Of a DNA stretch of 64,000 nt, positions 1-64,000 are shown piece after piece. A program made the position numbers and the translations under genes. This DNA comes from Lactiplantibacillus mudanjiangensis (lineage in GTDB: Bacteria; Bacillota; Bacilli; Lactobacillales; Lactobacillaceae): NCBI RefSeq assembly GCF_005405385.1, contig NZ_BJDY01000007.1, positions 310,001 through 374,000 of the forward strand. The letters run 5' to 3'. The number at the start of each line of letters is the position of its first letter. The first letter of the stretch is position 1. A model generated the notes under the pieces. That model did not search any database. It had not been told where the DNA came from and saw nothing but the letters and a program-made list of their open reading frames with translations.

Positions 1-73
1 AACGGCGATAAAACAATGCCCTATATTCTTTACCATAAATCGTTTATTTAATAACATTTTTATTGACAAAAAA

Positions 74-112
74 AGCTAGTTACTATCAATGTAATCTTGA
101 TAACAGCTAGCA
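74..112 (-). terminator. Rho-independent terminator of aspA
   Basis: Read on the minus strand, a hairpin with arms close to GCTAGCTGTTATCAA and TTGATAGTAACTAGC is followed by a run of seven T. It lies just past the aspA stop codon. Bases 1-73 show no gene. Confidence 0.8.
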
Positions 113-129
113 ATCTTGATTGAGTTTAC

Positions 130-1512
130 TTAGTGATTCGCTACCGTCACCGGCTCATGTAACAAACTGGCCGGACTAAATAAAGTCTCGATTTGATGAT
201 CCGAAAGTAAATGCTTCTCACGCAACAACTCTTTAACTGACCGATGATCAGCTAGTGCCTCTTTGACCAAGGCAGTTGTTTGCATGTAACCCAGGTATGG
301 CGCCAAAATCGTCGCCGTAATTGCGGATTGTTCCACACGCTCAGCAGCACTTTCAGCGTTGACTTCAATCCCTTTCAAGCAATTGTTAATCAAAGTCATA
401 ATGGCGTTGGTTAAATGTGTTTCATTGGCGAGAATATCACGGAACATGATGGGTTCAAAGGCATTCAATTCTAGCTGACCGGCTTCGGCGGCCATTGTGA
501 CTGTCACGTCCTTACCGATCACTTCAAAAGCCACTTGGTTCACGACTTCTGGGATCACTGGATTAACCTTTCCCGGCATAATCGACGACCCAGCTTGTTG
601 GCGTGGCAACCGTAATTCGTTGAATCCGGCTTGTGGGCCACTACTTAATAACCGTAAATCATGACAAACCTTAGATAGATCCACTGCCAACCCTTTGAGT
701 GCCCCAGAAAAGGCCACGTAACTGTCACAATTTTGGGTTGCATCGATTAAGTCAGCTGCGACTTCTAGATGCAGACCGGTTAAATCATTCAATTCAGGGA
801 CAATTCGGTGTTGATACGTGCTCGTTGAATTCACGCCAGTCCCAATCGCGGTGCCGCCCATATTGACACTATGCAAGTCTTCGCCCGCAGTCCGTAGCCG
901 TTCTAAATCCCGTTTGAACAAGGAATAGTAGGCATGGAAAGAATGACCAAATGTCGTTGGTACGGCATCTTGTAATTGCGTGCGGCCAACTTTGATCAGG
1001 TCTTCAAATTCATTGGCTTTTTCTAACAAAGTTTGTGTCAATTGGCCGACAGCGACTAATAAATCTGGCAATAATTTTAACATCGCCATCTTGCCCGCAG
1101 TTGGAAAAGTATCATTAGTTGATTGCGATTCGTTAACATCATCATTTGGATGAGCAAAAACTGCGGGTGTCAGTTTTTGGGCCAAATGCGCAATCACTTC
1201 GTTCACGTTCATGTTCGCCGATGTCCCAGCGCTTCCTTGAATGGCCGGCACAATGAAGGCATCTCGATAGTTACCGGCTAGAACAGCATCACAAGCTTTG
1301 ACAATGGCATCACGTTTGTCACGATCCAGTGTTCCCGCCTGCTGATTAGCCATTGCCGCTGCTTTCTTAATTTCGACTAAGCTTTCAACTAAAAGTGGAT
1401 GTAACCGTTCAGAACTAATCGGGAAGTTTTCAACGGCGCGTTGGCTATGAATCCCGTACAGCGCCTCATCTGGAAGTTCTCGTTCACCAATACAGTCTTT
1501 TTCTGTTCTCAT
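130..1512 (-). CDS. aspA: aspartate ammonia-lyase
   Basis: Cytoplasmic lyase that converts L-aspartate to fumarate and ammonia. The 460-residue product has the full length of the aspartase/fumarase superfamily. The N-terminus carries the aspartase-like GERELPDEALYGIHSQRA segment, and the superfamily signature GSSIMPGKVNP with its mobile-loop catalytic serine is present. The YGIHSQRA region resembles aspartase more than class II fumarase, though the two are close. I place the start at the ATG ending at 1512, because AAGGGCGG sits 7 nt before it. An ATG seven codons upstream (1533) has no ribosome site. The gene is monocistronic with its own promoter and terminator. In lactobacilli the enzyme feeds fumarate to malate/succinate metabolism or assimilates aspartate; which applies cannot be seen here. 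Confidence 0.88.
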   Translation of the reverse strand: MRTEKDCIGERELPDEALYGIHSQRAVENFPISSERLHPLLVESLVEIKKAAAMANQQAGTLDRDKRDAIVKACDAVLAGNYRDAFIVPAIQGSAGTSANMNVNEVIAHLAQKLTPAVFAHPNDDVNESQSTNDTFPTAGKMAMLKLLPDLLVAVGQLTQTLLEKANEFEDLIKVGRTQLQDAVPTTFGHSFHAYYSLFKRDLERLRTAGEDLHSVNMGGTAIGTGVNSTSTYQHRIVPELNDLTGLHLEVAADLIDATQNCDSYVAFSGALKGLAVDLSKVCHDLRLLSSGPQAGFNELRLPRQQAGSSIMPGKVNPVIPEVVNQVAFEVIGKDVTVTMAAEAGQLELNAFEPIMFRDILANETHLTNAIMTLINNCLKGIEVNAESAAERVEQSAITATILAPYLGYMQTTALVKEALADHRSVKELLREKHLLSDHQIETLFSPASLLHEPVTVANH

Positions 1513-1574
1513 TTTTTTGCCGCCCTTCAACATTTTGGTTACTATTATTTTAATACTTTTTTATTTACAGTAGC

Positions 1575-1602
1575 ATTGTAACGCTATCCTGATGGGCGTC
1601 AA
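1575..1602 (-). promoter_or_regulatory. aspA promoter
   Basis: On the minus strand TTGACG (1602-1597) is separated by 16 nt from TACAAT (1580-1575), about 60 nt upstream of the chosen aspA start. Assigned by similarity to the sigma-A consensus only. Confidence 0.55.
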
Positions 1603-1718
1603 TTAGCTGACAGCACTTCCGAATGATATAAGTTTATGACGGTTGTAACTTAATATTATAAAAATAAACGTGCTTAGACTTAATTATCTTAATCAATTTT
1701 GAAACTGTCACTTAACAA

Positions 1719-1757
1719 AAAAACGGCCAAGCCCGCACGAAGCGACTTGGTCGTTTT
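1719..1757 (-). terminator. terminator of the mannosidase/PTS operon
   Basis: Minus-strand hairpin with arms AACGACCAAGTCGC and GCGGGCTTGGCCGTT, loop TTCGT, followed by seven T. It closes the operon that runs from 8131 to 1770. Confidence 0.85.
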
Positions 1758-1769
1758 GATTAATCAAAC

Positions 1770-4376
1770 TCAATAATTAAACTTCAATGTCAACATATTA
1801 TAAGGATCAACAATTAAATCATGGTCTACCGGTTGTTCCAACGCATCAACAATCTCTGCTTGCTGGCAAATCGCGGGCAACGAAACAACTTCTCTAGTCG
1901 GATTCTGAATCCGCACAATATACGCTTTTGAATCCGTATAAGCCGGGTAGATCGCTGATACTAGCAACGATTTGTCCAGGGTCAGCAATGAAAATTCAGG
2001 ATTAATGGCTGGCTGCTCATCTGTTTCCCAAATCTTATTGTCCAAACGATGAATAAACAAATTCAACTGTTGTAATTGATATGAGATTGATGGTGCAAAC
2101 CACCGCTGCGCTGCCAAACTCGTTGCTTGTTCCGAAAAGCCACTATCTGAAAGCCCTAAAGCAAACTCAAAAGTCAGTTCGCCTTGCTCTTCCGCTAACG
2201 GTGTTGGCATCATAATATGGCCTTGATTGGTCGTATCGCCAGATGCCCGTCCTGGTCGCCAAGCCAAATTGGGTTTGCCCAATTGGCTAGTGGTGGCCAT
2301 CAACGTGATGTAGAGTCGGTTATCAACTTGTTGATATTCTTTCATGCCTTTACCGAAGAACGTCAACGTGTGTTGGCTATCTGTCATCGAAACCGTCTTA
2401 TCAAAGTTATACAAATTGACGGGTTTTTCAACAAACTCTTGTAACCAATCATCATCAATCGGTTCGTTGTGAGTCGTCACAAAGCCAGCTTGAATCTGGG
2501 CAATCGCCGCATCTGTCTTAATGGCCCCATTTAACTTCAAACGTAGTCGATGCGAACACACTTGATTATCAAAATCTAGCTTAGCCGTTAATAAGCCTTG
2601 TTCATTAAAGTTCAACGTTAATTGATAATGAACTGGTTTCAACTCAGGATCTTCAGTGACTCGATCTGCTAAAGTTGCTGGCAAAGAGGTTTCACCAGTT
2701 ACAATTAACTGTTGTTGTACACCCGCCGATTCTAGATGTGCCGTTTGGAATGCCAAGTCGCGTTCAACATCGTTAGCTAGTGGCGAATAGTCATACGTAT
2801 CACCATCATTACCACTATCAACCAACCTAATTAGATCAGTGATCTGCCGTTGACCATCACAATAGTTAAGCTGACCATGTTCAAAACTAACTTTTTGTGA
2901 CCCCAATTTAAGAAACAACTCATCGGTCTGTATTGGCTTCATTTCAGCACTAACCTGGTTACTTTCATGGAAATGCAACACTTTATATCCCAGTGCTGGA
3001 ATCGTCACATGCGTCTTAAACGTTAATTGATAATATTCCGGTTCATCCATAAATTCACGGCCACGTGGCGTCATCATCAAAATATGATGACGTACTGGAT
3101 AGTGATGACTTTTGACGATATAAGCATCCGTGGCATTATCAAACACAATCCGTTTAGAACTAGCGACTAAATCAATTGATTTAACACCATCGAAATCGGT
3201 TGGATCGGTATTAAAAACCAATACTGAATGATCATCTAACTTTAGAAATTCCGCCAGCTTCTTCGTAATCATGTTTTCAATGCCGTCAGCGATTTCATTG
3301 GCCTCTTTAAACCGATGCATAATATCGACCGCAACATTATCAGAAACACTACCACCCAACGTATCATGAGCCTGACATTCAAGTAGTTTTTTCCACAATT
3401 TAATCAACAAGCCATTGCCAATAGTTACACCATTGGCCTTGGCAATCACAGTTAATGGTTCCACGCGGCGTAAAATCTTTTGTTCTAATTTAACATTCTC
3501 CATTTTGATGTTATGCCGGACTGAGCCAATCGTTCGGTGCACGCGATCATAAGTTGGCAAGCGCAGTTCGCCGTGATAGGTTGGTAGATCATCCCGTTGT
3601 CGTAATTTGTCGATAAACTTTGGATACGTACTGATCGTCGTATGATTGTCACTCAGTCGATTTAAATCCGCGATCGTCTCAGAAATATTTTTAATAATGT
3701 CCATCTGATCAATTCCAGATGGCATTAAAACCTCATCATTGTGAGCATGAGTCGCTTCAAATTCAGCGGCCGGATCAAAACGCTTGGTTACGAATTGATC
3801 TAAGTGCCGTTTAGACGCCACATCGATTTGGGCAGTGAAATAACCAAACGGAAAGTTAGCCGCAATCACTTCTTTGCCAGATAAACCACGCCACTTGAAA
3901 TAAACTGAATTCATTTGTCGTTTGAAGTTGGTACCGCGCCAAAAGATAAAATTATCAATGCCAACTTGTGATAATAAGGTTGGCATTTGGGCGTTAAATC
4001 CAAACGTATCTGGCAAATATCCAATCATCATCGGTTGACCATACGTCTGTTTCGTATCGTTTATTCCAATCACCAAATTACGAATAATCGATTCGGCATC
4101 CGGTAACAACGCATCTGTTTGCGTATACCAAGGACCAACAAACAGCCGTCCTGCCTTAACCAGTTTTTGAATTCGAGCCAATGCCTCAGGATGAATCTCA
4201 ACGTATTCATCAACAATCGAAACTTGCCCATCCAAACAAAAATTAGCATCTTCATTTTTTTCAAGTTCATCTAAAACTTCTGTGAATAGCTGATCACTCA
4301 ACACCAACGCATCCATCGTTGTAAAGTACCATTCACGATCCCAGTGCGTATGATTGACCAGATTAGTCTCCGTCAT
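1770..4376 (-). CDS. GH38 family alpha-mannosidase
   Basis: Intracellular glycoside hydrolase of family 38, 868 residues, about the length of E. coli MngB (mannosylglycerate hydrolase). The N-terminal metal-site motif NHTHWDREWY and the nucleophile region YLPDTFGFNAQMP, where the Asp before TFG is the family nucleophile, are both visible. The C-terminal half is the beta-sandwich part of the fold. The start has AGGAGG 8 nt upstream, and it begins 3 nt after the EIIC stop codon, so the two are translationally coupled. The context, last gene of a fructose-type PTS operon, suggests it cleaves a phosphorylated alpha-mannoside delivered by that PTS. In E. coli MngA/MngB the substrate is 2-O-mannosylglycerate; the substrate here is not determined by sequence. 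Confidence 0.88.
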   Translation of the reverse strand: MTETNLVNHTHWDREWYFTTMDALVLSDQLFTEVLDELEKNEDANFCLDGQVSIVDEYVEIHPEALARIQKLVKAGRLFVGPWYTQTDALLPDAESIIRNLVIGINDTKQTYGQPMMIGYLPDTFGFNAQMPTLLSQVGIDNFIFWRGTNFKRQMNSVYFKWRGLSGKEVIAANFPFGYFTAQIDVASKRHLDQFVTKRFDPAAEFEATHAHNDEVLMPSGIDQMDIIKNISETIADLNRLSDNHTTISTYPKFIDKLRQRDDLPTYHGELRLPTYDRVHRTIGSVRHNIKMENVKLEQKILRRVEPLTVIAKANGVTIGNGLLIKLWKKLLECQAHDTLGGSVSDNVAVDIMHRFKEANEIADGIENMITKKLAEFLKLDDHSVLVFNTDPTDFDGVKSIDLVASSKRIVFDNATDAYIVKSHHYPVRHHILMMTPRGREFMDEPEYYQLTFKTHVTIPALGYKVLHFHESNQVSAEMKPIQTDELFLKLGSQKVSFEHGQLNYCDGQRQITDLIRLVDSGNDGDTYDYSPLANDVERDLAFQTAHLESAGVQQQLIVTGETSLPATLADRVTEDPELKPVHYQLTLNFNEQGLLTAKLDFDNQVCSHRLRLKLNGAIKTDAAIAQIQAGFVTTHNEPIDDDWLQEFVEKPVNLYNFDKTVSMTDSQHTLTFFGKGMKEYQQVDNRLYITLMATTSQLGKPNLAWRPGRASGDTTNQGHIMMPTPLAEEQGELTFEFALGLSDSGFSEQATSLAAQRWFAPSISYQLQQLNLFIHRLDNKIWETDEQPAINPEFSLLTLDKSLLVSAIYPAYTDSKAYIVRIQNPTREVVSLPAICQQAEIVDALEQPVDHDLIVDPYNMLTLKFNY

Positions 4377-4379
4377 AAA

Positions 4380-5414
4380 TTAAGCCTCCTTGGCCGGTGC
4401 CGCTTTGGTGAAGCGTTTTAAGAAGTTAACGAGTAAGGCTTCGACCACAACACCGATTAAAATGGCTAACGTATATAATAGCCAGTTCGATGAAAACGGA
4501 ATCGCCATGACCGTTGATAATGCCGTCTTTTGAACCGTGCCAAAGAATGCATTCACCGCACACCCGGCTGAGGTCCCCACAATAATACTTGGAATGACTC
4601 GAATCGGATCGGCAACCGCAAACGGAATTGTCCCTTCGGTGATTCCGACGATTCCCATGACAATCGCTGAACGACCACTTTCGATTTCAGCGTCTGAATA
4701 TAAACGCTTGCCGCCGAGTAAGGTTGCCAAGAACATGCCCAATGGTGGAATCCCAATGGCCATCAACATTGCGGTACTGGCTTGATAACCACCTGATGTA
4801 AAGGCAGCCATCCCGAACGCATAGGCAATCTTGTTAATTGGACCACCCATATCCACGGCCATCATACCGCCAAGTAACGCGGCCATTAAGACTGCATTGG
4901 TGCCACTCATCCCTTTTAACCAAGCCGTTAAGCCAACCGTCATAGCTTTGATTGGGCTACCCACGACATAAATCAAGATGAGGCCTACAACAATTGTCGC
5001 GATAAATGGAATAATAATTAATGATTTCACTGACATCAAATTCATTGGCATCGGCATTTTTTTGAGCCATTTAACAAGATAACCGACCAATAACCCGACT
5101 AACATCCCACCTAAGAATCCGGTACCCATCGATGAGGCCACTAAGCCAACAATAAAAGCTGGCGCTAGACCGGGACGATCAGCAATTGAAAACGAAATAT
5201 ATGCGGCAATAATAACTGGAATAAAGCCTAAACCAGTCTGCCCAAGCAACCGTAAGTTACCCCAAATATTGCTGGTTTGATTCCAAACATTTTGGCCCCC
5301 GAAGATAACGGCAATCGAAGTTAATAACCCAGCCGCCGTAACCAATGGAATCATATAAGAGACACCCGTCTGAAAATGATTGGCGAGTTCTTTACCGAAC
5401 TTTTTCCACTCCAT
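4380..5414 (-). CDS. PTS fructose-family EIIC permease
   Basis: Integral membrane sugar channel of the fructose/mannitol PTS class, 344 residues with multiple hydrophobic helices. The conserved GITEGTIPFAVADP motif of fructose-type EIIC is present, as is the Gly/Met-rich AVDMGGPINKIAYAF segment. It works with the separate EIIB and EIIA encoded upstream. The split EIIA, EIIB, EIIC arrangement contrasts with the fused E. coli MngA. The start has an AGGGGG-type ribosome site 8-9 nt upstream. It is followed directly by the mannosidase gene, which points to an alpha-mannoside as the transported sugar. Substrate is inferred from context only. Confidence 0.9.
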   Translation of the reverse strand: MEWKKFGKELANHFQTGVSYMIPLVTAAGLLTSIAVIFGGQNVWNQTSNIWGNLRLLGQTGLGFIPVIIAAYISFSIADRPGLAPAFIVGLVASSMGTGFLGGMLVGLLVGYLVKWLKKMPMPMNLMSVKSLIIIPFIATIVVGLILIYVVGSPIKAMTVGLTAWLKGMSGTNAVLMAALLGGMMAVDMGGPINKIAYAFGMAAFTSGGYQASTAMLMAIGIPPLGMFLATLLGGKRLYSDAEIESGRSAIVMGIVGITEGTIPFAVADPIRVIPSIIVGTSAGCAVNAFFGTVQKTALSTVMAIPFSSNWLLYTLAILIGVVVEALLVNFLKRFTKAAPAKEA

Positions 5415-5427
5415 CTTTATACCCCCT

Positions 5428-5745
5428 CTAATTAACTAGTGCAATCGCCTGATCAATCGCCGCCTTACCATCTTTAACGACTTCAGAAGTGCCAACTTTT
5501 AACACTGGCTTACCTTCAAACCGATCTGGTTCGGCAACAACGGTATCCACCGCAAAGATCACGACATCTGCCGCATCAATTTCATCTTGCGCTAAGCGAT
5601 TTTCCATCCCCATCGCACCTTGGGTTTCAACCTTGATATCGTAACCTTCTTTCTTGGCATACTTCTTCAAATTTTGAGCCGCCATATAAGTGTGTGCAAT
5701 CCCAGCGATGCATGCCGTTACGGCAACAATTTTTTTACTCATCAT
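5428..5745 (-). CDS. PTS fructose-family EIIB phosphocarrier
   Basis: Cytoplasmic phosphoryl-transfer subunit of about 105 residues that passes phosphate from EIIA to the incoming sugar. The phospho-acceptor cysteine lies in VTACIAGIAHTYMAAQNL near the N-terminus. Most fructose-type EIIBs read TACPTGIAHT, so PT is replaced by IA here. I choose the ATG at 5745, or the one directly after it at 5742, because AGGAG lies 6 nt before the first; the upstream TTG codon at 5751 overlaps that site. It sits 13 nt upstream of the EIIC gene and 9 nt after the EIIA stop codon. Confidence 0.88.
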   Translation of the reverse strand: MMSKKIVAVTACIAGIAHTYMAAQNLKKYAKKEGYDIKVETQGAMGMENRLAQDEIDAADVVIFAVDTVVAEPDRFEGKPVLKVGTSEVVKDGKAAIDQAIALVN

Positions 5746-5754
5746 CAACAACTC

Positions 5755-6210
5755 CTATTTTTTTATAATTTTTAAAACGGCTTCAACGGTCTGGGCTTGT
5801 TTAATCGCCGCGACAAAATCATCGTCCATTAATCGTCCAGACAAATTGGCTAACATTTTCAAATGGGCATTTCCCTTGGCTTGTGGTGCCACCGCCATTA
5901 AGAAAATGATATTTACTTTACTACCGTCTAGTGACTGCCACTCTAATGGTGTCGTTGTCTTAGCAAACATCATCGTGGTTTCAGTGACCGCCGCACTTTT
6001 GCCGTGTGGAATCGCAATATTGTTGCCAATCCCCGTGGTCGTCATGGCTTCGCGTTCTAACACATCCTGACAAAAAGCGGCTGCGTTGGAGACGTTGCCA
6101 TTTTTTTGAAGAATTTCAGCCAACTGACGAATCGCATCTTCACGATCCTTGGCATCTAAATCCAAGACAACATTATTTGCCGAAATAAATCCGCTTAATT
6201 TTTCACTCAT
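5755..6210 (-). CDS. PTS fructose-family EIIA
   Basis: Soluble EIIA (PTS_EIIA type 2), about 151 residues, phosphorylated by HPr-P on the histidine in GIGNNIAIPHGKS. The start is taken as ATG at 6210. AGGA lies 10 nt upstream of it, whereas the GTG at 6219 nearly touches the ribosome site. The ATG overlaps the stop codon of the upstream regulator gene (ATGAGTGA), a sign of translational coupling. As first phosphocarrier of the operon it may also phosphorylate the PRD domains of the adjacent regulator, as in other PRD-regulated systems (family knowledge, not shown by sequence). Confidence 0.9.
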   Translation of the reverse strand: MSEKLSGFISANNVVLDLDAKDREDAIRQLAEILQKNGNVSNAAAFCQDVLEREAMTTTGIGNNIAIPHGKSAAVTETTMMFAKTTTPLEWQSLDGSKVNIIFLMAVAPQAKGNAHLKMLANLSGRLMDDDFVAAIKQAQTVEAVLKIIKK

Positions 6211-8131
6211 CTGACTCACTTCCTAAGATCATCATTGCTTGATTCGCAGTTTGACTGCCGATCAACTGATGTAATAATTTTTTATCTTCTAAAACGTCAT
6301 TAAAATATTGATAGATCGGCTCAATTTCGGCTTTAATTTGCTTATTCATGGCTAAAAAGAACACGATATTTACTGTGGTGCCATGCCAATCGATTCCATC
6401 GGCATTGATATAAACTGAAATACAAGGCTTTATCACATATTCAATAGGCGCATGTGGTACCGCAACTGTATCCATCGCTGTACTAGCCAATTGTTCGCGT
6501 TTAATCGCCGCTTGACCGATACTGTCACGACCATAACCAAGCTTAGCTAATCGTTGCCCAATTCGATTAATCACGTCATCACGTTGTTCTTTACCAGTCG
6601 CAATATGAATCAGCTCTGGGGACAGTAAACGCATAAAGCTATTGGCTGGTTGGCGTTGTGAAACGATTTGTTTTTCAACGGCTTTTAGACGTTTAACTGA
6701 ACTAACATCTAAAAACGGTGACACAATCACGACCGGGATATCCGGAACATCGAAATTAATCGTACTTATCACTAAATCTTCACTAATCGGATGATGTTTC
6801 AGATCTTGAATGGATGTCACCCGACTAATTTGGATACTATCCGAAAAATAGGTTTTAACGCGCTGTTCTAATAATCGGGCGGTACCAAGACCGGTACTAC
6901 AAACGATAACCGCTCGCACCATGCTTTTTTGACGTTCTAAAAACGCTTCTAAATGTAGGGCCACATAAGCGACCTCGTCTTCATTGAGCGTCACGTTAAA
7001 GTGATGTTCGATTTTAGCACTAAGATCAATGGCTTCGTTAAAGGCCCGTGGGAAAAACCGTTTCACATCAGCCGTGTAAGGATTGTGTAAATTCAAACCA
7101 AGATATAACCGCTTTAAGGCGGACGTTAAATGCACCGTCAAGCCTTGAAGTAAAGCATCATCATACGTGTCACAATGGTCTTTTAGAAAACGACGAATAC
7201 TACTTTGTTGAAATGGTGAAGCCGTCTCAACCAGCTTGTCATTACTAATTGCTTGGCCTTCCGCTGCTAAGATATGAATGTTTAAGTACTGCTGCTCATC
7301 GCCTGGAATCTTAACTTGGAAAACACGCTCAAGAATGCCAACTAATCGTTGCGTATTGGCCTCTAACTTTACTTTTGACAGACCAGGTTCTAAGATGGCA
7401 TCTTTACTGATTCGTTCCATTGAAATAATTAAATGAATAGCTAATGATTGGAACTCATAATCTGTAAAACGTAGCGTCCCCTCTTGTTCAAACTCATCTA
7501 AAGCTTGGATGACCTTGGCAAAAGTTGCTTTACCAAAGAATGATTGAATATCCGTTGGCAGCTGTAACTTACTATGCACCTCCCCGTTTTCATTTTTCAT
7601 ATACTTGGTGTTACCCCAATACATCGTCAGTAGTTCCGACATCAACTTACGCTTTGCCGATTCCGAAGCAATAAGTCGCATCCCCGCGTGAGTCGTTTCG
7701 ATTAACGCGCTGTATTTAGCTAGAATGCGTTTCACTGCTTTAAAATCAGTTTCCAACGTACTTCGACTAACAAACGTCATCTCAGCCAGTGCTTGAATCG
7801 TTTGCGGTTGATCCGATAATAATAGTTTGGATAAAATCGCAGTTACCCGCTCTTCACTAGTTCTCGGTGTATTGACATAACCGTCATATTGAAGGGCCTT
7901 GGTTAATTCAGTCGTATTACCTTCTAAATAAACGCCAACATTTCGTTTGCGAATGACTTGAACATCATACTGTTTCAACGCACTCTCCACATTGTCTAGA
8001 TATTTTGAAATTGTTTTGCGTGACCGACCAATGCTTCTTTCAATATCAGAATAATGAATGACGCCTGAATTAAGAATCAACTGAATAATTTTTAACTCTT
8101 GCTGATTCAGGTTTGCAATCGCTTGTTCCAT
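6203..8131 (-). CDS. PRD-containing PTS-regulated transcription activator (MtlR/LicR type)
   Basis: Regulator of about 642 residues and first gene of the mannosidase PTS operon. In order: a winged helix near residues 5-50 (YSDIERSIGRSRKTISKYL), a second HTH-like segment near 80-130, two PTS regulation domains over about 180-400 with histidines in motifs such as YVALHLEAFLER, an EIIB-Gat-like domain with cysteine in VIVCSTGLGTARLLE, and a C-terminal EIIA-like domain with histidine in TVAVPHAPIE. This matches DNA-binding activators such as MtlR or LicR rather than RNA-binding BglG antiterminators. The ATG ending at 8131 is preferred, with AGGAGG 9 nt away; the GTG at 8140 abuts the ribosome site. 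PTS phosphorylation of the PRD and EII domains presumably sets its activity. Confidence 0.87.
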   Translation of the reverse strand: MEQAIANLNQQELKIIQLILNSGVIHYSDIERSIGRSRKTISKYLDNVESALKQYDVQVIRKRNVGVYLEGNTTELTKALQYDGYVNTPRTSEERVTAILSKLLLSDQPQTIQALAEMTFVSRSTLETDFKAVKRILAKYSALIETTHAGMRLIASESAKRKLMSELLTMYWGNTKYMKNENGEVHSKLQLPTDIQSFFGKATFAKVIQALDEFEQEGTLRFTDYEFQSLAIHLIISMERISKDAILEPGLSKVKLEANTQRLVGILERVFQVKIPGDEQQYLNIHILAAEGQAISNDKLVETASPFQQSSIRRFLKDHCDTYDDALLQGLTVHLTSALKRLYLGLNLHNPYTADVKRFFPRAFNEAIDLSAKIEHHFNVTLNEDEVAYVALHLEAFLERQKSMVRAVIVCSTGLGTARLLEQRVKTYFSDSIQISRVTSIQDLKHHPISEDLVISTINFDVPDIPVVIVSPFLDVSSVKRLKAVEKQIVSQRQPANSFMRLLSPELIHIATGKEQRDDVINRIGQRLAKLGYGRDSIGQAAIKREQLASTAMDTVAVPHAPIEYVIKPCISVYINADGIDWHGTTVNIVFFLAMNKQIKAEIEPIYQYFNDVLEDKKLLHQLIGSQTANQAMMILGSESDE

Positions 8132-8157
8132 TACATTCACCTCCTGAAGACAAATTC

Positions 8158-8182
8158 ATTATATTATGAAATCGGTTTCATA
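8158..8182 (-). promoter_or_regulatory. cre box overlapping the operon promoter
   Basis: Bases 8166-8181 read ATGAAACCGATTTCAT on the minus strand, which fits the CcpA cre consensus WTGNAANCGNWNNCW at every position. It is part of an 18-bp near-perfect palindrome at 8165-8182. TATAAT at 8163-8158 is a good -10, so the cre lies in the -35/spacer region. Carbon catabolite repression of the regulator/PTS/mannosidase operon by CcpA is the likely consequence. Confidence 0.72.
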
Positions 8183-8313
8183 AATATTCAAAAAAGTCCA
8201 CTAATGATAGTGTACTTTTATTTAGATCTATAAATATTTAATATACAGACTTTGTGAGCTACTGCAATATCCATGCTCAATAAAGGGATGCTACTGCCCC
8301 TCTAATCTTCATA

Positions 8314-8360
8314 TTGACTTGTTAGCTGATTGCGCTATGCTTAATATGTAAGCGTTTACT
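8314..8360 (+). promoter_or_regulatory. promoter with downstream cre box
   Basis: TTGACT (8314-8319), 16-nt spacer, TATGCT (8336-8341), then ATGTAAGCGTTTACT at 8346-8360, a full match to the cre consensus. A cre just after the -10 usually means CcpA repression. The region 8183-8313 shows nothing else. Confidence 0.65.
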
Positions 8361-8375
8361 TTTTATTATTAACGC

Positions 8376-8440
8376 TTGCTCACAGTTGTTGCAGACGGGG
8401 AATCATACAACAACTTAGATTCAACTAAGGGGAATCATTT
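8376..8440 (+). promoter_or_regulatory. structured leader with repeated GGGGAATCAT
   Basis: In the leader before the 8482 gene, AGTTGTTG and CAACAACT can pair around a loop holding GGGGAATCAT. The same 10-mer appears again about 32 nt later, outside the hairpin. Role unknown; it may be a binding site or an alternative ribosome-site-like sequence. Confidence 0.3.
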
Positions 8441-8481
8441 TCTAGGTCAATGCAAGATTTAATTTCGAGGGGGAATTAATC

Positions 8482-8793
8482 ATGTCAACAGCTTTACCAA
8501 AGGCCGTCAAAGTAGCGATGGCTGCCGATTTATTGCAAATTGAATTTGACAACGGTCAAACACGATTCATGCGCACCCATTTCATTGATGATTATGTATC
8601 AGCCTGGTCAGCTAAAAAAGGCAAAGGGAAACGGATTAACTTACTGGTTGCGCCGACCTGGCAATGGCTAGGCAGCAACGCCCGCATTGAAGCAGATGGA
8701 TCCGTCATCCTTTTTGATAAGGATACTTACACGCCCAAGGAGCTTTGGGAAAATAGTAAGGAAAGCATTAACGAAGTGTCGGGCGTAAATTAA
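8482..8793 (+). CDS. small uncharacterised protein
   Basis: Product of 103 residues, soluble, with no signal peptide or membrane segment. The pattern VKVAMAADLLQIEFDNGQTR faintly recalls the DUF2442 fold (strand, then a strand with F-x-NG), but I cannot assign it. The start is supported by GAGGGGG about 9 nt upstream. It is monocistronic, with a cre-containing promoter and a strong terminator, so expression probably responds to carbon source. It borders the decayed accessory region. Confidence 0.6.
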   Translation: MSTALPKAVKVAMAADLLQIEFDNGQTRFMRTHFIDDYVSAWSAKKGKGKRINLLVAPTWQWLGSNARIEADGSVILFDKDTYTPKELWENSKESINEVSGVN

Positions 8794-8811
8794 AAACAAA
8801 TATGGAATATA

Positions 8812-8860
8812 AAAATCAGCTTCTACAAAATTCAAAAATTTTGTAGAAGCTGATTTTTTC
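8812..8860. terminator. bidirectional terminator with 21-bp perfect stem
   Basis: Arms at 8812-8832 and 8837-8857 are exact reverse complements with loop CAAA. T-runs flank both sides, so it can serve both the 8482 gene and minus-strand transcripts arriving from 8873. Confidence 0.9.
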
Positions 8861-8872
8861 ATTAATATTCAT

Positions 8873-9300
8873 TTAACCAATTTGTTGCTTTAACTTTTTA
8901 ATTTGCTTGTCAAAATAATATGCCGTCACTATATTACAAAGAATCGTCAGTAACAAAGTGAATTGCATCGTCAGACTTAACTGTAATTGGCTGGGTAAGT
9001 TGTTTGAAAACAAGCTATTGCCAACACAAACTAAAAAGAGAATCGTTGAACTTAAGATTGGCCCTAAAAAATCATTGTTTCCGCTTCTTCGCCACTTCAG
9101 CAAGAATTTTTTTCTCGATAATCATCCACAATACCCGTCCCCTTTATCAGTAATTGATCTAAGGAAAGATGGTAAAGCTGACACAAACTAATCAAACTTT
9201 CGATGTCTGGAAAAGTTTGCCCCGTCTCCAAATTAGATATCGGCTTAGTTTGTCACCAAAGATACCTTGTCAAACCGGCATCCTCATTATTTATGAACAA
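8873..9300 (-). pseudogene. decayed XRE-family regulator with two-helix membrane tail
   Basis: Between about 9300 and 9100 the minus strand encodes, in shifting frames, HTH_XRE-like text (KPISNLETGQTFPDIESLI, then LCQLYHLSLDQLL) interrupted by stop codons and frameshifts. The following frame continues as MIIEKKILAEVAKKRKQ, and a third, open from 9103 to 8873, encodes about 76 residues with two hydrophobic helices (GPILSSTILFLVCVG and FTLLLTILCNIVTAYYF). This order, an HTH, the LDQLL segment and then membrane helices, is seen in a group of lactobacillar XRE regulators. The parts therefore look like one dead gene rather than a separate membrane protein. The HTH start is itself damaged. Confidence 0.6.
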
Positions 9301-9356
9301 AGTGACTAATCTTCACCCCTCCAAGATTAGCCACTTTACCTATTTTCCTCGCCAAT

Positions 9357-9425
9357 ACATGACTTTCATCCAACATGTGTTGGCATCCAATCGACTTTGA
9401 ACAAGTCTTGTGTGGCATTGATTAG
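9357..9425 (-). pseudogene. remnant of the 13.3-kb small gene (copy 3)
   Basis: Minus-strand text decodes as NATQDLFKVDW and then, after an internal deletion, QHMLDESHV. This lines up with NGTQGLFKADL and QYMLDENHT of the intact gene at 13299. Only the C-terminal part is left. Confidence 0.5.
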
Positions 9426-9439
9426 CTGTCTTATTTCAC

Positions 9440-9529
9440 CTAAAAGAGAAAATAAGCAGATCCCAATATAATTCCAACTATCATTAAGACGACTAAGGTC
9501 ACTACAGTCCATTCAAAGAATTTTATCAT
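9440..9529 (-). CDS. 29-residue single-pass membrane peptide
   Basis: Short gene whose product begins MIKFFEWTVVTLVVLMIVGI and ends SAYFLF. It is one hydrophobic helix after a short charged N-terminus, with no lipobox or cleavage site. AAGGA lies 7 nt before the ATG, and a promoter is visible upstream, so it may be live in the middle of a decayed region. Function unknown. Size and topology fit small membrane regulators or type I toxin-like peptides, but nothing assigns it to a family. Confidence 0.5.
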   Translation of the reverse strand: MIKFFEWTVVTLVVLMIVGIILGSAYFLF

Positions 9530-9573
9530 GTTTTTCCTTATTCTTGCTCTACAATTAAACAATCCTTATTTTA

Positions 9574-9603
9574 AGTATACCAGCCTCAAAACTGTAACCA
9601 CAA
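9574..9603 (-). promoter_or_regulatory. promoter of the 29-residue peptide gene
   Basis: Minus strand TTGTGG (9603-9598), 18-nt spacer, TATACT (9579-9574), about 45 nt before the ATG at 9529. Confidence 0.5.
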
Positions 9604-9644
9604 CCACTATATGTAAAAGAGACAGCCTAAGCTCTCCCTCCAGA

Positions 9645-9789
9645 CTAATCCACATGATTTTCATCTAATATATATTGAAATTCAATCACACCACTCAATA
9701 AATCAGCTTTAAACAAGCCCTGCGTACCATTACTTATCTGAACATAAAAACAAAGTAACCGGCTCCTTCATCGACAACATTGGTCGCTA
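9645..9789 (-). pseudogene. truncated, frameshifted paralogue of the 13.3-kb gene (copy 2)
   Basis: Decodes as VVDEGAGYFVFM, then after a frameshift NGTQGLFKADLL-SG-IEFQYILDENH. This is a close relative of the 82-residue protein at 13299 (VVDEGASYFVVM, NGTQGLFKADLL, IEFQYMLDENH). The N-terminal third is missing where an IS30-type fragment begins near 9790. The flanking AAAAGAGACAGCCTAAGC terminator sequence is duplicated too (9616-9633 and 13259-13276). Confidence 0.75.
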
Positions 9790-10070
9790 GACTCAACCGT
9801 GGGCTATACTAAAAAATATCATCTATTCAAGCATGATCAAATAATTTGTACCAAGACACTCTATAACTATATTAATGCTCAATCATTGGAGATTCGTCAT
9901 CTTGATTTCATTGAAAATACTAAACGCCGAATCACTCCATCATAAGGCCGACGACTAGCTAGCTCCAAACGTATTGATGAACGATCCAAGCAACACAATC
10001 TAAGTTTAATAACTCGCCACACCGTATCCTGAAGTTTCAAACACCAATTGAAACATTTGCCGCTTAACCA
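9790..10070 (+). pseudogene. IS30-type transposase fragment
   Basis: The plus strand decodes as VGYTKKYHLFKHDQIICTKT, then LYNYINAQSLEIRHLDF. This matches the middle of IS30-family transposases, upstream of the DDE catalytic core. Stops follow, and a later piece LKFQTPIETFAA resembles the family C-terminus (N-RTPEELF). Most of the catalytic core is deleted. No terminal repeat is evident. Bases 10071-10178 show no gene. Confidence 0.65.
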
Positions 10071-10178
10071 ATCCTATTCTGAAATTTTTTGTCCGCACCG
10101 GCTAATTTATTCTTGTCATTTGCGACAAAAGATCAAACGATTATACGTTTAAAAATTTAACTCTACCACAACTAGGAA

Positions 10179-11567
10179 CTACTTATTATTTAAGGGTTTG
10201 AATAAAATCATACTGCAATAATAAATACCGGCTGTTATTGCAATGGTAATGAAAGTTGTCCCAGTAGTTGCTACAAGCTGTGGTATTTGTTTCAGCGCAA
10301 GATAACAAGCGACACCTAGGAGCCAACTAATGACGGCTCGTCCATTGATGCCGTGGAAATACCAGTAAGGTCCTTGATGATCCGAAAAGCATTCAGTCTG
10401 ATAGTAACGATGATGGATGACGAAGTAATCAATTAAGAAAATTGCAATTTCAGGACCTAACAACATTCCGATGGCATCAAGAAACGTTTCAAAAGTTGTC
10501 AAAAAACTAGCCACATACAGTGGAATAAAGGTAACTAGAGTCGCTAATACCGTAACAATCCATAAGCTAATACGTAGAGACAGTTGATGCCAAATATTCT
10601 TAAGTGCAGAGCCGGCTGCAAACAGATTAACCGCGTTGGCTGTAGTACTAGTTAATATAATGACGATTAGTGCTAAACCGCCTAAACCTAGTTTAGTCGC
10701 TACTGTGCTTGGATCTGAATCGTTAGGATCGAAATGATTAAGTGTTACCGATGCTGCAATTGTGCTAAAGATACCGATAAAAGCAAACCAGAATAGCCCT
10801 AGGTTTGCTCCAAAAAAAGAGGCACTGGTAGCAGCCTGACGATGCTTAGTGAAGCGGCTAAAATCAGCAGCTGAAGTCACCCAAGCAAGATTAAAAGCTG
10901 CCAGGGTATCAGCAGCAACTCCCGCTGACAAACGCAAATGATGTGGGGGTTGCCAATTAATAATATCGGTTAAAGTAACTCGTTGGAAGATAACGATTGA
11001 TTCCCATAAAAAGAAAATGATGACAAGGATAATACCAATTCGTTCGATGAGTCGAACGGATTTTTCACCTAGGGAAATACTAACTAAGTGCAATACACTC
11101 ATAATCAAAATACCAAGAACTAATCCTAATTGACCCCCAGGTTTTCCATATTGCGGTAAGCCGAATAATTGGTCGAGAATATAACTAATTGAAGTCGCTG
11201 CAATAAAAGTATTAACAGCAGCCCAGCCAATAAATTGTAGCAAGTTGACTAACGATGGCAGATAACTGCCACGTAAACCAAATGAGGCACGCGTCAGTGC
11301 CATCGCGGGTAACCCCGAACGATATCCCATATAACTTGCCAGTGCCAATAAAACATATGATAAAAGACCAACAATAATTAATGTGATCGAAGCGGTTACT
11401 AGGCCACAGGCAGCAATGACACCGCCAATGTACCAAGTACCGTTGTTAGCGTTAGCACCAATCCAAGTCGCAAAAAGATCCCAACTAGACATTTGTCGTT
11501 GGCTAAGTGGGATTGGTGTGAAAGCCTGATGTGATGATTCAGTTGAAGCTGAAGAATGTTGAGTCAT
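10179..11567 (-). CDS. NCS1-family nucleobase/cytosine-type permease
   Basis: Integral membrane symporter of the nucleobase:cation symporter-1 family, 462 residues with about 12 helices. The family pattern is visible: WIGANANNGTWYIGG in the first helix, GYRSGLPAMALTRASFGLRG after helix 2, and AWVTSAADFSRF in the middle. The last motif resembles CodB/CytX-type transporters of cytosine or hydroxymethylpyrimidine. It is monocistronic with a good promoter and a palindromic operator candidate in the leader, but I see no TPP or purine riboswitch. The substrate is unresolved. The start is supported by AAAGGA 5 nt before the ATG. It is the only clearly intact large gene in the decayed segment, flanked by IS30-type debris on both sides. 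Confidence 0.82.
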   Translation of the reverse strand: MTQHSSASTESSHQAFTPIPLSQRQMSSWDLFATWIGANANNGTWYIGGVIAACGLVTASITLIIVGLLSYVLLALASYMGYRSGLPAMALTRASFGLRGSYLPSLVNLLQFIGWAAVNTFIAATSISYILDQLFGLPQYGKPGGQLGLVLGILIMSVLHLVSISLGEKSVRLIERIGIILVIIFFLWESIVIFQRVTLTDIINWQPPHHLRLSAGVAADTLAAFNLAWVTSAADFSRFTKHRQAATSASFFGANLGLFWFAFIGIFSTIAASVTLNHFDPNDSDPSTVATKLGLGGLALIVIILTSTTANAVNLFAAGSALKNIWHQLSLRISLWIVTVLATLVTFIPLYVASFLTTFETFLDAIGMLLGPEIAIFLIDYFVIHHRYYQTECFSDHQGPYWYFHGINGRAVISWLLGVACYLALKQIPQLVATTGTTFITIAITAGIYYCSMILFKPLNNK

Positions 11568-11596
11568 AACATATTCCTTTCAAAATCAGATTTTAA

Positions 11597-11658
11597 TCAA
11601 CATGACCTGCATGTTGAAACGAACGAGTTATTATACACCAATAATATAGACACTTCAA
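11597..11658 (-). promoter_or_regulatory. permease promoter and palindromic operator candidate
   Basis: Minus strand TTGAAG (11658-11653), 17-nt spacer, TATAAT (11635-11630). Downstream, TCAACATG-N5-CATGTTGA occupies 11617-11597, a perfect 8-bp inverted repeat between promoter and ribosome site. A repressor bound there would block transcription; its identity is unknown. Confidence 0.6.
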
Positions 11659-11818
11659 AGGAACATCTTGAATACTATTTCCCAAAAACTAAATAAAAGC
11701 CATAACAAAAGTCTACTTTATTGATAATATAAAAATTATATTTTTCCACACCTTTTTTACTTCTTGGCACGAGAAAGTTCTCTTATCAATATAGATTCTT
11801 TCATTCCTGAATTCAAAA

Positions 11819-12449
11819 TTGAAGTGCAACACCAAGTAAAGTAAACAAAAAGGCCATGGAGACCTATACTTTAAACAATCACGAATAAAAAAAGAGGTAT
11901 CTTCATACCTCAATTAAATATTACCACTACTCATAACTACCAAAAGCTATCGGAAGCCGAAAGAAGCGCTATTCAAGTTTTTCATGAAGATCAGTATTCC
12001 AAACGACTCCATCGAATCCTCAATACCATTAGCCACGAACTTAAACGTGGTACCGTATGTCAGCTTAATTCGAATTACTTACCATACTATCAACACTTTG
12101 CTGAAACTTGCTGTGACATACTTCAAACAATTATTAATAATATATGGCACTGAGAAGTTTCACTCGATCACCTTTGACCATACAGATCTACTTTGCCCAT
12201 CCATATTCACCATGGGAACGTGGTAGTAACAAGCCCCCAAATAGCTTGATCCGTGAATTCATGCTTAAAGGTACGTCTATGAAGAACTATACGGATGCTT
12301 ATATCTCTGAGGTTCAAACCGCCTTGAATAATCGGCTAAGGAAGTTACCTAAGTGCCGCAAAGGTCTACCCAACTGTCACACCAATGAAATTAAACTTAC
12401 ATTAACGCATACGGCTCCATGTTTTTATTTTACTTAGTGTTGCACTTAA
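11819..12449 (+). mobile_element. degraded IS30-type element with both ends
   Basis: The left end TTGAAGTGCAACACCAAG at 11819 matches, inverted, the right end at 12449 (TTAAGTGCAACACTAAG on the other strand). About 630 bp lie between, well short of a full IS30-type element. A transposase relic fills it (next entry). The short ORF on the minus strand at 11713-11913 crosses the left end and is not a gene. Confidence 0.7.
11905..12390 (+). pseudogene. IS30-type transposase relic
   Basis: The N-terminal frame reads THNYQKLSEAERSAIQVF and continues to LNTISHELKRGTV, which is the HTH of IS30 transposases. After a large internal deletion and frameshifts, C-terminal text appears: AHPYSPWERGSNKPPNSLIR, EFMLKGTSMKNYTDAYI, VQTALNNRLRKLP. 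The catalytic DDE centre is largely gone. Confidence 0.7.
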
Positions 12450-13241
12450 TTTAACCAATTCGGCCACGGTTGAGGTACGTGTTGATCTGGAAAAATACTG
12501 GTATATCTAGTTCATTCATGAGTTCGTGATACTTCGCCAACTCGGTACCCCTGTCTGGTGGATTTTACATACTTCGGTGTTATTCCGGTTAGGAGATTAA
12601 CTATAGATTGATAAACATGACTAGAATTCACTTTAGCTACTCGTTGTGATAAAAGATATCGTGATTTACAATCAACCAAAGTTACTAAAGCTGAACGTCC
12701 AGTTTTACCACGAACGGTATCACCTTCCCAATGGCCAAATCGACTTTGATTCTCCGCCGACTTAGGACAATCATGAACCGAAGGCACGTCATTAAAGCGA
12801 CCGCGACGTTCATTGACTGTTCCTTTAACTTTCAAGTCTTACCACGATAAATCGTGTTGTAGCTAATTTACCACTGTTTATTTTCAAAGCCCAGGCGACC
12901 TGAAATTTATTCTGGTGACCAATGACTAACCATAATTTTTCTGATAACAAAGTTGCGCAAATCATCATTTTCTAAAAGTCTAGGACGCCGACTATTTAAT
13001 CGACGATGTTGATAATTGCCTTGTGCTTGGATCACGAAGTAATCCTTACAACCAACTTTAGTCGCAATTTTTTGATAAGGCAGCCCTAAAGTAACACCAG
13101 TTAGTATAATTTCTCGGTCTTTTACGATAAGATTTTTGTATAAACTCATAGTCTGAGTTTTCTTTATAATTGGTGTTGTGATGATTCCATTTTACAAGAA
13201 CTCAGGCTATGAGTCTTCTTTTATTTATCGTTGCACTTCAA
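12450..13241 (-). mobile_element. second IS30-type element remnant
   Basis: The end at 13241 carries TTGAAGTGCAACG on the minus strand, the same terminal repeat as the neighbouring element. The other end abuts or was replaced by that element at 12449. An imperfect inverted pair CTCATAGTCTGAGTT (13147-13161) and AACTCAGGCTATGAG (13199-13213) flanks the transposase start region. Confidence 0.65.
12451..13149 (-). pseudogene. IS30-family transposase, frameshifted
   Basis: The first open part (13149-12907) starts MSLYKNLIVKDREIILTGVT and holds the HTH and the HWSPE motif. The second (12835-12512) holds the first catalytic Asp in FGHWEGDTVRGKTGRSALVT and the following core strand VTLVDCKSRYL. A third frame gives PPDRGTELAKYHELMNELDI with the second catalytic Asp, then stops early (VFFQINTYLNRGRIG). 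At least two frameshifts and a C-terminal truncation make it inactive. Confidence 0.75.
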
Positions 13242-13298
13242 TTGTAAATTCGTCATATAAAAGAGACAGCCTAAGCCATCTCTCTTCAAAACGTCGCA

Positions 13299-13547
13299 CT
13301 ATTTAACCATCGTGTGATTTTCATCCAACATATATTGAAATTCAATCGTCCCAGCCAACAAATCAGCTTTAAACAAGCCTTGTGTCCCGTTATTTTCGTC
13401 CGACATCACGACAAAGTAACTTGCCCCTTCATCGACAACGTGCTGGAAGCTCACGTATTCGCCTTTAAACCCATTCTTACGGAACAAGCCGATAATCCGG
13501 ATCATTTCGCGTTGTGTGACTTCGTTTGCTGCACTTTTTTCACTCAT
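13299..13547 (-). CDS. 82-residue uncharacterised soluble protein
   Basis: Product MSEKSAANEVTQREMIRIIG and onward, 82 residues, without membrane helices or cysteines; one helix then alternating strands. The function is not recognised. It is the only intact member of a local family of three; two decayed copies lie at 9357-9425 and 9645-9789. Its terminator AAAGAGACAGCC is shared with the copy at 9.6 kb, so the duplicated unit included the 3' flank. No clear partner gene; the next gene on this strand is the methyltransferase 44 nt upstream. Confidence 0.65.
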   Translation of the reverse strand: MSEKSAANEVTQREMIRIIGLFRKNGFKGEYVSFQHVVDEGASYFVVMSDENNGTQGLFKADLLAGTIEFQYMLDENHTMVK

Positions 13548-13591
13548 ATACTGTTATTACTCCAATTCTCTTTTTAATCTGTCTGCCTTTT

Positions 13592-14317
13592 TTATTTCAG
13601 TGGCTTCTTACCTAAAACAAGATAACTTCCAGTTAACGGGGTTGCCCACCAACCATTAATCCCCAAGCCGGCTGCCTGTGTGATCGTTAAATCACCCGCT
13701 GCCATCACTTGTTGATATTCTTTTAAATGATGATCAGTATCAATAATCAACAGCTGACCATCCGGTTTTAACACCCGTATTGCTTCTTTAATGGCTTGTT
13801 GACGGGCTTCTACCGACTTAATATTATGCACTGCAAAACTAGACGTGACCACGTCAAAGTAATCATCTGAAAAATCCAACTTGGTCATATCGCCAGTGAC
13901 TAACTCAACATGATCTTCAAGTCCCAAGTCGACCACGTTTTTCTGGGCAATAGCCTGTTTATTATGGGATTGATCGCGTGAAAGCCACAAATCTAGACCC
14001 GTAACTTTTCCAGTTCCTTGCAATCCACGTGCCAAACGAGTTAGTAACGCACCACGACCACAGCCCAAATCCAAAATTTGATCTTGTGGCTGTAGCTTCA
14101 AACTTTTTACTGCAACATCAAAGATTCGATATTTACCACGAACGGTTGTGTGCAAAAAGATAATCGCCCCAAGTAGCAATACGGCTCCCAAAATAACTTC
14201 GATAGTAATGGGATATTTGAACCGATTTAAATAGGCATGACTCAACAAGCCAATTCCAAAAACGGTATAAACCAATAGTGCAAATGGTGCATCAATACCG
14301 AACCGTTTTAAATTCAT
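13592..14317 (-). CDS. membrane-anchored class I SAM-dependent methyltransferase
   Basis: Product of 241 residues. Two hydrophobic helices lie at about 10-30 and 38-58, followed by a cytoplasmic class I methyltransferase domain. SAM motif I is ILDLGCGRGALLTRLARG; VELVTGDMTKLDF holds the acidic residue of motif II, and FDVVTSSFAVHNI the next strand. The start is the ATG ending at 14317, because GAGGGGAG sits about 8-10 nt upstream; the reading frame extends 17 codons further without a ribosome site. The substrate is unknown. Similar membrane-linked enzymes often modify small molecules or lipids. Confidence 0.78.
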   Translation of the reverse strand: MNLKRFGIDAPFALLVYTVFGIGLLSHAYLNRFKYPITIEVILGAVLLLGAIIFLHTTVRGKYRIFDVAVKSLKLQPQDQILDLGCGRGALLTRLARGLQGTGKVTGLDLWLSRDQSHNKQAIAQKNVVDLGLEDHVELVTGDMTKLDFSDDYFDVVTSSFAVHNIKSVEARQQAIKEAIRVLKPDGQLLIIDTDHHLKEYQQVMAAGDLTITQAAGLGINGWWATPLTGSYLVLGKKPLK

Positions 14318-14397
14318 TTGATGTGCTCCCCTCTTCAATCCCAGCTTATTAAATTCAACCTCTAACAAGCGGTCTCCCCCATCAATTACGATATCTC

Positions 14398-14613
14398 TTA
14401 GTATTCACTGCTATGGCGCAAGTCGGTCAACCGAGCATCGATTAACTGACTTGCAATACCAAACGCCTTCAAACGCCGTTTGGCTAATGTTAATTGCGAC
14501 TTATACCTAGCTGGATTTTCTTTAGCTTCAAATGTTTTAATGACTTCACGAATTTTATGAATCGTTGAGTCAATTTGGCGCTTAGCTTCCAACAGTTCAG
14601 TTTCATCATTCAT
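14398..14613 (-). CDS. 71-residue coiled-coil protein, uncharacterised
   Basis: Small charged helical protein beginning MNDETELLEAKRQIDSTIHK, with heptad-like leucine/isoleucine spacing throughout. No membrane segment or metal site. A GGAGG-type site precedes the ATG. It lies 80 nt upstream of the methyltransferase and may be co-transcribed with it. Function unknown. Confidence 0.6.
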   Translation of the reverse strand: MNDETELLEAKRQIDSTIHKIREVIKTFEAKENPARYKSQLTLAKRRLKAFGIASQLIDARLTDLRHSSEY

Positions 14614-14667
14614 GGTAAGTCCTCCATTCAGTTTTCAAAAAATCCAGACTTAGTGCTTACATTTTAG

Positions 14668-14712
14668 GCCATAAAAAAGCGCCCCCCACAAGAGCGGGCG
14701 CTTCTTGAAAAT
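14668..14712 (-). terminator. gpmA terminator
   Basis: Minus-strand hairpin AAGCGCCCGC-loop-GTGGGGGGCGCTT followed by T6, shortly after the gpmA stop codon. Confidence 0.8.
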
Positions 14713-14731
14713 CTAGTAAATAATCAGCTGA

Positions 14732-15424
14732 TTATTTGCCTAACTTTTCTTTGCCTAAAACGTTCAACTTGTCATCGAAGTCATAGACAACTGGTTCGCC
14801 AGTAGCCATTTCAAGATTCATGATGTCGTCATCAGAAATCCGTTCGATGTACTTGCTTAAGGCACGTAATGAGTTACCATGGGCTGCGATGATGATGTTC
14901 TTGCCATCTAATAACTTAGGTGCAATTTCATCTTCCCAGAAAGGCATAACGCGTTCCAAGGTAACCTTCAAGTTTTCGCCACCAGGGACGATGTTAGGGT
15001 CTAAGTCAGCATAACGACGATCGTTAACAGCTGAACCTTCATCATCGGCACTCAATAATGGAGGTAAAACGTCATATGAACGACGCCAGATATGAACTTG
15101 GTCGTCACCGTATTTTTCAGCGGTTTCGGCTTTGTTCAAACCTTGTAATGCACCATAATGACGTTCGTTTAAACGCCAAGTCTTGGTTTCTGGAATCCAA
15201 AGTTGGTCAGATTCTTCAAGCACATAGTGCAAAGTCTTGATGGCACGAGTCAAAACTGAAGTAAAGGCATAGTCGAATTTCAAGCCAGCTTCTTCAACTT
15301 TCTTACCAGCCGCCTTAGCTTCTTCAACACCCTTTTCGCTTAAGTTAACGTCAACCCAACCTGTAAATTTGTTGGATAAGTTCCATTCACTTTGACCGTG
15401 ACGGATCAATACTAATTTTGCCAT
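14732..15424 (-). CDS. gpmA: 2,3-bisphosphoglycerate-dependent phosphoglycerate mutase
   Basis: Glycolytic enzyme interconverting 3- and 2-phosphoglycerate in the cytoplasm. At 230 residues it is normal length for the dPGM class. The phospho-histidine motif [10 protein letters not shown] (His9) and the catalytic segment [14 protein letters not shown] are both present, with the second active-site histidine in [12 protein letters not shown]. The ribosome site is GAAAGAGG upstream of the ATG. It is monocistronic with its own promoter and terminator, as expected for a highly expressed glycolytic gene. Confidence 0.95.
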
Positions 15425-15464
15425 AGCAGTTAATGACCTCTTTCTAAAATTATTTACTCCACTT

Positions 15465-15492
15465 ATTTTACACTGAAACCATGAAAAATCAA
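15465..15492 (-). promoter_or_regulatory. gpmA promoter
   Basis: Minus strand TTGATT (15492-15487), 16-nt spacer, TAAAAT (15470-15465), about 40 nt before the gpmA ATG. Confidence 0.5.
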
Positions 15493-15499
15493 AATATTA

Positions 15500-16573
15500 T
15501 CAGGGTTTATTTGCGGAATCATGGTGAGAATCCAATGTTTTTTTCAAATGAATTTTGGGTTTAAGCCCGTGAACCGGTTTCACGCCGATAATATCTAAAA
15601 TAAAGTTAAAAATCGGCACTCCGACGATCAATCCCCAAACACCAAATAGCCGTTCACTGACAAGTAAGACGACAAACGTATAGAAAATCGGAATTTCCGT
15701 CCGGCTCGCCATAAATTTTGGATTCAACACATAGGCTTCTAACGTGTGAACGACCATAATCATGATCACCATATAGACGACGTATCGAATCCCACCCACA
15801 GAATAAGCAATGAGGCACAAAGGAATCAACGAAATAATCACCCCAGCGACTGGAATTAAGCTCAATAAGAAGATCATTAAACCCAGACTAATTAGCTGTG
15901 GCATATGCAAACAAGCCATCACAACCAACGTAATTGCCGTATTAACTAGGGCAATTAAGAATTGGGCTTCCAACACGACCCCAAAACTATTGACGAATTT
16001 TTTAGCAAAAAAGTAAACATCTTGGAAAAACCAACCAAAGGTACTACTCAAAAAACGTTTCGAGAAAGCGTGCATCTGGCGATCTTCCACCGTAAAGAAG
16101 AAACTCAAAATTAATGATAAGAAGAACGTCACACCCATATTTCCAATATTGGTAATATACTTAAAAATCACCGAGACGCCTGTTTTAACTTGTTTCAAAA
16201 TATCTGACTCTTGAAAATATGATGTCACCCACCGTAACACTTCATTCGTATCGTTACTAGGATTTTGATAAAATTCATAGACCGATTGAAACGTCAAAAA
16301 GGTCTGTTTAATCAGTTGCGGCAAATACGTGGTCACGGCAAAGTACAGTCCCAAAACCACTAACGCGTAAACGCCAATCACAATCCAACTGCTCGGAACG
16401 GCAACGTGCTTTTGCACCCACCGAACAAGCCGTGTCACCAAAAACGTGAAAATAAACGTTAATAAAATAATACTCATCATACTACGGGCTAAATACAACC
16501 CGATCACGATTAACGCCAGCACCCCCGTGCGGCGTAAGCGCACATTATGGACAAAATGTGACCATAAATCCAA
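15500..16573 (-). CDS. AI-2E family transporter (PerM/YtvI type)
   Basis: Integral membrane protein of 357 residues with about eight helices. The layout is typical of the AI-2E transporter family: paired N-terminal helices, a soluble segment near 70-140, then PVAGVIISLIPLCLIAYSVG and the C-terminal block PIFYTFVVLLVSERLFGVWG with GVPIFNFILDI. Members are described variously as autoinducer-2 exporters, permeases or Na+/H+ antiporters, so the substrate is open. The start is a TTG at 16573 with AAAGGGAG about 9 nt upstream. It stands alone, 75 nt upstream of gpmA. Confidence 0.8.
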   Translation of the reverse strand: MDLWSHFVHNVRLRRTGVLALIVIGLYLARSMMSIILLTFIFTFLVTRLVRWVQKHVAVPSSWIVIGVYALVVLGLYFAVTTYLPQLIKQTFLTFQSVYEFYQNPSNDTNEVLRWVTSYFQESDILKQVKTGVSVIFKYITNIGNMGVTFFLSLILSFFFTVEDRQMHAFSKRFLSSTFGWFFQDVYFFAKKFVNSFGVVLEAQFLIALVNTAITLVVMACLHMPQLISLGLMIFLLSLIPVAGVIISLIPLCLIAYSVGGIRYVVYMVIMIMVVHTLEAYVLNPKFMASRTEIPIFYTFVVLLVSERLFGVWGLIVGVPIFNFILDIIGVKPVHGLKPKIHLKKTLDSHHDSANKP

Positions 16574-16650
16574 CTCAATTCACTCCCTTTTTACCGCCTG
16601 CATTCATTGTAACGGAAAACACGTCAAAAACCCATTCAAGAGCAGACGAA

Positions 16651-16775
16651 AGAGTGTGACAAAAGACGATTTGCTACCGAGCATAGCCTAGAGATACGAA
16701 TGATTGTGCATTTTCAATCGTTCGCGTCTCGTAGCTAAGCAGAGGGGGCAGTCTTTTGTTGCACGTTTCAACGAC
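16651..16775. repeat. element B, copy 1
   Basis: Outer arms GTGTGACAAAAGAC (16654-16667) and GTCTTTTGTTGCAC (16751-16764) pair, and an inner stem GAGATACGAATGATTG pairs with CAATCGTTCGCGTCTC using G-U pairs. Related copies are at 26564 and 40661. See the findings. Confidence 0.75.
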
Positions 16776-16796
16776 ACTGATTCGGAGATACAAAAA

Positions 16797-16821
16797 GAGT
16801 TTGGGTTTTTGTCCCAAACTC
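16797..16821 (-). terminator. ROK regulator terminator
   Basis: GAGTTTGGG and CCCAAACTC arms; on the minus strand the hairpin is followed by TTTTTGT, 10 nt after the ROK gene stop codon. The same hairpin follows element B at 40808-40831. Confidence 0.75.
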
Positions 16822-16831
16822 TTGACTCATG

Positions 16832-17986
16832 CTATAAAAAATGCATTTTCAAACTTTCCAAACCAAGCGCTTGATGAATAATCTCAGAAGCCCCACCGAG
16901 TAAAGCCGCTGACTGTACATTCTTCGTCGCAATGATTGGTACTTGCCGATTTGGTGATGACATCTTAGCCGTCGTATCCCGAATCTCAGTCAACAACTGC
17001 GGGATTGTTTCCAAAATGCTGGTGTTTACCACCACCACGTCGGGTGCAAATGCCGTTGACACATTCGCAATAACCTTCGATAGGTAGTAAACAAAGTCAT
17101 CAAAGACTTGTGCGACAACTGGATCATGGTTAATATAATCGTGTTTAATTTGGGTCATATCTAACCGATCAACATTTTTCGCAACTTTTAAATGTTGCCA
17201 TAAGGCTTTTTCCGAAACATAATCATTAGCCGACTCCATATGGTTTTCTAACTTACGATCTTCCAGTAAGGTCGTCCCGACTTCACCGGCTTCGCCTTCA
17301 TGTCCCGCATACAAATGTGAGTCGGCAACAATTCCCACATGAATCTCATCACGAACCACAATTGAGACCACATTATTAAAGATCTCATTATCATGGAAAT
17401 CACGCTCAAAGACCGCTGTTAAGCTAGATTTCTTTTCCAATAAAACTGGAATCCGCAGTTTGTCTCGTAAATACTTCGCCAAATCAAAGTGTGCTAGGCA
17501 TTTAATTGGCGTTCTCAAAATTTTATTTTCGTAAATAATCCCGTCCAAGGCAATGGCGACCCCCATCAAACCATGTACCGTGCCATAATCATCGACATTC
17601 CGCAGTTGATCCTCAATCAGATCAATCACATCCGTCAACGTCATATCGGTAGTCTTGAAACTTTGGAAATGTAGGATCTTGCCATTCAACCGTGAATACA
17701 TCAATTTAACGGCCTGATCAGACATATCAATGCTGGCCACAAAGCCATAATTGACGTTTAGTTCGGCCATAACTGGTTTCCGACCACCATTTTTGGTACT
17801 AACGCCACACCCAATTTCCTTGATAAATTGTGCCCGTAACAGCTGATTATAAATGTCTGAAACCGTGACTTTATTCAAGTTCAGATTCCGTGAAATTTGA
17901 CTCCGACTAATCGGGCCTTCATTAATAACCTGCTGCAACACCTGTTTTTCGTTGGTGCTGCGCATCACATGCTTGTTAATAATCAT
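16832..17986 (-). CDS. ROK-family transcriptional regulator (XylR/NagC type)
   Basis: DNA-binding repressor-like protein of about 384 residues: an N-terminal winged helix (SRSQISRNLNLNKVTVSDIY, about 28-50), then a ROK/actin-fold sugar-binding domain with GVAIALDGIIYENKIL and a GHEGEAGEVG loop. The CxCGxxGC zinc motif usual in ROK proteins is absent; no cysteines follow the loop. The start is ATG at 17986 (a TTG lies two codons upstream), with only a weak GAGA ribosome site. No sugar gene cluster is adjacent, so the target may be elsewhere. A palindrome upstream is an autoregulatory operator candidate. Confidence 0.8.
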   Translation of the reverse strand: MIINKHVMRSTNEKQVLQQVINEGPISRSQISRNLNLNKVTVSDIYNQLLRAQFIKEIGCGVSTKNGGRKPVMAELNVNYGFVASIDMSDQAVKLMYSRLNGKILHFQSFKTTDMTLTDVIDLIEDQLRNVDDYGTVHGLMGVAIALDGIIYENKILRTPIKCLAHFDLAKYLRDKLRIPVLLEKKSSLTAVFERDFHDNEIFNNVVSIVVRDEIHVGIVADSHLYAGHEGEAGEVGTTLLEDRKLENHMESANDYVSEKALWQHLKVAKNVDRLDMTQIKHDYINHDPVVAQVFDDFVYYLSKVIANVSTAFAPDVVVVNTSILETIPQLLTEIRDTTAKMSSPNRQVPIIATKNVQSAALLGGASEIIHQALGLESLKMHFL

Positions 17987-18027
17987 TTGCAATCTCGATG
18001 TCCAAAATATTGATCGAAATTTTAATT

Positions 18028-18052
18028 GCTAGCGGTTTCAAATCCGACTAGC
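18028..18052. promoter_or_regulatory. palindromic operator candidate upstream of ROK gene
   Basis: GCTAG-CGG-TTTCAAAT-CCG-A-CTAGC forms an imperfect 25-nt inverted repeat about 42 nt before the ROK start. TTGACA (18120-18115 on the minus strand) is a strong -35, but no matching -10 stands out. Bases 18125-18280 show nothing further. Confidence 0.4.
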
Positions 18053-18281
18053 ACTGCCATAACTTCAATCAACAATGGTCACCTTAACCCCCTTAATCTG
18101 TTAATATTCTAGAGTGTCAAGCAAAAAATACACAAAATAGTCATTTTCGTACTCATTCTGACATTAGTTCGTTAAAAAAATATCCCAGTGTGATACAAAT
18201 TGACTGCCCCCATTTTCTGCCATGGTGCCGTAGAAACAAAATTATTCGTTCCTACTCATCTATTTATAACAGTTTTTATAA

Positions 18282-18327
18282 AAAAATCATCGATTCACAC
18301 TTGAAATTAAGCGTTTCCTCGATGATT
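18282..18327 (-). terminator. terminator of the Ser-rich anchored protein gene
   Basis: AATCATCGA and TCGATGATT arms with a 25-nt loop; on the minus strand a T7 run follows. It lies about 35 nt past the stop codon of the 18363 gene. Confidence 0.55.
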
Positions 18328-18362
18328 GTAAAGTCAATTACCATACCGGTATTGATTTTAAA

Positions 18363-19313
18363 TTATTTAAATAATTTTTTTGCAGCTTGAACTGGTGAAA
18401 TATGGTCACTAGCGGCGGTTTGTAAGACCGTCCGAACATCTTGATCACTCAAGGCATCGGCATCAATTCCGGCTTCTTTTAGCTCAGAACGAGTCGCTTT
18501 GATTTGATTTGATGTTACCGATGAACCATTCACTTGTTGCTGAGAATTCGTTACTGTGTATTCATTACTACCAGAGTAATTATTTGCAGCTTTCTTTTCG
18601 GAACTCGTTAAGCCAGAAGTGCTTGAATCAGCTTTACTAGTAGCCGTGCTTGAACTACTTGAAGCACTGGCAGCCGTACTACTACTGCTTTCACTAGAAC
18701 TACTACTTTGTGAGCTACCGTTATTAACCACTGGCGTTGAACTAGTTAACGACTTCAAAGCAGCATTATTTTGTTTCCGTAATGCTTTAGCCGCTTTGTA
18801 AATATCTTTATAGTAACTTTCACTAAATGTCTTGCTTTGGAATAAGACTGTTAAGACACCGTTTGAATCCGTAAATTCATTGGTCTGATTGAGTTCTAAC
18901 GCTTTTTTGTATTCTTTTTGATACGTTGCCCGCTTCTTAACAACCCGCTTAATGAGCTTTAATTCGGTCTTGGCACGTTTAACTAACACGTCCGAGCCAT
19001 TTTTGGTCTTCGTGACGGTCGTAAAACTTGTCTTTGCTTGTGAAAACTGGCGTTCCTTGATAGCATTAGCCCCATCGACATAGGTTTGTGTTTGGGTCAA
19101 ATAACGTTGCGCCACCGGATCGTTGGCTTTCGTGCGGGTGGCACGACTAAAGAATGATTCGGCTTGCGAATAATTTTTATCTTGAATGGCTAATTTTCCA
19201 TACCGCATTGCTGTTGTATAAGCATTGGTTTGTTCGCGGTGTTTCGAATAAGTGTAGCCACCGACACCAATTGCGATAACGGCTGCTACGAGCACCCACA
19301 TCCACTTTTTCAA
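18363..19313 (-). CDS. membrane-anchored Ser-rich protein with TPR-like repeats
   Basis: The product of 316 residues begins, from a TTG start, with KKWMWVLVAAVIAIGVGGYT, an N-terminal anchor helix with no lipobox cysteine. Residues about 30-190 are helical with repeat character (YGKLAIQDKNYSQAESFFSR, then QFSQAKTSF), resembling TPR units. A linker rich in Ser, Ala and Thr follows at about 200-240 (SSSSSESSSSTAASASSSSS), then a C-terminal helical domain ending SPVQAAKKLF. The TTG at 19313 is chosen because GGGGG lies 7 nt upstream; the frame continues 16 codons further without a ribosome site. It is probably exposed at the cell surface. Function unknown; gene divergent from cfa. Confidence 0.7.
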   Translation of the reverse strand: MKKWMWVLVAAVIAIGVGGYTYSKHREQTNAYTTAMRYGKLAIQDKNYSQAESFFSRATRTKANDPVAQRYLTQTQTYVDGANAIKERQFSQAKTSFTTVTKTKNGSDVLVKRAKTELKLIKRVVKKRATYQKEYKKALELNQTNEFTDSNGVLTVLFQSKTFSESYYKDIYKAAKALRKQNNAALKSLTSSTPVVNNGSSQSSSSSESSSSTAASASSSSSTATSKADSSTSGLTSSEKKAANNYSGSNEYTVTNSQQQVNGSSVTSNQIKATRSELKEAGIDADALSDQDVRTVLQTAASDHISPVQAAKKLFK

Positions 19314-19381
19314 AATGACACCCCCATTAGTTGATTGTTTTATTATACCATGTTTAACCATCCAACCGTGAAACCTAGTGC

Positions 19382-19410
19382 TTACATTCCGATTTTCATT
19401 GGCGTATAAT
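19382..19410 (+). promoter_or_regulatory. cfa promoter
   Basis: TTACAT (19382-19387), 17-nt spacer, TATAAT (19405-19410), 40 nt before the cfa ATG. Confidence 0.65.
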
Positions 19411-19449
19411 AGCTCTTGTATTTTTATTCGAGAAAGGATCTTTATTGTA

Positions 19450-20643
19450 ATGTTAGAAAAGACGTTTTACCGCACCTTGTTGAGCCACTCCTTTAACATC
19501 CCTGTGCAAGTGAACTACTGGGATGGCAGTAGCGAAAACTATGGTGGCGACGGTACTCCTGAAGTTACGGTCACTTTTAAAGAAGCCATTCCGATGCGTG
19601 AAATCACCAAAAATGCTTCAATTGCTTTAGGTGAAGCCTATATGGATGGCAAGATTGAAATCGAAGGCAGCATGCAAAAGCTGATTGAATCTGCCTACGA
19701 ATCAGCTGAAAGTTTCTTCAACAATTCCAAGTTCAAGAAATTCATGCCAAAACAATCACACTCTGAAAAGAAGAGTCAACAAGATATTCAAAGCCATTAC
19801 GATGTTGGTAATGATTTCTATGAAATGTGGCTCGACCCAACCTTGACTTATTCTTGTGCATACTTCCGCAATGAAGACGACACCTTAGAACAAGCCCAAA
19901 TCAATAAAGTACACCATATCATTCAAAAGTTGAACCCTCAACCGGGTAAAACACTTTTAGATATTGGTTGTGGCTGGGGCACCTTAATGTTAACCGCTGC
20001 TAAAGAATATGGATTGAAAGTCGTTGGGATTACTTTATCTCAAGAACAATACAACCTCGTTAGTCAACGGATCAAAGATGAAGGATTAAGTGACGTTGCT
20101 GAAGTTCGGTTAGAAGACTACCGCGAACTTGGTGATGAAACTTACGATTACATTACCAGTGTTGGCATGTTTGAACACGTCGGTAAAGATAACTTGGCAA
20201 TGTATTTTGAACGTGTTAAACACTACCTCAAAGATGACGGAGTAGCCTTATTGCATGGGATTACTCGGCAACAAGGTGGCGCCACTAACGGTTGGTTAGA
20301 CAAGTACATCTTCCCCGGTGGTTACGTGCCTGGGATGACCGAAAACTTACAACGGATCGTGGATTGTGGCTTACAAGTCGATGACGTTGAAACGCTTCGT
20401 CGCCACTACCAAAAAACGACTGAACTTTGGGATGAAAACTTCAATGCGGTTCGTGACGCGATTGAAGAAAAGATGGGCACCCGCTTCACGCGGATGTGGG
20501 ATCTTTATCTCCAAGCCTGTGCCGCTTCTTTCCAATCTGGGAACATTGATGTGATGCAATACCTCGTTTCAAAAGGCCCTTCATCACGGAACTTACCAAT
20601 GACTCGTGAATACATGTACGAAGATAATACGGTTAAAGCTTAA
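19450..20643 (+). CDS. cfa: cyclopropane-fatty-acyl-phospholipid synthase
   Basis: Converts unsaturated acyl chains of membrane phospholipids to cyclopropane fatty acids using SAM, producing lactobacillic acid in lactobacilli. It has 397 residues, the usual length. SAM motif [13 protein letters not shown] is clear, as are [20 protein letters not shown] and YSCAYF, and [11 protein letters not shown] in the catalytic region. The start ATG at 19450 has AAAGGA 9-10 nt upstream; the frame runs 24 codons further back, but those lie within the promoter. It is monocistronic, and is usually induced under acid or stationary conditions (family knowledge). Confidence 0.95.
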
Positions 20644-20651
20644 TTCAACTA

Positions 20652-20698
20652 AAAAATGTCAGTGTGTAAATGATGATCATTTACACACTGACATTTTT
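20652..20698 (+). terminator. cfa terminator
   Basis: Perfect 22-bp stem, arms 20652-20673 and 20677-20698, 3-nt loop, ending in TTTTT. Confidence 0.9.
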
Positions 20699-20706
20699 GC
20701 TTTTAA

Positions 20707-21218
20707 CTAAGGGTTGAAAGATAAGTATGACGATAAATGCTTTACCAGAATTGACTTAAGTCATGCTAATTGGTCACCTACGCCAGCCAGCGATTCTGCC
20801 GGCTGTGGGACCGACTCCAGCCAAAGTACGAGCTTCCGTCTCGCTTTTGAGCCTAGCCAAAACCACTAGTCTCAAAAGTCGTCCATATCGTAAAGTCCGG
20901 GGAAATCACTCGGACTAACGATATTTTCACGGCCGGCGCCATCACTGGCTGGCTCCGGTTGTATTGCGAATACCAATCAATTTTGTAATCACCATCATAA
21001 ACGAGAGTGAGTTCACATTGAGCCCAGCCGTGGGGCTCTTGAAACACGGGTTGGGTGGTTCGAAACGACGGTTCAGACCGCTCTTTGGCTGAACCGGTCC
21101 GCCCACAGCTTTCCGGCTCAATGTGGACGAACGATAGGTGGCAAGTACGACTAGTTCTGATTGATGAATACCTACCATATCAACGATTATTGCTAAAAAG
21201 CATCTTTCAACATTTTAG
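20707..21218. repeat. element A, copy 1 (two units, full ends)
   Basis: Begins CTAAGGGTTGAAAGAT and ends with the inverse of CTAAAATGTTGAAAGAT, the best terminal inverted repeat pair with copy 5. The left unit has stem arms CAGCCAGCGAT and ATCACTGGCTG. The right unit has CACATTGAGCC and GGCTCAATGTG, but its central hairpin is deleted. It contains no gene. Confidence 0.85.
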
Positions 21219-21224
21219 GAATAA

Positions 21225-21246
21225 AAAAAGACCGGTTCCCCAGTCT
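21225..21246 (-). terminator. azlD terminator
   Basis: Minus-strand AAGACTGG-GGAA-CCGGTCTT followed by T7, shortly after the azlD stop codon. Confidence 0.75.
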
Positions 21247-21261
21247 TACTAACATTATCAT

Positions 21262-21612
21262 TTAAATATGCAGCACTAACACAAAAATCATCACTGAAGC
21301 TAACCCAATAATGACAGAAAGTGTCATCGACCGAGTTCGATAGGCAATAATACCAACTAAAATGGATGAAATAATCATCCCTAAATTACCTGAAGTCATG
21401 ATATTGTACTTACTATCTACAAACACACTTTTAACCACTAAAGCCGTAAATAACGACACTGGGACAAAGCGCATCCATTCATTAAACCATTCTGGAATTT
21501 GTCGCTTCGTGAAAAATAAGAGTGGGAAGAACCGTGGAATAAAAGCCACGACCGCGCAACAAATAATCAACCATAAATGGTCCATACTGCTCATTGAACT
21601 GACTGATTGCAT
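21262..21612 (-). CDS. azlD: branched-chain amino acid exporter subunit AzlD
   Basis: Small membrane protein of 116 residues with about four helices, partner of AzlC in branched-chain amino acid export or azaleucine resistance. The AzlD-like segment VAFIPRFFPLLFFTKRQIPE and the ALVVKSVFVDSK stretch fit the family. It starts 20 nt downstream of the azlC stop codon with an AGGAG-type site, so the two form an operon. In the family AzlD is always paired with AzlC. Confidence 0.83.
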   Translation of the reverse strand: MQSVSSMSSMDHLWLIICCAVVAFIPRFFPLLFFTKRQIPEWFNEWMRFVPVSLFTALVVKSVFVDSKYNIMTSGNLGMIISSILVGIIAYRTRSMTLSVIIGLASVMIFVLVLHI

Positions 21613-21632
21613 AATAAAAACTCCTCGGGGCC

Positions 21633-22400
21633 CTACTTGTCAGATTCTTCCATGGCCGACTGACCAGTGGGATCGTGAATCTTATACAATAAGTGACTTT
21701 CTGGCTTATGTGCGATTAATTGCCGCTCAATAAAATAGCCTAACAACGAGGCGATTAACGTTGAGACGACTAACCCTAACGTACTCTTCATCAAAACGAG
21801 GAAGAACAACGTTAATACGGCCGACATCGCACAGACTAAAATAGTCAAACGACTCTTCGTTTGCATAACGGCCATATAAATAAATAGTGCCGTTAACGCA
21901 AAATCAACCACGCTCAAATTGATGGTTAAGGCGCTCCCAATCAGACTACCAATAATATTGCTGACAGTCCAAAAGAGCAGTGAATAGTGTTCCACCAACA
22001 AAGCTTGCTTAGGTTGCCAATGCTTATCCGTCGCAAATTTTAAATAATTAACCGCATAGTTTTCATCATTCATCGAAAACGCGAACGCAAAGATGAATGG
22101 TAACGGTTGACCCTTTAAATAGCGCGATAAGCTAGACCCTAATAACGCATATCGTAGTTCCAAGAAAAACATCATTAAAATAATCGTTGTCATAGGTGCA
22201 TTGATCGTTAACATCGACGCAATCAAAAATTGGGCGCCGCCGGAAAAGACCATGACGGAAATTAACGCCGTCATTAAATGGTTGAACCCGGCCGCATGCA
22301 ACAAGACCCCACAAGCTAATCCAATGGGGATGTAGCTAAGCCCAAGTGGCATTACTGTCCGTAAAACCATTAACCAATTTGGCTCGTTCTTTTTCACCAA
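21633..22400 (-). CDS. azlC: branched-chain amino acid exporter AzlC
   Basis: Membrane permease of 255 residues with 6-7 helices. AzlC motifs include MPLGLSYIPIGLACGVLL at the first helix, MVFSGGAQFLIASML, and FSMNDENYAVNYL. Together with AzlD it should export branched-chain amino acids. A GAGGCAT ribosome site precedes the ATG. No Lrp-type regulator gene is adjacent, unlike in Bacillus. The C-terminal tail after the last helix is long and hydrophilic. Confidence 0.86.
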   Translation of the reverse strand: MVKKNEPNWLMVLRTVMPLGLSYIPIGLACGVLLHAAGFNHLMTALISVMVFSGGAQFLIASMLTINAPMTTIILMMFFLELRYALLGSSLSRYLKGQPLPFIFAFAFSMNDENYAVNYLKFATDKHWQPKQALLVEHYSLLFWTVSNIIGSLIGSALTINLSVVDFALTALFIYMAVMQTKSRLTILVCAMSAVLTLFFLVLMKSTLGLVVSTLIASLLGYFIERQLIAHKPESHLLYKIHDPTGQSAMEESDK

Positions 22401-22562
22401 GATGCCTCCAGTACCATATCAGTAAAGAATTCTAGCAACATTGTTTACTGTCTATTTGTATAGACATTCGGTTTTAATTTTAACATGTTTCTTGCTGCAA
22501 TCCTACCTTTTGCAAAAGATTGTTCAGCTTCAAGCAGTATGTAAGCGTATCCAGATTGGATT

Positions 22563-23060
22563 TTAATCGAAATGGCGCCCTAAAATGACCAAGTCATTCG
22601 GCCGATGATCCAATTCCGCCACTGCGGGTAGGAATCCCCATTGTTCATAACCAAACTTTTTAAACAATTTAATACTTGGCAAATTGCTTGAGAAAATATA
22701 CGCCACTAACGTTGTTAACCCCACCGTAGTCAGCTGTTTAGCCGCCAACTCTAAAACCTGGCTGCCGACACCTTGACCCTGTACACTTCGATCTAAATAA
22801 ATCGAAATTTCAGCCGTCTTGGCATAAGCCTCACGACCATAAAATGGTGAGAAACTAAGCCATCCAACAACCTGATCTGCTTGTAACACCACCCACATCG
22901 GATAATGTTCTGGCGTGTGTTCTAAAAACCACGCGCGGCGTTGATCCACTGTGACCGGCTTTAAATCGGCCGTCACTTGATGACTTGGAATTGTTTGATT
23001 ATAAATATCGACAATCGTTGGTAAATCTGACATGGTCGCTAATCGTAGCGTCACATCCAT
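22563..23060 (-). CDS. GNAT acetyltransferase, phosphinothricin-acetyltransferase-like
   Basis: 165-residue N-acetyltransferase. The N-terminus MDVTLRLATMSDLPTIVDIY and the following TIPSHQVTADLKPVTVDQRR resemble the PAT/YwnH subgroup. The acetyl-CoA loop is EISIYLDRSVQGQGVGSQVL, with the Q/RxxGxG/A signature QGQGVG. The start ATG at 23060 has GGAGG 8 nt upstream. It stands alone. The substrate could be an amino acid or an amino acid analogue. Confidence 0.78.
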   Translation of the reverse strand: MDVTLRLATMSDLPTIVDIYNQTIPSHQVTADLKPVTVDQRRAWFLEHTPEHYPMWVVLQADQVVGWLSFSPFYGREAYAKTAEISIYLDRSVQGQGVGSQVLELAAKQLTTVGLTTLVAYIFSSNLPSIKLFKKFGYEQWGFLPAVAELDHRPNDLVILGRHFD

Positions 23061-23155
23061 ATTATCCGCCTCCATTCAACGGCCCGGTTGAGCCTAAACC
23101 TATTATACCGTTTTCATGCGTTTTGATTCAATAAACATTATTATCCCATTTTTAC

Positions 23156-23190
23156 AAAAAAAGCGCCTAGGCTTTAACCTAGACACTTTA
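23156..23190 (-). terminator. dacA terminator
   Basis: Minus-strand GTGTCTAGG-TTAAAG-CCTAGGCGC followed by T7. Confidence 0.8.
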
Positions 23191-23195
23191 TTGAT

Positions 23196-24524
23196 TTAGA
23201 ACCAGCTCTTAATCCCGCGCCACATTCTAACAAAAATATTCGCTTTTTCGACGGATTTTTGTGAGGTTAAGTTCACTTGCATCGTCTTTGATTTCGTCCC
23301 ATTGACAACTTGAATGGCTTTTTTATTCAAGCTTAATTTAGCCGTTCCAATGGTCTTGCCATGAGTTAATGGTGCTTGTAACTTTCCGTTAGTCGTTGCT
23401 GACTTCTTCAATGTTGCTACACCGTTTAAGGACGCCGTTGAACTTGTTGGTAAATAGACTTTCGTTGCTTTACTATTGGTGACTAACTTTGTTGATAAAG
23501 TTTTCCCATCTTGCACAGCGACTGATTTAACACCTTTAAGCGTTTGATCTTTAGCAACCGTTGTGGTCGTATAGTTGTGATAGACGTATGACATGATTTG
23601 AGCCGTTTGGGTAAACCGTTCGGTCCCAGTATCACTAGCTGAACCGGCATGCATGACAACTGTGATAATCCGATTACCATTACTGAACTTAACCGTCCCA
23701 GTAAACGCATTTCCGGCTTTCGTTGAGGTCCCCGTCTTCAAACCATCAACTGGTAACGCTGAATAATGTTTAACGAGTCCCTTTAACATGTAGTTGCGGT
23801 TATCCATCTTAGTTGCGGACTTTGTGCCCTTTTCAAACCAAGCATGGGCAATACTAGACGTTTTTAAGACTTCTGGATATTTTGATAAAAGCTTTTGGGC
23901 CACCGTCGCGACATCTTGCGCTGACATTTCATTTTCAGTTGAGCCAGAAACGTTACTGTAACCAATCGTGCTACCAACTTCCTTGTTCGTTAAGCCAGAA
24001 GCATTGATGATCGTGGCGTCAGTAATTCCAAAGGACTTCGCGGTCTTACGCATCAATTGCACAAACTTATGTGGTGAACCTGCAACGGCATCGCCCAACG
24101 CGGTGATCGCCGCATTAGCTGAATAAATTTCAGTAGCATTGTATAGTTGCCGAACGGAGTATTTTTTTGTTGATAATAATGGAACATTCGCATATTCCGT
24201 ATTTTGACTCATTTTAGCAACCGCTTTGCTGACACTAATCTTTTGGTTCCATGAAAGTTTTCCATCATGAATCGCCTTTAAAACCAAGTAAGTACTCAAC
24301 ATCTTAGTCATCGAGGCAATCGCCATCGGCTTGGTACTATTCTTGTTGTATAAAATCTGACCCGTGCTAGCGTCAACGGCAATCGCCGCTTTGGCTGAAA
24401 TTGATGGGGTCGATGCTGCTTGTGCTGTCAAAGTGGCATTGACCACCCCTAATCCTGTGGTCGTGAAAGTGACTGCCGCAACTAGGGCAATCATGGTTTT
24501 CTTTAACTTTCCAGCAAATCTCAT
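23196..24524 (-). CDS. dacA: D-alanyl-D-alanine carboxypeptidase (PBP5 type)
   Basis: Secreted, membrane-anchored low-molecular-weight penicillin-binding protein of 442 residues that trims the terminal D-Ala of peptidoglycan stem peptides. A signal peptide with hydrophobic core is followed by AQAA. Active-site motifs are SxxK at S71-MT-K74, SxN at S135-A-N137, and KTGTS near 263. A beta-rich PBP5_C domain and an amphipathic C-terminus (FVRMWRGIKSWF) follow for membrane attachment. It lies 64 nt downstream of the histidine kinase on the same strand with no terminator between, so it is likely controlled with, and perhaps by, the two-component system. In lactobacilli with D-lactate-ended precursors its role may be limited. 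Confidence 0.92.
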   Translation of the reverse strand: MRFAGKLKKTMIALVAAVTFTTTGLGVVNATLTAQAASTPSISAKAAIAVDASTGQILYNKNSTKPMAIASMTKMLSTYLVLKAIHDGKLSWNQKISVSKAVAKMSQNTEYANVPLLSTKKYSVRQLYNATEIYSANAAITALGDAVAGSPHKFVQLMRKTAKSFGITDATIINASGLTNKEVGSTIGYSNVSGSTENEMSAQDVATVAQKLLSKYPEVLKTSSIAHAWFEKGTKSATKMDNRNYMLKGLVKHYSALPVDGLKTGTSTKAGNAFTGTVKFSNGNRIITVVMHAGSASDTGTERFTQTAQIMSYVYHNYTTTTVAKDQTLKGVKSVAVQDGKTLSTKLVTNSKATKVYLPTSSTASLNGVATLKKSATTNGKLQAPLTHGKTIGTAKLSLNKKAIQVVNGTKSKTMQVNLTSQKSVEKANIFVRMWRGIKSWF

Positions 24525-24588
24525 TTCTCAATTATCCCTTTCCTGAATGCTACTTTTTAGTTTAAATAATTATGCCAATTGAAACAAG

Positions 24589-25749
24589 CTAATTTGCAAC
24601 TTTACGATCTTTTTTCGTTAATGGATGATCGTGATGAACTGGGAGATGAATCACAAAGCTAGTCAAGGCATCATCACTCTGCGCATAAATATAACCGCCA
24701 TGATGCTCCACGATACTTTGCGCAATCGCCAATCCCAGGCCAGAGCCGCCCGTAGCTTTTGAACGTGATTCTTCCACGCGATAAAACCGTTCGAACAGCA
24801 TTCCTAACGAATCAGCCGGAATTCGCTGACCATCATTAGCCACGTGAATCACCACTTCTTCACCACGCTGTTCAGCCTGTAAAATCACATGCTTGGCCCC
24901 AGTACCATACTTAAACGCATTGGTAATCAAATTGTTAAAGACTCGACCGAGTTTTTCTGCATCGGCCTCTAAATAAATCGGCTTAGTGCCAGTTTCAACT
25001 TCAATCGTCAATTGCTTTTTATTTGCTTCTAATTCAAAACTGGCCGCCAATTGCTCCATCATCGCCGTAATATTCAACCGATTGATATTGAGTGGTGTTT
25101 CCGTTTGTCGAACCTTAGTGTATTCGAAGAGGTCTTCTACCAATGATTTCATCTGTGTCGCTTTGTTATAGGCAATGTGCGTATATTTAACGAGATCTTC
25201 TTCAGATTGGTACTGGTGGTTTTCAATCAGCCCCAGGTAGCCAATAATCGACGTCAGTGGCGTCCGAATATCATGACTCACATTGGTGATCAACGCATCC
25301 TTAGAACGCTCAATTTCGCGTTCCTCGTCCATTGAGTGGATGGCTGAATCAACTAGCGCATTGACACTCTCGACAACGCGTTGCGTATCACCCGTTAAAC
25401 TAAAATCGATTCGATGATCAAAGTGCCCTGCCGCAATATAGTGTAATTCACTAATAATATGTCGCAGTTGCATTTGCTTATATCGCCGAATCAATCGCCA
25501 ATACAACACAAACGCATCCGCAATCAACATTAAAGCCACAAAAAGATTTTCATAACTCCAAAGCTGATAATTGGTTGGTCCGATTTTAATTGAGCGTTTA
25601 ATCTGAAAAATCCCACTTTGTAACCCTGGATTATGGGCAATGGCTTGGTTGATCAAGACCACAATTGACAAGTTCAAAAGGAGTAGCAAAATGACGGTTA
25701 CTACTCCTTCAAAGAATAATTCACTTTTTTCGCGTCCTGTTAATTTCAA
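24589..25749 (-). CDS. sensor histidine kinase (VanS/OmpR-partner type)
   Basis: Membrane sensor kinase of 386 residues. Helices at about 14-35 and 68-88 flank a short extracytoplasmic loop of about 30 residues; a HAMP-like linker follows, and the H-box is NVSHDIRTPLTSIIGYLGLI with His159. N-box NLITNAFKYG, F-box FERFYR and G-box GSGLGLAIAQ are all intact. The short loop suggests sensing in or near the membrane, as in VanS and related intramembrane-sensing kinases. It begins 15 nt after the response regulator stop codon and is followed by dacA, which hints at cell-wall signals. Confidence 0.9.
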   Translation of the reverse strand: MKLTGREKSELFFEGVVTVILLLLLNLSIVVLINQAIAHNPGLQSGIFQIKRSIKIGPTNYQLWSYENLFVALMLIADAFVLYWRLIRRYKQMQLRHIISELHYIAAGHFDHRIDFSLTGDTQRVVESVNALVDSAIHSMDEEREIERSKDALITNVSHDIRTPLTSIIGYLGLIENHQYQSEEDLVKYTHIAYNKATQMKSLVEDLFEYTKVRQTETPLNINRLNITAMMEQLAASFELEANKKQLTIEVETGTKPIYLEADAEKLGRVFNNLITNAFKYGTGAKHVILQAEQRGEEVVIHVANDGQRIPADSLGMLFERFYRVEESRSKATGGSGLGLAIAQSIVEHHGGYIYAQSDDALTSFVIHLPVHHDHPLTKKDRKVAN

Positions 25750-25764
25750 AAGTAGCCCTCACTC

Positions 25765-26454
25765 TTACCGCGATTCAATCTTGTAACCAACGCCCCAAAC
25801 CGTTTGGATCACTTTTTCGCCGTCAGTCGCTTCTTCAATTTTATCCCGTAAATGACTCACATGCACCATCACCGTTTTAGCGGAAACAATGCTTTCTTGT
25901 TGCCAAACTCGTTCAAAAATATCATCGGCAGAAAAGACCCGGTTAGGATGGCTGGCTAATAAGTATAAGATACCAAATTCCAAAGCAGTTAGTTGGATAT
26001 CCTTACCAGTCAACGTCTTTACTTCATGGGAATCCTTGTTAATGGTTAAAGGTCCAATATCCAAAACATCAGGTTCATTGGTAGTCACATTGTTTTCAGA
26101 CCGCCGTAACAAGGATTTAACCCGTGCCATGATTTCCAGTGGGTTAAAGGGCTTCGTCACATAATCATCAGCGCCGGTAATTAAACCTTGGATTTTATCC
26201 ATATCACCCGTCTTCGCAGACAAGACCAAGATTGGGAGTTGTGAATCTTTCCGCACTTCTTTAATCACTTCAATCCCATCCATTTCGGGCATCATGATGT
26301 CTAAAATCATCAGGGCAATATCAGGGTTGGTGTTTAACTTAGTCAAGGCTTCCTTACCGTTAAACGCACTAACAGGTTCGTAACCTTCATTTTTAATATA
26401 GATTTCTAATAATTGAGCAATTTCTTTATCGTCATCGACTACTAAAATTTTCAT
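25765..26454 (-). CDS. OmpR/PhoB-family response regulator
   Basis: 229-residue two-component regulator: receiver domain with acidic pocket VVDDDKE, phospho-Asp in ALMILDIMMPEMDG and conserved Lys in VLSAKTG, then a winged-helix DNA-binding domain (LTALEFGILYLLASHPNRVF to YKIESR). It resembles VanR-type regulators. First gene of a likely regulator-kinase-dacA operon. Two overlapping good candidates for its -10 exist near 26500 but no clear -35, so I list no promoter. Confidence 0.92.
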   Translation of the reverse strand: MKILVVDDDKEIAQLLEIYIKNEGYEPVSAFNGKEALTKLNTNPDIALMILDIMMPEMDGIEVIKEVRKDSQLPILVLSAKTGDMDKIQGLITGADDYVTKPFNPLEIMARVKSLLRRSENNVTTNEPDVLDIGPLTINKDSHEVKTLTGKDIQLTALEFGILYLLASHPNRVFSADDIFERVWQQESIVSAKTVMVHVSHLRDKIEEATDGEKVIQTVWGVGYKIESR

Positions 26455-26563
26455 ATTCGTGTCTACTCCTCAGTTTTAGTTGAGTAATTATGTTTCTATT
26501 CTAACAAAAAGTTTGCTTAACTTGGTGGTTGACGTGTTTTTTTAGAAAAAACGCAAGGAATCA

Positions 26564-26686
26564 GAGTGTGACAAAAGGCGGTTAATTGGCGAGCATTAAC
26601 GGTGCTAGTTAGATTATCCCCGGTTTTGGGATGGTCTAACTAGCATGGTTAAGCGGAACCAATTGCCTTTTGTCACACGTTTCGGC
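26564..26686. repeat. element B, copy 2
   Basis: Outer arms GTGTGACAAAAGGC (26566-26579) and GCCTTTTGTCACAC (26665-26678) are exact complements; an inner stem GTGCTAGTTAGA pairs with TCTAACTAGCAT. The inner sequence differs fully from copies 1 and 3, yet pairing is kept. Confidence 0.75.
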
Positions 26687-26710
26687 AAGAAAAACAAATA
26701 TGATCTAACA

Positions 26711-26743
26711 AAAAAGCCGCCAACTAGGTTGACGACTTCTGAC
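26711..26743 (-). terminator. guaB terminator
   Basis: Minus-strand GTCGTCAAC-CTAG-TTGGCGGC followed by T6, about 20 nt after the guaB stop codon. Confidence 0.8.
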
Positions 26744-26764
26744 AATTAATTTTATAAAACGCCT

Positions 26765-27922
<1,158 letters not shown>

Positions 27923-27953
27923 TTAGCTCCTTGTGGTTTTATTTTTATCTGTA

Positions 27954-27982
27954 AAGGTAACAAAATATCAGCCTAAATGCAA
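27954..27982 (-). promoter_or_regulatory. guaB promoter
   Basis: Minus strand TTGCAT (27982-27977), 17-nt spacer, TACCTT (27959-27954), about 40 nt before the ATG. Confidence 0.45.
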
Positions 27983-28016
27983 GGCCTGTCACCGATTATC
28001 AGTAACTTTTCATTTT

Positions 28017-28522
28017 GTTAAAGGATCATTATGGTGATAGAAACTATACCAGTACTGATAGTTATGCCAAATTAGCCACCTACGCCAGCCAGTGATTCTG
28101 CCAGCTGTGGGACCGGTTCCAGCCCAAAGTGCGGTCTTCCACCTCGCTTTTGGGCCTAGCCAAAACCGCTAGTCTCAAAAGTCGTCCACATCGTAAGTCC
28201 GGGAAACCCATCCGGTCTAACGATGTTTTCACGACCGGCGCCATCACTGGCTGACTCCGGCTATATCGCGGACACTAATCTAGTAATCACTAATATAACC
28301 GAGAGTGAGCTCACATTGAGCCCAGCCGTGGGAGCTCTTAGCGATTTATCGCTTAGAGCTCGGCGCTTTTGAAACACGGGGTTGGCGGTTCAAAACGACG
28401 GTTCAGATCGCTTTTTGGCTGAACCGGTCCGCCCACAGCGTTCCGGTTCAAGGTGGGCGAACGGCAGTGGCAAGCATGACCATATCAGCAATTATTGCTA
28501 AAAATAGATTTCAGCCTTTAAG
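28017..28522. repeat. element A, copy 2 (two units)
   Basis: Full two-unit copy. Left unit arms are CAGCCAGTGAT and ATCACTGGCTG. The right unit central hairpin has GAGCTCT pairing with AGAGCTC. The ends are diverged: GTTAAAGGAT on the left, and a degenerate ATTTCAGCCTTTAAG on the right. Confidence 0.85.
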
Positions 28523-28546
28523 TTTTAACCGACACCTAAGTAGCAA

Positions 28547-28576
28547 AAAATCTGAGTCAACTTGCACTCAGATTTT
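28547..28576 (-). terminator. terminator of the rsmG-DUF1129 gene run
   Basis: AAAATCTGAGT and ACTCAGATTTT arms; T6 follows on the minus strand, just after the DUF1129 stop codon. Confidence 0.8.
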
Positions 28577-28589
28577 AGTCGTCTTGTTT

Positions 28590-29315
28590 TTAGAATAAAC
28601 TCGTCGTAATCTTGAAGCGACGTTTTAACCATAGACGCGCCACAAAGACGATTGCCGCAATGATTAAGTACCAGATTGCTGATAAGGCCGGGTTAATCGT
28701 TGTTGGTAAGGCCGCTGCTAACGTAAAGATCATCATCCAGGCTACAATAGCTAAGACTGACCATAAGATCTTACGCCAAGTTGGCACTTGTTTCTTTTTA
28801 TCCTTGGATGCTGGTTGTAAGAAGTCAAATAACTTAGCGACCCCGAGACCACCGACTGCTGAAGTGATAAGAATGGCAGTGATCCCTTGAGCCCCAGCTT
28901 GTTCAGATGAGGTCTTGCCAAAGAAGCCAATTGCCCCGTACATCAAGCAGAAAATCATAAACAACATCAAGCCATTATCTAAGGCCGTAATCCAATAGTT
29001 AGCCCGAGCTTGTTCAGCAGGTGCTTTCTTTGGGCCTTCGATAATTTCTTGGGTTCGTTCTTGAACCGTCCCATATAATTGACGAGCGGTCGTTCCCTTA
29101 TGCTGTTCGGTTAACAAAGTTGTGGTCATTTCATCTAGCGCCGCTTTTTTCTTGTCACCAGCGAGACTAGTCGCGTTTAAAGCTTTCCGCATTTGACGCA
29201 TATATTCCGCGTTACGTTTCGTTAATTCGCTATCTTCGCGCACCGGTTGTTCCGCTGCTTGAATTTGTTTGGCGCCAGCTTGGGCGTTCCGTGGTTCTTT
29301 AGGTGCTTCACTCAC
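28590..29315 (-). CDS. DUF1129 family membrane protein
   Basis: The 241-residue product has a hydrophilic helical N-terminal half (NAEYMRQMRKALNATSLAGD, KKKAALDEM) and a C-terminal half with four helices (ALDNGLMLFMIFCLMYGAIG; GITAILITSAVGGLGVAKLF; WRKILWSVLAIVAWMMIFTL; WYLIIAAIVFVARLWL). This is the DUF1129 pattern common in lactobacilli and streptococci. GTG at 29315 is preferred, with AAGGAGG 8 nt upstream; the earlier GTG at 29339 touches the ychF stop codon and overlaps the ribosome site. Function unknown. Its conserved place behind ychF suggests a housekeeping role. Confidence 0.8.
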   Translation of the reverse strand: MSEAPKEPRNAQAGAKQIQAAEQPVREDSELTKRNAEYMRQMRKALNATSLAGDKKKAALDEMTTTLLTEQHKGTTARQLYGTVQERTQEIIEGPKKAPAEQARANYWITALDNGLMLFMIFCLMYGAIGFFGKTSSEQAGAQGITAILITSAVGGLGVAKLFDFLQPASKDKKKQVPTWRKILWSVLAIVAWMMIFTLAAALPTTINPALSAIWYLIIAAIVFVARLWLKRRFKITTSLF

Positions 29316-29339
29316 GAGCAAGTCCTCCTTTTCGTTCAC

Positions 29340-30440
29340 TTAGACGTTGAATCGGAATTCAACGATGTCGCCATCTTGCATGACGTAATCTTTACCTTCA
29401 AGCCGTAGTTTCCCATTTTCCTTAACCTTGGCTTCACTACCGGCTTCATCTAAAGCATCGAATGACATGATTTCAGCCCGAATGAACCCACGTTCAAAGT
29501 CTGAATGAATAATACCGGCTGCTTGAGGGGCCTTAGTTCCGCGTTTAAACGTCCAAGCCCGAGTTTCCTTACCACCAGCCGTGAAGAACGTTTCCAAGCC
29601 TAAAAGCTTGTAAGAAGCCCGAATAAGCTTATTCAAACCAGGTTCTTCCACGCCTTCAGCAGCTAAGAAATCAGCCTTATCGTCATCGTCCAATTCAGCG
29701 ATTTCTTCTTCGGCTTCAGCGGCCACACCAATGGCTTGCGCGCCTTCGTTTTTAGCGTAGTCTTCAACAATCTTGTAATATTTCGAGCTTTCAGGATCAG
29801 CCATATCATCTTCGGCAATATTCGCCACATACAAGACTGGCTTAGCGGTTAATAAGAATAAACCGCGCACAATCGCTTGGTCTTCTTCGTTAAATGTCAA
29901 TGACCGCACTGGTTTGCCAGCTTCCAAAGCTGGTTTGATGGTTTCCAAAACAGCCAATTCAGCTTTAGCTTCCTTGTCGCTCCCTTTAGCTGCACGTTGG
30001 ACCTTTGCCAAACGCTTGTCGACAGCTTCAAGATCAGCCAAGCTTAGTTCCAAGTTAATGGTTTCGATATCGTCTTGTGGATCAACCTTACCAGTAACAT
30101 GGGTAATATTGTCATCATCAAATGCCCTGACCACGTGCACAATCGCATCGACTTGTCGAATATTTTCCAAGAACTTGTTCCCGAGACCTTCACCCTTGCT
30201 GGCCCCTTTAACGATCCCGGCAATATCGGTAAATTCGAAGGTGGTTGGCACCACTTTTTTAGCTGGAATGAGTTCTTGAATCCGGTCTAACCGGCTATCT
30301 GGAACTTCAACCATCCCAACGTTTGGGTCAATCGTGGCGAATGGATAGTTCGCCATTTCAGCGCCCGCCTTCGTAATTGCGTTAAATAGTGTTGATTTAC
30401 CAACGTTTGGTAACCCAACGATCCCTGCTGTAAGTGCCAT
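29340..30440 (-). CDS. ychF: YchF/OLA1 family ATPase
   Basis: Ribosome-associated Obg-related P-loop NTPase of 366 residues. The P-loop is GLPNVGKSTLFNA, switch II is DIAGIVKGASKGEGLGN, and the usual NKxD reads NIAED, the feature that makes YchF prefer ATP over GTP. A coiled-coil insertion lies at about 130-200 and a TGS domain at the C-terminus (TFKRGTKAPQAAGIIHSDFE). It is co-oriented with parB and the DUF951 gene upstream; spacing to DUF951 is 22 nt. Confidence 0.95.
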   Translation of the reverse strand: MALTAGIVGLPNVGKSTLFNAITKAGAEMANYPFATIDPNVGMVEVPDSRLDRIQELIPAKKVVPTTFEFTDIAGIVKGASKGEGLGNKFLENIRQVDAIVHVVRAFDDDNITHVTGKVDPQDDIETINLELSLADLEAVDKRLAKVQRAAKGSDKEAKAELAVLETIKPALEAGKPVRSLTFNEEDQAIVRGLFLLTAKPVLYVANIAEDDMADPESSKYYKIVEDYAKNEGAQAIGVAAEAEEEIAELDDDDKADFLAAEGVEEPGLNKLIRASYKLLGLETFFTAGGKETRAWTFKRGTKAPQAAGIIHSDFERGFIRAEIMSFDALDEAGSEAKVKENGKLRLEGKDYVMQDGDIVEFRFNV

Positions 30441-30462
30441 CAGTTATTCACTCTTCCTTTAT

Positions 30463-30657
30463 TTAATCTGCATCTTTTTTAACGAGCATTTTTTTAAGCT
30501 TTTTATCAAACTCGCGGCGCGGCATCATGACCACGTGACCGCAACCGGTACATTTAATCTTAATGTCTGCACCCATCCGGGTAATTTCCCAGCGATTAAC
30601 GCCACACGGATGCGCTTTCTTCATTTCGACAATATCACCTAAATCATACATGCGCAA
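30463..30657 (-). CDS. DUF951 family protein
   Basis: Conserved small protein of 64 residues with zinc-ribbon-like character: MYDLGDIVEMKKAHPCGVNR, then IKCTGCGHVVMMPRREF, the CxxC being the visible metal-binding pair. The family almost always sits near ychF and parB in Firmicutes, as here. Nucleic-acid binding is likely but unproven. Confidence 0.88.
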   Translation of the reverse strand: MRMYDLGDIVEMKKAHPCGVNRWEITRMGADIKIKCTGCGHVVMMPRREFDKKLKKMLVKKDAD

Positions 30658-30671
30658 CGCTCCTTGTTAAA

Positions 30672-31559
30672 TTAATTTAAATCAACGTGCAAAATCTCCA
30701 AGATCCGGGTTAAATCTTCGTTCGATAAATAAGGAATTTCAATCTTCCCTTGGTCTTTCTGATTAGCTTTAGCTTGAATAGAGACTGCTGTGCCAAAGCG
30801 TTCTTGCAACTGTTCTTCACTCGCCCGAATATATGGTGACTTTTTAACGGTTACCTTTTTAGCGGGTTTTTGAGCATCACCATTATAGCGGGCCACGATT
30901 TGTTCCAATTGGCGAACCGTTAAGTTATCCTTAACCGCCTTTTTGGCCAATGGTGCTAACTTAGTCTTATCTTTTAAAGATAATAATGTCCGCGCTTGTC
31001 CCATTGACAATTGCCCTTTTTGAATCAGTTGTTTAACAGCTGCTGGTAAGCCTAATAAGCGCAAGTAGTTCGCAATATAAGGCCGACTCTTGCCTAAACG
31101 TTTCGAAACTTCAGCTTGCGTTAACTTTAATTTTTTCATTAAGGAATCGTAAGCTTCGGCTTCTTCCAATGGTGTCAAATCTTCGCGTTGCAAGTTTTCC
31201 AACACGGCGACTTCCATCATTTCAGCTTCGGTGACTTCCCGAACGATCGCTGGAATCGTCGTTTGCTTGGCTAATTTAGAGGCCCGGAATCGGCGTTCAC
31301 CAGCAATAATTTCATACTTCTTAATTTCAGCATCTGGTTGCCGCACAATAATTGGTTGGAAAACACCCGATTTTTCAATCGAACTGGCTAATTCCTTCAA
31401 TGCGGTTTGGTCAAACTTTTGTCGTGGTTGGTACGGATTAGCCCGAATATCGGTTAACGCTAGGTCGACAACTGCCGCTTCACTAACGGGTTCATCCACA
31501 TCAGCAAACAAGGCATCAATACCCCGACCTAATGCTTTATTTTGATCTTTACTTGCCAT
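30672..31559 (-). CDS. parB: chromosome partitioning protein ParB (Spo0J)
   Basis: Centromere-binding CTPase of 295 residues. The ParB/Srx N-terminal domain has the IAGERRFRASKLA motif; a helix-turn-helix is at about 140-165 (LTQAEVSKRLGKSRPYIANY), and a C-terminal dimerisation domain follows. It loads on parS sites and works with the ParA ATPase encoded just upstream; its first codons overlap the soj stop by 11 nt. Such overlap points to coupled translation. Confidence 0.95.
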   Translation of the reverse strand: MASKDQNKALGRGIDALFADVDEPVSEAAVVDLALTDIRANPYQPRQKFDQTALKELASSIEKSGVFQPIIVRQPDAEIKKYEIIAGERRFRASKLAKQTTIPAIVREVTEAEMMEVAVLENLQREDLTPLEEAEAYDSLMKKLKLTQAEVSKRLGKSRPYIANYLRLLGLPAAVKQLIQKGQLSMGQARTLLSLKDKTKLAPLAKKAVKDNLTVRQLEQIVARYNGDAQKPAKKVTVKKSPYIRASEEQLQERFGTAVSIQAKANQKDQGKIEIPYLSNEDLTRILEILHVDLN

Positions 31560-32316
31560 GGGCAGCTAACACTTCCTTTGCTAATGCTGAGTAAACTTGT
31601 GCACCTTTAGACTTGCGATCGTAATCGATAATTGACAAGCCATGACTTGGTGCTTCCGACAAGCGAACGTTCCGTGGGATAATCGTTTGATAAACGGCAT
31701 CCTTGAAGAACTTCCGCACTTCTTCATTCACTTGTTGGCCAAGATTTGTTCGGGCGTCATACATCGTGAGCAAGACGCCTTCAATCTTCAGGTTACGGTT
31801 AAAGTGTTTTTGAACCAACTTCACCGTATTAAGTAATTGGCTTAAGCCTTCCAAGGCATAATATTCACTTTGAACTGGGATCAAAATCGAGTCACAAGCT
31901 GTAAACGCATTAATTGTGAGTAATCCTAACGATGGTGGACAATCGATTAAGACAAAGTCGTAATCATCACGAACTTCATTAATCGCGTCACGTAACCGCG
32001 TTTCGCGCGCCATCATTGGCGTTAATTCGATTTCGGCCCCTGACAATTGAATGGTCGCAGGCACGATATCTAACCCGTCATGACTGGTCTTTAAGATCGT
32101 CTCTTTCATGGGGGTGTCGTTAATTAAGACATCGTAAATTTCATGTTCAATGGCCGACTTTTGAATACCCAAGCCACTCGTAGCGTTACCTTGGGCATCG
32201 GTATCAATCAATAATACTTTTTGGCCTTGTTCGACCAAGCCAGCTCCTAAATTGATGCTAGTCGTCGTTTTACCGACGCCACCTTTTTGGTTGGCGAGTG
32301 CAATCACGGTTCCCAT
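31549..32316 (-). CDS. soj: ParA-type ATPase Soj
   Basis: 255-residue deviant-Walker ATPase that cooperates with ParB in chromosome segregation and control of replication initiation. The motif KGGVGKTTTSINLGAGL has the signature lysine, Walker A' and switch regions LLIDTDAQGNATSG and LIDCPPSLGLLTINA are intact. No N-terminal HTH, as in chromosomal Soj. It lies 2 nt after the noc stop codon. Confidence 0.95.
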   Translation of the reverse strand: MGTVIALANQKGGVGKTTTSINLGAGLVEQGQKVLLIDTDAQGNATSGLGIQKSAIEHEIYDVLINDTPMKETILKTSHDGLDIVPATIQLSGAEIELTPMMARETRLRDAINEVRDDYDFVLIDCPPSLGLLTINAFTACDSILIPVQSEYYALEGLSQLLNTVKLVQKHFNRNLKIEGVLLTMYDARTNLGQQVNEEVRKFFKDAVYQTIIPRNVRLSEAPSHGLSIIDYDRKSKGAQVYSALAKEVLAAHGK

Positions 32317-32318
32317 AA

Positions 32319-33161
32319 TTATTTACCACCCCTTGGTTTATTTTTCGGGATTTCAATCGTAATCCGATAGCCATCGCCAGTGTCTTCTTCTTGCGTTTTC
32401 ACTGACAAACCCGTATCAGTCACCATCTTAATTGACTGTTTAATCGTATTGACCGCAATCCGCGTGTCTCCCGTTAAGCCGCGAGGTCGCTTCTTTTTCG
32501 GTTTGGGTGGGGTGACTAGTTTTTGCACTAATTGCTCCGTCTCTTTTACCGTCAAAGCTTGGTCAATGATTTTCGTTAATACCGCTTGTTGTTGCTCGGC
32601 CGTTAACGTCAGTAACGCCCGACCATGTCGTTCGCTAATCTGTCGTTGTAATAAAGCCTGTTGAACTGGCTTTGCCAATTTTAACAAACGTAACTTATTC
32701 GCCACAAACGATTGACTCTTGCCTAATTCACTAGCTAATGCGGCTTGCGTCAACTGATTAAGTTGCATCAAGTCTTGATAAGCCGTGGCTTCTTCAATCA
32801 CGGTTAAATCTTGTCGTTGTAAATTTTCAATCAGTGCCATTGAAGCTGTTTCGCTATCGTCCATTTTCTGGATAATCGCCGGAGCATCCGCCCAATGTAA
32901 GGACGTGATGGCCCGAAAACGTCGTTCGCCAGCAATGATTTCATATTTTTTTGGTTCATATTCACGTAACACGATTGGCTGTAACAATCCGTGTTCAGCA
33001 ATGGTCGCTGCGAGTTCCGCAATACCAGTCTCATCAAAAATTTGTCGTGGTTGAAACCGGTTTGGAATAATGGCCGTCACCGGAACCCGCACAATTTGTT
33101 GCTGGTTTTGGGTTGCGGCCGTATCCTTATCACGCTTCGAGCCAAATAAGGAGAATGCCAT
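32319..33161 (-). CDS. noc: nucleoid occlusion protein Noc
   Basis: ParB paralogue of 280 residues that blocks cell division over the nucleoid. It keeps the GERRFRAITSL motif and an HTH (LTQAALASELGKSQSFVANK). The N-terminus MAFSLFGSKRDKD is a short amphipathic segment like the membrane-targeting helix of Noc, and distinguishes it from ParB. It sits between rsmG and soj, the conserved place of noc. A GGGAGG ribosome site precedes the ATG. Confidence 0.9.
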   Translation of the reverse strand: MAFSLFGSKRDKDTAATQNQQQIVRVPVTAIIPNRFQPRQIFDETGIAELAATIAEHGLLQPIVLREYEPKKYEIIAGERRFRAITSLHWADAPAIIQKMDDSETASMALIENLQRQDLTVIEEATAYQDLMQLNQLTQAALASELGKSQSFVANKLRLLKLAKPVQQALLQRQISERHGRALLTLTAEQQQAVLTKIIDQALTVKETEQLVQKLVTPPKPKKKRPRGLTGDTRIAVNTIKQSIKMVTDTGLSVKTQEEDTGDGYRITIEIPKNKPRGGK

Positions 33162-33179
33162 TTGAATTACCTCCCAACA

Positions 33180-33914
33180 TTATGCTTGCGCCGTTAATGG
33201 CTGCTTCGCTGGTGTACCTGGTTTACGGGGATACCGTTTAGGTGTCGGCCGCTTTTTATCAATGACCACAATATGTCGTGGATCACCAGTTTGCGGTAGC
33301 GTGAAGGCTTGATCGTCGGCCAGCTGTCCGCCTAATTCTTTAATCGCATAACTACCTTCTGCGGTTTCAGTTCGGGTATTGGCCGCTTTTAACGCCACCA
33401 TTTGACCACCGATTTTAACCAATGGCAAGCAGAGTTCACTCAACACAGATAACCGAGCAACTGCCCTTGCAGTGACTAAGTCATAACTTTCACGATGCAC
33501 TGACTTTTTGCCGGCAAACGTTTCAGCGCGATCATGAAAAGTCTGTACGCCAGTTAACCCTAACGCCGTCACTAATTCATTTAGAAAGTTGATCCGCTTG
33601 TTCAACGAATCAACGATCGTCACTTGTAGTTGTGGGAAACAGATTTTCATCGGTAATGATGGAAAGCCTGCACCCGCACCAACATCACACAATGTTAACG
33701 GCTGATCTCGTAACGCCGCCACATAAAAAGCCGGGGTAATCGAATCATAGAAATGCTTCAAATACACCTCGGACTGTTCGGTAATCGTGGTTAAGTTAAA
33801 TTGTTCGTTGGTCGCAACCAACCGTTCATAATAAGTCGCAAATTGTGCCATTTGGTGATCATCTAACATAATCCCCTTAGCGGCTAATGCTTGTTTAAAT
33901 TCTTCTGGATTCAT
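33180..33914 (-). CDS. rsmG: 16S rRNA (guanine-N7) methyltransferase RsmG
   Basis: 244-residue SAM-dependent methyltransferase that modifies G527 of 16S rRNA (E. coli numbering). The start [14 protein letters not shown] is preferred, with AAGGAG 8 nt upstream; a longer frame reaches 33977 without ribosome site. SAM motif is [16 protein letters not shown], and the conserved EQFNLTTI and [15 protein letters not shown] segments follow. It heads the noc-soj-parB run. In many Firmicutes mnmE and mnmG lie directly upstream; here they do not. Confidence 0.94.
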
Positions 33915-33949
33915 GTAAAACTCCTTAAACGTAAAGGTGTAACCCCTGA

Positions 33950-33990
33950 CAGTTGTGAAACAAACGCAATGTTTCACGTCACCTCATAAC
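33950..33990 (-). promoter_or_regulatory. degenerate parS-like half site upstream of rsmG
   Basis: TGTTTCACGT at 33970-33979 equals the left ten bases of the parS consensus TGTTTCACGTGAAACA; the right half is degenerate (CACCTC). A further GTGAAACAAAC lies at 33954-33964. It may be a weak ParB or Noc site or chance. The rest of 33991-34130 shows no gene. Confidence 0.3.
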
Positions 33991-34136
33991 TTTAACTTAA
34001 AACCAAGGTAAAATCAATGTTGCGAACCGCATTATTGATGTCGACTAACCCTTGTGAAATATGGATTTCCGTGAACTAACCGCCAGCCCTAGGGTAACCG
34101 CTTCATCGTGATTAAATTTACAGCTCATTGCACATA

Positions 34137-34169
34137 AAAAAGGTTGGGACTAATTTCCCAACCTTTTAA
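34137..34169 (-). terminator. terminator of nucleoside transporter gene
   Basis: AAAAGGTTGGGA-AATTAG-TCCCAACCTTTTTT on the minus strand, directly after the transporter stop codon. Confidence 0.85.
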
Positions 34170-34187
34170 TCAACTCAATTTAAATTT

Positions 34188-35471
34188 TTACCAAACGAAT
34201 AAGCCAACAACCCCAGCTGATAAGAGGGAAACTAAGATCCCTGATAATAACATGTAGCCGACGTTTCGTGAGATTAAATCGTTCTTGTCGCGATCAACAA
34301 TACCCTTGAACGCCCCAATAATCATCCCAACTGTTGAGAAGTTTGCAAAGGACGTTAAGAAGACCGTTAAAACGGCGCGGAAATGGGGTTCAAACGTGCT
34401 AACTTTGCCCGTCACTTCACCCATAACAACGAATTCGTTGGTCACCAACTTGGTCCCCATGTATGAGGCCATTTGGAAAGCATCGTGAGCGTTGAACCCA
34501 AGCAACCAAGCAAATGGGAACATGACGATCCCAAAGATGTTTTCCAATGATAAATTACTGTTGATTAACCCTAATAATTTATCAATTAATTTTGCTAATG
34601 CCACGAAGGCGATAACATTGGCCGCAATGATTAAGATCAAACGACCGGCACCCAAGATTGAGTCACCTAAGAAGGAGAAGAATGGTTCGCGCGCTGGCTT
34701 AGCCGCTTTAACTTGTTCATCAGCTAAAGCTTCTGAGCCACTGGTTTCAGTCGTTTCCGTGGTTTCTTCAACCGCGTTGCTACCGCCAACCTTGGCAACC
34801 GTATCTTCTTCTGGTGTAACATCCACGGGGTTTAAGATGGCTGCAATGATTGCCGCATTTAAGACATTCATCGGTACCGCCGTCAAAATAAATTGACCCG
34901 GCATCATCTTAATATAAGCCCCTAAAATTGAAGCCGTCACACAACTCATTGACATCATCGCAATCGTCAAGTTCCGTTGAGCCTTCATTTGCTTCAATTG
35001 TAATTGCGAAACGGCAAGCGCTTCGGTGTTACCTAAGAACATCATTTCAACAACGAAGAATGATTCAAACTTCGGTTGACCGGTAATGTAAGCTAAGCCC
35101 CGGCCGACCCATTTAATGATCCATGGCAAAACGCCAATGTACGTTAAAATATCAAATAATGGCACAATCAACAAGATTGGTAATAATGAACTCGTAACAA
35201 AGTCCATTTGTTTAACATTAACCCAACTAGCTAATGCAAACGAAATCCCATCATACGATACGTTCACGAGCCAAGTAAATCCATCAGCCGCAGCTTTAAC
35301 TGCATCGACCCCGACTTGTGAACCGGTTAGGAACCATGCCAAAACGAGTTCTAAAACCAACATGATACCAACTGAACGCCAATGAATGGCGTGCTTTTGC
35401 TTGGAGAATAAGTAGGCGATGGCGATAAAGACCACAATCCCAATAATATTAACTACCAAGTTAAAGACCAT
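34188..35471 (-). CDS. nupC: concentrative nucleoside transporter (CNT family)
   Basis: Nucleoside:cation symporter of 427 residues. Family landmarks are PLFDILTYIGVLPWIIKWVG, MMFLGNTEALAVSQLQLKQM, SCVTASILGAYIKM, and FANFSTVGMIIGAF near the C-terminus. An unusual hydrophilic insert rich in Glu and Thr (residues about 220-260, EETTETTETSGSEALADEQ) separates the two core halves. It stands alone between rsmG and a terminator-rich intergenic stretch. Substrate range (pyrimidine or purine nucleosides) is not readable. Confidence 0.87.
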   Translation of the reverse strand: MVFNLVVNIIGIVVFIAIAYLFSKQKHAIHWRSVGIMLVLELVLAWFLTGSQVGVDAVKAAADGFTWLVNVSYDGISFALASWVNVKQMDFVTSSLLPILLIVPLFDILTYIGVLPWIIKWVGRGLAYITGQPKFESFFVVEMMFLGNTEALAVSQLQLKQMKAQRNLTIAMMSMSCVTASILGAYIKMMPGQFILTAVPMNVLNAAIIAAILNPVDVTPEEDTVAKVGGSNAVEETTETTETSGSEALADEQVKAAKPAREPFFSFLGDSILGAGRLILIIAANVIAFVALAKLIDKLLGLINSNLSLENIFGIVMFPFAWLLGFNAHDAFQMASYMGTKLVTNEFVVMGEVTGKVSTFEPHFRAVLTVFLTSFANFSTVGMIIGAFKGIVDRDKNDLISRNVGYMLLSGILVSLLSAGVVGLFVW

Positions 35472-35639
35472 GTGAATAATCCCTCTTCCCTATGAATGTT
35501 AGTGACCCAATAAAATAAAATATTAAGAAAAAACTACCTTTATTAAGATACCATAAATGTTTAGGTGGTGGGAGGGCTTCACACTAAATAACGAAATTAA
35601 TTTTGCTGACGTTAAACCGCATCAGATCAGCAAACAAAA

Positions 35640-35672
35640 GGGCCGGTTAACTCGTTAAAGTTAACCGGTCCA
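35640..35672. terminator. hairpin upstream of nucleoside transporter
   Basis: GGGCCGGTTAAC and GTTAACCGGTCC arms. On the minus strand the hairpin is followed by TTTTGTTT. No minus-strand gene clearly needs it; it could end an unannotated small RNA. The rest of 35472-35760 shows no gene. Confidence 0.45.
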
Positions 35673-35760
35673 ATTAAGCAAGTGGCTGTCAAAAATCAGC
35701 CGATTGCCCCTGCCAAGGATCCTCATCATACCACGTTTTATTTACCACCGAACCAATTAA

Positions 35761-35925
35761 TTGACCTCACCTGCAAATGCGCGTAAGCTACAGACAATTA
35801 ATGAAAGGGGGTGATGCTTTTTGAGTACCGAATATATGCTTAAAGCATCAGTCTCTGCTCATTTTGGAGCACTCGACTGATTGCCTTTAAGGAGACCTGA
35901 TCAATTCTTCTGATCAGGTCTTTTT
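35761..35925 (+). other. candidate type I toxin remnant with terminator
   Basis: A possible promoter (TTGACC at 35761, 17 nt, weak TAAGCT), an AAAGGGGGTGATGCTTT ribosome site, then a TTG-initiated 19-codon frame at 35821-35880 (MSTEYMLKASVSAHFGALD), and a strong terminator ACCTGATC-AATTCTTCT-GATCAGGT with T5 at 35899-35928. The ribosome site and MST start resemble annotated holin-like type I toxins of Firmicutes, which continue as a membrane helix with an FGAL-type segment. Here that helix is broken by an early stop. So either a dead toxin gene or an RNA with another role. Confidence 0.35.
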
Positions 35926-35949
35926 GTTTGTCATCATCTATTAGACAAG

Positions 35950-35978
35950 TTGCAAGTTCCCCACAATTAAGCTAAATT
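35950..35978 (+). promoter_or_regulatory. promoter of the DUF915 gene
   Basis: TTGCAA (35950-35955), 17-nt spacer, TAAATT (35973-35978), 33 nt before the ATG. Confidence 0.45.
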
Positions 35979-36011
35979 TAGGGTATCTGATAAAAACGGA
36001 GGCACAACGGG

Positions 36012-36860
36012 ATGAAGGGGACCACAAAACAAGGCTTAATTACCACAGGGTGGTTTACAATTTTAATTGCGGTCATCGGCGGCACGATGCTTTGGCAACG
36101 GCAGGTTCGACGACCCAAACACCAAGTTGAAGCCGTAACAGTCACCTCAACCGATCGTATTCCCACAGTTTTGTTACTTGGCCAGCAAACGAGTGCGGCC
36201 CACAGTCGTGAACTAGTCGCTGGTTTACAACAAAATAACGGTGCCCAATCTATCGTCCAAGTGCAAGTCAACCGTCAAGGCGACCTTAAATTCCGCGGAC
36301 AATTTCAAACTTACGACAACCGCCCCTATTTAAAAATCAATTTACCCAAGGGTGACATAACCACTAAACAACAAGCCAAGTGGTTAAAGTTTGCCTTACA
36401 GCAAGCTCGTCGACGTTTCAAATTCAAACACTTTAATTTGATCAGTTATGGTGACGGTGGCTTAGTCGCCACGCAGTACTTAATGCAGACCTCTGTGGCA
36501 TTAACACCAAAGAATTTGGTTGCTGTAGCGACACCCTTTAATGGCCTCAGCACGCATACCAATTCTGACGAAACGACAGCGGTCGATACTGCCCATCAAA
36601 CAGCAACTTTAAAAAGCTTCATTGCGCAACGTTCAAAGCTACAACGTCACGTCCGAGTATTATTAGTGGCCGGCCACGCCAAACACAAGTCGTTCGGTGA
36701 TGGTGTCGTCCCGATTCAAAGCGCCCTAGCTGGTCAAAGCATTTTTCGCAATCACGTCACTCAATATGATCAACAAGTCATTCACACTTGGCGTGCCAGT
36801 CATGCCCGTCTCTTCAACAGTTGGCGACTCGTCAATAAGATTCAGAGTTTTATGAATTAG
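36012..36860 (+). CDS. DUF915 alpha/beta hydrolase-like, membrane-anchored
   Basis: 282-residue protein with an N-terminal anchor helix (LITTGWFTILIAVIGGTMLW) and an extracytoplasmic alpha/beta-hydrolase fold of the DUF915 family. The order of elements fits: IPTVLLLGQQTSAAHSRELV, FKHFNLISYGDGGLVATQYL, PKNLVAVATPFNG, and FGDGVVPIQSAL with the acid residue; a late His is in THWRASHARLF-like text near the end. The nucleophile elbow, normally GHSMG, reads SYGDGG, so the catalytic serine position is occupied by Gly. The protein may be a binding protein rather than an esterase. GGAGG precedes the ATG. Confidence 0.72.
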   Translation: MKGTTKQGLITTGWFTILIAVIGGTMLWQRQVRRPKHQVEAVTVTSTDRIPTVLLLGQQTSAAHSRELVAGLQQNNGAQSIVQVQVNRQGDLKFRGQFQTYDNRPYLKINLPKGDITTKQQAKWLKFALQQARRRFKFKHFNLISYGDGGLVATQYLMQTSVALTPKNLVAVATPFNGLSTHTNSDETTAVDTAHQTATLKSFIAQRSKLQRHVRVLLVAGHAKHKSFGDGVVPIQSALAGQSIFRNHVTQYDQQVIHTWRASHARLFNSWRLVNKIQSFMN

Positions 36861-36862
36861 CT

Positions 36863-37317
36863 GAATCATTATGGTAGCCAGCGTCTTGCTAAATTAGCCA
36901 CCTACGTCAGCCAGTGATTCTGCAGGCTGTGGGACCGACTGCAGCTAAAGTGCGGGCTTCCGTCTCGCTTTTAAGCCTAGAAAACCACTAGTCTCAAAAG
37001 TCGTCCACATCGTAAGCCCGGAAAAATCATCCGGACTAACGATGTTTTCACGGCCAGCGCCATCACTGCCTGACTCCGGCTATTTTGTGGATGTTAATTA
37101 AGTTTGTGATCACCACTATAACCGAGAGTGAGTCCACATTGAGCCCAGCCGTGGGAAGCTCTTAGCGATTTATCGCTTAGAGCTTGGCGCTTTTGAAACA
37201 CGGGTTGGGTGGTTCAAAACGATGGTTCAGACCGCTTTTTGGCTGAACCGGTCCGCCCACAGCGTTCCGGCTCAATGTGGGCAAACGGCAGGTGGCAAGT
37301 CAATCTACTTTCAATCC
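36863..37317. repeat. element A, copy 3 (two units)
   Basis: Two-unit copy. Right unit arms are CACATTGAGCC and GGCTCAATGTG, and its central hairpin pairs AAGCTCT with AGAGCTT. Ends are worn; the left edge shares GAATCATTATGG with copy 2. Confidence 0.82.
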
Positions 37318-37335
37318 ACAGTATCCCAATTAAAA

Positions 37336-37378
37336 GTGGTCCAACACGCAATTAACTTGCTAGTTGGACCACCTTTTT
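37336..37378. terminator. terminator after the LysR gene
   Basis: GTGGTCCAAC and GTTGGACCAC arms with flanking T-runs on both strands, 15 nt from the LysR gene stop codon. Confidence 0.75.
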
Positions 37379-37386
37379 TGACCTAC

Positions 37387-38283
37387 TTATTGCCACAACA
37401 TCTCATCTTGATATTCATCCAATAAAAACTGTTTAATCGATCGAATCATCATTGCCGTCGAGGGTGCCGTTGCTTGCGTTTTATTTGCTACTAAGGCAAT
37501 TTCACGATTGTAGGGTTCCGCAAATGAGTATGTGTTCACGTCACCCGTCAACTTCTTTAAGGCTAACTCTGGCAAAATCCCCATTCCGAGACCAGACTCT
37601 ACCATTGAAATAATCGATTGGTCATCAATTGAGAATCGTAAAAAATTGTTCGTAACATGATAATGATCCAAGGCTAACTTCGTATCACGATCATAATCAC
37701 TTTGTTGCAAAATAAAGTTTTGATCAGCAACATCGTCCAAAGTCATAAACTGCTCATTTTCTGGTTCAAACCCCGCCGGTGTCACACAATAAATCGGATC
37801 ATTAATTAACGGGTGAACTAGCAAGTTATCTGTTACTGGCATCGAGGTAAACCCAATGTCAATCGTCCCAATCTTGGCCCACTTCGTAATTTCATTAAAA
37901 TCCCCTTGAACGACCGAAATTTCAATATCAGGATAAGCATGATTAAAACGCCGAATAATTCTAGGTAACCAGTTGATGCAGACGCTACTAAACCCACCGA
38001 TCCGAACTGAACCAGAATGCAAGCCCTGAATATTGTCCGCAACTTGGCGCAAATTACTTTCAGTATTCAAGATTTCTTGCACATATGGTAAAACTTGCCG
38101 ACCATCACTCGTTAACTCAACGCCCGAACGGTTCCGAATAAACAATGGAAAACCAAGTTCTTTTTCTAATTGATTAACCGAATGACTGACCGCGCTAGGT
38201 GTCACATTCAGCGTCGCTGCCGCTTGGTAGAAGGTCTTTTGGGCCACCACGGTTGCAAAAACCTCATAAGCAAAATTGGCCAT
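37387..38283 (-). CDS. LysR-family transcriptional regulator
   Basis: 298 residues: an N-terminal winged helix (ATVVAQKTFYQAAATLNVTP, SAVSHSVNQLEKELGFPLF) and a periplasmic-binding-type effector domain with GFSSVCINWLPRII and ESGLGMGILPELALKKL. It is divergent from the aminotransferase gene at 38425, the classical arrangement for a LysR regulator and its target, and the aminotransferase is followed by an amino-acid ABC transporter. The effector may therefore be an amino acid or sulfur metabolite. The ATG has GAAAGGA upstream. Confidence 0.87.
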   Translation of the reverse strand: MANFAYEVFATVVAQKTFYQAAATLNVTPSAVSHSVNQLEKELGFPLFIRNRSGVELTSDGRQVLPYVQEILNTESNLRQVADNIQGLHSGSVRIGGFSSVCINWLPRIIRRFNHAYPDIEISVVQGDFNEITKWAKIGTIDIGFTSMPVTDNLLVHPLINDPIYCVTPAGFEPENEQFMTLDDVADQNFILQQSDYDRDTKLALDHYHVTNNFLRFSIDDQSIISMVESGLGMGILPELALKKLTGDVNTYSFAEPYNREIALVANKTQATAPSTAMMIRSIKQFLLDEYQDEMLWQ

Positions 38284-38311
38284 AAAAACGCATCCTTTCT
38301 TAGATGAATCA

Positions 38312-38331
38312 TTTTCACTTTTAATTGAAAA
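38312..38331. promoter_or_regulatory. LysR box candidate
   Basis: TTTTCA-N8-TGAAAA inverted repeat in the divergent intergenic region, containing a T-N11-A core. Likely binding site for the adjacent LysR protein. Confidence 0.45.
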
Positions 38332-38424
38332 AGCTGAGCTTTACTAATTTCACCCTTCATTCTATCATATGGTCATCGATAAATTAATGCAGAGTTAACA
38401 AAAACAATTGTGGGGGCAATATGT

Positions 38425-39657
38425 ATGAAAAAATTATTTGCAAATCGTGTTTTAAATAACGACACGTCCGATTTAGATGAAATCTTCAAAAATAGTGCCA
38501 ATCCTGAAAACATTTCCTTTGCAGGTGGGTTTCCTGATATCCAGTTATTTCCTGATGACGACTTAAAACAAGCTTATCGTGATGCCATCGATGCTGATGG
38601 ACAGGCAATCTTCCAATATGCTTCAACCGCTGGGCCACTCGCCCTACGGCAAAAATTGGCCACTCGGATGCAAACCCATGCTGACGTCACTGCCAGCGCT
38701 GATGAGATTATGTTGACCCAAGGTGGCCAACAAGCCATCGATCTCGTCGCGAAACTACTATTGAATCGGGGGGATTCAATGGTCGTTGAAGGACCGACTT
38801 ACATGGGCGCACTAGCCGCATTCGATACTTACGAACCAACTTATTATGAAGTACCAGTTAATAAAAACGGGATGGATATTAAGGTCCTACAGCAAACGCT
38901 GCAAGCCCATCCTGAAATTAAATTAATCTACACGGTTCCAGATTTTCATAATCCAACCGGGACCACGCTTAGTGCTAAACGCCGCCAAGCGATGGTCGCG
39001 TTAGCCAACCAATACGATGTCATTATTTTGGAAGATAGTCCATACCGCGACTTACGGTACAGCGGCAAATCCATTCCAGCAATCAAGCATTACGATACGG
39101 AAGGCCGCGTTATCTTCATTTCCAGTTTCTCGAAGATCCTATCGCCAGCATTGCGGACAGGCTGGCTAGTCGCTGATCCACAGTTGATGACTGAATTGAT
39201 TGGCCTTAAATCAGCCATTGATGTGCAATCACCCAATATCACCTTAGCCGCAATCAACAGTTACTTAGATCATCATGATATTGATGCGCACATTGCGACG
39301 ATCAACCAAGCTTATCGCATTAAGCGCGATGCGATGCTAGCTGCACTTGATAAGTACTTCCCTAAAAACATCACTTACACTCGACCTAATGGTGGCTTCT
39401 TCATTTGGGTCACTTTACCACAAGGGACTGATGCAAAAACACTCCTAACTGATGTCGTTTTACCGCAAGCCCACGTTGCTTACGTGCCATCAGCTTGCCA
39501 ATTTGCTAGCCGACAAGTCAAAAATGCCTTTCGCTTAAACTTTACTAGTTTGGATCCTGAAACTATTACGCGTGGTATTCAACAACTAGGCGAACTGCTG
39601 CAACCTTCACCCGTTCAACAAACAACAACGGCGGCTTGGGTCCCCCACTTTAATTAA
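38425..39657 (+). CDS. PLP-dependent class I/II aminotransferase
   Basis: 410-residue fold-type I aminotransferase of the group with 2-aminoadipate/aromatic transaminases (LysN, KAT2-like). The N-terminus has ISFAGGFPDIQLFP, mid-chain YTVPDFHNPTGTTLS, and the PLP lysine is in ISSFSKILSPALRTGW, followed by the phosphate-contact arginine. C-terminal PNGGFFIWVTLP is typical. Start ATG at 38425 has GGGGG about 8 nt upstream; the frame extends five codons further from a GTG. Terminator follows. Substrate may be aromatic, branched-chain or sulfur amino acids. Confidence 0.87.
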   Translation: MKKLFANRVLNNDTSDLDEIFKNSANPENISFAGGFPDIQLFPDDDLKQAYRDAIDADGQAIFQYASTAGPLALRQKLATRMQTHADVTASADEIMLTQGGQQAIDLVAKLLLNRGDSMVVEGPTYMGALAAFDTYEPTYYEVPVNKNGMDIKVLQQTLQAHPEIKLIYTVPDFHNPTGTTLSAKRRQAMVALANQYDVIILEDSPYRDLRYSGKSIPAIKHYDTEGRVIFISSFSKILSPALRTGWLVADPQLMTELIGLKSAIDVQSPNITLAAINSYLDHHDIDAHIATINQAYRIKRDAMLAALDKYFPKNITYTRPNGGFFIWVTLPQGTDAKTLLTDVVLPQAHVAYVPSACQFASRQVKNAFRLNFTSLDPETITRGIQQLGELLQPSPVQQTTTAAWVPHFN

Positions 39658-39667
39658 AGACTTATCC

Positions 39668-39712
39668 ACCCCGAACCCGGCGTTGCTAATCCAGCGCGGG
39701 CTTCGGGGTTTT
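39668..39712 (+). terminator. aminotransferase terminator
   Basis: CCCCGAACCCGGCGTTG and CAGCGCGGGCTTCGGGG arms, then TTTTATTTT. Confidence 0.85.
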
Positions 39713-39769
39713 ATTTTGAATTGCAGTTCAGCCGTTGCTCCTTTAGAATGATAAATGAGTACTTATCTT

Positions 39770-39798
39770 TTGTCAGTTCACTGGTTTTCATTTATGAT
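39770..39798 (+). promoter_or_regulatory. ABC transporter promoter
   Basis: TTGTCA (39770-39775), 17-nt spacer, TATGAT (39793-39798), 40 nt before the binding-protein ATG. Confidence 0.6.
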
Positions 39799-39838
39799 TA
39801 GTGCTGTGTCAAAAAATTAAGGGAGTGTGTCATAGTTT

Positions 39839-40651
39839 ATGAAGCATTTGGTGAAAAAATTAGGGGTTGCGGTCTTCGGGATTGCGTTAGCAGTGGGGCT
39901 AACTGCTTGTGGATCACAATCAAAATCTAGTTCCAGCCAATCAGGGTCTGATCTAGGTTTACAAACATCAGGTACCTTGACGGTCGGCCTGGAAGGAACG
40001 TTCCAACCTTATAGTTATCGTAAAGATGGCAAGTTAACCGGATTTGAAGTTGATTTAGCCCGCGACGTTGCTAAAAAGATGGGCGTTAAAGTTAAGTTTG
40101 TCCCAACAAAATTTGATTCTTTGATCGCTGGTTTGGACGTCAACAAATATGATGTCGTGATCAACAACATTTCCCAAACCAAAGCACGGGAAAAGAAATA
40201 CTTGTTCTCAACACCATACATTTACTCTAAATCAAAATTAGCTGTGAAAAAGTCTAACAAGTCCATCAAGAAAATCACCGACATTAAGGGCAAGAAAGTC
40301 GCTGAAACCACGACTAGTAACAATGCCACTGATGCTAAGCGGATGGGCGCAACCATTACGCCAACCGATGGCTTCCAACAATCCATTGACCTCGTTGAAC
40401 AAGGTCGCGTTGCTGGGACCATTAACTCTGGCGAATCGTTCTACGCTTACTTGAAGCAAAAACCAAACGCCAACATTCGTTTGATCTCAGCTGGTAATGA
40501 AATTGCCACTCAAAAAATCGGAACGATTGTGACTAAGAAACACACCAAGTTAAACAAACAAATTTCAAAGGCCATCCAAGAATTACGTAAAGATGGCACG
40601 TTAACGAAGTTATCCAAGAAGTACTTTGGTGCTGACGTTACTAACAAATAA
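39839..40651 (+). CDS. amino acid (cystine-type) ABC transporter substrate-binding lipoprotein
   Basis: 270-residue lipoprotein of the family 3 extracellular solute-binding type. The signal peptide ends in the lipobox LTAC (Cys22 or so), followed by a Ser-rich linker. The fold markers are TLTVGLEGTFQPYSYR, LTGFEVDLARDVAKKMG, YDVVINNISQTKAREKKYLF and a SGESFYAYL-type second-lobe segment. The LTGFEVDLA and NNISQT wording resembles cystine binders such as TcyA/FliY, but polar amino acids remain possible. It is followed, after element B copy 3, by permease and ATPase genes of the same system. Confidence 0.87.
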   Translation: MKHLVKKLGVAVFGIALAVGLTACGSQSKSSSSQSGSDLGLQTSGTLTVGLEGTFQPYSYRKDGKLTGFEVDLARDVAKKMGVKVKFVPTKFDSLIAGLDVNKYDVVINNISQTKAREKKYLFSTPYIYSKSKLAVKKSNKSIKKITDIKGKKVAETTTSNNATDAKRMGATITPTDGFQQSIDLVEQGRVAGTINSGESFYAYLKQKPNANIRLISAGNEIATQKIGTIVTKKHTKLNKQISKAIQELRKDGTLTKLSKKYFGADVTNK

Positions 40652-40660
40652 GCAATTCTG

Positions 40661-40780
40661 AGAGTGGGACAAAAGACGGGTTGCTACCGAGCATAGCCTA
40701 GGAATACGAAGGATTGTGTACTTTCAATCCTTCGTATTCCGTAGCTCGGTTGCATCGTTAGTCTTTTGTCGCACATTTCG
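40661..40780. repeat. element B, copy 3, inside the ABC operon
   Basis: Outer arms GTGGGACAAAAGAC and GTCTTTTGTCGCAC; inner stem GGAATACGAAGGATTG pairs exactly with CAATCCTTCGTATTCC. It lies between the binding-protein gene and the permease gene. Confidence 0.75.
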
Positions 40781-40807
40781 ACTATAAATATTCGGAAATG
40801 CCAATAA

Positions 40808-40831
40808 GAGTTTGGGCTTGGTCCCAAACTC
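40808..40831 (+). terminator. hairpin between binding protein and permease genes
   Basis: GAGTTTGGG-CTTGGT-CCCAAACTC, without a strong T-run on the plus strand (ATTTACAT follows). It could act as an RNA-stabilising or partial attenuation hairpin that leaves more binding-protein than permease mRNA. Confidence 0.5.
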
Positions 40832-40877
40832 ATTTACATAGCACCATGTTCACCACATTCTAGGAGGCTTTTCATTA

Positions 40878-41585
40878 ATGGATTCTATCTGGCATATCAT
40901 TGTCACGGCAACGCCGCAAATCGCGCTCGCCGGACTTAAATATACGATTCCGATCGCCCTGATTTCTTTTGCGCTCGGATTAATTTTGGCAGTTCTAACT
41001 GCTTTGGTAAAACTTTCACCTCGTCACGGCTGGTTCTCCATCTTAAAAGCCATCGCCTATTTTTACGTTTGGTTATTTCGGAGTACCCCACTATTAGTGC
41101 AATTATTTATTGTTTACTTTGGCCTACCCTACTTAAAAATCCGCGGCTTATTCCCCAACGGTATTCAAATGGACCCTTGGGCAGCCGGTATCATGACCTT
41201 TTCTTTAAATACAGGGGCTTATTGTGCCGAAACGATTCGAGCGTCCATTTTATCGATTCCACAAGGTCAATGGGAAGCTGCGGCTTCTATTGGGATGAAC
41301 AAAACACAAGTTTTAAAACGAATCATCTTGCCACAAGCTGCACGGGTTTCATTGCCCCCACTGTCAAACAGTTTCATTGGGCTCGTCAAGGATACGTCAT
41401 TAGCAGCCTCCATTACGATTATTGAAATGTTTGAAGTCAGCCAACAAATTGCGGCGCAAAACTATCAACCACTCGTGATGTACTCACTGGTTGCCGCCCT
41501 ATATGCCATCTTATGCTCCCTACTAAGTTGGCTACAAGGTTACCTTGAAAAGCGGACATCCAGCTATATTCGGCCCGCTAATTAG
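40878..41585 (+). CDS. amino acid ABC transporter permease
   Basis: 235-residue HisM/GlnP-type membrane permease with five helices. The cytoplasmic EAA loop EAAASIGMNKTQVLKRIILP contacts the ATPase, and the N-terminal ALAGLKYTIPIALISFALGL and FRSTPLLVQLFIVYFGLP are standard for the family. AGGAGG precedes the ATG. It belongs with the binding protein at 39839 and the ATPase gene that begins 11 nt after its stop. Confidence 0.9.
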   Translation: MDSIWHIIVTATPQIALAGLKYTIPIALISFALGLILAVLTALVKLSPRHGWFSILKAIAYFYVWLFRSTPLLVQLFIVYFGLPYLKIRGLFPNGIQMDPWAAGIMTFSLNTGAYCAETIRASILSIPQGQWEAAASIGMNKTQVLKRIILPQAARVSLPPLSNSFIGLVKDTSLAASITIIEMFEVSQQIAAQNYQPLVMYSLVAALYAILCSLLSWLQGYLEKRTSSYIRPAN

Positions 41586-41595
41586 GAGGATTGCC

Positions 41596-42354
41596 ATGAT
41601 TAAATTTGAACACGTCAATAAAACATTCGCTGATCATCCAGCCCTTGTTGATATTACAACTGAATTTAAAGCTCATGAAACTACTGTTATTGTCGGGCCT
41701 TCTGGTTCCGGTAAATCAACCTTGTTACGGTCATTGAATTTACTCGAACGGCCAGAAAATGGTCAGTATCATTTCAATGATCAGATCATTGATTTCGCTC
41801 AACCACTAAGTAGCAAAACGATTTTAAATTTACGGCGCAAGACGGGAATGGTTTTCCAAGACTATAACTTATTTCCACATCTCACCGTTGTTAAAAACGT
41901 GATGGAAGGTCCGGTGCAAGTCCTAAAGCAAAGTCCGGCCGATGCTAAAGCAACGGCGATGACGTTACTTGATAAAGTTGGCCTAGCAGATAAAGCAGAC
42001 GCTTACCCTAGTCAATTATCCGGCGGTCAACAGCAACGAGTGGCTATCGCACGCTCACTGGCAATGAATCCCGAATATATCTTATTAGATGAACCCACTA
42101 GCGCGCTTGATCCCGAATTAGAAGCCGGCGTTTTACGTGTTTTGTTGGAACTCGCCCAAGAAAAAGATTCAATGATTATTGTGACGCACAATATGGAATT
42201 TGCCCGGGCCGTCGCGGATAAAATCTTATTCGTTGAAGCTGGTCAAATTTTATTCGACGGCACCCCCGCTGAATTCTTCAAACAACCCACAAAACGAATT
42301 GCGGATTTCTTAGCCGCGATGACGTTTACAACCATTTCAGATAAAGCTAACTAA
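41596..42354 (+). CDS. amino acid ABC transporter ATPase
   Basis: 252-residue ATP-binding subunit. Walker A is VGPSGSGKSTLLRSL, the Q-loop is GMVFQDYNLFPHLTV, the signature is LSGGQQQRVAIARSL, Walker B is YILLDEPTSALDPE and the H-loop VTHNMEFARAVAD. All catalytic elements are intact. Start ATG at 41596 has AGGAGG 6-7 nt upstream; a longer frame runs into the permease gene and has no ribosome site. Polar amino acid uptake class (GlnQ/TcyC-like). Confidence 0.93.
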   Translation: MIKFEHVNKTFADHPALVDITTEFKAHETTVIVGPSGSGKSTLLRSLNLLERPENGQYHFNDQIIDFAQPLSSKTILNLRRKTGMVFQDYNLFPHLTVVKNVMEGPVQVLKQSPADAKATAMTLLDKVGLADKADAYPSQLSGGQQQRVAIARSLAMNPEYILLDEPTSALDPELEAGVLRVLLELAQEKDSMIIVTHNMEFARAVADKILFVEAGQILFDGTPAEFFKQPTKRIADFLAAMTFTTISDKAN

Positions 42355-42362
42355 CGATAACT

Positions 42363-42404
42363 AAAGCTGTGATTGACACTAACTAGTCGATCACGGCTTT
42401 TTTT
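42363..42404 (+). terminator. ABC operon terminator
   Basis: AAAGCTGTGATTGAC and GTCGATCACGGCTTT arms (with G-U pairs), ending in T7. Confidence 0.8.
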
Positions 42405-42420
42405 GATGCCAATTTAAATT

Positions 42421-42655
42421 AAACTAAATTAGCCACCTCCGCCAGCCAGTGATTCTGTCGGCTGTGGGGACCGGTTCCAGCCCAAAATCGGGCTTCCATC
42501 TCGCTTTTAAGCCTAGCCAAAACCGCTAGTCTCAAAAGTCGCCCACAGCGTTCCGGCTCAATGTGGGCGAACGGCAGGTGGCAAGCATGACTATTTTTGT
42601 TCAGCGAATACTCGTCATATTAATGCTTACCGCCAAAAAGCAATTTTTGGCCGTT
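42421..42655. repeat. element A, copy 4 (internal deletion)
   Basis: Outer parts of both units remain, but the middle is gone: after CTCAAAAGTCG of the left unit the sequence passes straight to GCCCACAGCG of the right unit. The end keeps a worn GCCAAAAAGCAATTTTTGGC hairpin. Confidence 0.8.
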
Positions 42656-42720
42656 AATCACAATAAATCAAAGTTTGACAACCCAACTTTATCGTTCTAT
42701 ACTTTTACTCACACAATACT

Positions 42721-42734
42721 ATACGACGTATAAT
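42721..42734 (+). promoter_or_regulatory. PadR-type operator and -10
   Basis: TATAAT at 42729-42734 overlaps the perfect palindrome ATACG-A-CGTAT (42721-42731), 16 nt before the ribosome site. Likely autoregulatory site for the PadR protein. The -35 is weak. Confidence 0.5.
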
Positions 42735-42752
42735 ATGATAGGAGGCATAATG

Positions 42753-43070
42753 ATGGCCATTCAGATTAGTTCCGAACTGCTTGACGGTTGCGTTTTAGCA
42801 CTGTTAAAAACGGAAGACTACTACGGTTATGCACTCACGCAAAAGCTACAAGCCATTATTCCAGTGTCGGAATCTACACTCTACCCGGTCCTTCGCCGGC
42901 TAAAAAAGAATGGCTGGGTCACGACTTATGATCAGGCCTACCAAGGACGTAACCGCCGTTATTACCAACTAACCACTAACGGCACGCAACAATTAAACAT
43001 CATTCAACAAGATTGGCACCATTTTTATCAAGCTATCAATACGTTACTTAAGGGGGATGCACCAGCATGA
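42753..43070 (+). CDS. PadR-family transcriptional regulator
   Basis: 105-residue winged-helix repressor: MAIQISSELLDGCVLALLKT is the usual PadR N-terminus, then YYGYALTQKLQAIIPVSEST and LYPVLRRLKKNGWVTTYDQA form the winged helix. The ATG at 42753 (or the one immediately before it) has AGGAGG 7 nt upstream; the frame continues back to 42675 without a ribosome site. It overlaps the next gene by 4 nt (ATGA). PadR regulators paired with DUF1700 and DUF4097 genes are a common Firmicute set linked to envelope stress. Confidence 0.9.
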   Translation: MAIQISSELLDGCVLALLKTEDYYGYALTQKLQAIIPVSESTLYPVLRRLKKNGWVTTYDQAYQGRNRRYYQLTTNGTQQLNIIQQDWHHFYQAINTLLKGDAPA

Positions 43071-43603
43071 CGGATTACCTAGCACAATTTACCGCCTTAT
43101 TCGCCCAGCTACAACCAGCTGAACGCGAAGAAGTGCTGGAATTTTATCGCGAATATTTACTCGATGCACAATTAGATACCTATGCAGCTTGCGTCGCCGA
43201 ATTGGGCACACCCAAACAATTGGCTCGTAAGATTCTGGCTGATTATTCGATTCGTTTCAACGAAAACTTAGACGATCACCAAACCACCCATCAGAAATCA
43301 AAGGCCAATATCCGGGCGATTTGGCTGATTGGACTAGCCTTGCTATCAACACCGATTACTATACCTGTGGCTATCGCTGTTCTAGCGGTTATGGCTAGTT
43401 TAGGTGTGGTGGTGATCGCACTGCTCTTCACAGCTATCGCAATTATTGTCGGCATCACCGTTTTGGCTTTAACGAGCTTAACTGCTGGGATTGGCGTCTT
43501 TTCACAATCTTTATGGACTGGCTTATTCTATATTGGTGCTGGATTAGCCGCCATTGGAGCCGAATTACTGTTTTCCCAATCGTCGTTTGGGTCTTTAATC
43601 TGA
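43067..43603 (+). CDS. DUF1700 family membrane protein, apparently frameshifted at its 3' end
   Basis: Predicted 178 residues: a soluble helical N-terminus (YLAQFTALFAQLQPAEREEV, with LEFYREYLLDA), a linker, and three or four helices from about residue 85. After IGAELLFSQ the frame ends oddly with SSFGSLI. If one extra T is allowed in the run CTGTTTTCCC near 43570, the chain continues FFPIVVWVFNLIIQGVATIA and ends RRLYHR-type basic tail RNRAEREGRHHAKSR at 43704, overlapping the next start by 17 nt. That extended form of about 212 residues fits the family. The deletion is either real, a sequencing slip, or less likely programmed. Confidence 0.8.
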   Translation: MTDYLAQFTALFAQLQPAEREEVLEFYREYLLDAQLDTYAACVAELGTPKQLARKILADYSIRFNENLDDHQTTHQKSKANIRAIWLIGLALLSTPITIPVAIAVLAVMASLGVVVIALLFTAIAIIVGITVLALTSLTAGIGVFSQSLWTGLFYIGAGLAAIGAELLFSQSSFGSLI

Positions 43604-43687
43604 TCATCCAGGGCGTTGCAACCATTGCTAAACGCTTGTATCATCGTTTCGTCAAACGTAATCGCGCAGAAAGGGAGGGACGTCATC

Positions 43688-44626
43688 ATGCGAAAAGCCG
43701 TTAAAGTCGGCTTTATCTTACTTGTTTTAGGCGTCCTACTAGCTATCTTTGGGATTGCTAATCAAGGTCTCCAAACCGTTTATTGGGCTAATCATCGCTT
43801 CCGGATTGCCCACCAAACGACACAGACTTATCACCCAAAAACAATCAAGTCATTAACTTTGGCGACTAACCTTAAAGTCACGGTTAAATCTGGCAATACC
43901 GCTACCATCAAAGTAACCACCAATGCGATTGCCGCCAAAAAACCACGGGTTACCATAAAAACCGGTCAGGTCATCATCAAATCAAAAGTGCCTGAAGATA
44001 TTAGTATGGTTGGGTTTAACTTACAACCACTCGCCACACCAAGAATTGTGATTACGGTGCCTCGACAAACACACTTAACCAAACTCACCACAACGACTGA
44101 TCAAGGTGCCGTTCAACTGAATGATTTAACGATCAAACAGCTTACACTCAACAATTATGGTGCGACGAGGTTGCGTAACGTGACCACAACTAAACCATTA
44201 GTCGCCAAACCAACGAGTCGCTTACAGTTAACTAATGTGACGGCGTCTAGCCTAAAGTTAACCAATAGCGATGCTCGGACAGCGATTGCCAATAGTCATT
44301 TTCAACAGCAACAATCATCATTAACAACGGTAAGCGGCGCCATTACCATTAGTCAAACGACCTTTAAGCAGGCACAGATTAAAAGCGGCACCGGTAATAT
44401 TACGTTGTCCGCCAATCAAGTTCAAAACAAGCTAACCGTCACAAATAGACATGGACAAATCAAAGCCAAAGTGCCACGTAATACCGGCATTCAGGCCACA
44501 AGTACCAGCGGCAGTTTACACATTTTCAATTGGCACGGTCATCACCACTATCGCTACCGTCCAAACGCAACCTCTCAATATCAGCTGACAACTGATACCG
44601 GTCGCATTGCCGTATCCGCCAATTAA
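43688..44626 (+). CDS. DUF4097 family protein
   Basis: 312 residues with an N-terminal membrane anchor (VGFILLVLGVLLAIFGIANQ) and a long right-handed beta-helix-like adhesin/DUF4097 region: repeating short strands with Thr, Val and Asn, such as LTTTTDQGAVQLNDLTIKQL and TSTSGSLHIFNW. The start ATG at 43688 has GGGAGGG 9 nt upstream; the frame extends further back without one. Third gene of the PadR/DUF1700 operon. Related proteins are thought to act in envelope stress sensing, without a known reaction. Confidence 0.83.
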   Translation: MRKAVKVGFILLVLGVLLAIFGIANQGLQTVYWANHRFRIAHQTTQTYHPKTIKSLTLATNLKVTVKSGNTATIKVTTNAIAAKKPRVTIKTGQVIIKSKVPEDISMVGFNLQPLATPRIVITVPRQTHLTKLTTTTDQGAVQLNDLTIKQLTLNNYGATRLRNVTTTKPLVAKPTSRLQLTNVTASSLKLTNSDARTAIANSHFQQQQSSLTTVSGAITISQTTFKQAQIKSGTGNITLSANQVQNKLTVTNRHGQIKAKVPRNTGIQATSTSGSLHIFNWHGHHHYRYRPNATSQYQLTTDTGRIAVSAN

Positions 44627-44635
44627 AGGTCACAA

Positions 44636-44675
44636 AAAAGCGCACCTGGAAGACAGCTTCCAAGTGCGTTTTCTT
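44636..44675 (+). terminator. terminator of the PadR operon
   Basis: AAAAGCGCACCTGGAAG and CTTCCAAGTGCGTTTT arms; usable in both directions, between convergent genes. Confidence 0.8.
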
Positions 44676-44717
44676 GTGACGCAATCGTTTACATTCGTAG
44701 ACTGGATAAATAACTCG

Positions 44718-45899
44718 TTAGCTTAACGCCACAGTAACACCTTCAACCGTACAACGGTTACGACCTGCTTTTTTAGATTGATACAAATAATGATCTACTC
44801 GTTTGAACCATGCATCAAAATCGTCATCCGCTAACCGTAGTTCCGAAATACCAAACGACACATTGACGGCCAGTGCCTGCCCATTAGCTTCAACCGGATT
44901 CTGCTGTAACGTATCTCGAATGCCAGTGACGATTCGTTGCGCATCGGTCGCCGACACCCCGCGAAAAATAATGACAAATTCTTCGCCACCATAACGAAAC
45001 AATTGTCCCCGGGCCGTTTGCTTAAATAATTCCTGTTTAAAATGTTGGGCAACGTGTTTTAACACCGCATCCCCCGTCAAATGACCATATTGATCATTGA
45101 ACGTTTTGAAGTGATCAATATCAAACATTACCATCGTAATTGGAATACTCGGATGCTTCTGATAAACACCGAAAACCCCCACCGTTGTCGAGTCAAAGTT
45201 CGCTCGGTTACGAACACCGGTTAATTCATCATAGTTAATCGCTTGATCTAAGCTATCCAAACGATCAATCAAATTAGTCAACCGTTTTACAAAGAAGCGA
45301 ATAATCCACATGTAGAATACGAAGACGACCAACACATTAATCGTATAGATTAAATTAAATGGATGAACTGACCAAATAATAAAACTCCAAGTACCGCCGT
45401 AAACCAATTGCAGTAATAAGTATTTCCATTCCGTATCCATAACGTCCGTTCGATGACGGGAAATATAAATAATCGCACCTGTTAACAGCAGCGTCATACT
45501 AATAAAAACCGCAACATACTGACCGCCATGCCCCATGTACATCCCCTGCGCATAAAAGGCAATCGGCATAATCACATTCACCACTTCAACTGCCAAATTA
45601 CGCATCAGATACAAACTAAAGAGTAAGACCGTCAATTGCGCAATCGCATAACCCCAACTCACAATATCGCCGGAATTAAGAACCCAAAAAGTCTGTCGTA
45701 GCAGAATCACACTCCCAACGACCGCGACTGCTTCTAGTAGATGAACTAAGGTACCAAAATGGCGTGACCGTTTAAGCGCGCGACGTTCCAAATAATACGT
45801 CATCGCCGTCATGACCGTAATTAATCCCACCGTAATTAGGGCGATAATGGCAGCTTTAATATTAAAAAAATCATTCAAAAAATTTGTTAACAAGTACAA
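44718..45899 (-). CDS. GGDEF-domain diguanylate cyclase with multi-helix membrane sensor
   Basis: About 393 residues: six or seven membrane helices over the first 200, a short coiled linker (LTNLIDRLDSLDQAINYDEL) and a C-terminal GGDEF domain. The active-site motif is intact (RYGGEEFVIIF), with substrate-site segments LTGVRNRANFD, MFDIDHFKTFND and YGHLTGDAVLK. It should make cyclic di-GMP. The RxxD product-inhibition motif is not obvious. TTG at 45899 is proposed as start, with GGGGTGA just upstream; a GTG at 45914 is the alternative. No EAL or PilZ gene lies in the window. Confidence 0.87.
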   Translation of the reverse strand: MYLLTNFLNDFFNIKAAIIALITVGLITVMTAMTYYLERRALKRSRHFGTLVHLLEAVAVVGSVILLRQTFWVLNSGDIVSWGYAIAQLTVLLFSLYLMRNLAVEVVNVIMPIAFYAQGMYMGHGGQYVAVFISMTLLLTGAIIYISRHRTDVMDTEWKYLLLQLVYGGTWSFIIWSVHPFNLIYTINVLVVFVFYMWIIRFFVKRLTNLIDRLDSLDQAINYDELTGVRNRANFDSTTVGVFGVYQKHPSIPITMVMFDIDHFKTFNDQYGHLTGDAVLKHVAQHFKQELFKQTARGQLFRYGGEEFVIIFRGVSATDAQRIVTGIRDTLQQNPVEANGQALAVNVSFGISELRLADDDFDAWFKRVDHYLYQSKKAGRNRCTVEGVTVALS

Positions 45900-46048
45900 G
45901 TTCTCACCCCGCACAGCTCGTTCAACGTTTCACTTTAATAATAGTACCATTAAGTCTGTAAAACTGTTAGTTCTGATAATTAAATTCATGGTTGATTAGC
46001 TAAATTAATTAACCTCATGTAATCGTTTAGGCGCACTATTTGTGCACT

Positions 46049-46079
46049 AAAAAAGCCCACCACAGCGGGGGCTTTTTTG
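46049..46079. terminator. bidirectional hairpin between the GGDEF gene and element A copy 5
   Basis: AAAAAAGCCC and GGGCTTTTTT arms with a short GC-rich loop. It can end transcripts in both directions. Bases 45900-46040 upstream of the GGDEF gene hold nothing else I can support. Confidence 0.6.
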
Positions 46080-46106
46080 CGATTCCAATAAATAACAATT
46101 GACTAA

Positions 46107-46478
46107 CTAAAAGTTGAAAGCTATTTTTAGCAATGATCGTTGATATGATAGGCATTTATCGATCAAAACTAGTCATACTTGCCACCTACTGTTCGCCCAC
46201 ATTGAGCCGGAACGCTGTGGGCGGACCGGCCCAGCCAAAAAAGCGGTCTGGACCGTCGTTTTGAACCACCTAACCCGTGTTTCAAAGGCGCCAGACTCTA
46301 AGCGATAAATCGCTAAGAGTCTCCCACGGCTGGGCTCAATATGAGCTCACTCTCGGCTAGAATAGTGATTACTAACTAATTAGCATCCGTAATCTGACTG
46401 GCGTAGGTGATCAATTTAGCATAACTTAAGTCAATTATAGTAAAGCTTTTACCGTCATACTTAACTTTCAACCTTTAG
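46107..46478. repeat. element A, copy 5 (one unit, complete ends, 8-bp direct repeat)
   Basis: Ends CTAAAAGTTGAAAG (46107-46120) and, inverted, CTAAAGGTTGAAAG (46478-46465) match at 13 of 14 bases. TTGACTAA occurs immediately outside both ends (46099-46106 and 46479-46486), as expected of a target-site duplication. One unit is complete, with central hairpin arms AGACTCT and AGAGTCT; most of the other unit is deleted. Confidence 0.88.
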
Positions 46479-46511
46479 TTGACTAACTAACGTTAAGTTT
46501 TGCTCAGCTAA

Positions 46512-47600
46512 TTACAGCGTACCATTATATAAATCTAACCATGCCATAAGTAACGTCAACACGATCATTCCGACCATCGCAGCGGCATGCCACCATTTAT
46601 GTTGCATAAAAATCGCAATATATTCTCGAATAATGGCATCCGGTAAAAAGAAATGCGCGGTCCGAGCCCCAATACCGTCCGCATTTAATCCTGCCTGTTT
46701 GGCAAAACGGCCGGCTCGAAATGAATGATAATTATTCGTTACAAAAATCACTCGTGGCTGCGCAATCGATCCTTGATCAATCAGGCGTTTACTAAACTGC
46801 ATATTCTCCAGTGTCGTTGTTGACTTGGTTTCAGCCCAACCATTAGTTGCTGGCAACCCATGCTGAATGGCATATGCCAACATCGCCTGACCTTCGGGAA
46901 TCGTTTCATCGCCACCTTGACCACCAGAAAAGATCATAATGGCGGCATGACCCGTTTTACGTTGTTGCTGTTGATAAAATTGCAATCCACGTTGAATCCG
47001 TTGTGCTAATAGCGGCGAGACCTGATCACCGTTTAAGAGTCCCGCGCCTAAAACAATAATGTAATCTTGTCGATAACGCGGCCGATTAAACTGGTATAAC
47101 ACCAACATGGTCAAATAATTGTAAAACCAAAAGGCCACATAAAAGATGACTAAATTCGGAAAAACTGTCATCACATATCGGACCGTTGTTGGCACATGAC
47201 TACTCAATATTCCCGCTAATATCGGTAAAACTAAAATGGCAATTCCTAAAAACAATGTCAACATATTGGCAATCGTGTGGCTTTCGCGCCGCCACATCAG
47301 CCAGCCATTCCATAGTAGTAGAAATGCCTGTAAGACGAAAATCGTCCCAATCACCATTAATATCAAAACAAAGAGCGCAACACTTACAATGATTAACGGA
47401 TGATTGTTCGTCCCCAAAATGGTCATCGCCAGTACTGCCAAAAAGCTATAGAAAAATGACGAAAACCAAATGCCATTCCCCAACCGTACTTTATCATGCT
47501 GATATCGCCAGCCAAAAATAATCCCTAACACAAGTGGCAATAACCAGGCCCAATATGCAACTGCCGGAATCGGTACCCATACAGCTGTATTACTCACCAT
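46512..47600 (-). CDS. YdcF-like DUF218 membrane protein
   Basis: 362 residues with about seven hydrophobic helices and a C-terminal-half DUF218 domain. Domain landmarks are DYIIVLGAGLLNGDQVSPLL, IMIFSGGQGGDETIPEGQAM and TKSTTTLENMQFSKRLI, VIFVTNNYHSFRAGRFAKQA. DUF218 proteins such as SanA and YdcF have been linked to envelope integrity or SAM binding without a firm enzymatic role. It is divergent from rlmCD. Start near AGGGGGTGTC is convincing. Confidence 0.82.
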   Translation of the reverse strand: MVSNTAVWVPIPAVAYWAWLLPLVLGIIFGWRYQHDKVRLGNGIWFSSFFYSFLAVLAMTILGTNNHPLIIVSVALFVLILMVIGTIFVLQAFLLLWNGWLMWRRESHTIANMLTLFLGIAILVLPILAGILSSHVPTTVRYVMTVFPNLVIFYVAFWFYNYLTMLVLYQFNRPRYRQDYIIVLGAGLLNGDQVSPLLAQRIQRGLQFYQQQQRKTGHAAIMIFSGGQGGDETIPEGQAMLAYAIQHGLPATNGWAETKSTTTLENMQFSKRLIDQGSIAQPRVIFVTNNYHSFRAGRFAKQAGLNADGIGARTAHFFLPDAIIREYIAIFMQHKWWHAAAMVGMIVLTLLMAWLDLYNGTL

Positions 47601-47734
47601 GACACCCCCTCAATAATCGATTTAAGCATAGCATATTTTAGCCACCGTGTAATCGACTAACTACAACATTCATACAGGCCCATGCTATAATGGTTTGAAC
47701 TCAGTTAACAGAAAACGAGGTTAAGACTTTTATC

Positions 47735-49177
47735 ATGAAACCAACTAATCATACTAATTTCCATCGGGATAACCGGCGTCCCCGCAATGACCGGCCTACG
47801 ACTACCGTTCAAAATGAGGTTAAGATCGGTCAACGCTTCCCATTGACCATTAAACGCCTTGGGATTAACGGCGAAGGTATTGGTTACTATAAACATGTGA
47901 TCACCTTTGTTAAAGGCGCTTTGCCTGGCGAAGTAATCGTTGCCGAAGTGACCGCCGTTCATCCACGATACCTAGAAGCGAGCCTACGAACATTGCGTAA
48001 ACCTAGTCCCGATCGTGTTGATCCTCAGGACGCTTACGCCGATCATGTTGGTGGTTTTGAATTAGAACATTTGGACTATCCTGCCCAACTCAAATTCAAA
48101 CAAGATGTCATCCGCCAAGCCTTGGAAAAATACCGTCCAACGGGTTATCAACACTACGATGTTCGACCAACTATCGGCATGACTGACCCTTATGAATATC
48201 GGAATAAGGCCCAATTTCAAGTTCGTGTGCTAGATGGCCATGTTGCTGCTGGGTTATACCAGGAAAATAGTCATAACTTGGTCGACTTACCAACTTGTTC
48301 TGTGCAAATGCCCGTCACTATGACGGTGATGCGTCAACTCGTGCAATGGATCGAAGACTTGCAAGTGCCAATCTACGATGAAGAACATAACTCTGGCATT
48401 CTTAAAACCATCGTGGTCCGCGCGGCGGCAGCCACTGGTGAAGTCCAAGTGGTCTTTATCACCAATACGCCTAAATTCCCGAAAAAGCATCAACTCTTAA
48501 TGAAGATGGCTGGAAAATTGCCAATGGTCGTTTCAGTGATGCAAAACGTTAATGTTGGTAAGACGTCCCTCATCTGGGGCGACCAAACGACCTTACTCGC
48601 CGGAAAACCAACGATTACTGAAGAACTCGATGGGTTGAGCTTTGATTTGTCGGCCCGCGCCTTTTTCCAATTAAATCCAGAACAAACAAAGAAGTTGTAT
48701 CGCTTAGCCCGCGAGGCTTTAGCATTATCCCCTAATGAAACGTTGGTTGATGCTTACTCTGGCGTCGGGACCATTGGCTTATCGCTAGCTGATGTTGCCA
48801 AAGAAGTTCGTGGGATGGATACTATTCCTGCTGCCATTATGGATGCCAACGCCAACGCCGAACGTAACGGGATCACCAATGCCAAATACGAAGTTGGCGC
48901 GGCGGAAACCTTGTTACCACAATGGTTAGCAGCCGGTTTTGACCCAGATGCCATGGTGGTTGATCCACCACGGACGGGTCTAGACGATGTCTTAATCGAT
49001 GCTATTTTGCAAAGTGCCCCAGAAAAGTTGGTTTACATTTCATGTAATCCATCCACTTTGGCGCAAGATTTACGAGAATTAACGCGGGGCTATCAAGTGG
49101 ACTACATTCAATCAATTGATATGTTCCCACAAACGGCGCGGTGTGAAGCGGTGGTTCGCTTTACGAAACGTCATTAA
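47735..49177 (+). CDS. 23S rRNA (uracil-5-)-methyltransferase, RlmCD/RumA type
   Basis: 480-residue TrmA/RumA-family enzyme that makes m5U in 23S rRNA, U747 and/or U1939 (E. coli numbering). An N-terminal TRAM domain lies at about 30-90 (FPLTIKRLGINGEGIGYYKH). The catalytic domain has FFQLNPEQTKKLY, VDAYSGVGTIGLSLA for SAM, MVVDPPRTGLDD, and nucleophile Cys in YISCNPSTLAQDL. The CxGC iron-sulfur cysteines of E. coli RumA are absent, as usual in lactobacilli and RlmCD. The last motif reads MFPQTARCEAVVRF; most family members have His-Val-Glu. Confidence 0.9.
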   Translation: MKPTNHTNFHRDNRRPRNDRPTTTVQNEVKIGQRFPLTIKRLGINGEGIGYYKHVITFVKGALPGEVIVAEVTAVHPRYLEASLRTLRKPSPDRVDPQDAYADHVGGFELEHLDYPAQLKFKQDVIRQALEKYRPTGYQHYDVRPTIGMTDPYEYRNKAQFQVRVLDGHVAAGLYQENSHNLVDLPTCSVQMPVTMTVMRQLVQWIEDLQVPIYDEEHNSGILKTIVVRAAAATGEVQVVFITNTPKFPKKHQLLMKMAGKLPMVVSVMQNVNVGKTSLIWGDQTTLLAGKPTITEELDGLSFDLSARAFFQLNPEQTKKLYRLAREALALSPNETLVDAYSGVGTIGLSLADVAKEVRGMDTIPAAIMDANANAERNGITNAKYEVGAAETLLPQWLAAGFDPDAMVVDPPRTGLDDVLIDAILQSAPEKLVYISCNPSTLAQDLRELTRGYQVDYIQSIDMFPQTARCEAVVRFTKRH

Positions 49178-49203
49178 ACTTTATTGACTAAGGGGTCTTC
49201 ATA

Positions 49204-49641
49204 ATGGCAGCTGACAGCCAAATTGCGTTAGCGATGACCTTCACTTTACGGCCACCGTTTAAAACGCATTTCTTATTACTCAAAGATTATGTGGCGGATG
49301 TCCGGATTCCCGCCCGCGATGGAATGTTAACGACATTGATTGCCAAAAACATTCCATTGTCACCGGCATTGGAACAACTCTTAACGATTTTTGATGATGT
49401 TCAAAATCCGATTTACTGGCGCTTACATGATGAAGCCATTGCGGCTTTTTTCCATGATTATCCAGAAAAACGGCCGATTTTGCCGCTTGATTTACTACAA
49501 GTGGTCATTACAACGTTAGCCTCACAAGGTCTAACGGACGACCAACTACGTCATACCATGGAACTAGTTTTCGCCCGCTTACAGGCCAATGAATTCAACG
49601 GGCGTACAGCTCAACGAATCTTAACTGAATTCGGTCAATAA
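49204..49641 (+). CDS. 145-residue uncharacterised protein
   Basis: Helical soluble protein (MAADSQIALAMTFTLRPPFK, and later IYWRLHDEAIAAFFHDYPEK), without membrane segments or obvious catalytic motifs. It starts 26 nt after the rlmCD stop with a GGGG-type site, so it shares that transcript. It ends in a strong terminator. I do not recognise a family. Confidence 0.65.
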   Translation: MAADSQIALAMTFTLRPPFKTHFLLLKDYVADVRIPARDGMLTTLIAKNIPLSPALEQLLTIFDDVQNPIYWRLHDEAIAAFFHDYPEKRPILPLDLLQVVITTLASQGLTDDQLRHTMELVFARLQANEFNGRTAQRILTEFGQ

Positions 49642-49656
49642 CTTAATGGCACACGA

Positions 49657-49694
49657 AAAAGCACTTGAGAATTTTTTCTCAAGTGCTTTTTGTT
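49657..49694 (+). terminator. terminator of the rlmCD transcript
   Basis: AAAGCACTTGAGAA and TTCTCAAGTGCTTT arms, then T5. Confidence 0.85.
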
Positions 49695-49704
49695 TACCGC
49701 TAAT

Positions 49705-50151
49705 TTGTGTTCAATTGCCGCCTACCGTTTCGTCCACTCAAAGCCGGAACGCTGTGGACGGACAGGCTGAGCCAAAAATCGGTCTCACCCTTCGTTTTGA
49801 ACCGCTAAACCCGCGTTTCAAAATCGCCAGTCTCTAAGCGATAAATCGCTAAGAGACTTCCACGGCTGGGCTTTGAGTGGACTCACTTTCGGCTATATTC
49901 ACTACTATTGAGAATTATCATTAATTAAACAAATAAAACTATTAACTGCAATGTAGCCGGAGTCAGCCAGTGATGGCGCCAGCCGTGAAAACATCGTTAG
50001 TCCGGCTGTTCTTTTCCGGGCTTACGATGTGGACGACTTTTGAGACTAACGCTTTTTGTTAGGCTTAAAAGCGAGGTGGAAGCCCGACTTTTGGCTGAAA
50101 CCGTTCCCCACAGCTGGCAGAATCACTGGCTAACGTAGGCGACTAATTTAC
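49705..50151. repeat. element A, copy 6 (two units, inverted orientation)
   Basis: Opposite orientation to copies 1-3. Its first unit has GTCCACTCAAAGCC and GGCTTTGAGTGGAC, perfectly complementary although the sequence differs from the consensus arm at four neighbouring positions. The central hairpin pairs AGTCTCT with AGAGACT. The second unit pairs AGCCAGTGAT with ATCACTGGCT. Confidence 0.85.
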
Positions 50152-50157
50152 GCTCAC

Positions 50158-50976
50158 TTAATCAAAATACTGATTTAAAACTTGATAAATCCCATCATGA
50201 TTGTTATCCGTTGTGACTAAATCAGCGCCTTCTTTAATGACTTCTGGAGCATTGCCCATCGCTACCCCAATTCCGGCTAAATGCAGCATAGCTAAATCAT
50301 TGTAGTTGTCGCCAAACGCAATCGCATCTTCAGGAGTTAAGTCATCATCGACTAACAATTGTTTTAAAGCCGTGGCCTTAGTGACACCGGCTGCCACAAT
50401 TTCTAGATAAGTATCTTTAGATCGATACGCTGCAATCGCTTTGTAAGTTGGTGTTTGCAACTGGGCATTAATTTCCGTAATTGTATCGGCATCGGCCATG
50501 ATTAGTATTTTATGGATAGGCGCGTTGCTTTTCGCTAACCATGTCGATAAGTTAGTAACCGTTGGCTCGTAACCAATTCCAGCAGCTTCTTGCTTTTCCC
50601 AAGGACCATTGGCTTGAACAAACCAATCATTATTGCTATAAACATTGATCGATGCTTTAGGCCATTTCTTGGCAATAACCTTTTGCACCCGACGCGCAAC
50701 TTTACGATCAATGGGTTCTTCTTCAAAAACTTGTAAGTGATCATCGTCATCAGTCTTAGCCGTTAATGCACCGTTATACGCAATCATGGTAGACTCAATA
50801 CCTAATTGCTTAGCGATCGACCACATGCCTTTAGGCGAACGGGCTGAAGCTAACACCATTGTTGCGCCTTGCCGGACAGCTGCTCGAACACCCGTAATAG
50901 TCGCCGGTAGTAGTTCAGCTTGATCGTTTAAGATAGTGCCGTCAATATCACTCAAAATCAATTTAGGTTTGCTCAT
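50158..50976 (-). CDS. Cof-type HAD-family phosphatase
   Basis: 272-residue haloacid-dehalogenase phosphatase of the type IIB (Cof) group. Motif I is LILSDIDGTILND with the nucleophile Asp, motif II VLASARSP, motif III lysine near KATALKQLL and motif IV AIAFGDNYNDLAML. A cap domain of alpha/beta type lies at about 80-190. It probably hydrolyses sugar phosphates or pyridoxal phosphate-like metabolites. AGGAGG precedes the ATG; the gene lies 4 nt after the DeoR regulator stop codon, so they form an operon. Confidence 0.9.
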   Translation of the reverse strand: MSKPKLILSDIDGTILNDQAELLPATITGVRAAVRQGATMVLASARSPKGMWSIAKQLGIESTMIAYNGALTAKTDDDDHLQVFEEEPIDRKVARRVQKVIAKKWPKASINVYSNNDWFVQANGPWEKQEAAGIGYEPTVTNLSTWLAKSNAPIHKILIMADADTITEINAQLQTPTYKAIAAYRSKDTYLEIVAAGVTKATALKQLLVDDDLTPEDAIAFGDNYNDLAMLHLAGIGVAMGNAPEVIKEGADLVTTDNNHDGIYQVLNQYFD

Positions 50977-50980
50977 ATGA

Positions 50981-51739
50981 TTAATCCTCCGTTAAATAAA
51001 TAAATTTAGTTGTCGGTGCAAACCAGGCACGTTCAATAGTCGTAAGTGGCTCATCTGTAATCACGACTTGTAATTGTGCTAGTTGACCACCACAAAAACG
51101 AGCGGTTTGACCAAATTTACGATGCTCACAAACTAAGATACCACTGCCCGTTTGGGACAACGCTTGCCGCTTAACGGCCGCATCGCCAGCATCCTGATAA
51201 AAGACCCCTTGCACATTGACCGCGGCTGCCCCAATAATTGTTTGGTCAAAATATACCGGTTTTAGTGCGGTTAGCGCCGCGGCGCCTGACATGAAACGAT
51301 TAGACTGATTCAATTCACCACCTAACAATTGCAAGGTTACTGCTGGATTGGTCGCTAAACTAATCGCATTGTCCAAAGAATGGGTATAAACCGTACAATG
51401 GACTTTTAGCAATTGTGTTAGTTTAAGCAGCGTTGTAGAAACATCGATGAACACATATTGATTGGCCTTAATTAAAGGCAATGCTTTTTCCGCTAAGGCC
51501 GTTTTAACCGCCGTTAACTGGTGCAACCGATCCTGATAACTTGGGATGGCGACCCCAAAGTTCAAAACTTGTAAACCACCATGAATACGCTGCGCCAAGC
51601 CACGCTCTGTGACGGTCACAATATCTCGTCGGGCCGTATCGCGTGAAATTGCCAAGGCCGCCATGACATCCGCAACACTCATCTGACGGCGACGCGCCAA
51701 TTCTTGCAACAATTGACGTTGTCGCTCTGCACGTTGCAT
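50981..51739 (-). CDS. DeoR-family transcriptional regulator
   Basis: 252 residues: winged helix with RQRQLLQELARRRQMSVADV, then ALAISRDTARRDIVTVTERG and HGG, the DeoR signature. A sugar-phosphate-binding domain follows (FIDVSTTLLKLTQLL, QTIIGAAAVNVQGVFYQDAG). ATG at 51739 has GGAGGG 6 nt upstream. Co-transcribed with the HAD phosphatase, which may act on the metabolite that the regulator senses. A sugar phosphate effector is inferred from the family. Confidence 0.87.
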   Translation of the reverse strand: MQRAERQRQLLQELARRRQMSVADVMAALAISRDTARRDIVTVTERGLAQRIHGGLQVLNFGVAIPSYQDRLHQLTAVKTALAEKALPLIKANQYVFIDVSTTLLKLTQLLKVHCTVYTHSLDNAISLATNPAVTLQLLGGELNQSNRFMSGAAALTALKPVYFDQTIIGAAAVNVQGVFYQDAGDAAVKRQALSQTGSGILVCEHRKFGQTARFCGGQLAQLQVVITDEPLTTIERAWFAPTTKFIYLTED

Positions 51740-51892
51740 AACCATCCCTCCTTATTATTTCAAGATCAGCATACAAAAAGTTTAAGTAAAAATCAAGTAT
51801 AAATAAGTATTTTAACTATGTTTTTAAGTATTAGTGAATAACGCATCAATAAAAAGACGACTAACTGTTTTTCTACAATTAATCGCCGATTA

Positions 51893-52339
51893 CTAATTTT
51901 TTGGTTTTAAAATAAACTTAGGTTGCTCGTCCACTAATTTTGCGAACAATTCTTGCGTCGGATCAGGATCAAATGTCCCCAGATCAATCAGAATCTCCCC
52001 ATCGTCACCAATCTGCGACCCTTGATACCGATCAAACAACACATGATACATCGTTTGAGCCGGCCGCATGCGCTCATCAACTTGGTCAGCCGCCGCCTTT
52101 AGGGTGTACCCAGCAGCAAGCAAATTACTCATCGCCGCCGCTTTAATCACCATTTTGAGCGTATAAATCCGAGCCCGACCTGGTTCATCCTGATTCTTAG
52201 GGATGATGTACCCTTTCTTTTGCCAGTAACGCAACTGCCGAGGTGACACCCCCGTCATCTTGCTTAATTCACTAATACCAATCGTCAATTGTCCCCGATG
52301 AAATAAGTCGCGAAAATCCCCTTGCAATGATTGGGCCAT
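51893..52339 (-). CDS. MerR-family transcriptional regulator
   Basis: 148 residues with an N-terminal MerR winged helix (IGISELSKMTGVSPRQLRYW, QKKGYI), a short coiled region and a C-terminal tail without cysteine clusters, so metal sensing is unlikely. It ends 150 nt upstream (on its own strand) of the DeoR start. It lies 73 nt downstream of the NmrA-type reductase and on the same strand, and may be expressed from its promoter as well. GGGGGG precedes the ATG. Confidence 0.82.
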   Translation of the reverse strand: MAQSLQGDFRDLFHRGQLTIGISELSKMTGVSPRQLRYWQKKGYIIPKNQDEPGRARIYTLKMVIKAAAMSNLLAAGYTLKAAADQVDERMRPAQTMYHVLFDRYQGSQIGDDGEILIDLGTFDPDPTQELFAKLVDEQPKFILKPKN

Positions 52340-52412
52340 CTCAGTATCCCCCCTTTTCCGTTCAGTTCATAAGTTAAATTATAGCATGGAATCGAGGGAA
52401 CGCGGCACTGAA

Positions 52413-53276
52413 TTAGCCTTGAGCTAAGCCATTTTGCAAGAAACTAACCAGGTCTTGCGCCGGGTGCCCCATAATCGTGACATAGTCATCACTGACCGGC
52501 TGTAACAAGCCTTTCGCACCACCAGCATACATTGATGCCAGCATATGACCTTCATTACCTTGATCATACATGGTCGCAAATTCAGCTAACGTCACCGGTT
52601 GATAACTCATTGGTTTCCCAGTCACTTGTTGAATAACTGCCGCTAATTCTGGCATCGTATACTTGCGGTCTTGCGTCAACGTATAAATACATCCCGATTG
52701 TAATAAGCTTGGTGTCGTCGCCACTTTGGCAAACGCCGCGGCGCTATCCGCTTGGCTAATAAAACTCAGGCCTTGATCCCCCATCGGATAGATGACTTGT
52801 TGCCGTTCAACTAATTCTGGGATATAAGGAACCAGCGGATCAGCATACAGGGCATTGCGAATGATCGTATAGGCAATACCCGCACCAGCTAACCGACGGG
52901 GCACGTAACCATAAAAAGCGGATAAATCAAACGGATTATTCACTTGATCAGCAATAAATCCCATCACTAACAAATGCCGGACATGACTAGCTTGTGCGGC
53001 TGCCAGAACCGTTTCAAACTCTTGGACACGGCTGTAACTATCGTGGCTCTTACTTGGAATATAAATAAACACGTCACTATCTGACAATACTGGTTGCAAA
53101 CTTGCTTGATCATGATAATCAATCGCACTCACTGTCATACCTTGCGCTTGAAATGCGGCCGCTTTACTAACCGTGTGCACCCCTAGATTCAATTGTTCAG
53201 CGGGAACTAATTCGGCCATCGCTTGAACGACTTGTTGGCCTAAATGACCAGTGGCACCTGTAATGGTATATTTCAT
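52413..53276 (-). CDS. NmrA/QorB-type NAD(P)H-dependent reductase
   Basis: 287-residue atypical short-chain dehydrogenase. The N-terminal Rossmann motif is ITGATGHLGQQVVQAM; ALYADPLVPYIPELVERQQV and YPMGDQGLSFISQADSA align with quinone oxidoreductase QorB or NmrA-like proteins. Likely reduces quinones or aldehydes, or senses NADP. Start ATG at 53276 has GGAAAGCGAG upstream (the frame runs three codons further). Its promoter carries a palindrome typical of a redox- or HxlR-type regulator. Confidence 0.8.
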   Translation of the reverse strand: MKYTITGATGHLGQQVVQAMAELVPAEQLNLGVHTVSKAAAFQAQGMTVSAIDYHDQASLQPVLSDSDVFIYIPSKSHDSYSRVQEFETVLAAAQASHVRHLLVMGFIADQVNNPFDLSAFYGYVPRRLAGAGIAYTIIRNALYADPLVPYIPELVERQQVIYPMGDQGLSFISQADSAAAFAKVATTPSLLQSGCIYTLTQDRKYTMPELAAVIQQVTGKPMSYQPVTLAEFATMYDQGNEGHMLASMYAGGAKGLLQPVSDDYVTIMGHPAQDLVSFLQNGLAQG

Positions 53277-53297
53277 GATGAACACACTCGCTTTCCT

Positions 53298-53343
53298 GTA
53301 ACTTTATTAGTTACATTAAAACGTGTTATTGTGTTTTTGTCAA
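53298..53343 (-). promoter_or_regulatory. reductase promoter with GTAACT palindrome
   Basis: Minus strand TTGACA (53343-53338), 17-nt spacer, TTTAAT (53320-53315), then GTAACT-N5-AGTTAC at 53314-53298. Repeats of the GTAACT type in front of qorB-like genes often bind HxlR/MarR regulators. The regulator is not identified; the MerR gene downstream is a candidate. Confidence 0.6.
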
Positions 53344-53357
53344 GTATGGACAATCCA

Positions 53358-53396
53358 CAAAAAAAGAGCTGTGGTTTATACCACAACTCTTTGCAA
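53358..53396 (-). terminator. PTS EIIABC terminator
   Basis: Minus-strand AAGAGTTGTGG-TATAAA-CCACAGCTCTT followed by T5-6. Confidence 0.85.
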
Positions 53397-53404
53397 AACG
53401 ACGC

Positions 53405-55411
53405 TTAAGCCGCTTGTTCACCTAGATGTTTCTTCTTTGGAGCCGTTTTAACGTTTTTCACATCAGCATCCGAGAAACCAAACATGTACGTCAACGTGAA
53501 GGAGACGATAATATCTGCAATCGAGGCAATCCAGAAGCCCCAGAAACTAAAGTCGAGGCCTTTCGGGTTAACGAAGGACGTAAATCCGATTAAAGAACCG
53601 GCAAAGCCCCACATATTGACATGCATTAGCCCCGTTAAGAACCCACCAACGGCACCACCGATACTAGCAGTGACGAACGCGCGACCATACTTCAAGTTAA
53701 TCCCATACATCGCCGGTTCCGTTACGCCAGAGAAAGCTGAGATTGTTGCTGGCCAGGCTAATTCTTTGATGCTGGCAACTTTAGATTTCATCGCAATGGC
53801 CAAGACCGCACCACCTTGTGCAACCATGGTAGCGGACACAATCGCATTCAAATAACTGTGGCCGGTTGTGGCAATATCGTTGGCCACAATTGGAATAATC
53901 GCCCAATGTAATCCAAAGATAACCAATACTTGGTAGAAGCCCCCAATGATCAAACCAGAAATGGCTGGACTAAGTTGGTAAATCTTCACAATCCCCAAGG
54001 CCAAGGCACTTGAAAGTGCGGTGATAATTGGCCCAAGGAAAAGCAAAATTGCACCGGAAATTAAAACGACTTCTAGTAATGGGACAAAGATCATTCGTAA
54101 AACGGTTGGAATCACGCGTTTGAGCCATGGTTCCAGTTTAGACGCTAACCAAGCACCCGCAATCATCGGGAAGATGGAATAGGTATAAGAAGCCACATGA
54201 ACAGGTAAACCGAAGAAGTTGGCATTAATGCCCATGCCCAACAAATGACTCGTGACCTTACCAGTCGTTGCGATCCCAACAATCGCCGGATATGTTAAGA
54301 CCCCACCAACAATTCCCATAATAATCGGGTCGGACCCCAATTTCTTCGCGGCTGTAAATCCAACAAAGATTGGTAGGAAGTAAAAGACTGAATCACCCAT
54401 GGCATTAATGATCACATAGGTTGGCGTAGTTGCTGAAACCACTTTAAATGAGGTCAATAACGCTAAGACCCCTTTTAAGATCCCAGAAGCTGCTAACAAC
54501 CCAATAACCGGAATCATAGACCCGGTAATCACACCGATTAAAGCACTAAAACTGTGCTTAACCTTCTGCCAAGGTGTCATCTTCTTCCAAGCAGCTTTAT
54601 TGGCTTCTTTTTCTGATGCAATTGCAGATGCATCATCATCACCAAAACCAGGGCCCAGTTGCTTAACGACCGCATCGTACACATCAGTAACGGCTGGACC
54701 GATAACCACTTGATATTGACCCCCGGCTTTAGCAATATCGATGACACCTTTTAAGTTCCGAATCGTGTCATCGTTAGCTTTGCCATCATCTTTCAAATAG
54801 AAGCGGACTCGCGTGATGCAATGAATCACACTTTTTACATTACCAGCCCCACCAACATTCTCAATAATTTGCGTTGCTAACTGGTCATACTTACCACCAC
54901 CGGTTGACGCTGGCTTTGCCGCAACGGTCGTTGGTTCAGTAACCGAATCTTTGACCTCAACATCGGCCCCAACATCACCGGCTTTAATTGGGCCAACTTT
55001 AGCGGTTAAACTTGCCACCGTTTCACCTGAATTGGTGACTGCCATAATCACGGTAGTTCGTTTACCCGCGTCAACGATCGCGGCTAAATCCATCTGGCCA
55101 ATCTCATCGCCAGCGTTCACTTCATCGCCGACTTTAATAGTTAACTTAAACGGTGGCTTATCTTTAAGCTCCACCGTATCAATCCCCAAGTGAACCAAAA
55201 TTTCTAACCCAGCCGCAGTGGTAAACCCAATTGCATGTAGCGTTGCGGCCACCATTGTGACCTTACCGGCTGCTGGTGCGACAATCTGACCATTGGTTGG
55301 CGCAACCCCCAAACCTTCGCCCATCATACCTTGTGAAAACACTGGATCTTGAACTTCTGACAGTGGCATAATTGTCCCAGTCACTGGTGATAATAATTGC
55401 ACTCGTTTCAT
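53405..55411 (-). CDS. PTS beta-glucoside/sucrose-class EIIABC
   Basis: 668-residue fused transporter with the order EIIA-EIIB-EIIC. The EIIA (Glc type, about 1-150) has LEILVHLGIDTVEL with the phospho-His. A linker rich in Ala, Thr and Val follows, then EIIB (about 180-260) with Cys in IHCITRVRFYLKDD, and EIIC (about 285-650) with ten or so helices and a SATISAFSGVTEPAMYGINL-type loop. The class covers sucrose, trehalose and beta-glucosides. The usual order is B-C-A, so EIIA at the N-terminus is a less common variant. No phospho-glycosidase or antiterminator gene is adjacent. Confidence 0.9.
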   Translation of the reverse strand: MKRVQLLSPVTGTIMPLSEVQDPVFSQGMMGEGLGVAPTNGQIVAPAAGKVTMVAATLHAIGFTTAAGLEILVHLGIDTVELKDKPPFKLTIKVGDEVNAGDEIGQMDLAAIVDAGKRTTVIMAVTNSGETVASLTAKVGPIKAGDVGADVEVKDSVTEPTTVAAKPASTGGGKYDQLATQIIENVGGAGNVKSVIHCITRVRFYLKDDGKANDDTIRNLKGVIDIAKAGGQYQVVIGPAVTDVYDAVVKQLGPGFGDDDASAIASEKEANKAAWKKMTPWQKVKHSFSALIGVITGSMIPVIGLLAASGILKGVLALLTSFKVVSATTPTYVIINAMGDSVFYFLPIFVGFTAAKKLGSDPIIMGIVGGVLTYPAIVGIATTGKVTSHLLGMGINANFFGLPVHVASYTYSIFPMIAGAWLASKLEPWLKRVIPTVLRMIFVPLLEVVLISGAILLFLGPIITALSSALALGIVKIYQLSPAISGLIIGGFYQVLVIFGLHWAIIPIVANDIATTGHSYLNAIVSATMVAQGGAVLAIAMKSKVASIKELAWPATISAFSGVTEPAMYGINLKYGRAFVTASIGGAVGGFLTGLMHVNMWGFAGSLIGFTSFVNPKGLDFSFWGFWIASIADIIVSFTLTYMFGFSDADVKNVKTAPKKKHLGEQAA

Positions 55412-55550
55412 CGCGATTTCCCCCTTTATCTGTCGCGTAAACGCATTCTAAATAATGAACGATCAAAAATAATAGCAGGATGCTTGATGATTATGGAATA
55501 AATGTAAACCATCCTTACTGGTCAACAATCACCGCCTCCCTCAGCTTCAA

Positions 55551-55568
55551 AATAAACCGTTTTCATTG
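55551..55568 (-). promoter_or_regulatory. cre-like site upstream of EIIABC
   Basis: ATGAAAACGGTTTATT on the minus strand agrees with the cre consensus except for A instead of C near its 3' end. It lies about 145 nt upstream of the gene. Bases 55412-55550 contain no recognised RAT-type antiterminator target. Confidence 0.45.
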
Positions 55569-55666
55569 ATCACGTTCATCGTACCTGCGTCTACTTTTAC
55601 CGTCAAATAAAGGCACGCTATTTGTTCGTTCATATCTCAATTATAATAGTCAATTAATTAATTAAA

Positions 55667-56314
55667 CTAAAGAGCTAAGCGCTGGCCAGCGAGAAATGAA
55701 GCCTTAAAATCAGCCGTTGTTTTGACTTGTTTACCAAAATCAACCACCAGCGCATGTGCCTCCCAGGCCGTGGCCAAATCAGGTTGCCAGCTTTGCTGCA
55801 ACTGTGCTTGTGCGGCCATATACTGACGCGGTAATGGCTGTTCCAGCCAAGTCAATAACCGCCGCAAATATGTATCCACAATAATGGTTGGATTATGAAA
55901 GACATACATTGAAAAGTAATCGGCGGTTTCATCGCCAATACCAGGCAACGCCTTGAGCTCTTGACGTAATTGATCAGCCGGCAATGCCCGCAAAGTAGTC
56001 AAATTAAACTCATATTGGGCGGTCCAGCGTGCCAAACTTTGTAAAGTCGGCACTTTACGTGTGTAAAATCCGGCCGGTCGCACTAGCGCCGTTAAGTCGG
56101 CCGATGATAATTGCAATAAGGCTTGTGGCTCAAATTGAGTCGCTCGTTTCAAATTCATTAAGGCATAATCAACATTGCGCCAGTTAGTATTTTGAACCAA
56201 CACGCCACCCCATAAGATTTCCCAAGGTGTTTCAGCTGGCGCGATACCAGCTGTCAACCAGTGACGCGGCCCCATTTCACTTAACATCGTTTGATATAAT
56301 TCAGTAATCGTCAT
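55667..56314 (-). CDS. HhH-GPD family DNA glycosylase-like protein
   Basis: 215-residue protein of the endonuclease III superfamily. The N-terminal segment TPWEILWGGVLVQNTNWRNV is of the family Q-N/T type, the helix-hairpin-helix is LKALPGIGDETADYF and the catalytic Asp is in TIIVDTYLRRLL. The lysine of bifunctional lyases (GVGRKTA) is Glu here, and the four C-terminal iron-sulfur cysteines are absent. So it would be a monofunctional base-excision glycosylase with another substrate, possibly alkylated bases. AAAGGAG precedes the ATG. Confidence 0.8.
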   Translation of the reverse strand: MTITELYQTMLSEMGPRHWLTAGIAPAETPWEILWGGVLVQNTNWRNVDYALMNLKRATQFEPQALLQLSSADLTALVRPAGFYTRKVPTLQSLARWTAQYEFNLTTLRALPADQLRQELKALPGIGDETADYFSMYVFHNPTIIVDTYLRRLLTWLEQPLPRQYMAAQAQLQQSWQPDLATAWEAHALVVDFGKQVKTTADFKASFLAGQRLAL

Positions 56315-56392
56315 TTATTCAGGTCTCCTTTACAGTTGTCATCAAAAGCTTACCTTAACGAGCTGATTAAGTGGGATTAAAAGTTTGCATAA

Positions 56393-56432
56393 AAAATGAG
56401 GGCGACGACAATTGTCGTGACCCTCATTTTGA
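56393..56432 (-). terminator. terminator of the 56478 gene run
   Basis: AAAATGAGGG-CACGAC-AATTGTCGT-CCCTCATTTT stem, minus-strand T6 following. Confidence 0.85.
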
Positions 56433-56477
56433 TGTTTGATGATTTTTTTAAACGGGTGTTAGTCACCCACTCTGGTT

Positions 56478-56720
56478 TTAGCTACGTTGAACGGTCAATA
56501 CAATGTCGGCCTTTTTATTAGCTGGCTTAACGGTTTCTTGATAGTTTAAATCAGCATCGTCAAATAATTTTTTGATTTCGGTATTCACTAGATCCAAGGC
56601 CCGTGTATCACCGTTTTGTTGGCGAATATAGACCACGTATTGATCTGGTTGTTCTTCCAAATCATAGTCAACATCTTCATCGTTTAAAATCACATAGATT
56701 AACTTACGTTCTTTGTTCAT
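56478..56720 (-). CDS. 80-residue uncharacterised protein
   Basis: Small soluble protein beginning MNKERKLIYVILNDEDVDYD, with a strand, an acidic stretch and helical C-terminal half (LDLVNTEIKKLFDDADLNYQ). No recognised domain. GAGGGGTAA is a good ribosome site. It lies 26 nt downstream of the FMN reductase gene and likely shares its transcript. Confidence 0.65.
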   Translation of the reverse strand: MNKERKLIYVILNDEDVDYDLEEQPDQYVVYIRQQNGDTRALDLVNTEIKKLFDDADLNYQETVKPANKKADIVLTVQRS

Positions 56721-56746
56721 CCGAAATTACCCCTCAACTATTATTT

Positions 56747-57304
56747 TTATGCTTCTTTAATCCGTGCTAATTCATGGACAAATTTTAAGTAATTCTGCAC
56801 ACATCGATCTAACCCAGCAACCGTTGTTTGATCAATCAAATCACCGTTATTATCAAACTTATTTTGAACGGTACTCATCAAAAACTCGTTACCTGGTAAC
56901 GTGCGCGCAGCAACGCCAGGTGCATCCAAAATTTGTCGTAACATACCCTGTGCGCGGACAGTTCCTAATGGTCCCATGGTTGCCCCGATAATCATCGCCG
57001 GCTTGCCTTTCAGTGGATGTTCCACTCGCGATAACCAATCAATCGCATTTGCCAAGACGCCGGGAATCCCACGATTATACTCTGGTGTGACAAAAATCAC
57101 GCCATCAGCAGTTGTAATCAGCTTTTTAAATTCGGTTACCACCTCAGGGGCTTCTAATTCGATATCTTGATCATAAAATGGCAAGGTTGCTAAATCTGGA
57201 ATGACGACGTCAATTTGATCAATATACCGTCGTTGCACAAACTTAGCTAATTGTTGGTTGTAAGATGCTTTTCGGATACTCCCAACGAGAGCCACAATTT
57301 TCAT
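56747..57304 (-). CDS. NADPH-dependent FMN reductase (azoreductase-like)
   Basis: 185-residue flavodoxin-fold enzyme. MKIVALVGSIRKASYNQQLA is the FMN-binding start, VIFVTPEYNRGIPGVLANAI, with the PEYN motif, is the second signature and HPLKGKPAMIIGATMGPLGT the third. It reduces FMN or quinone/azo compounds with NAD(P)H. ATG at 57304 has AAGGAGG 7 nt upstream; the frame extends to 57379 without a site. A cre-like sequence (TTGAAACCGGTTCCGC on the minus strand, one mismatch) lies at 57365-57380. Confidence 0.9.
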   Translation of the reverse strand: MKIVALVGSIRKASYNQQLAKFVQRRYIDQIDVVIPDLATLPFYDQDIELEAPEVVTEFKKLITTADGVIFVTPEYNRGIPGVLANAIDWLSRVEHPLKGKPAMIIGATMGPLGTVRAQGMLRQILDAPGVAARTLPGNEFLMSTVQNKFDNNGDLIDQTTVAGLDRCVQNYLKFVHELARIKEA

Positions 57305-57537
57305 GCGCGAACCCTCCTTTAAGCTCGTTATTAACCTAAGTATACCAGTTTTTTTGAATATCAGCGGAACCGGTTTCAAGTTTACAAAAACTTTTAATCA
57401 TTTTTCAGTTTAACCAGTATGCCGATCAATCAATACCAAGGTTTCTTAACTTTTTCCAAAACTACCACCCTCAGCTTCTCCCGCTCTCGACCAGTCTGTT
57501 ATACTACATGATAGAGAATTTGATCGGGGGTTTTAAT

Positions 57538-58788
57538 GTGTATTATCGTGGTGAAACGCTAGATTTTGTGAATATGCTTCTCACTGAAACCACTGTCCCA
57601 TTAATGCGGGCACGGTTGGTTTTTACTAGTAATCTCGACATCGAACGGCTAAAAGCCGCGGTGCTAGCTTCAGCCCAAATCGTCCCCGAAATTTTTGCCC
57701 ATTATCAAGGTGAACGTAATCGGTTCGAAGTGACGACCCAACAAGTCGATGACCTCGTCATTGAAACCCAAAGTCCTTACAGTCCCGAGAACTTTGATTT
57801 TGACTTCAGCACGGGACCACAATTACGCCTATTCGTCATTCATCATGATCAATATGATGTCTTGCAAGCCTTTATGAGCCACTTATTGACTGACAGTGTC
57901 GGTTTTAAGGAATATCTCTATCTATTGGCCAAAGCATATAATAACGACGATCTGACAACCTTACAAAATGAACGCCGGTTACGTCCGATCATTACCAAGT
58001 TACAACACCAACGGCAACGTCCCCGTACTCACCATCAGTTGCCGGGAACGCCGGTTAAACTACCACATTACCAAGGCATTAACTTGCGCCACATCGGCCA
58101 TATTATGTTGACAAGTAAGCAATTTATGCAAGTCCGCCGAATCGCAAAAGCACAGGATGTTGGTATTAGTGAAGCCATCTTAGCGGCTTACGCTAAAGCG
58201 TTGCAAGTTCTGACTGGACATACCACCATCACGTTGCCATATCCGATTAATTTTCGGCATTTTACACCAACCGATGATGGCACAACTCGTATTGCCAATC
58301 TAACGGCAATGGTCTACTTAAATATTCAAGTCCCAGTTGACGAGCCTTTTAATACCTTGGTTCAACATGTCCACGCCTTGCTGGCAACCGAACGAACGCA
58401 AGCGGTTTTCCTATCACGACTCGTTAACTTACAAAAGATGAACCATACGATGCCGGTTGGCGTCATGCGTAAGTTCACCCGTCGCTGGCTGGCTCAGCAA
58501 CCGTTAACCTATACTAACTTTGGCGTCATTGACCAACAGCGCCTACAATTTCACGGTCTCACCGTTGCTAACTGTGTCTTCTCGGGCGCCTTTCAACCAA
58601 CACCAGCAATGGAAATTGCCGCAAGTACTTTTGCCGGGACTTGCACCTTGAGTTTTAACAGTATTGGCTCTGAACGTGATTATCAACTTGGTATGAAAAT
58701 TTTAGAAAATATCCAAGCTCAATTACTCGTCTGGTCACAAACAACCTCTACGACGGCCACAGCTGCTGTCGCTAATGATGCCCACTAA
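57538..58788 (+). CDS. free-standing condensation-domain-like acyltransferase
   Basis: About 416 residues, resembling the condensation/CoA-dependent acyltransferase superfamily (NRPS condensation domains, PapA, WES). The first domain has the active-site-like motif AFMSHLLTDSVGFKEYL, where HLLTD stands for HHxxxDG (first His replaced by Ser, Gly by Ser). The second has LTYTNFGVIDQQRL and SFNSIGSERDYQ near the C-terminus. No adenylation or carrier domain is present. GTG at 57538 with GGGGG 5-7 nt upstream is chosen; an ATG at 57508 lies close to the TATACT box. Substrate unknown; it might O- or N-acylate a lipid or small molecule. Confidence 0.62.
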   Translation: MYYRGETLDFVNMLLTETTVPLMRARLVFTSNLDIERLKAAVLASAQIVPEIFAHYQGERNRFEVTTQQVDDLVIETQSPYSPENFDFDFSTGPQLRLFVIHHDQYDVLQAFMSHLLTDSVGFKEYLYLLAKAYNNDDLTTLQNERRLRPIITKLQHQRQRPRTHHQLPGTPVKLPHYQGINLRHIGHIMLTSKQFMQVRRIAKAQDVGISEAILAAYAKALQVLTGHTTITLPYPINFRHFTPTDDGTTRIANLTAMVYLNIQVPVDEPFNTLVQHVHALLATERTQAVFLSRLVNLQKMNHTMPVGVMRKFTRRWLAQQPLTYTNFGVIDQQRLQFHGLTVANCVFSGAFQPTPAMEIAASTFAGTCTLSFNSIGSERDYQLGMKILENIQAQLLVWSQTTSTTATAAVANDAH

Positions 58789-58911
58789 CCGACTGGTGCG
58801 CTGGCAAATTGCCGACGCATCAGTTTTTGTCTGGCTGGCGTTTCTAAATTGGAATCTTTCTAAAAAGTGTGGTTTAATAGGGGTGAATCTTAGCAAAGGA
58901 GGGACCGCATC

Positions 58912-59394
58912 GTGGCAACAGATATGTTAAATCAAGCGATCCAACAGTTAAAAGACCACAAAATTCGGGTCACACCGCAGCGGCAAATTATTTTGACCTA
59001 TCTGGTCACTCATCATAATCATCCATCGGTGGAAACGATCTACCAAGCACTCGATACACAATTGCCAAATTTGAGTTTGGCTACTGTGTACAACACATTA
59101 AAGTTATTTGTCGATCTCGGTATCGTAATCGAATTACAAAATGGCGATGCCGGCACCCATTACGACTTCTTCGGTCGTCCTCATTATCATGTAGTTTGTG
59201 AAAATTGCGGCAAAATTACGGATGTCTTTGAGCCTGATTTACGTGACGTGGATGCCAAAGCCGCTGAATTATCTGGCTATCTCGTCACCAGTCATAACAT
59301 GGAAGTTTATGGACTCTGTCCAGACTGTCAAAAATTACTCGGTGTCACTAAAGTTGCTGACTTAAAACGACTTAATTTAAAACATGCTGACTAA
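58912..59394 (+). CDS. perR: Fur-family peroxide-responsive regulator (PerR-like)
   Basis: 160-residue dimeric metalloregulator. Winged helix IRVTPQRQIILTYLVTHHNH and SLATVYNTLKLFVDLGIVIE, and structural zinc cysteine pairs CENC and CPDC. The regulatory-site residues DFFGRPHYHVVCENC (Asp, His, His) resemble PerR more than Fur, in which Glu often replaces the Asp. It would repress peroxide-stress genes when Fe or Mn is bound. GTG start at 58912 has AGGAGG about 9 nt upstream. Its own promoter shows no clear PerR box. Confidence 0.85.
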   Translation: MATDMLNQAIQQLKDHKIRVTPQRQIILTYLVTHHNHPSVETIYQALDTQLPNLSLATVYNTLKLFVDLGIVIELQNGDAGTHYDFFGRPHYHVVCENCGKITDVFEPDLRDVDAKAAELSGYLVTSHNMEVYGLCPDCQKLLGVTKVADLKRLNLKHAD

Positions 59395-59857
59395 TTAAAG
59401 ATTAAAAGATGATTATGTCGATAGACACCGTATCAGCACTGGTTTAGTGGTTACCTGCGTCAGTCAGTGATTCTGCTGGCTGTGGGACCAGCTCCAGCCA
59501 AAGTGCGGGCTTCCACCTCGCTTTTGAGCCTAGAAAATCGCTAGTCTCAAAAGTCGTCCACATCGTAAAGTCCGGCGCCATCACTGACTGACTCCGGTTA
59601 TATCGTGGTAGTTAATTGATCTAGCAGTCACCAGTATAACCGAGAGTGAGCTCACATTGAGCCCAGCCGTGGGAAGCTCTTAGAGATTGGCGCTTTTGAA
59701 ACGCGGATTTTTGCGGTTCAAAACGACGGTTCAAACCGCTTTTTGGCTGAACCGGTCCGCCCACAGCGTTCCGGCTCAAGGTGGGCAAACGGCAGGTGGC
59801 AAAGCAAGTCTATTTTTGATCAGTGATCATTGCTAGAAAGTCACTTTCGATCTCTAG
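59391..59857. repeat. element A, copy 7 (two units)
   Basis: Left unit arms CAGTCAGTGAT and ATCACTGACTG are changed together relative to copy 2 (CAGCCAGTGAT/ATCACTGGCTG). Right unit central hairpin is shortened. Ends resemble worn forms of the terminal repeat (CTAGAGATCGAAAG on the inverted right end). Confidence 0.83.
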
Positions 59858-59871
59858 CTAACGAAGCAAAA

Positions 59872-59916
59872 AAATGGTTGATCCAGAATTTCAAATTCTG
59901 AATCAACCATTTTTGT
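59872..59916. terminator. bidirectional terminator
   Basis: AAAAATGGTTGAT-CAGAAT arms with matching ATTCTG-ATCAACCATTTTT and a short loop, next to the PLDc_N gene stop. Confidence 0.85.
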
Positions 59917-59917
59917 C

Positions 59918-60151
59918 TTAAGACTTATCTTTACTTTGACCAAACATGAAATACAGCCACGGGCCAATTGGTTGCACGAAAGCCAGTAACAACCAGCCGA
60001 GTCTATGACCACGTCGAAATGACCTGGCTCGTAACACATCTAAAACCGCTATTCCAGTTGCCGTTACTTCAAACGCCACTACCGGCGCCAAACGCTGCCG
60101 GGCCTGCCAAGACAATGGCCGTTTCATTTTCTGGTGTCGATGTCGTAACAT
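59918..60151 (-). CDS. short PLDc_N-domain membrane protein
   Basis: 77 residues with two hydrophobic helices; the second half RSFRRGHRLGWLLLAFVQPI and GPWLYFMFGQ matches the phospholipase D N-terminal (PLDc_N) domain seen in many small Firmicute membrane proteins. The first helix is basic-rich and poorly hydrophobic. ATG at 60151 has AAGGGGTGA 6 nt upstream. Function unknown; such proteins often sit near immunity or stress genes, which is not the case here. Confidence 0.6.
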   Translation of the reverse strand: MLRHRHQKMKRPLSWQARQRLAPVVAFEVTATGIAVLDVLRARSFRRGHRLGWLLLAFVQPIGPWLYFMFGQSKDKS

Positions 60152-60202
60152 ATGCAATCACCCCTTCGTTGAACTCATTATAATGTAAGCGTTATCTATA
60201 GT

Positions 60203-61048
60203 CTAATTTTCCTGAGGATGCTTTGTTAAAAACTTTGTCGAGGCAATTTTTAGCGTATCAATAATATCAGACCGTTGCAGTAATTGACGAGTAACCACCC
60301 CAACCTGCCCGTGATCAACGGTTATAATCTGATAGCTACTACTTTCTCGAATCTCATGAACTTGCGGATCAGTGCAATTAATATCATATGCAGCTGAGCC
60401 GGCAACAACATTTAAGATATGATCACCAATAACATAGCTTGTCGCAAAATGGACGTGTCCTGTAAAGACACCCCCAATATGATGGCCACGAAGCACCGAT
60501 AACAAGGCCGGCGTATTTTGCAAAATAGCATAATGCATATTTTGCATCGTTGGGCCGTCTAACGGATGATGTAAAAAAATAAACGCTCGTTTGGTTGGAG
60601 CTTGACGTAAGTGTTTACCAAGCCATTGTAGTTGTTTCTGTGCTAGCCAGCCGGCTTCAAAACCGGTTACTTTTGAATCTAAAAAATAAAAATCATTATT
60701 TCCCAATCGCATTCGACTCGCATAATACGGGCCCGGATCGGCTGGTAAATACCCAGTATAAAAGGCATTACGATCATCATGATTACCGAGGATGACCCGC
60801 ACATGACAGTTGAACTCAGCTTTCATTAAATGAACCACCGCATGGAATCGCTCATAATCATCCGCAGTTCCACCGTGCATTAAATCACCGGTAAACACAA
60901 TCAGATCTGGTTGATACGGCAGGGTTCGAATGTCTTGAATAATGGTCGTTAACTTGACCCATGGATCAATCGTTTGTTGATGGGCAGGCCTATCGCCATG
61001 GGGTGTTAGATGGGGATCAGAAATCTGAATAATATGCAATTGTTGCAT
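60203..61048 (-). CDS. calcineurin-like metallophosphoesterase (CpdA/Icc type)
   Basis: 281-residue phosphodiesterase with all metal-binding motifs: IQISDPHLT, FTGDLMHGG, ILGNHDDRNAF, FLHHPLDG and GVFTGHVHFATSY. The arrangement is that of the cyclic nucleotide phosphodiesterase class III (CpdA), though substrates vary and cAMP signalling is doubtful in lactobacilli. The ATG has GAGAAGTGATGACGC upstream. A long 5' leader is not evident; divergent from the GNAT gene at 61219. Confidence 0.88.
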   Translation of the reverse strand: MQQLHIIQISDPHLTPHGDRPAHQQTIDPWVKLTTIIQDIRTLPYQPDLIVFTGDLMHGGTADDYERFHAVVHLMKAEFNCHVRVILGNHDDRNAFYTGYLPADPGPYYASRMRLGNNDFYFLDSKVTGFEAGWLAQKQLQWLGKHLRQAPTKRAFIFLHHPLDGPTMQNMHYAILQNTPALLSVLRGHHIGGVFTGHVHFATSYVIGDHILNVVAGSAAYDINCTDPQVHEIRESSSYQIITVDHGQVGVVTRQLLQRSDIIDTLKIASTKFLTKHPQEN

Positions 61049-61218
61049 GCGTCATCACTTCTCTACACTAATATTCACCAAATGGTTGATTTAAGCATAC
61101 CGATTGGACGTAAAGTTTCCGCTAAAGATCCTGTAAAGTAACTGTAAATAATCTGTTAGTAGTACATTGGTCAAGAGTGAGCTATGATAAAGTTATCAGA
61201 CTAAAGCGAGGGATAACT

Positions 61219-61770
61219 TTGAAAAACATTTTTATGGGACCCAAGATCAACTTGGCGGTCCCCCAACCTGAAGACTTCGACGAAATAAGTGACTGGTATG
61301 CTGATGGGAACTTTGTGCGTAATCTGGACACCGCCCCAGCTCGACCGTTATCAGGCGAAGACTTAGAACAGACTTATCGCAATCTCAATCGTGAAACTGA
61401 ATTTTATTTTCATATTCGAGCCAACGACGATGACCGCTTACTAGGTTTTGTCACCCTTTACAATATTGATTGGCACAATCAACTTGGCCAGCTCGCCATT
61501 GCCATTGGTGATGCTGAAGATCGTGGTCACGGCTATGGAACCGAAGCATTAAATCTCATGCTCCATTACGGCTTTAACGAATTAAATCTGTACAAAGTTT
61601 GTTTGGATGTCATTGCAACTAACCAAAGTGCAATTGCCGTTTATCAAAATAGCGGGTTTGAATTTGAGGGGACTAATCAGCGTGCCGTCAAGCGTGACGG
61701 TCAACGGATCGACCTTTACAACATGGGCTTATTTGCCGAAGATTTTCAACCACGAATTAAATTTAATTAA
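61219..61770 (+). CDS. GNAT acetyltransferase, RimJ/spermidine type
   Basis: 183-residue N-acetyltransferase of the Acetyltransf_3 group: INLAVPQPEDFDEISDWYAD at the start, acetyl-CoA motif IAIGDAEDRGHGYGTEALNL and C-terminal INDQSAI-like ATNQSAIAVYQNSGFEFEGT. These fit RimJ/RimL or SpeG-type enzymes. TTG at 61219 has GAGGG 6-7 nt upstream and is preferred over the GTG at 61177, which lies in the probable promoter (TATGAT at 61183). Substrate unknown. Confidence 0.8.
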   Translation: MKNIFMGPKINLAVPQPEDFDEISDWYADGNFVRNLDTAPARPLSGEDLEQTYRNLNRETEFYFHIRANDDDRLLGFVTLYNIDWHNQLGQLAIAIGDAEDRGHGYGTEALNLMLHYGFNELNLYKVCLDVIATNQSAIAVYQNSGFEFEGTNQRAVKRDGQRIDLYNMGLFAEDFQPRIKFN

Positions 61771-61783
61771 TCTAGCGGCGCAA

Positions 61784-62032
61784 TTAGTTGCAGACGGTAG
61801 CGTTTGCAATTATAATAGTCGCAGATTGATAGAACGTGTAGAAACCAACTATCAATCCTTAATATTCTACAGTTTTTTGATTATTAGCGTGGTTGCTGCC
61901 ATAACTGCCGCTAATAGTCACTTTCATTCATAGACTCCCCCAAGTCTGATGAATGGGGTTCATCAAAGCCCCCACTTTGATGTTTCCTACTCCTTGACCA
62001 CTGCATCCCCTGATGTGGTGGCTTTTTTATTG
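61784..62032 (+). other. candidate small RNA or small hydrophobic peptide gene
   Basis: A near-consensus promoter, TTGCAG at 61784-61789, 17-nt spacer, TATAAT at 61807-61812, is followed about 210 nt later by a terminator (CCACTGCATC-CCCT-GATGTGGTGG, T6). Within is a frame from a TTG near 61827 to 61933: MIERVETNYQSLIFYSFLII, SVVAAITAANSHFHS, one hydrophobic helix, but no ribosome site. A further hairpin CATCAAAG-CCCCCA-CTTTGATG lies between. Size and layout recall type I toxin loci, or a regulatory RNA; not assigned. Confidence 0.45.
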
Positions 62033-62044
62033 AGCAAAACTAAA

Positions 62045-62100
62045 TCCGACTGGTGACCCCCGCTACTGTCACCAGTAACGCGACCACCACCCGGATTTAA
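62045..62100 (-). terminator. lrgA terminator
   Basis: Long stem on the minus strand, with AAATCCG and CGGATTT at its base and ACTGGTGA/TCACCAGT inside, followed by AGTTTT. Confidence 0.6.
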
Positions 62101-62109
62101 TTGGTGCGA

Positions 62110-62544
62110 TTAATCCTCTTCTAAGTCCATTTCTACCTGACGACTGGCCCGACGATTTTGAATCCATTCTTTCACTTGAACCAAGACCCATGCAATTCCA
62201 GCAGTAAAAAGTAACAGCATTAGCGTTGATATCACAACCACAATCACGATTTGGAGACCTTCATTTTTTAAAATATCCAACTTCGTCACTAAAGCAATCC
62301 CCGATGGAATAAAAATCAGACTGATGATTTGAACGAAGAAGTTACTGACACCTTCGACCTGCTCTAATTTCACAATTTTCAATGTTAAAAGCAAGTATAA
62401 CAAGATCATCCCAATTAAGGCTGGTGGCATCGGAAACCCTGGCCATAATTGTGTCACCAACTCTGAAATCAAACTACTTACCAATAAAATCACACCATAA
62501 ATCATGATTTGTTTAATAAATTTACCTTTGAATTTTTTAGTCAT
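62110..62544 (-). CDS. lrgA: LrgA/CidA holin-like membrane protein
   Basis: 144-residue membrane protein with four helices (IKQIMIYGVILLVSSLISEL, PPALIGMILLYLLLTLKIV, IISLIFIPSGIALVTKL, VIVVVISTLMLLLFTAGIAW) and a charged C-terminus. The GFPMPPALIGMILL motif is typical of LrgA. GGAGG precedes the ATG. Adjacent to lrgB, 14 nt after its stop codon. LrgAB modulate murein hydrolase export and cell lysis, and in Bacillus and Streptococcus the pair transports pyruvate. No LytST gene is in the window. Confidence 0.87.
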   Translation of the reverse strand: MTKKFKGKFIKQIMIYGVILLVSSLISELVTQLWPGFPMPPALIGMILLYLLLTLKIVKLEQVEGVSNFFVQIISLIFIPSGIALVTKLDILKNEGLQIVIVVVISTLMLLLFTAGIAWVLVQVKEWIQNRRASRQVEMDLEED

Positions 62545-62558
62545 AAAATTGCCTCCGT

Positions 62559-63287
62559 TTAACCTAAACCAATTAACTGTGCAAAACTTGGTACCATAAA
62601 GTTCACCAAGATCCCCGCGACAACGAATGCAATCGCACCAGTTGCGCCAGCCGCTTCGCTGACTTCGATCGCTTTAGTGGCTCCAACGGCATTACCCGCA
62701 ATCCCAAACCCCAGTCCGGCACCCAATGGATTCTTGTGTAATTTAAACCAGCGAATAAAATGATCGCCTAACGCGTAAATGAGTACTGAATTTAAGATAA
62801 CCGCAAAGGCGGCAATGGCTTGATCCCCACCGACCGCTTCGGCAACTGGTAAGGCAATGGCCGTGGTGGCGGCTTGAACTAGCATCGCACCTAAGGCTTC
62901 ATCCGTTAGGCCCATTAATTGAGATACGGCGTAAATACCAAACAGCGATAATAGCAATCCGAGGAAAAGCGCAATTAAAATGACGTCCCAATGTTTCTTG
63001 AAAATGTCGTTACGTTTATAGAGGGGTACCGCAAAGGAAACGGTAGCGGGAGCAACAAACCAAAACAACCAGTCACCACCAACTTGATACGCTTGATAAA
63101 CTTTTTGCACCGGCGCTTGCAGGGCGGAGGCAATTAATACCAATAAACCAATCCCGAGCAGCATTCCAAAAAATAGTGGTTGGAATAATACAAATCGATT
63201 CGTTTTGTGATATAAATACTCGCCAATCCCATAGACTAGCACGGATAAGCCGATGCCAAAGAACGGATTATTGAGAAGATAATTCAC
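62559..63287 (-). CDS. lrgB: LrgB-family membrane protein
   Basis: 242-residue polytopic membrane protein of the CidB/LrgB family. Motifs are WLFWFVAPATVSFAVPLYKR, AVAEAVGGDQAIAAFAVILN and FGIAGNAVGATKAIEVSEAA near the C-terminus. Forms the operon lrgB-lrgA here (gene order reversed from Staphylococcus, in which lrgA is first). The ATG has GGAACTT upstream; promoter not clearly seen. Shared role with LrgA. Confidence 0.88.
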   Translation of the reverse strand: MNYLLNNPFFGIGLSVLVYGIGEYLYHKTNRFVLFQPLFFGMLLGIGLLVLIASALQAPVQKVYQAYQVGGDWLFWFVAPATVSFAVPLYKRNDIFKKHWDVILIALFLGLLLSLFGIYAVSQLMGLTDEALGAMLVQAATTAIALPVAEAVGGDQAIAAFAVILNSVLIYALGDHFIRWFKLHKNPLGAGLGFGIAGNAVGATKAIEVSEAAGATGAIAFVVAGILVNFMVPSFAQLIGLG

Positions 63288-63317
63288 AGAAGTTCCTACT
63301 TTCTTTTGTGGGAGCTA

Positions 63318-63350
63318 AGTTACAAAAAAAGCGCCCCGTTCGGGTCTAGT
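63318..63350 (-). terminator. weak terminator after the DegV gene
   Basis: CCCG-AA-CGGG-like hairpin followed by GCGCTTTTTTT on the minus strand. The stem is short, so confidence is moderate. The gap 63351-63462 shows no gene. Confidence 0.45.
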
Positions 63351-63462
63351 CATCATTTTCATGGTGGTTAGGCTCGAGCAGTGCGCCAACACGACTCTTA
63401 ATTTACTATAATCAGTATAACACACTGAAGAATAAATTAATAGTAACGATTAGATTTTATTT

Positions 63463-64000
63463 TCAATCAATTTCATGAAGCATTAACGCATAGGCGCCGA
63501 TCCCGGTATGCGTCGCAATAATTGGACAAGTTCGTTCGACCAATAATTCCGCTTGTGGCGCGACTTTTTCAACTAAAGCTTGGGGGGCTTCAGCGACACT
63601 CGCCTCACCAACATATGAGATACCGGCCGCTTCAACCCGGGTGGCATCTTTTAATTCGGCTAAAATCTGTTCTTGAGCTTTAATTAAAGCCTTTTTTCCA
63701 CGGCCGCGCGTATAAAGCTTTAACTTACCATCAACCAGCTCAAACACAAATTTGAGTTTAATCAAATTCGTCACTAACCCGGCAATTTTCGGTACACGGC
63801 CACCTTTAACTAAATTATCTAACGTATCCACAAATAAATAGACATGGGTTTGTTGGCGAATAATCGCAATCTTCGCTAAAATAGCGTCCATATCGGCCCC
63901 AGCCCGCGCCATCCGCGCCGCGGTTAAGACTTGAAAGGCCATACCACGATCAGCAGATTGCGTATCAACAACCGTGACTTGACCAGTGACCATTTCAGCC
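63463..64000 (-). CDS. DegV-family fatty-acid-binding protein, N-terminus outside window
   Basis: The last 179 codons of a DegV (FakB-like) protein, about 280 residues in the family. Visible landmarks: VTVVDTQSADRGMAFQVLTA, RQQTHVYLFVDTLDNLVKGG, RVPKIAGLVTNLIKLKFVFE, and the C-terminal ATHTGIGAYALML. The frame runs on past 64000 (AEMVTGQV), so the in-frame ATG at 63993 is not the start. FakB proteins bind fatty acids and present them to the FakA kinase. Confidence 0.88.
   Translation of the reverse strand, partial: AEMVTGQVTVVDTQSADRGMAFQVLTAARMARAGADMDAILAKIAIIRQQTHVYLFVDTLDNLVKGGRVPKIAGLVTNLIKLKFVFELVDGKLKLYTRGRGKKALIKAQEQILAELKDATRVEAAGISYVGEASVAEAPQALVEKVAPQAELLVERTCPIIATHTGIGAYALMLHEID

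Follow-up and report, generated by a model that had tools for sequence, protein, structure and literature searches.

Judged from sequence, the seven related intergenic elements in the window (the whole 64,000-nucleotide stretch of Lactiplantibacillus DNA analysed here) are MITEs of an ISPepr1-like insertion sequence in the IS4 family: their ends and target duplications fit, and an autonomous partner has been identified. Probably two layers are present together: the MITEs moved by IS4-type transposition and, inside them, an older pair of units that folds as DNA. MITEs derived from an IS are generally gene-less, shorter than 600 nt, intergenic, and present in high copy number, share terminal inverted repeats with the IS, and are flanked by 8 bp target duplications.

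Element copies in the window

A preliminary description of the window had placed seven related, foldable loci between genes, in both orientations, each consisting of two diverged units in inverted orientation. The loci are borne out at those positions: self-comparison shows that all seven are mutually related, a profile search matches all of them, and a covariance model recognises 12 units across them (E 1.5e-34 to 6.7e-6) and one additional unit fragment (E 0.78). The intergenic location and the occurrence of both orientations are likewise confirmed. The inverted pairing holds at five of the seven loci, those beginning at 20707, 28017, 36863, 49705, and 59391, and is limited to these because the locus at 42421-42655 is an internal-deletion hybrid and that at 46107-46478 consists of one unit plus a remnant. 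Mechanically called ORFs of 63-78 aa overlap only some of the window copies, and no common ORF was noticed among them.

In the following, the extent of each copy is that given by the profile search and the unit positions are those given by the covariance model. Copy 1 (20707..21218, + strand) comprises unit A at 20790-20936 (+) followed by an inverted, partial unit B at 21032-21100 (-); the terminal repeats are recognisable at both ends and the target duplication is gone. Copy 2 (28014..28523, +), the terminal repeats of which have decayed, has units at 28092-28238 (+) and 28322-28451 (-), and copy 3 (36861..37325, +) has units at 36914-37057 (+) and 37145-37275 (-). The internal-deletion hybrid, copy 4 (42402..42657, +), contains a single unit-like match at 42449-42578 (+). 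Copy 5 (46107..46478, -) is internally deleted and keeps both terminal repeats; it contains unit B at 46202-46333 (+) plus a remnant of the other end, and is flanked by an exact 8 bp target-site duplication, TTGACTAA, at 46099..46106 on the left and 46479..46486 on the right. Copy 6 (49702..50168, -) lies in the opposite orientation, with units at 49739-49869 (+) and 49979-50126 (-). Finally, copy 7 (59390..59861, +) has both terminal repeats with at most three mismatches; its unit at 59467-59607 (+) has lost one hairpin, and its other unit lies at 59663-59779 (-).

Terminal repeats and target duplications

Complete copies are about 540 nt long and consist of two inverted units within terminal repeats, CTAAAGGTTGAAAG. 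Exact 14-mers of this repeat occur 71 times in the genome, compared with 0 for the reversed control. Both terminal inverted repeats, with at most three mismatches to CTAAAGGTTGAAAG, are present in 35 of the 85 distinct copies of this genome (three of seven in the window), and a further 23 have one end only; since no more than those 35 have both ends at this threshold, most copies are known by their interior alone. Direct repeats of 7-9 bp with at most one mismatch flank 30 of the 35 two-ended copies, against a mean of 1.47 and a maximum of 7 of 35 in 1000 shuffles, and the duplicated target sequence is 76% A+T. Within the window, one of the three two-ended copies has a target duplication. At the site orthologous to copy 3 in L. 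daowaiensis, the same four genes occur in the same order and the site is empty, with a gap of 80 bp in which no unit is found.

These observations are consistent with a mechanism in which an ISPepr1-like DDE transposase of the IS4 family would have moved the copies in trans by recognising CTAAAGGTTGAAAG, inserting them into A+T-rich targets of which 8 bp were duplicated.

The partner IS

An intact autonomous element with the same ends is found in sister species and in other genera; it was located via the terminal repeats at contig ends of sister genomes. At locus L206 this element is 1565 bp long, has the same ends, and contains an intact frame of 451 aa, the transposase of which matches NF049925 with 481 bits (cut-off 250). 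The same ends occur at L250-L252, and at L250 an IS of 1562 bp is flanked on both sides by ACAGTAAA, an 8 bp duplication. By eye, 8 bp duplications are also seen at L207 and L208, and just a 5 bp match in the flanks of L206. According to excerpts of the subgroup's description (PMC2266710), ISPepr1-type elements are 1500-1600 bp in size, make duplications of 7-8 bp, and have the end consensus YT-AA-YTT---A. Inspected by eye, the end CTAAAGGTTGAAA agrees with this consensus at seven of the eight specified positions (position 7 is G), and the translated transposase contains the complete YREK motif as defined in the same excerpts.

This genome yields no match to the NF049925 transposase at E <= 0.001, and it contains a remnant that has the same end but lacks the transposase. 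Since the search for such a transposase was negative, the copies look stranded in this genome now. The MITE and the partner IS have only their ends in common and differ in their interiors; in particular, the covariance model gives 0 matches at E <= 1 in six IS loci. Units occur in 24 of the 51 genomes that have the IS family versus 41 of the 200 others (Fisher p = 0.0003), and, where the family scores above its cut-off, in 12 of 24 genomes (p = 0.012), comparisons that ignore kinship and genome size and carry little weight.

Spread of the unit

The preliminary description proposed a covariance-model scan of other genomes. With the model built here, units are found in 19 of the 21 genomes of the genus, and in 65 of 251 Lactobacillaceae genomes representing 13 of 40 genera. 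The number of units per genome of the genus ranges from 0 to at least 150: in two of the 21 genomes the model finds none, and in eight it finds 3 to 29. The units occur singly or as inverted pairs, and of 101 cases in which two units lie together, 97 show them facing each other.

The association with the IS ends was examined at 20 distinct loci of the genus, from 22 rows chosen partly for having the ends, and at 20 distinct other loci, from 21 rows (the repeats L086/L130, L101/L175, and L131/L186 were counted once). IS ends on both sides were found at 0 of 20 distinct unit pairs from four other genera. Since none of the tested pairs outside the genus has the ends on both sides, this IS does not account for the older spread. 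The interior would be an older, family-wide unit, present here as an inverted pair. Species of a single genus differ in their counts from no unit to at least 150, and from this we infer that the unit promotes the persistence or spread of the element itself and does not serve a host gene.

Hairpins of the REP/BIME and IS200/IS605 kinds are moved as single-stranded DNA and make no target duplication, and the single unit might be a mobile hairpin of this sort, a reading that we regard as unlikely. It would account for the 58 distinct units that stand alone at E <= 1e-4 among the examined loci (for some of them a partner may lie below the threshold), and for the feet GCCTGCGGCTG / CCTCCGGCTA conserved beside the stem in genus g16. 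It would also explain one orthologous site where the hairpin is missing in one species exactly between the feet, while the unit is present in six relatives; however, this is a single site, and loss through an ordinary deletion, with short CCT repeats at its borders, fits it too. A supposed excision scar at L062 was withdrawn, as it consists of the left foot and an internally deleted unit.

Fold and covariation

The unit of about 190 nt contains five helices: an outer stem that carries one hairpin and a short stem, the latter with two more hairpins. Certain hairpin letters (AGCC..GCGGUCU) are conserved. Folding of the one copy tested, 28017-28522, gives z = -9.8 as DNA; as RNA, z is -8.3 for one strand and -8.2 for the other; in each case, 0 of 100 shuffles are as good. 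In an alignment of 132 model-aligned units, 38 of 39 pairs show two-sided changes, and 0 of 500 shuffles score as high on any measure. Sequences with N were omitted from unit extraction, and the model alignment A1 omitted L095p2306 (a chance pattern match) as well as, from this genome, every B-type unit and further A-type ones. A pseudoknot, GACCG/CGGTC, considered by eye in the head was set aside: it clashes with a covarying hairpin, and its letters hardly vary.

The share of G-U pairs distinguishes the units from a conventional structured RNA. It is 2.4% on the aligned strand and 4.1% on the other strand, compared with 13.4% in RNase P of the same family; expressed as cells of the alignment, the units have 38 G-U and 65 A-C of 1598, and RNase P has 437 and 30 of 3261. 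This comparison used the 100 best-scoring of the 132 units, thinned to 33, and took RNase P as the control instead of tRNA (the DNA sampled held only three tRNA matches). The units are more diverged than the control, with a mean identity of 0.59 versus 0.72. Because covariation is strong and G-U pairs are few on either strand, the comparison favours a fold at the DNA level over one at the RNA level, and so speaks against the RNA reading implied by the checks (RNA-seq, Rfam) that the preliminary description proposed. The fold may be kept as a hairpin in single-stranded DNA or as a cruciform, as the almost purely Watson-Crick covariation suggests.

It seems improbable to us that the unit is instead a structured RNA, non-coding or cis-acting, which transposons have spread and whose fold is selected as RNA. 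The multi-branch shape, the conserved hairpin letters, the strong covariation, and the RNA folding scores of about -8 on either strand of the tested copy would all suit such an RNA. So would an asymmetry in the inner helices, where A-C exceeds G-U by 174 to 74 in the 132 units (p = 2e-10), by 85 to 44 when the set is thinned at 80% identity (p = 0.0004), by 35 to 21 at 70% (p = 0.08), and by 113 to 31 in the 134 units of this genome. The asymmetry could indicate that the complement of the aligned strand folds, either as RNA or as single-stranded DNA; the outer stem leans the opposite way (G-U 59 versus A-C 37), and when base pairs are the unit of counting, no level of thinning gives a significant lean. 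Against an RNA stand the low G-U shares, the lack of a gathering-level Rfam match, and the arrangement of the pairs: with the two units facing each other, a transcript that spans a pair always has one sense and one antisense unit.

A fold that is formed in DNA could also be a by-product, in which the arms of a hairpin template each other in replication or repair, so that palindromes stay perfect without selection while the parasitic DNA ages. Near-pure Watson-Crick covariation is what this process would leave, and one-sided changes to standard pairs are indeed few: the ratio of one-sided to two-sided changes is 0.09 or 0.14 in the units, depending on the strand, versus 0.35 in RNase P (0.09 when RNase P is read on the wrong strand). 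However, templated correction alone predicts neither conservation of unpaired positions nor the facing arrangement, which is near-invariant across genera. The mean conservation of unpaired positions (0.68) is like that of paired ones (0.70), and of the 67 unpaired consensus positions, 12 reach a conservation of at least 90% in 70 units under 80% identity. We consider the by-product explanation somewhat unlikely.

Abundance and gene context

In 400 kb sampled from the 3.29 Mb host genome (20 stretches of 20 kb), 24 loci were found, and the genome therefore holds about 200 copies by extrapolation. The preliminary description would have been contradicted by the lack of a genome-wide excess, and an excess is found; the window, with seven copies, is denser than the genome average. 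Gene neighbours, called with a simple purpose-made gene caller, were recorded for the 31 loci of the window and the sample, two of which are fragments of less than 100 nt (one of these fragments being truncated by the end of a stretch). The neighbours are convergent at 14 of the 29 loci with a clear classification, tandem at 13, and divergent at 2; the background, 400 gene pairs from this DNA, is 61 convergent, 276 tandem, and 63 divergent.

Copies would survive mainly just downstream of gene ends. The preference for convergent over divergent gene pairs might be taken as a sign that the host retains the elements because they are useful to it, for instance by terminating transcription in both directions or by insulating convergent genes from each other. 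We consider this very unlikely: purging of insertions near promoters predicts the same pattern, two genomes of the genus lack the unit and eight have few, and L. daowaiensis does without it at the single orthologous site compared.

Database and literature searches

No gathering-level match to Rfam 15 was found in the entire window. At E up to 10, a search with one copy and four related loci gave, in or near the elements, only matches at chance level, far below gathering scores; one of these, to mir-266 (E 9.8), overlaps a unit in L107. Separately, L092 contains a true, unrelated T-box according to Rfam. No description of the unit family was found in the titles and opening parts of abstracts in the open literature, and no published name was found for the MITE.

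The preliminary description regarded the family as unnamed and listed an IS-derived MITE among the findings that would speak against this. The evidence goes half way in that direction: the ends, duplications, and partner fit such a MITE, and the interior does not come from the IS. The window copies as wholes are thus, on the evidence above, MITEs of a known IS type, while the interior has neither a gathering-level Rfam match nor a description in the literature parts just named. In this sense the unnamed family stands, because the interior is absent from the IS and occurs in 12 other genera, with none of the pairs tested in four of these having the ends on both sides.

Other origins were also sought. 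Searches by blastn of a window copy and a relative against a plasmid collection, and of the relative against a phage collection, returned nothing, and plasmid and phage origins were set aside, although blastn could miss diverged units. A pattern scan of viral contigs gave six contigs, one of which (L119) contains a unit according to the covariance model (109.9 bits); the other five, with 63-70% G+C, were judged by eye to be chance. When the L119 unit was compared with phages by blastn (E up to 1), the only matches were of 31 nt, in eight Gordonia phage records. A role in packaging was considered because L119 encodes a terminase with 96.7% identity to the one of Lactococcus phage 4268, and was dropped as a general explanation, as phage 4268 has no blastn match to the unit.

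Significance and comparison with known repeats

A broader generalisation, which we offer tentatively and regard as possible rather than probable, is that the unit represents a family-wide class of folded-DNA repeats of about 190 nt and five helices. Such a class would be selected as DNA, oriented towards its partner whenever paired, present in at least 13 genera (reaching at least 150 units in a genome) and in a phage-like contig, capable of being lost exactly at its feet, and captured by IS4-family ends in Lactiplantibacillus, where it reached about 200 copies in one species.

The interiors of MITEs are not expected to be conserved, and here a complex fold is conserved across genera in gene-less repeats, apparently at the DNA level. 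The units therefore offer a test case for what maintains structure in DNA rather than in RNA. In practical terms, a large repeat family in the genomes of food and gut bacteria, for which no annotation was found, affects assembly, typing, and the reading of intergenic gaps, and a covariance model that detects it now exists.

As a family, the elements share the traits of general IS-derived MITEs listed at the outset. They differ in that the interior is a conserved pair of multi-helix units and not a shrunken IS, and in that the unit occurs in 13 genera, with none of the tested pairs outside the genus having the ends on both sides. The partner IS, as presumed mobiliser, resembles the IS4/ISPepr1 subgroup, as described in excerpts of PMC2266710, in its transposase family, length of 1565 bp, YREK motif, 5'-CT end, and A+T-rich 8 bp duplications, and differs from it at one of the eight specified end positions. 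The BOX elements of Streptococcus pneumoniae, compared here by their description in part of PMC3049150, have terminal repeats resembling those of ISSpn2, target duplications, and predicted structure, and that source judges the S. pneumoniae repeats to be parasitic. BOX elements and the present ones are alike in high copy number, IS-like terminal repeats, target duplications, predicted structure, and variable length; however, BOX is modular with tandem boxB, whereas the present elements contain two inverted copies of one fold. REP/BIME sequences, as outlined in portions of PMC2817692 and PMC3733652, share with the units their occurrence as hundreds of foldable units that often alternate in orientation. 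They differ in being palindromes of 20-40 bp, in contrast to the five helices and roughly 190 nt of the units, and the present copies with ends, unlike REP/BIME, are inserted with target duplications.

Copies in the window and in the genome

The preliminary description had proposed that seven loci of the window are copies of one repeat family, and this was borne out: self-comparison of the window recovered all seven, in direct and inverted register, and a profile made from 30 loci of the same genome matched each of them. The genome comprises 3.29 Mb in 13 contigs. A direct search gave at least 41 matches among the best of 228 candidates, and the copy number was taken instead from a sample of 20 stretches of 20 kb. 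This sample contained 24 loci, compared with 7 in the 64 kb window, which by proportion corresponds to about 200 element copies per genome.

The length of copies having both ends ranges from 293 to 556 nt, mostly 488 to 556 nt, and fragments shorter than 100 nt make up 2 of the 31 loci of window and sample. Shorter elements, about 140-200 nt, that carry these copies' terminal repeats and lack a complete unit were seen at L062 (1501-1701, this genome) and L097 (1501-1642, genome G017). The self-comparison also disclosed a second, distinct intergenic repeat at 16651-16736 and 40661-40746, whose copies are 85% identical and start with AGAGTGNGACAAAAGACG, and an 81 nt direct repeat at 9655-9735 and 13315-13395 (84% identical). 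By eye, the stretch adjoining a unit at locus L107 resembles the former.

The folded unit and its distribution

The interior of the element is a family-wide folded unit, present in the window copies as an inverted pair. A covariance model (the unit model) was built from 24 aligned units from seven genomes and one viral contig. The predicted fold consists of an outer stem P1, a short stem P2 around hairpins P3 and P4, and a further hairpin P5. In P3, near-invariant GACCGG, AGCC, GCGGTCT and CCTCG frame the stem, the middle pairs of which covary between species; in this genome the P3 pairing is partly lost in unit A and kept in unit B. RNAalifold found two-sided changes at 30 of 39 pairs in the 24-unit alignment. 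Among 132 model-aligned units such changes occur at 38 of 39 pairs, and 88.9% of the cells form pairs versus 67.9% after shuffling and 31-45% when slid; note that this alignment was fitted to the covariance model and so leans towards its fold.

At E <= 0.01 the unit model matched 19 of the 21 Lactiplantibacillus genomes: ten have from 136 to at least 150 units, one has 92 and eight have 3 to 29. The other two gave no match. Family-wide, units were found at this threshold in 65 of 251 genomes, belonging to 13 of 40 genera. In the order, 14 of 295 genomes matched at E <= 0.001, namely 12 of the same family and two weak ones outside it. The exact terminal 16-mer of the element is present in 9 of these 21 Lactiplantibacillus genomes and absent from G005 and G013, each with at least 150 units. 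A single complete unit also lies on a 4.9 kb IMG/VR contig (L119, 236-378), about 420 bp upstream of a small-terminase frame; the large terminase of this contig is 96.7% identical to that of Lactococcus phage 4268.

Of 101 distinct pairs with units at most 450 nt apart, 97 are in facing orientation (59 of 59 in this genome, 38 of 42 elsewhere), and at the search threshold used 16 units in this genome and 42 elsewhere are solitary. At L273 and L274, from two species, two direct-tandem units follow the gene of the gain-or-loss site described below, and by eye the preceding terminator is duplicated too.

One site allows gain and loss to be compared. One gene, taken together with its 3' flank, was matched in 10 of 15 genomes of another genus. 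The unit model detected a unit downstream of this gene in G177, G132, G233, G155, G217 and G199, while both unit and feet are missing there in G513, G512 and G515. In G248 (L271, reverse strand near 2002) the feet are joined, TTGCCACCT being followed directly by ACGGTTACT, exactly at the position of the relatives' hairpin. The gene tree places G248 next to four unit-bearing species, as their sister, and unit-bearing and unit-free species alternate, so that the tree fits gain or loss alike. Since units in genus g16 likewise have these feet as their conserved margins, loss is the simpler reading; at this one site, an exact loss of the unit that left joined feet is possible.

DNA or RNA fold

G-U pairs are tolerated in RNA helices, and no preference for them is expected in palindromes that are maintained as DNA. 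As a control we used RNase P RNA from 30 family genomes (the 30 loci listed, among 61 genomes matched), aligned and folded as for the units; its paired cells contain 13.4% G-U and 0.9% A-C. A set of 33 units of less than 75% identity, obtained by thinning the 100 top-scoring units among the 132, has 2.4% G-U and 4.1% A-C, and on the other strand 4.1% and 2.4%. RNase P RNA read on the wrong strand gave 3.0% G-U and 4.9% A-C, much like the aligned strand of the units, and neither strand of the units matches the right-strand RNA pattern.

An RNA rather than a DNA fold would agree with the strand lean of the inner helices, in which A-C exceeds G-U (174 vs 74 in 132 units; after thinning, 85 vs 44 at 80% identity, p = 0.0004, and 35 vs 21 at 70%, p = 0.08). 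G-U is low on both strands of the units relative to the control. P1 leans in the direction opposite to the inner helices, and a count by base pair shows no significant lean at any thinning level. The conservation of the units looks more like that of DNA than that of RNA, and we read the fold as one kept in DNA, through selection or through arms templating each other. Templating between hairpin arms could maintain the fold, but alone it leaves the conservation of unpaired letters unexplained: the mean conservation of unpaired positions is as high as that of paired ones, and 12 of 67 unpaired positions are conserved at 90% or more.

Terminal repeats and insertion sites

The termini of a full copy are CTAAAGGTTGAAAG and the reverse complement of this sequence. 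Among 85 distinct copies in the DNA retrieved from this genome, both ends (at most 3 mismatches) are present in 35 and a single end in 23. Of the 35 copies, 30 lie between direct repeats 7-9 bp in length (at most 1 mismatch), and random pairing of left and right flanks gave a mean of 1.47 and a maximum of 7 of 35 in 1000 trials. Three window copies keep both ends. Flank comparison revealed a duplication, TTGACTAA, on both sides of the internally deleted copy at 46107-46478 (minus strand), and no clean target duplication at the other two. The locus of the copy at 36861..37325 (plus strand) has the same four genes in the same order in L. daowaiensis (96, 68, 95 and 81% amino-acid identity). This site, the one of the seven that was compared, spans 80 bp there versus 526 bp including the element in the window, and the unit model detects no unit in it.

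According to our own simple gene caller, the 29 classifiable copies of window and sample lie between 14 convergent, 13 tandem and 2 divergent gene pairs, and 400 gene pairs overall comprise 61 convergent, 276 tandem and 63 divergent ones. This bias is the expected remainder if insertions near promoters are removed, and a host function is not needed.

Relation to an IS4-family element

Through terminal repeats at contig ends in sister genomes, we traced a candidate mobilising insertion sequence (IS). In genome G004 (L206) it is 1565 bp long with perfect ends, and its reading frame of 451 aa matches NF049925, the IS4 family transposase model, with 481 bits (cut-off 250). L206 has no clean 8 bp duplication at its flanks; 8 bp duplications are found at copies L207 and L208 (by eye) and L250, and copies with the same ends occur in two other genera (L250-L252). 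G017 carries a broken copy. The genome of the window gave no NF049925 match at E <= 0.001, and it holds a remnant bearing the same end as the IS.

The preliminary description had offered no name for the family. The ends, the duplications and the IS partner identify the window copies as MITEs of an IS4-family, ISPepr1-like element. This assignment does not extend to the interior: six IS loci contain no unit match at E <= 1, so the interior is not part of the IS, and the literature searched held no name for the folded unit. No unit pair among 20 distinct ones examined in four other genera is bounded by IS ends on both sides, and a single pair carries an end on one side; among 20 distinct Lactiplantibacillus pairs, partly picked for having ends, both ends occur in 5 and one or more in 10. 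Since none of the 20 pairs of other genera carries IS ends on both sides, the units look older than, and independent of, their IS4-type carrier.

The ISPepr1 subgroup table (PMC2266710) lists a YREK motif, a length, a 5'-CT end and A+T-rich duplications of 7-8 bp. As far as this table goes, the IS mismatches the subgroup at one of eight specified end positions and is like it in each of these characters.
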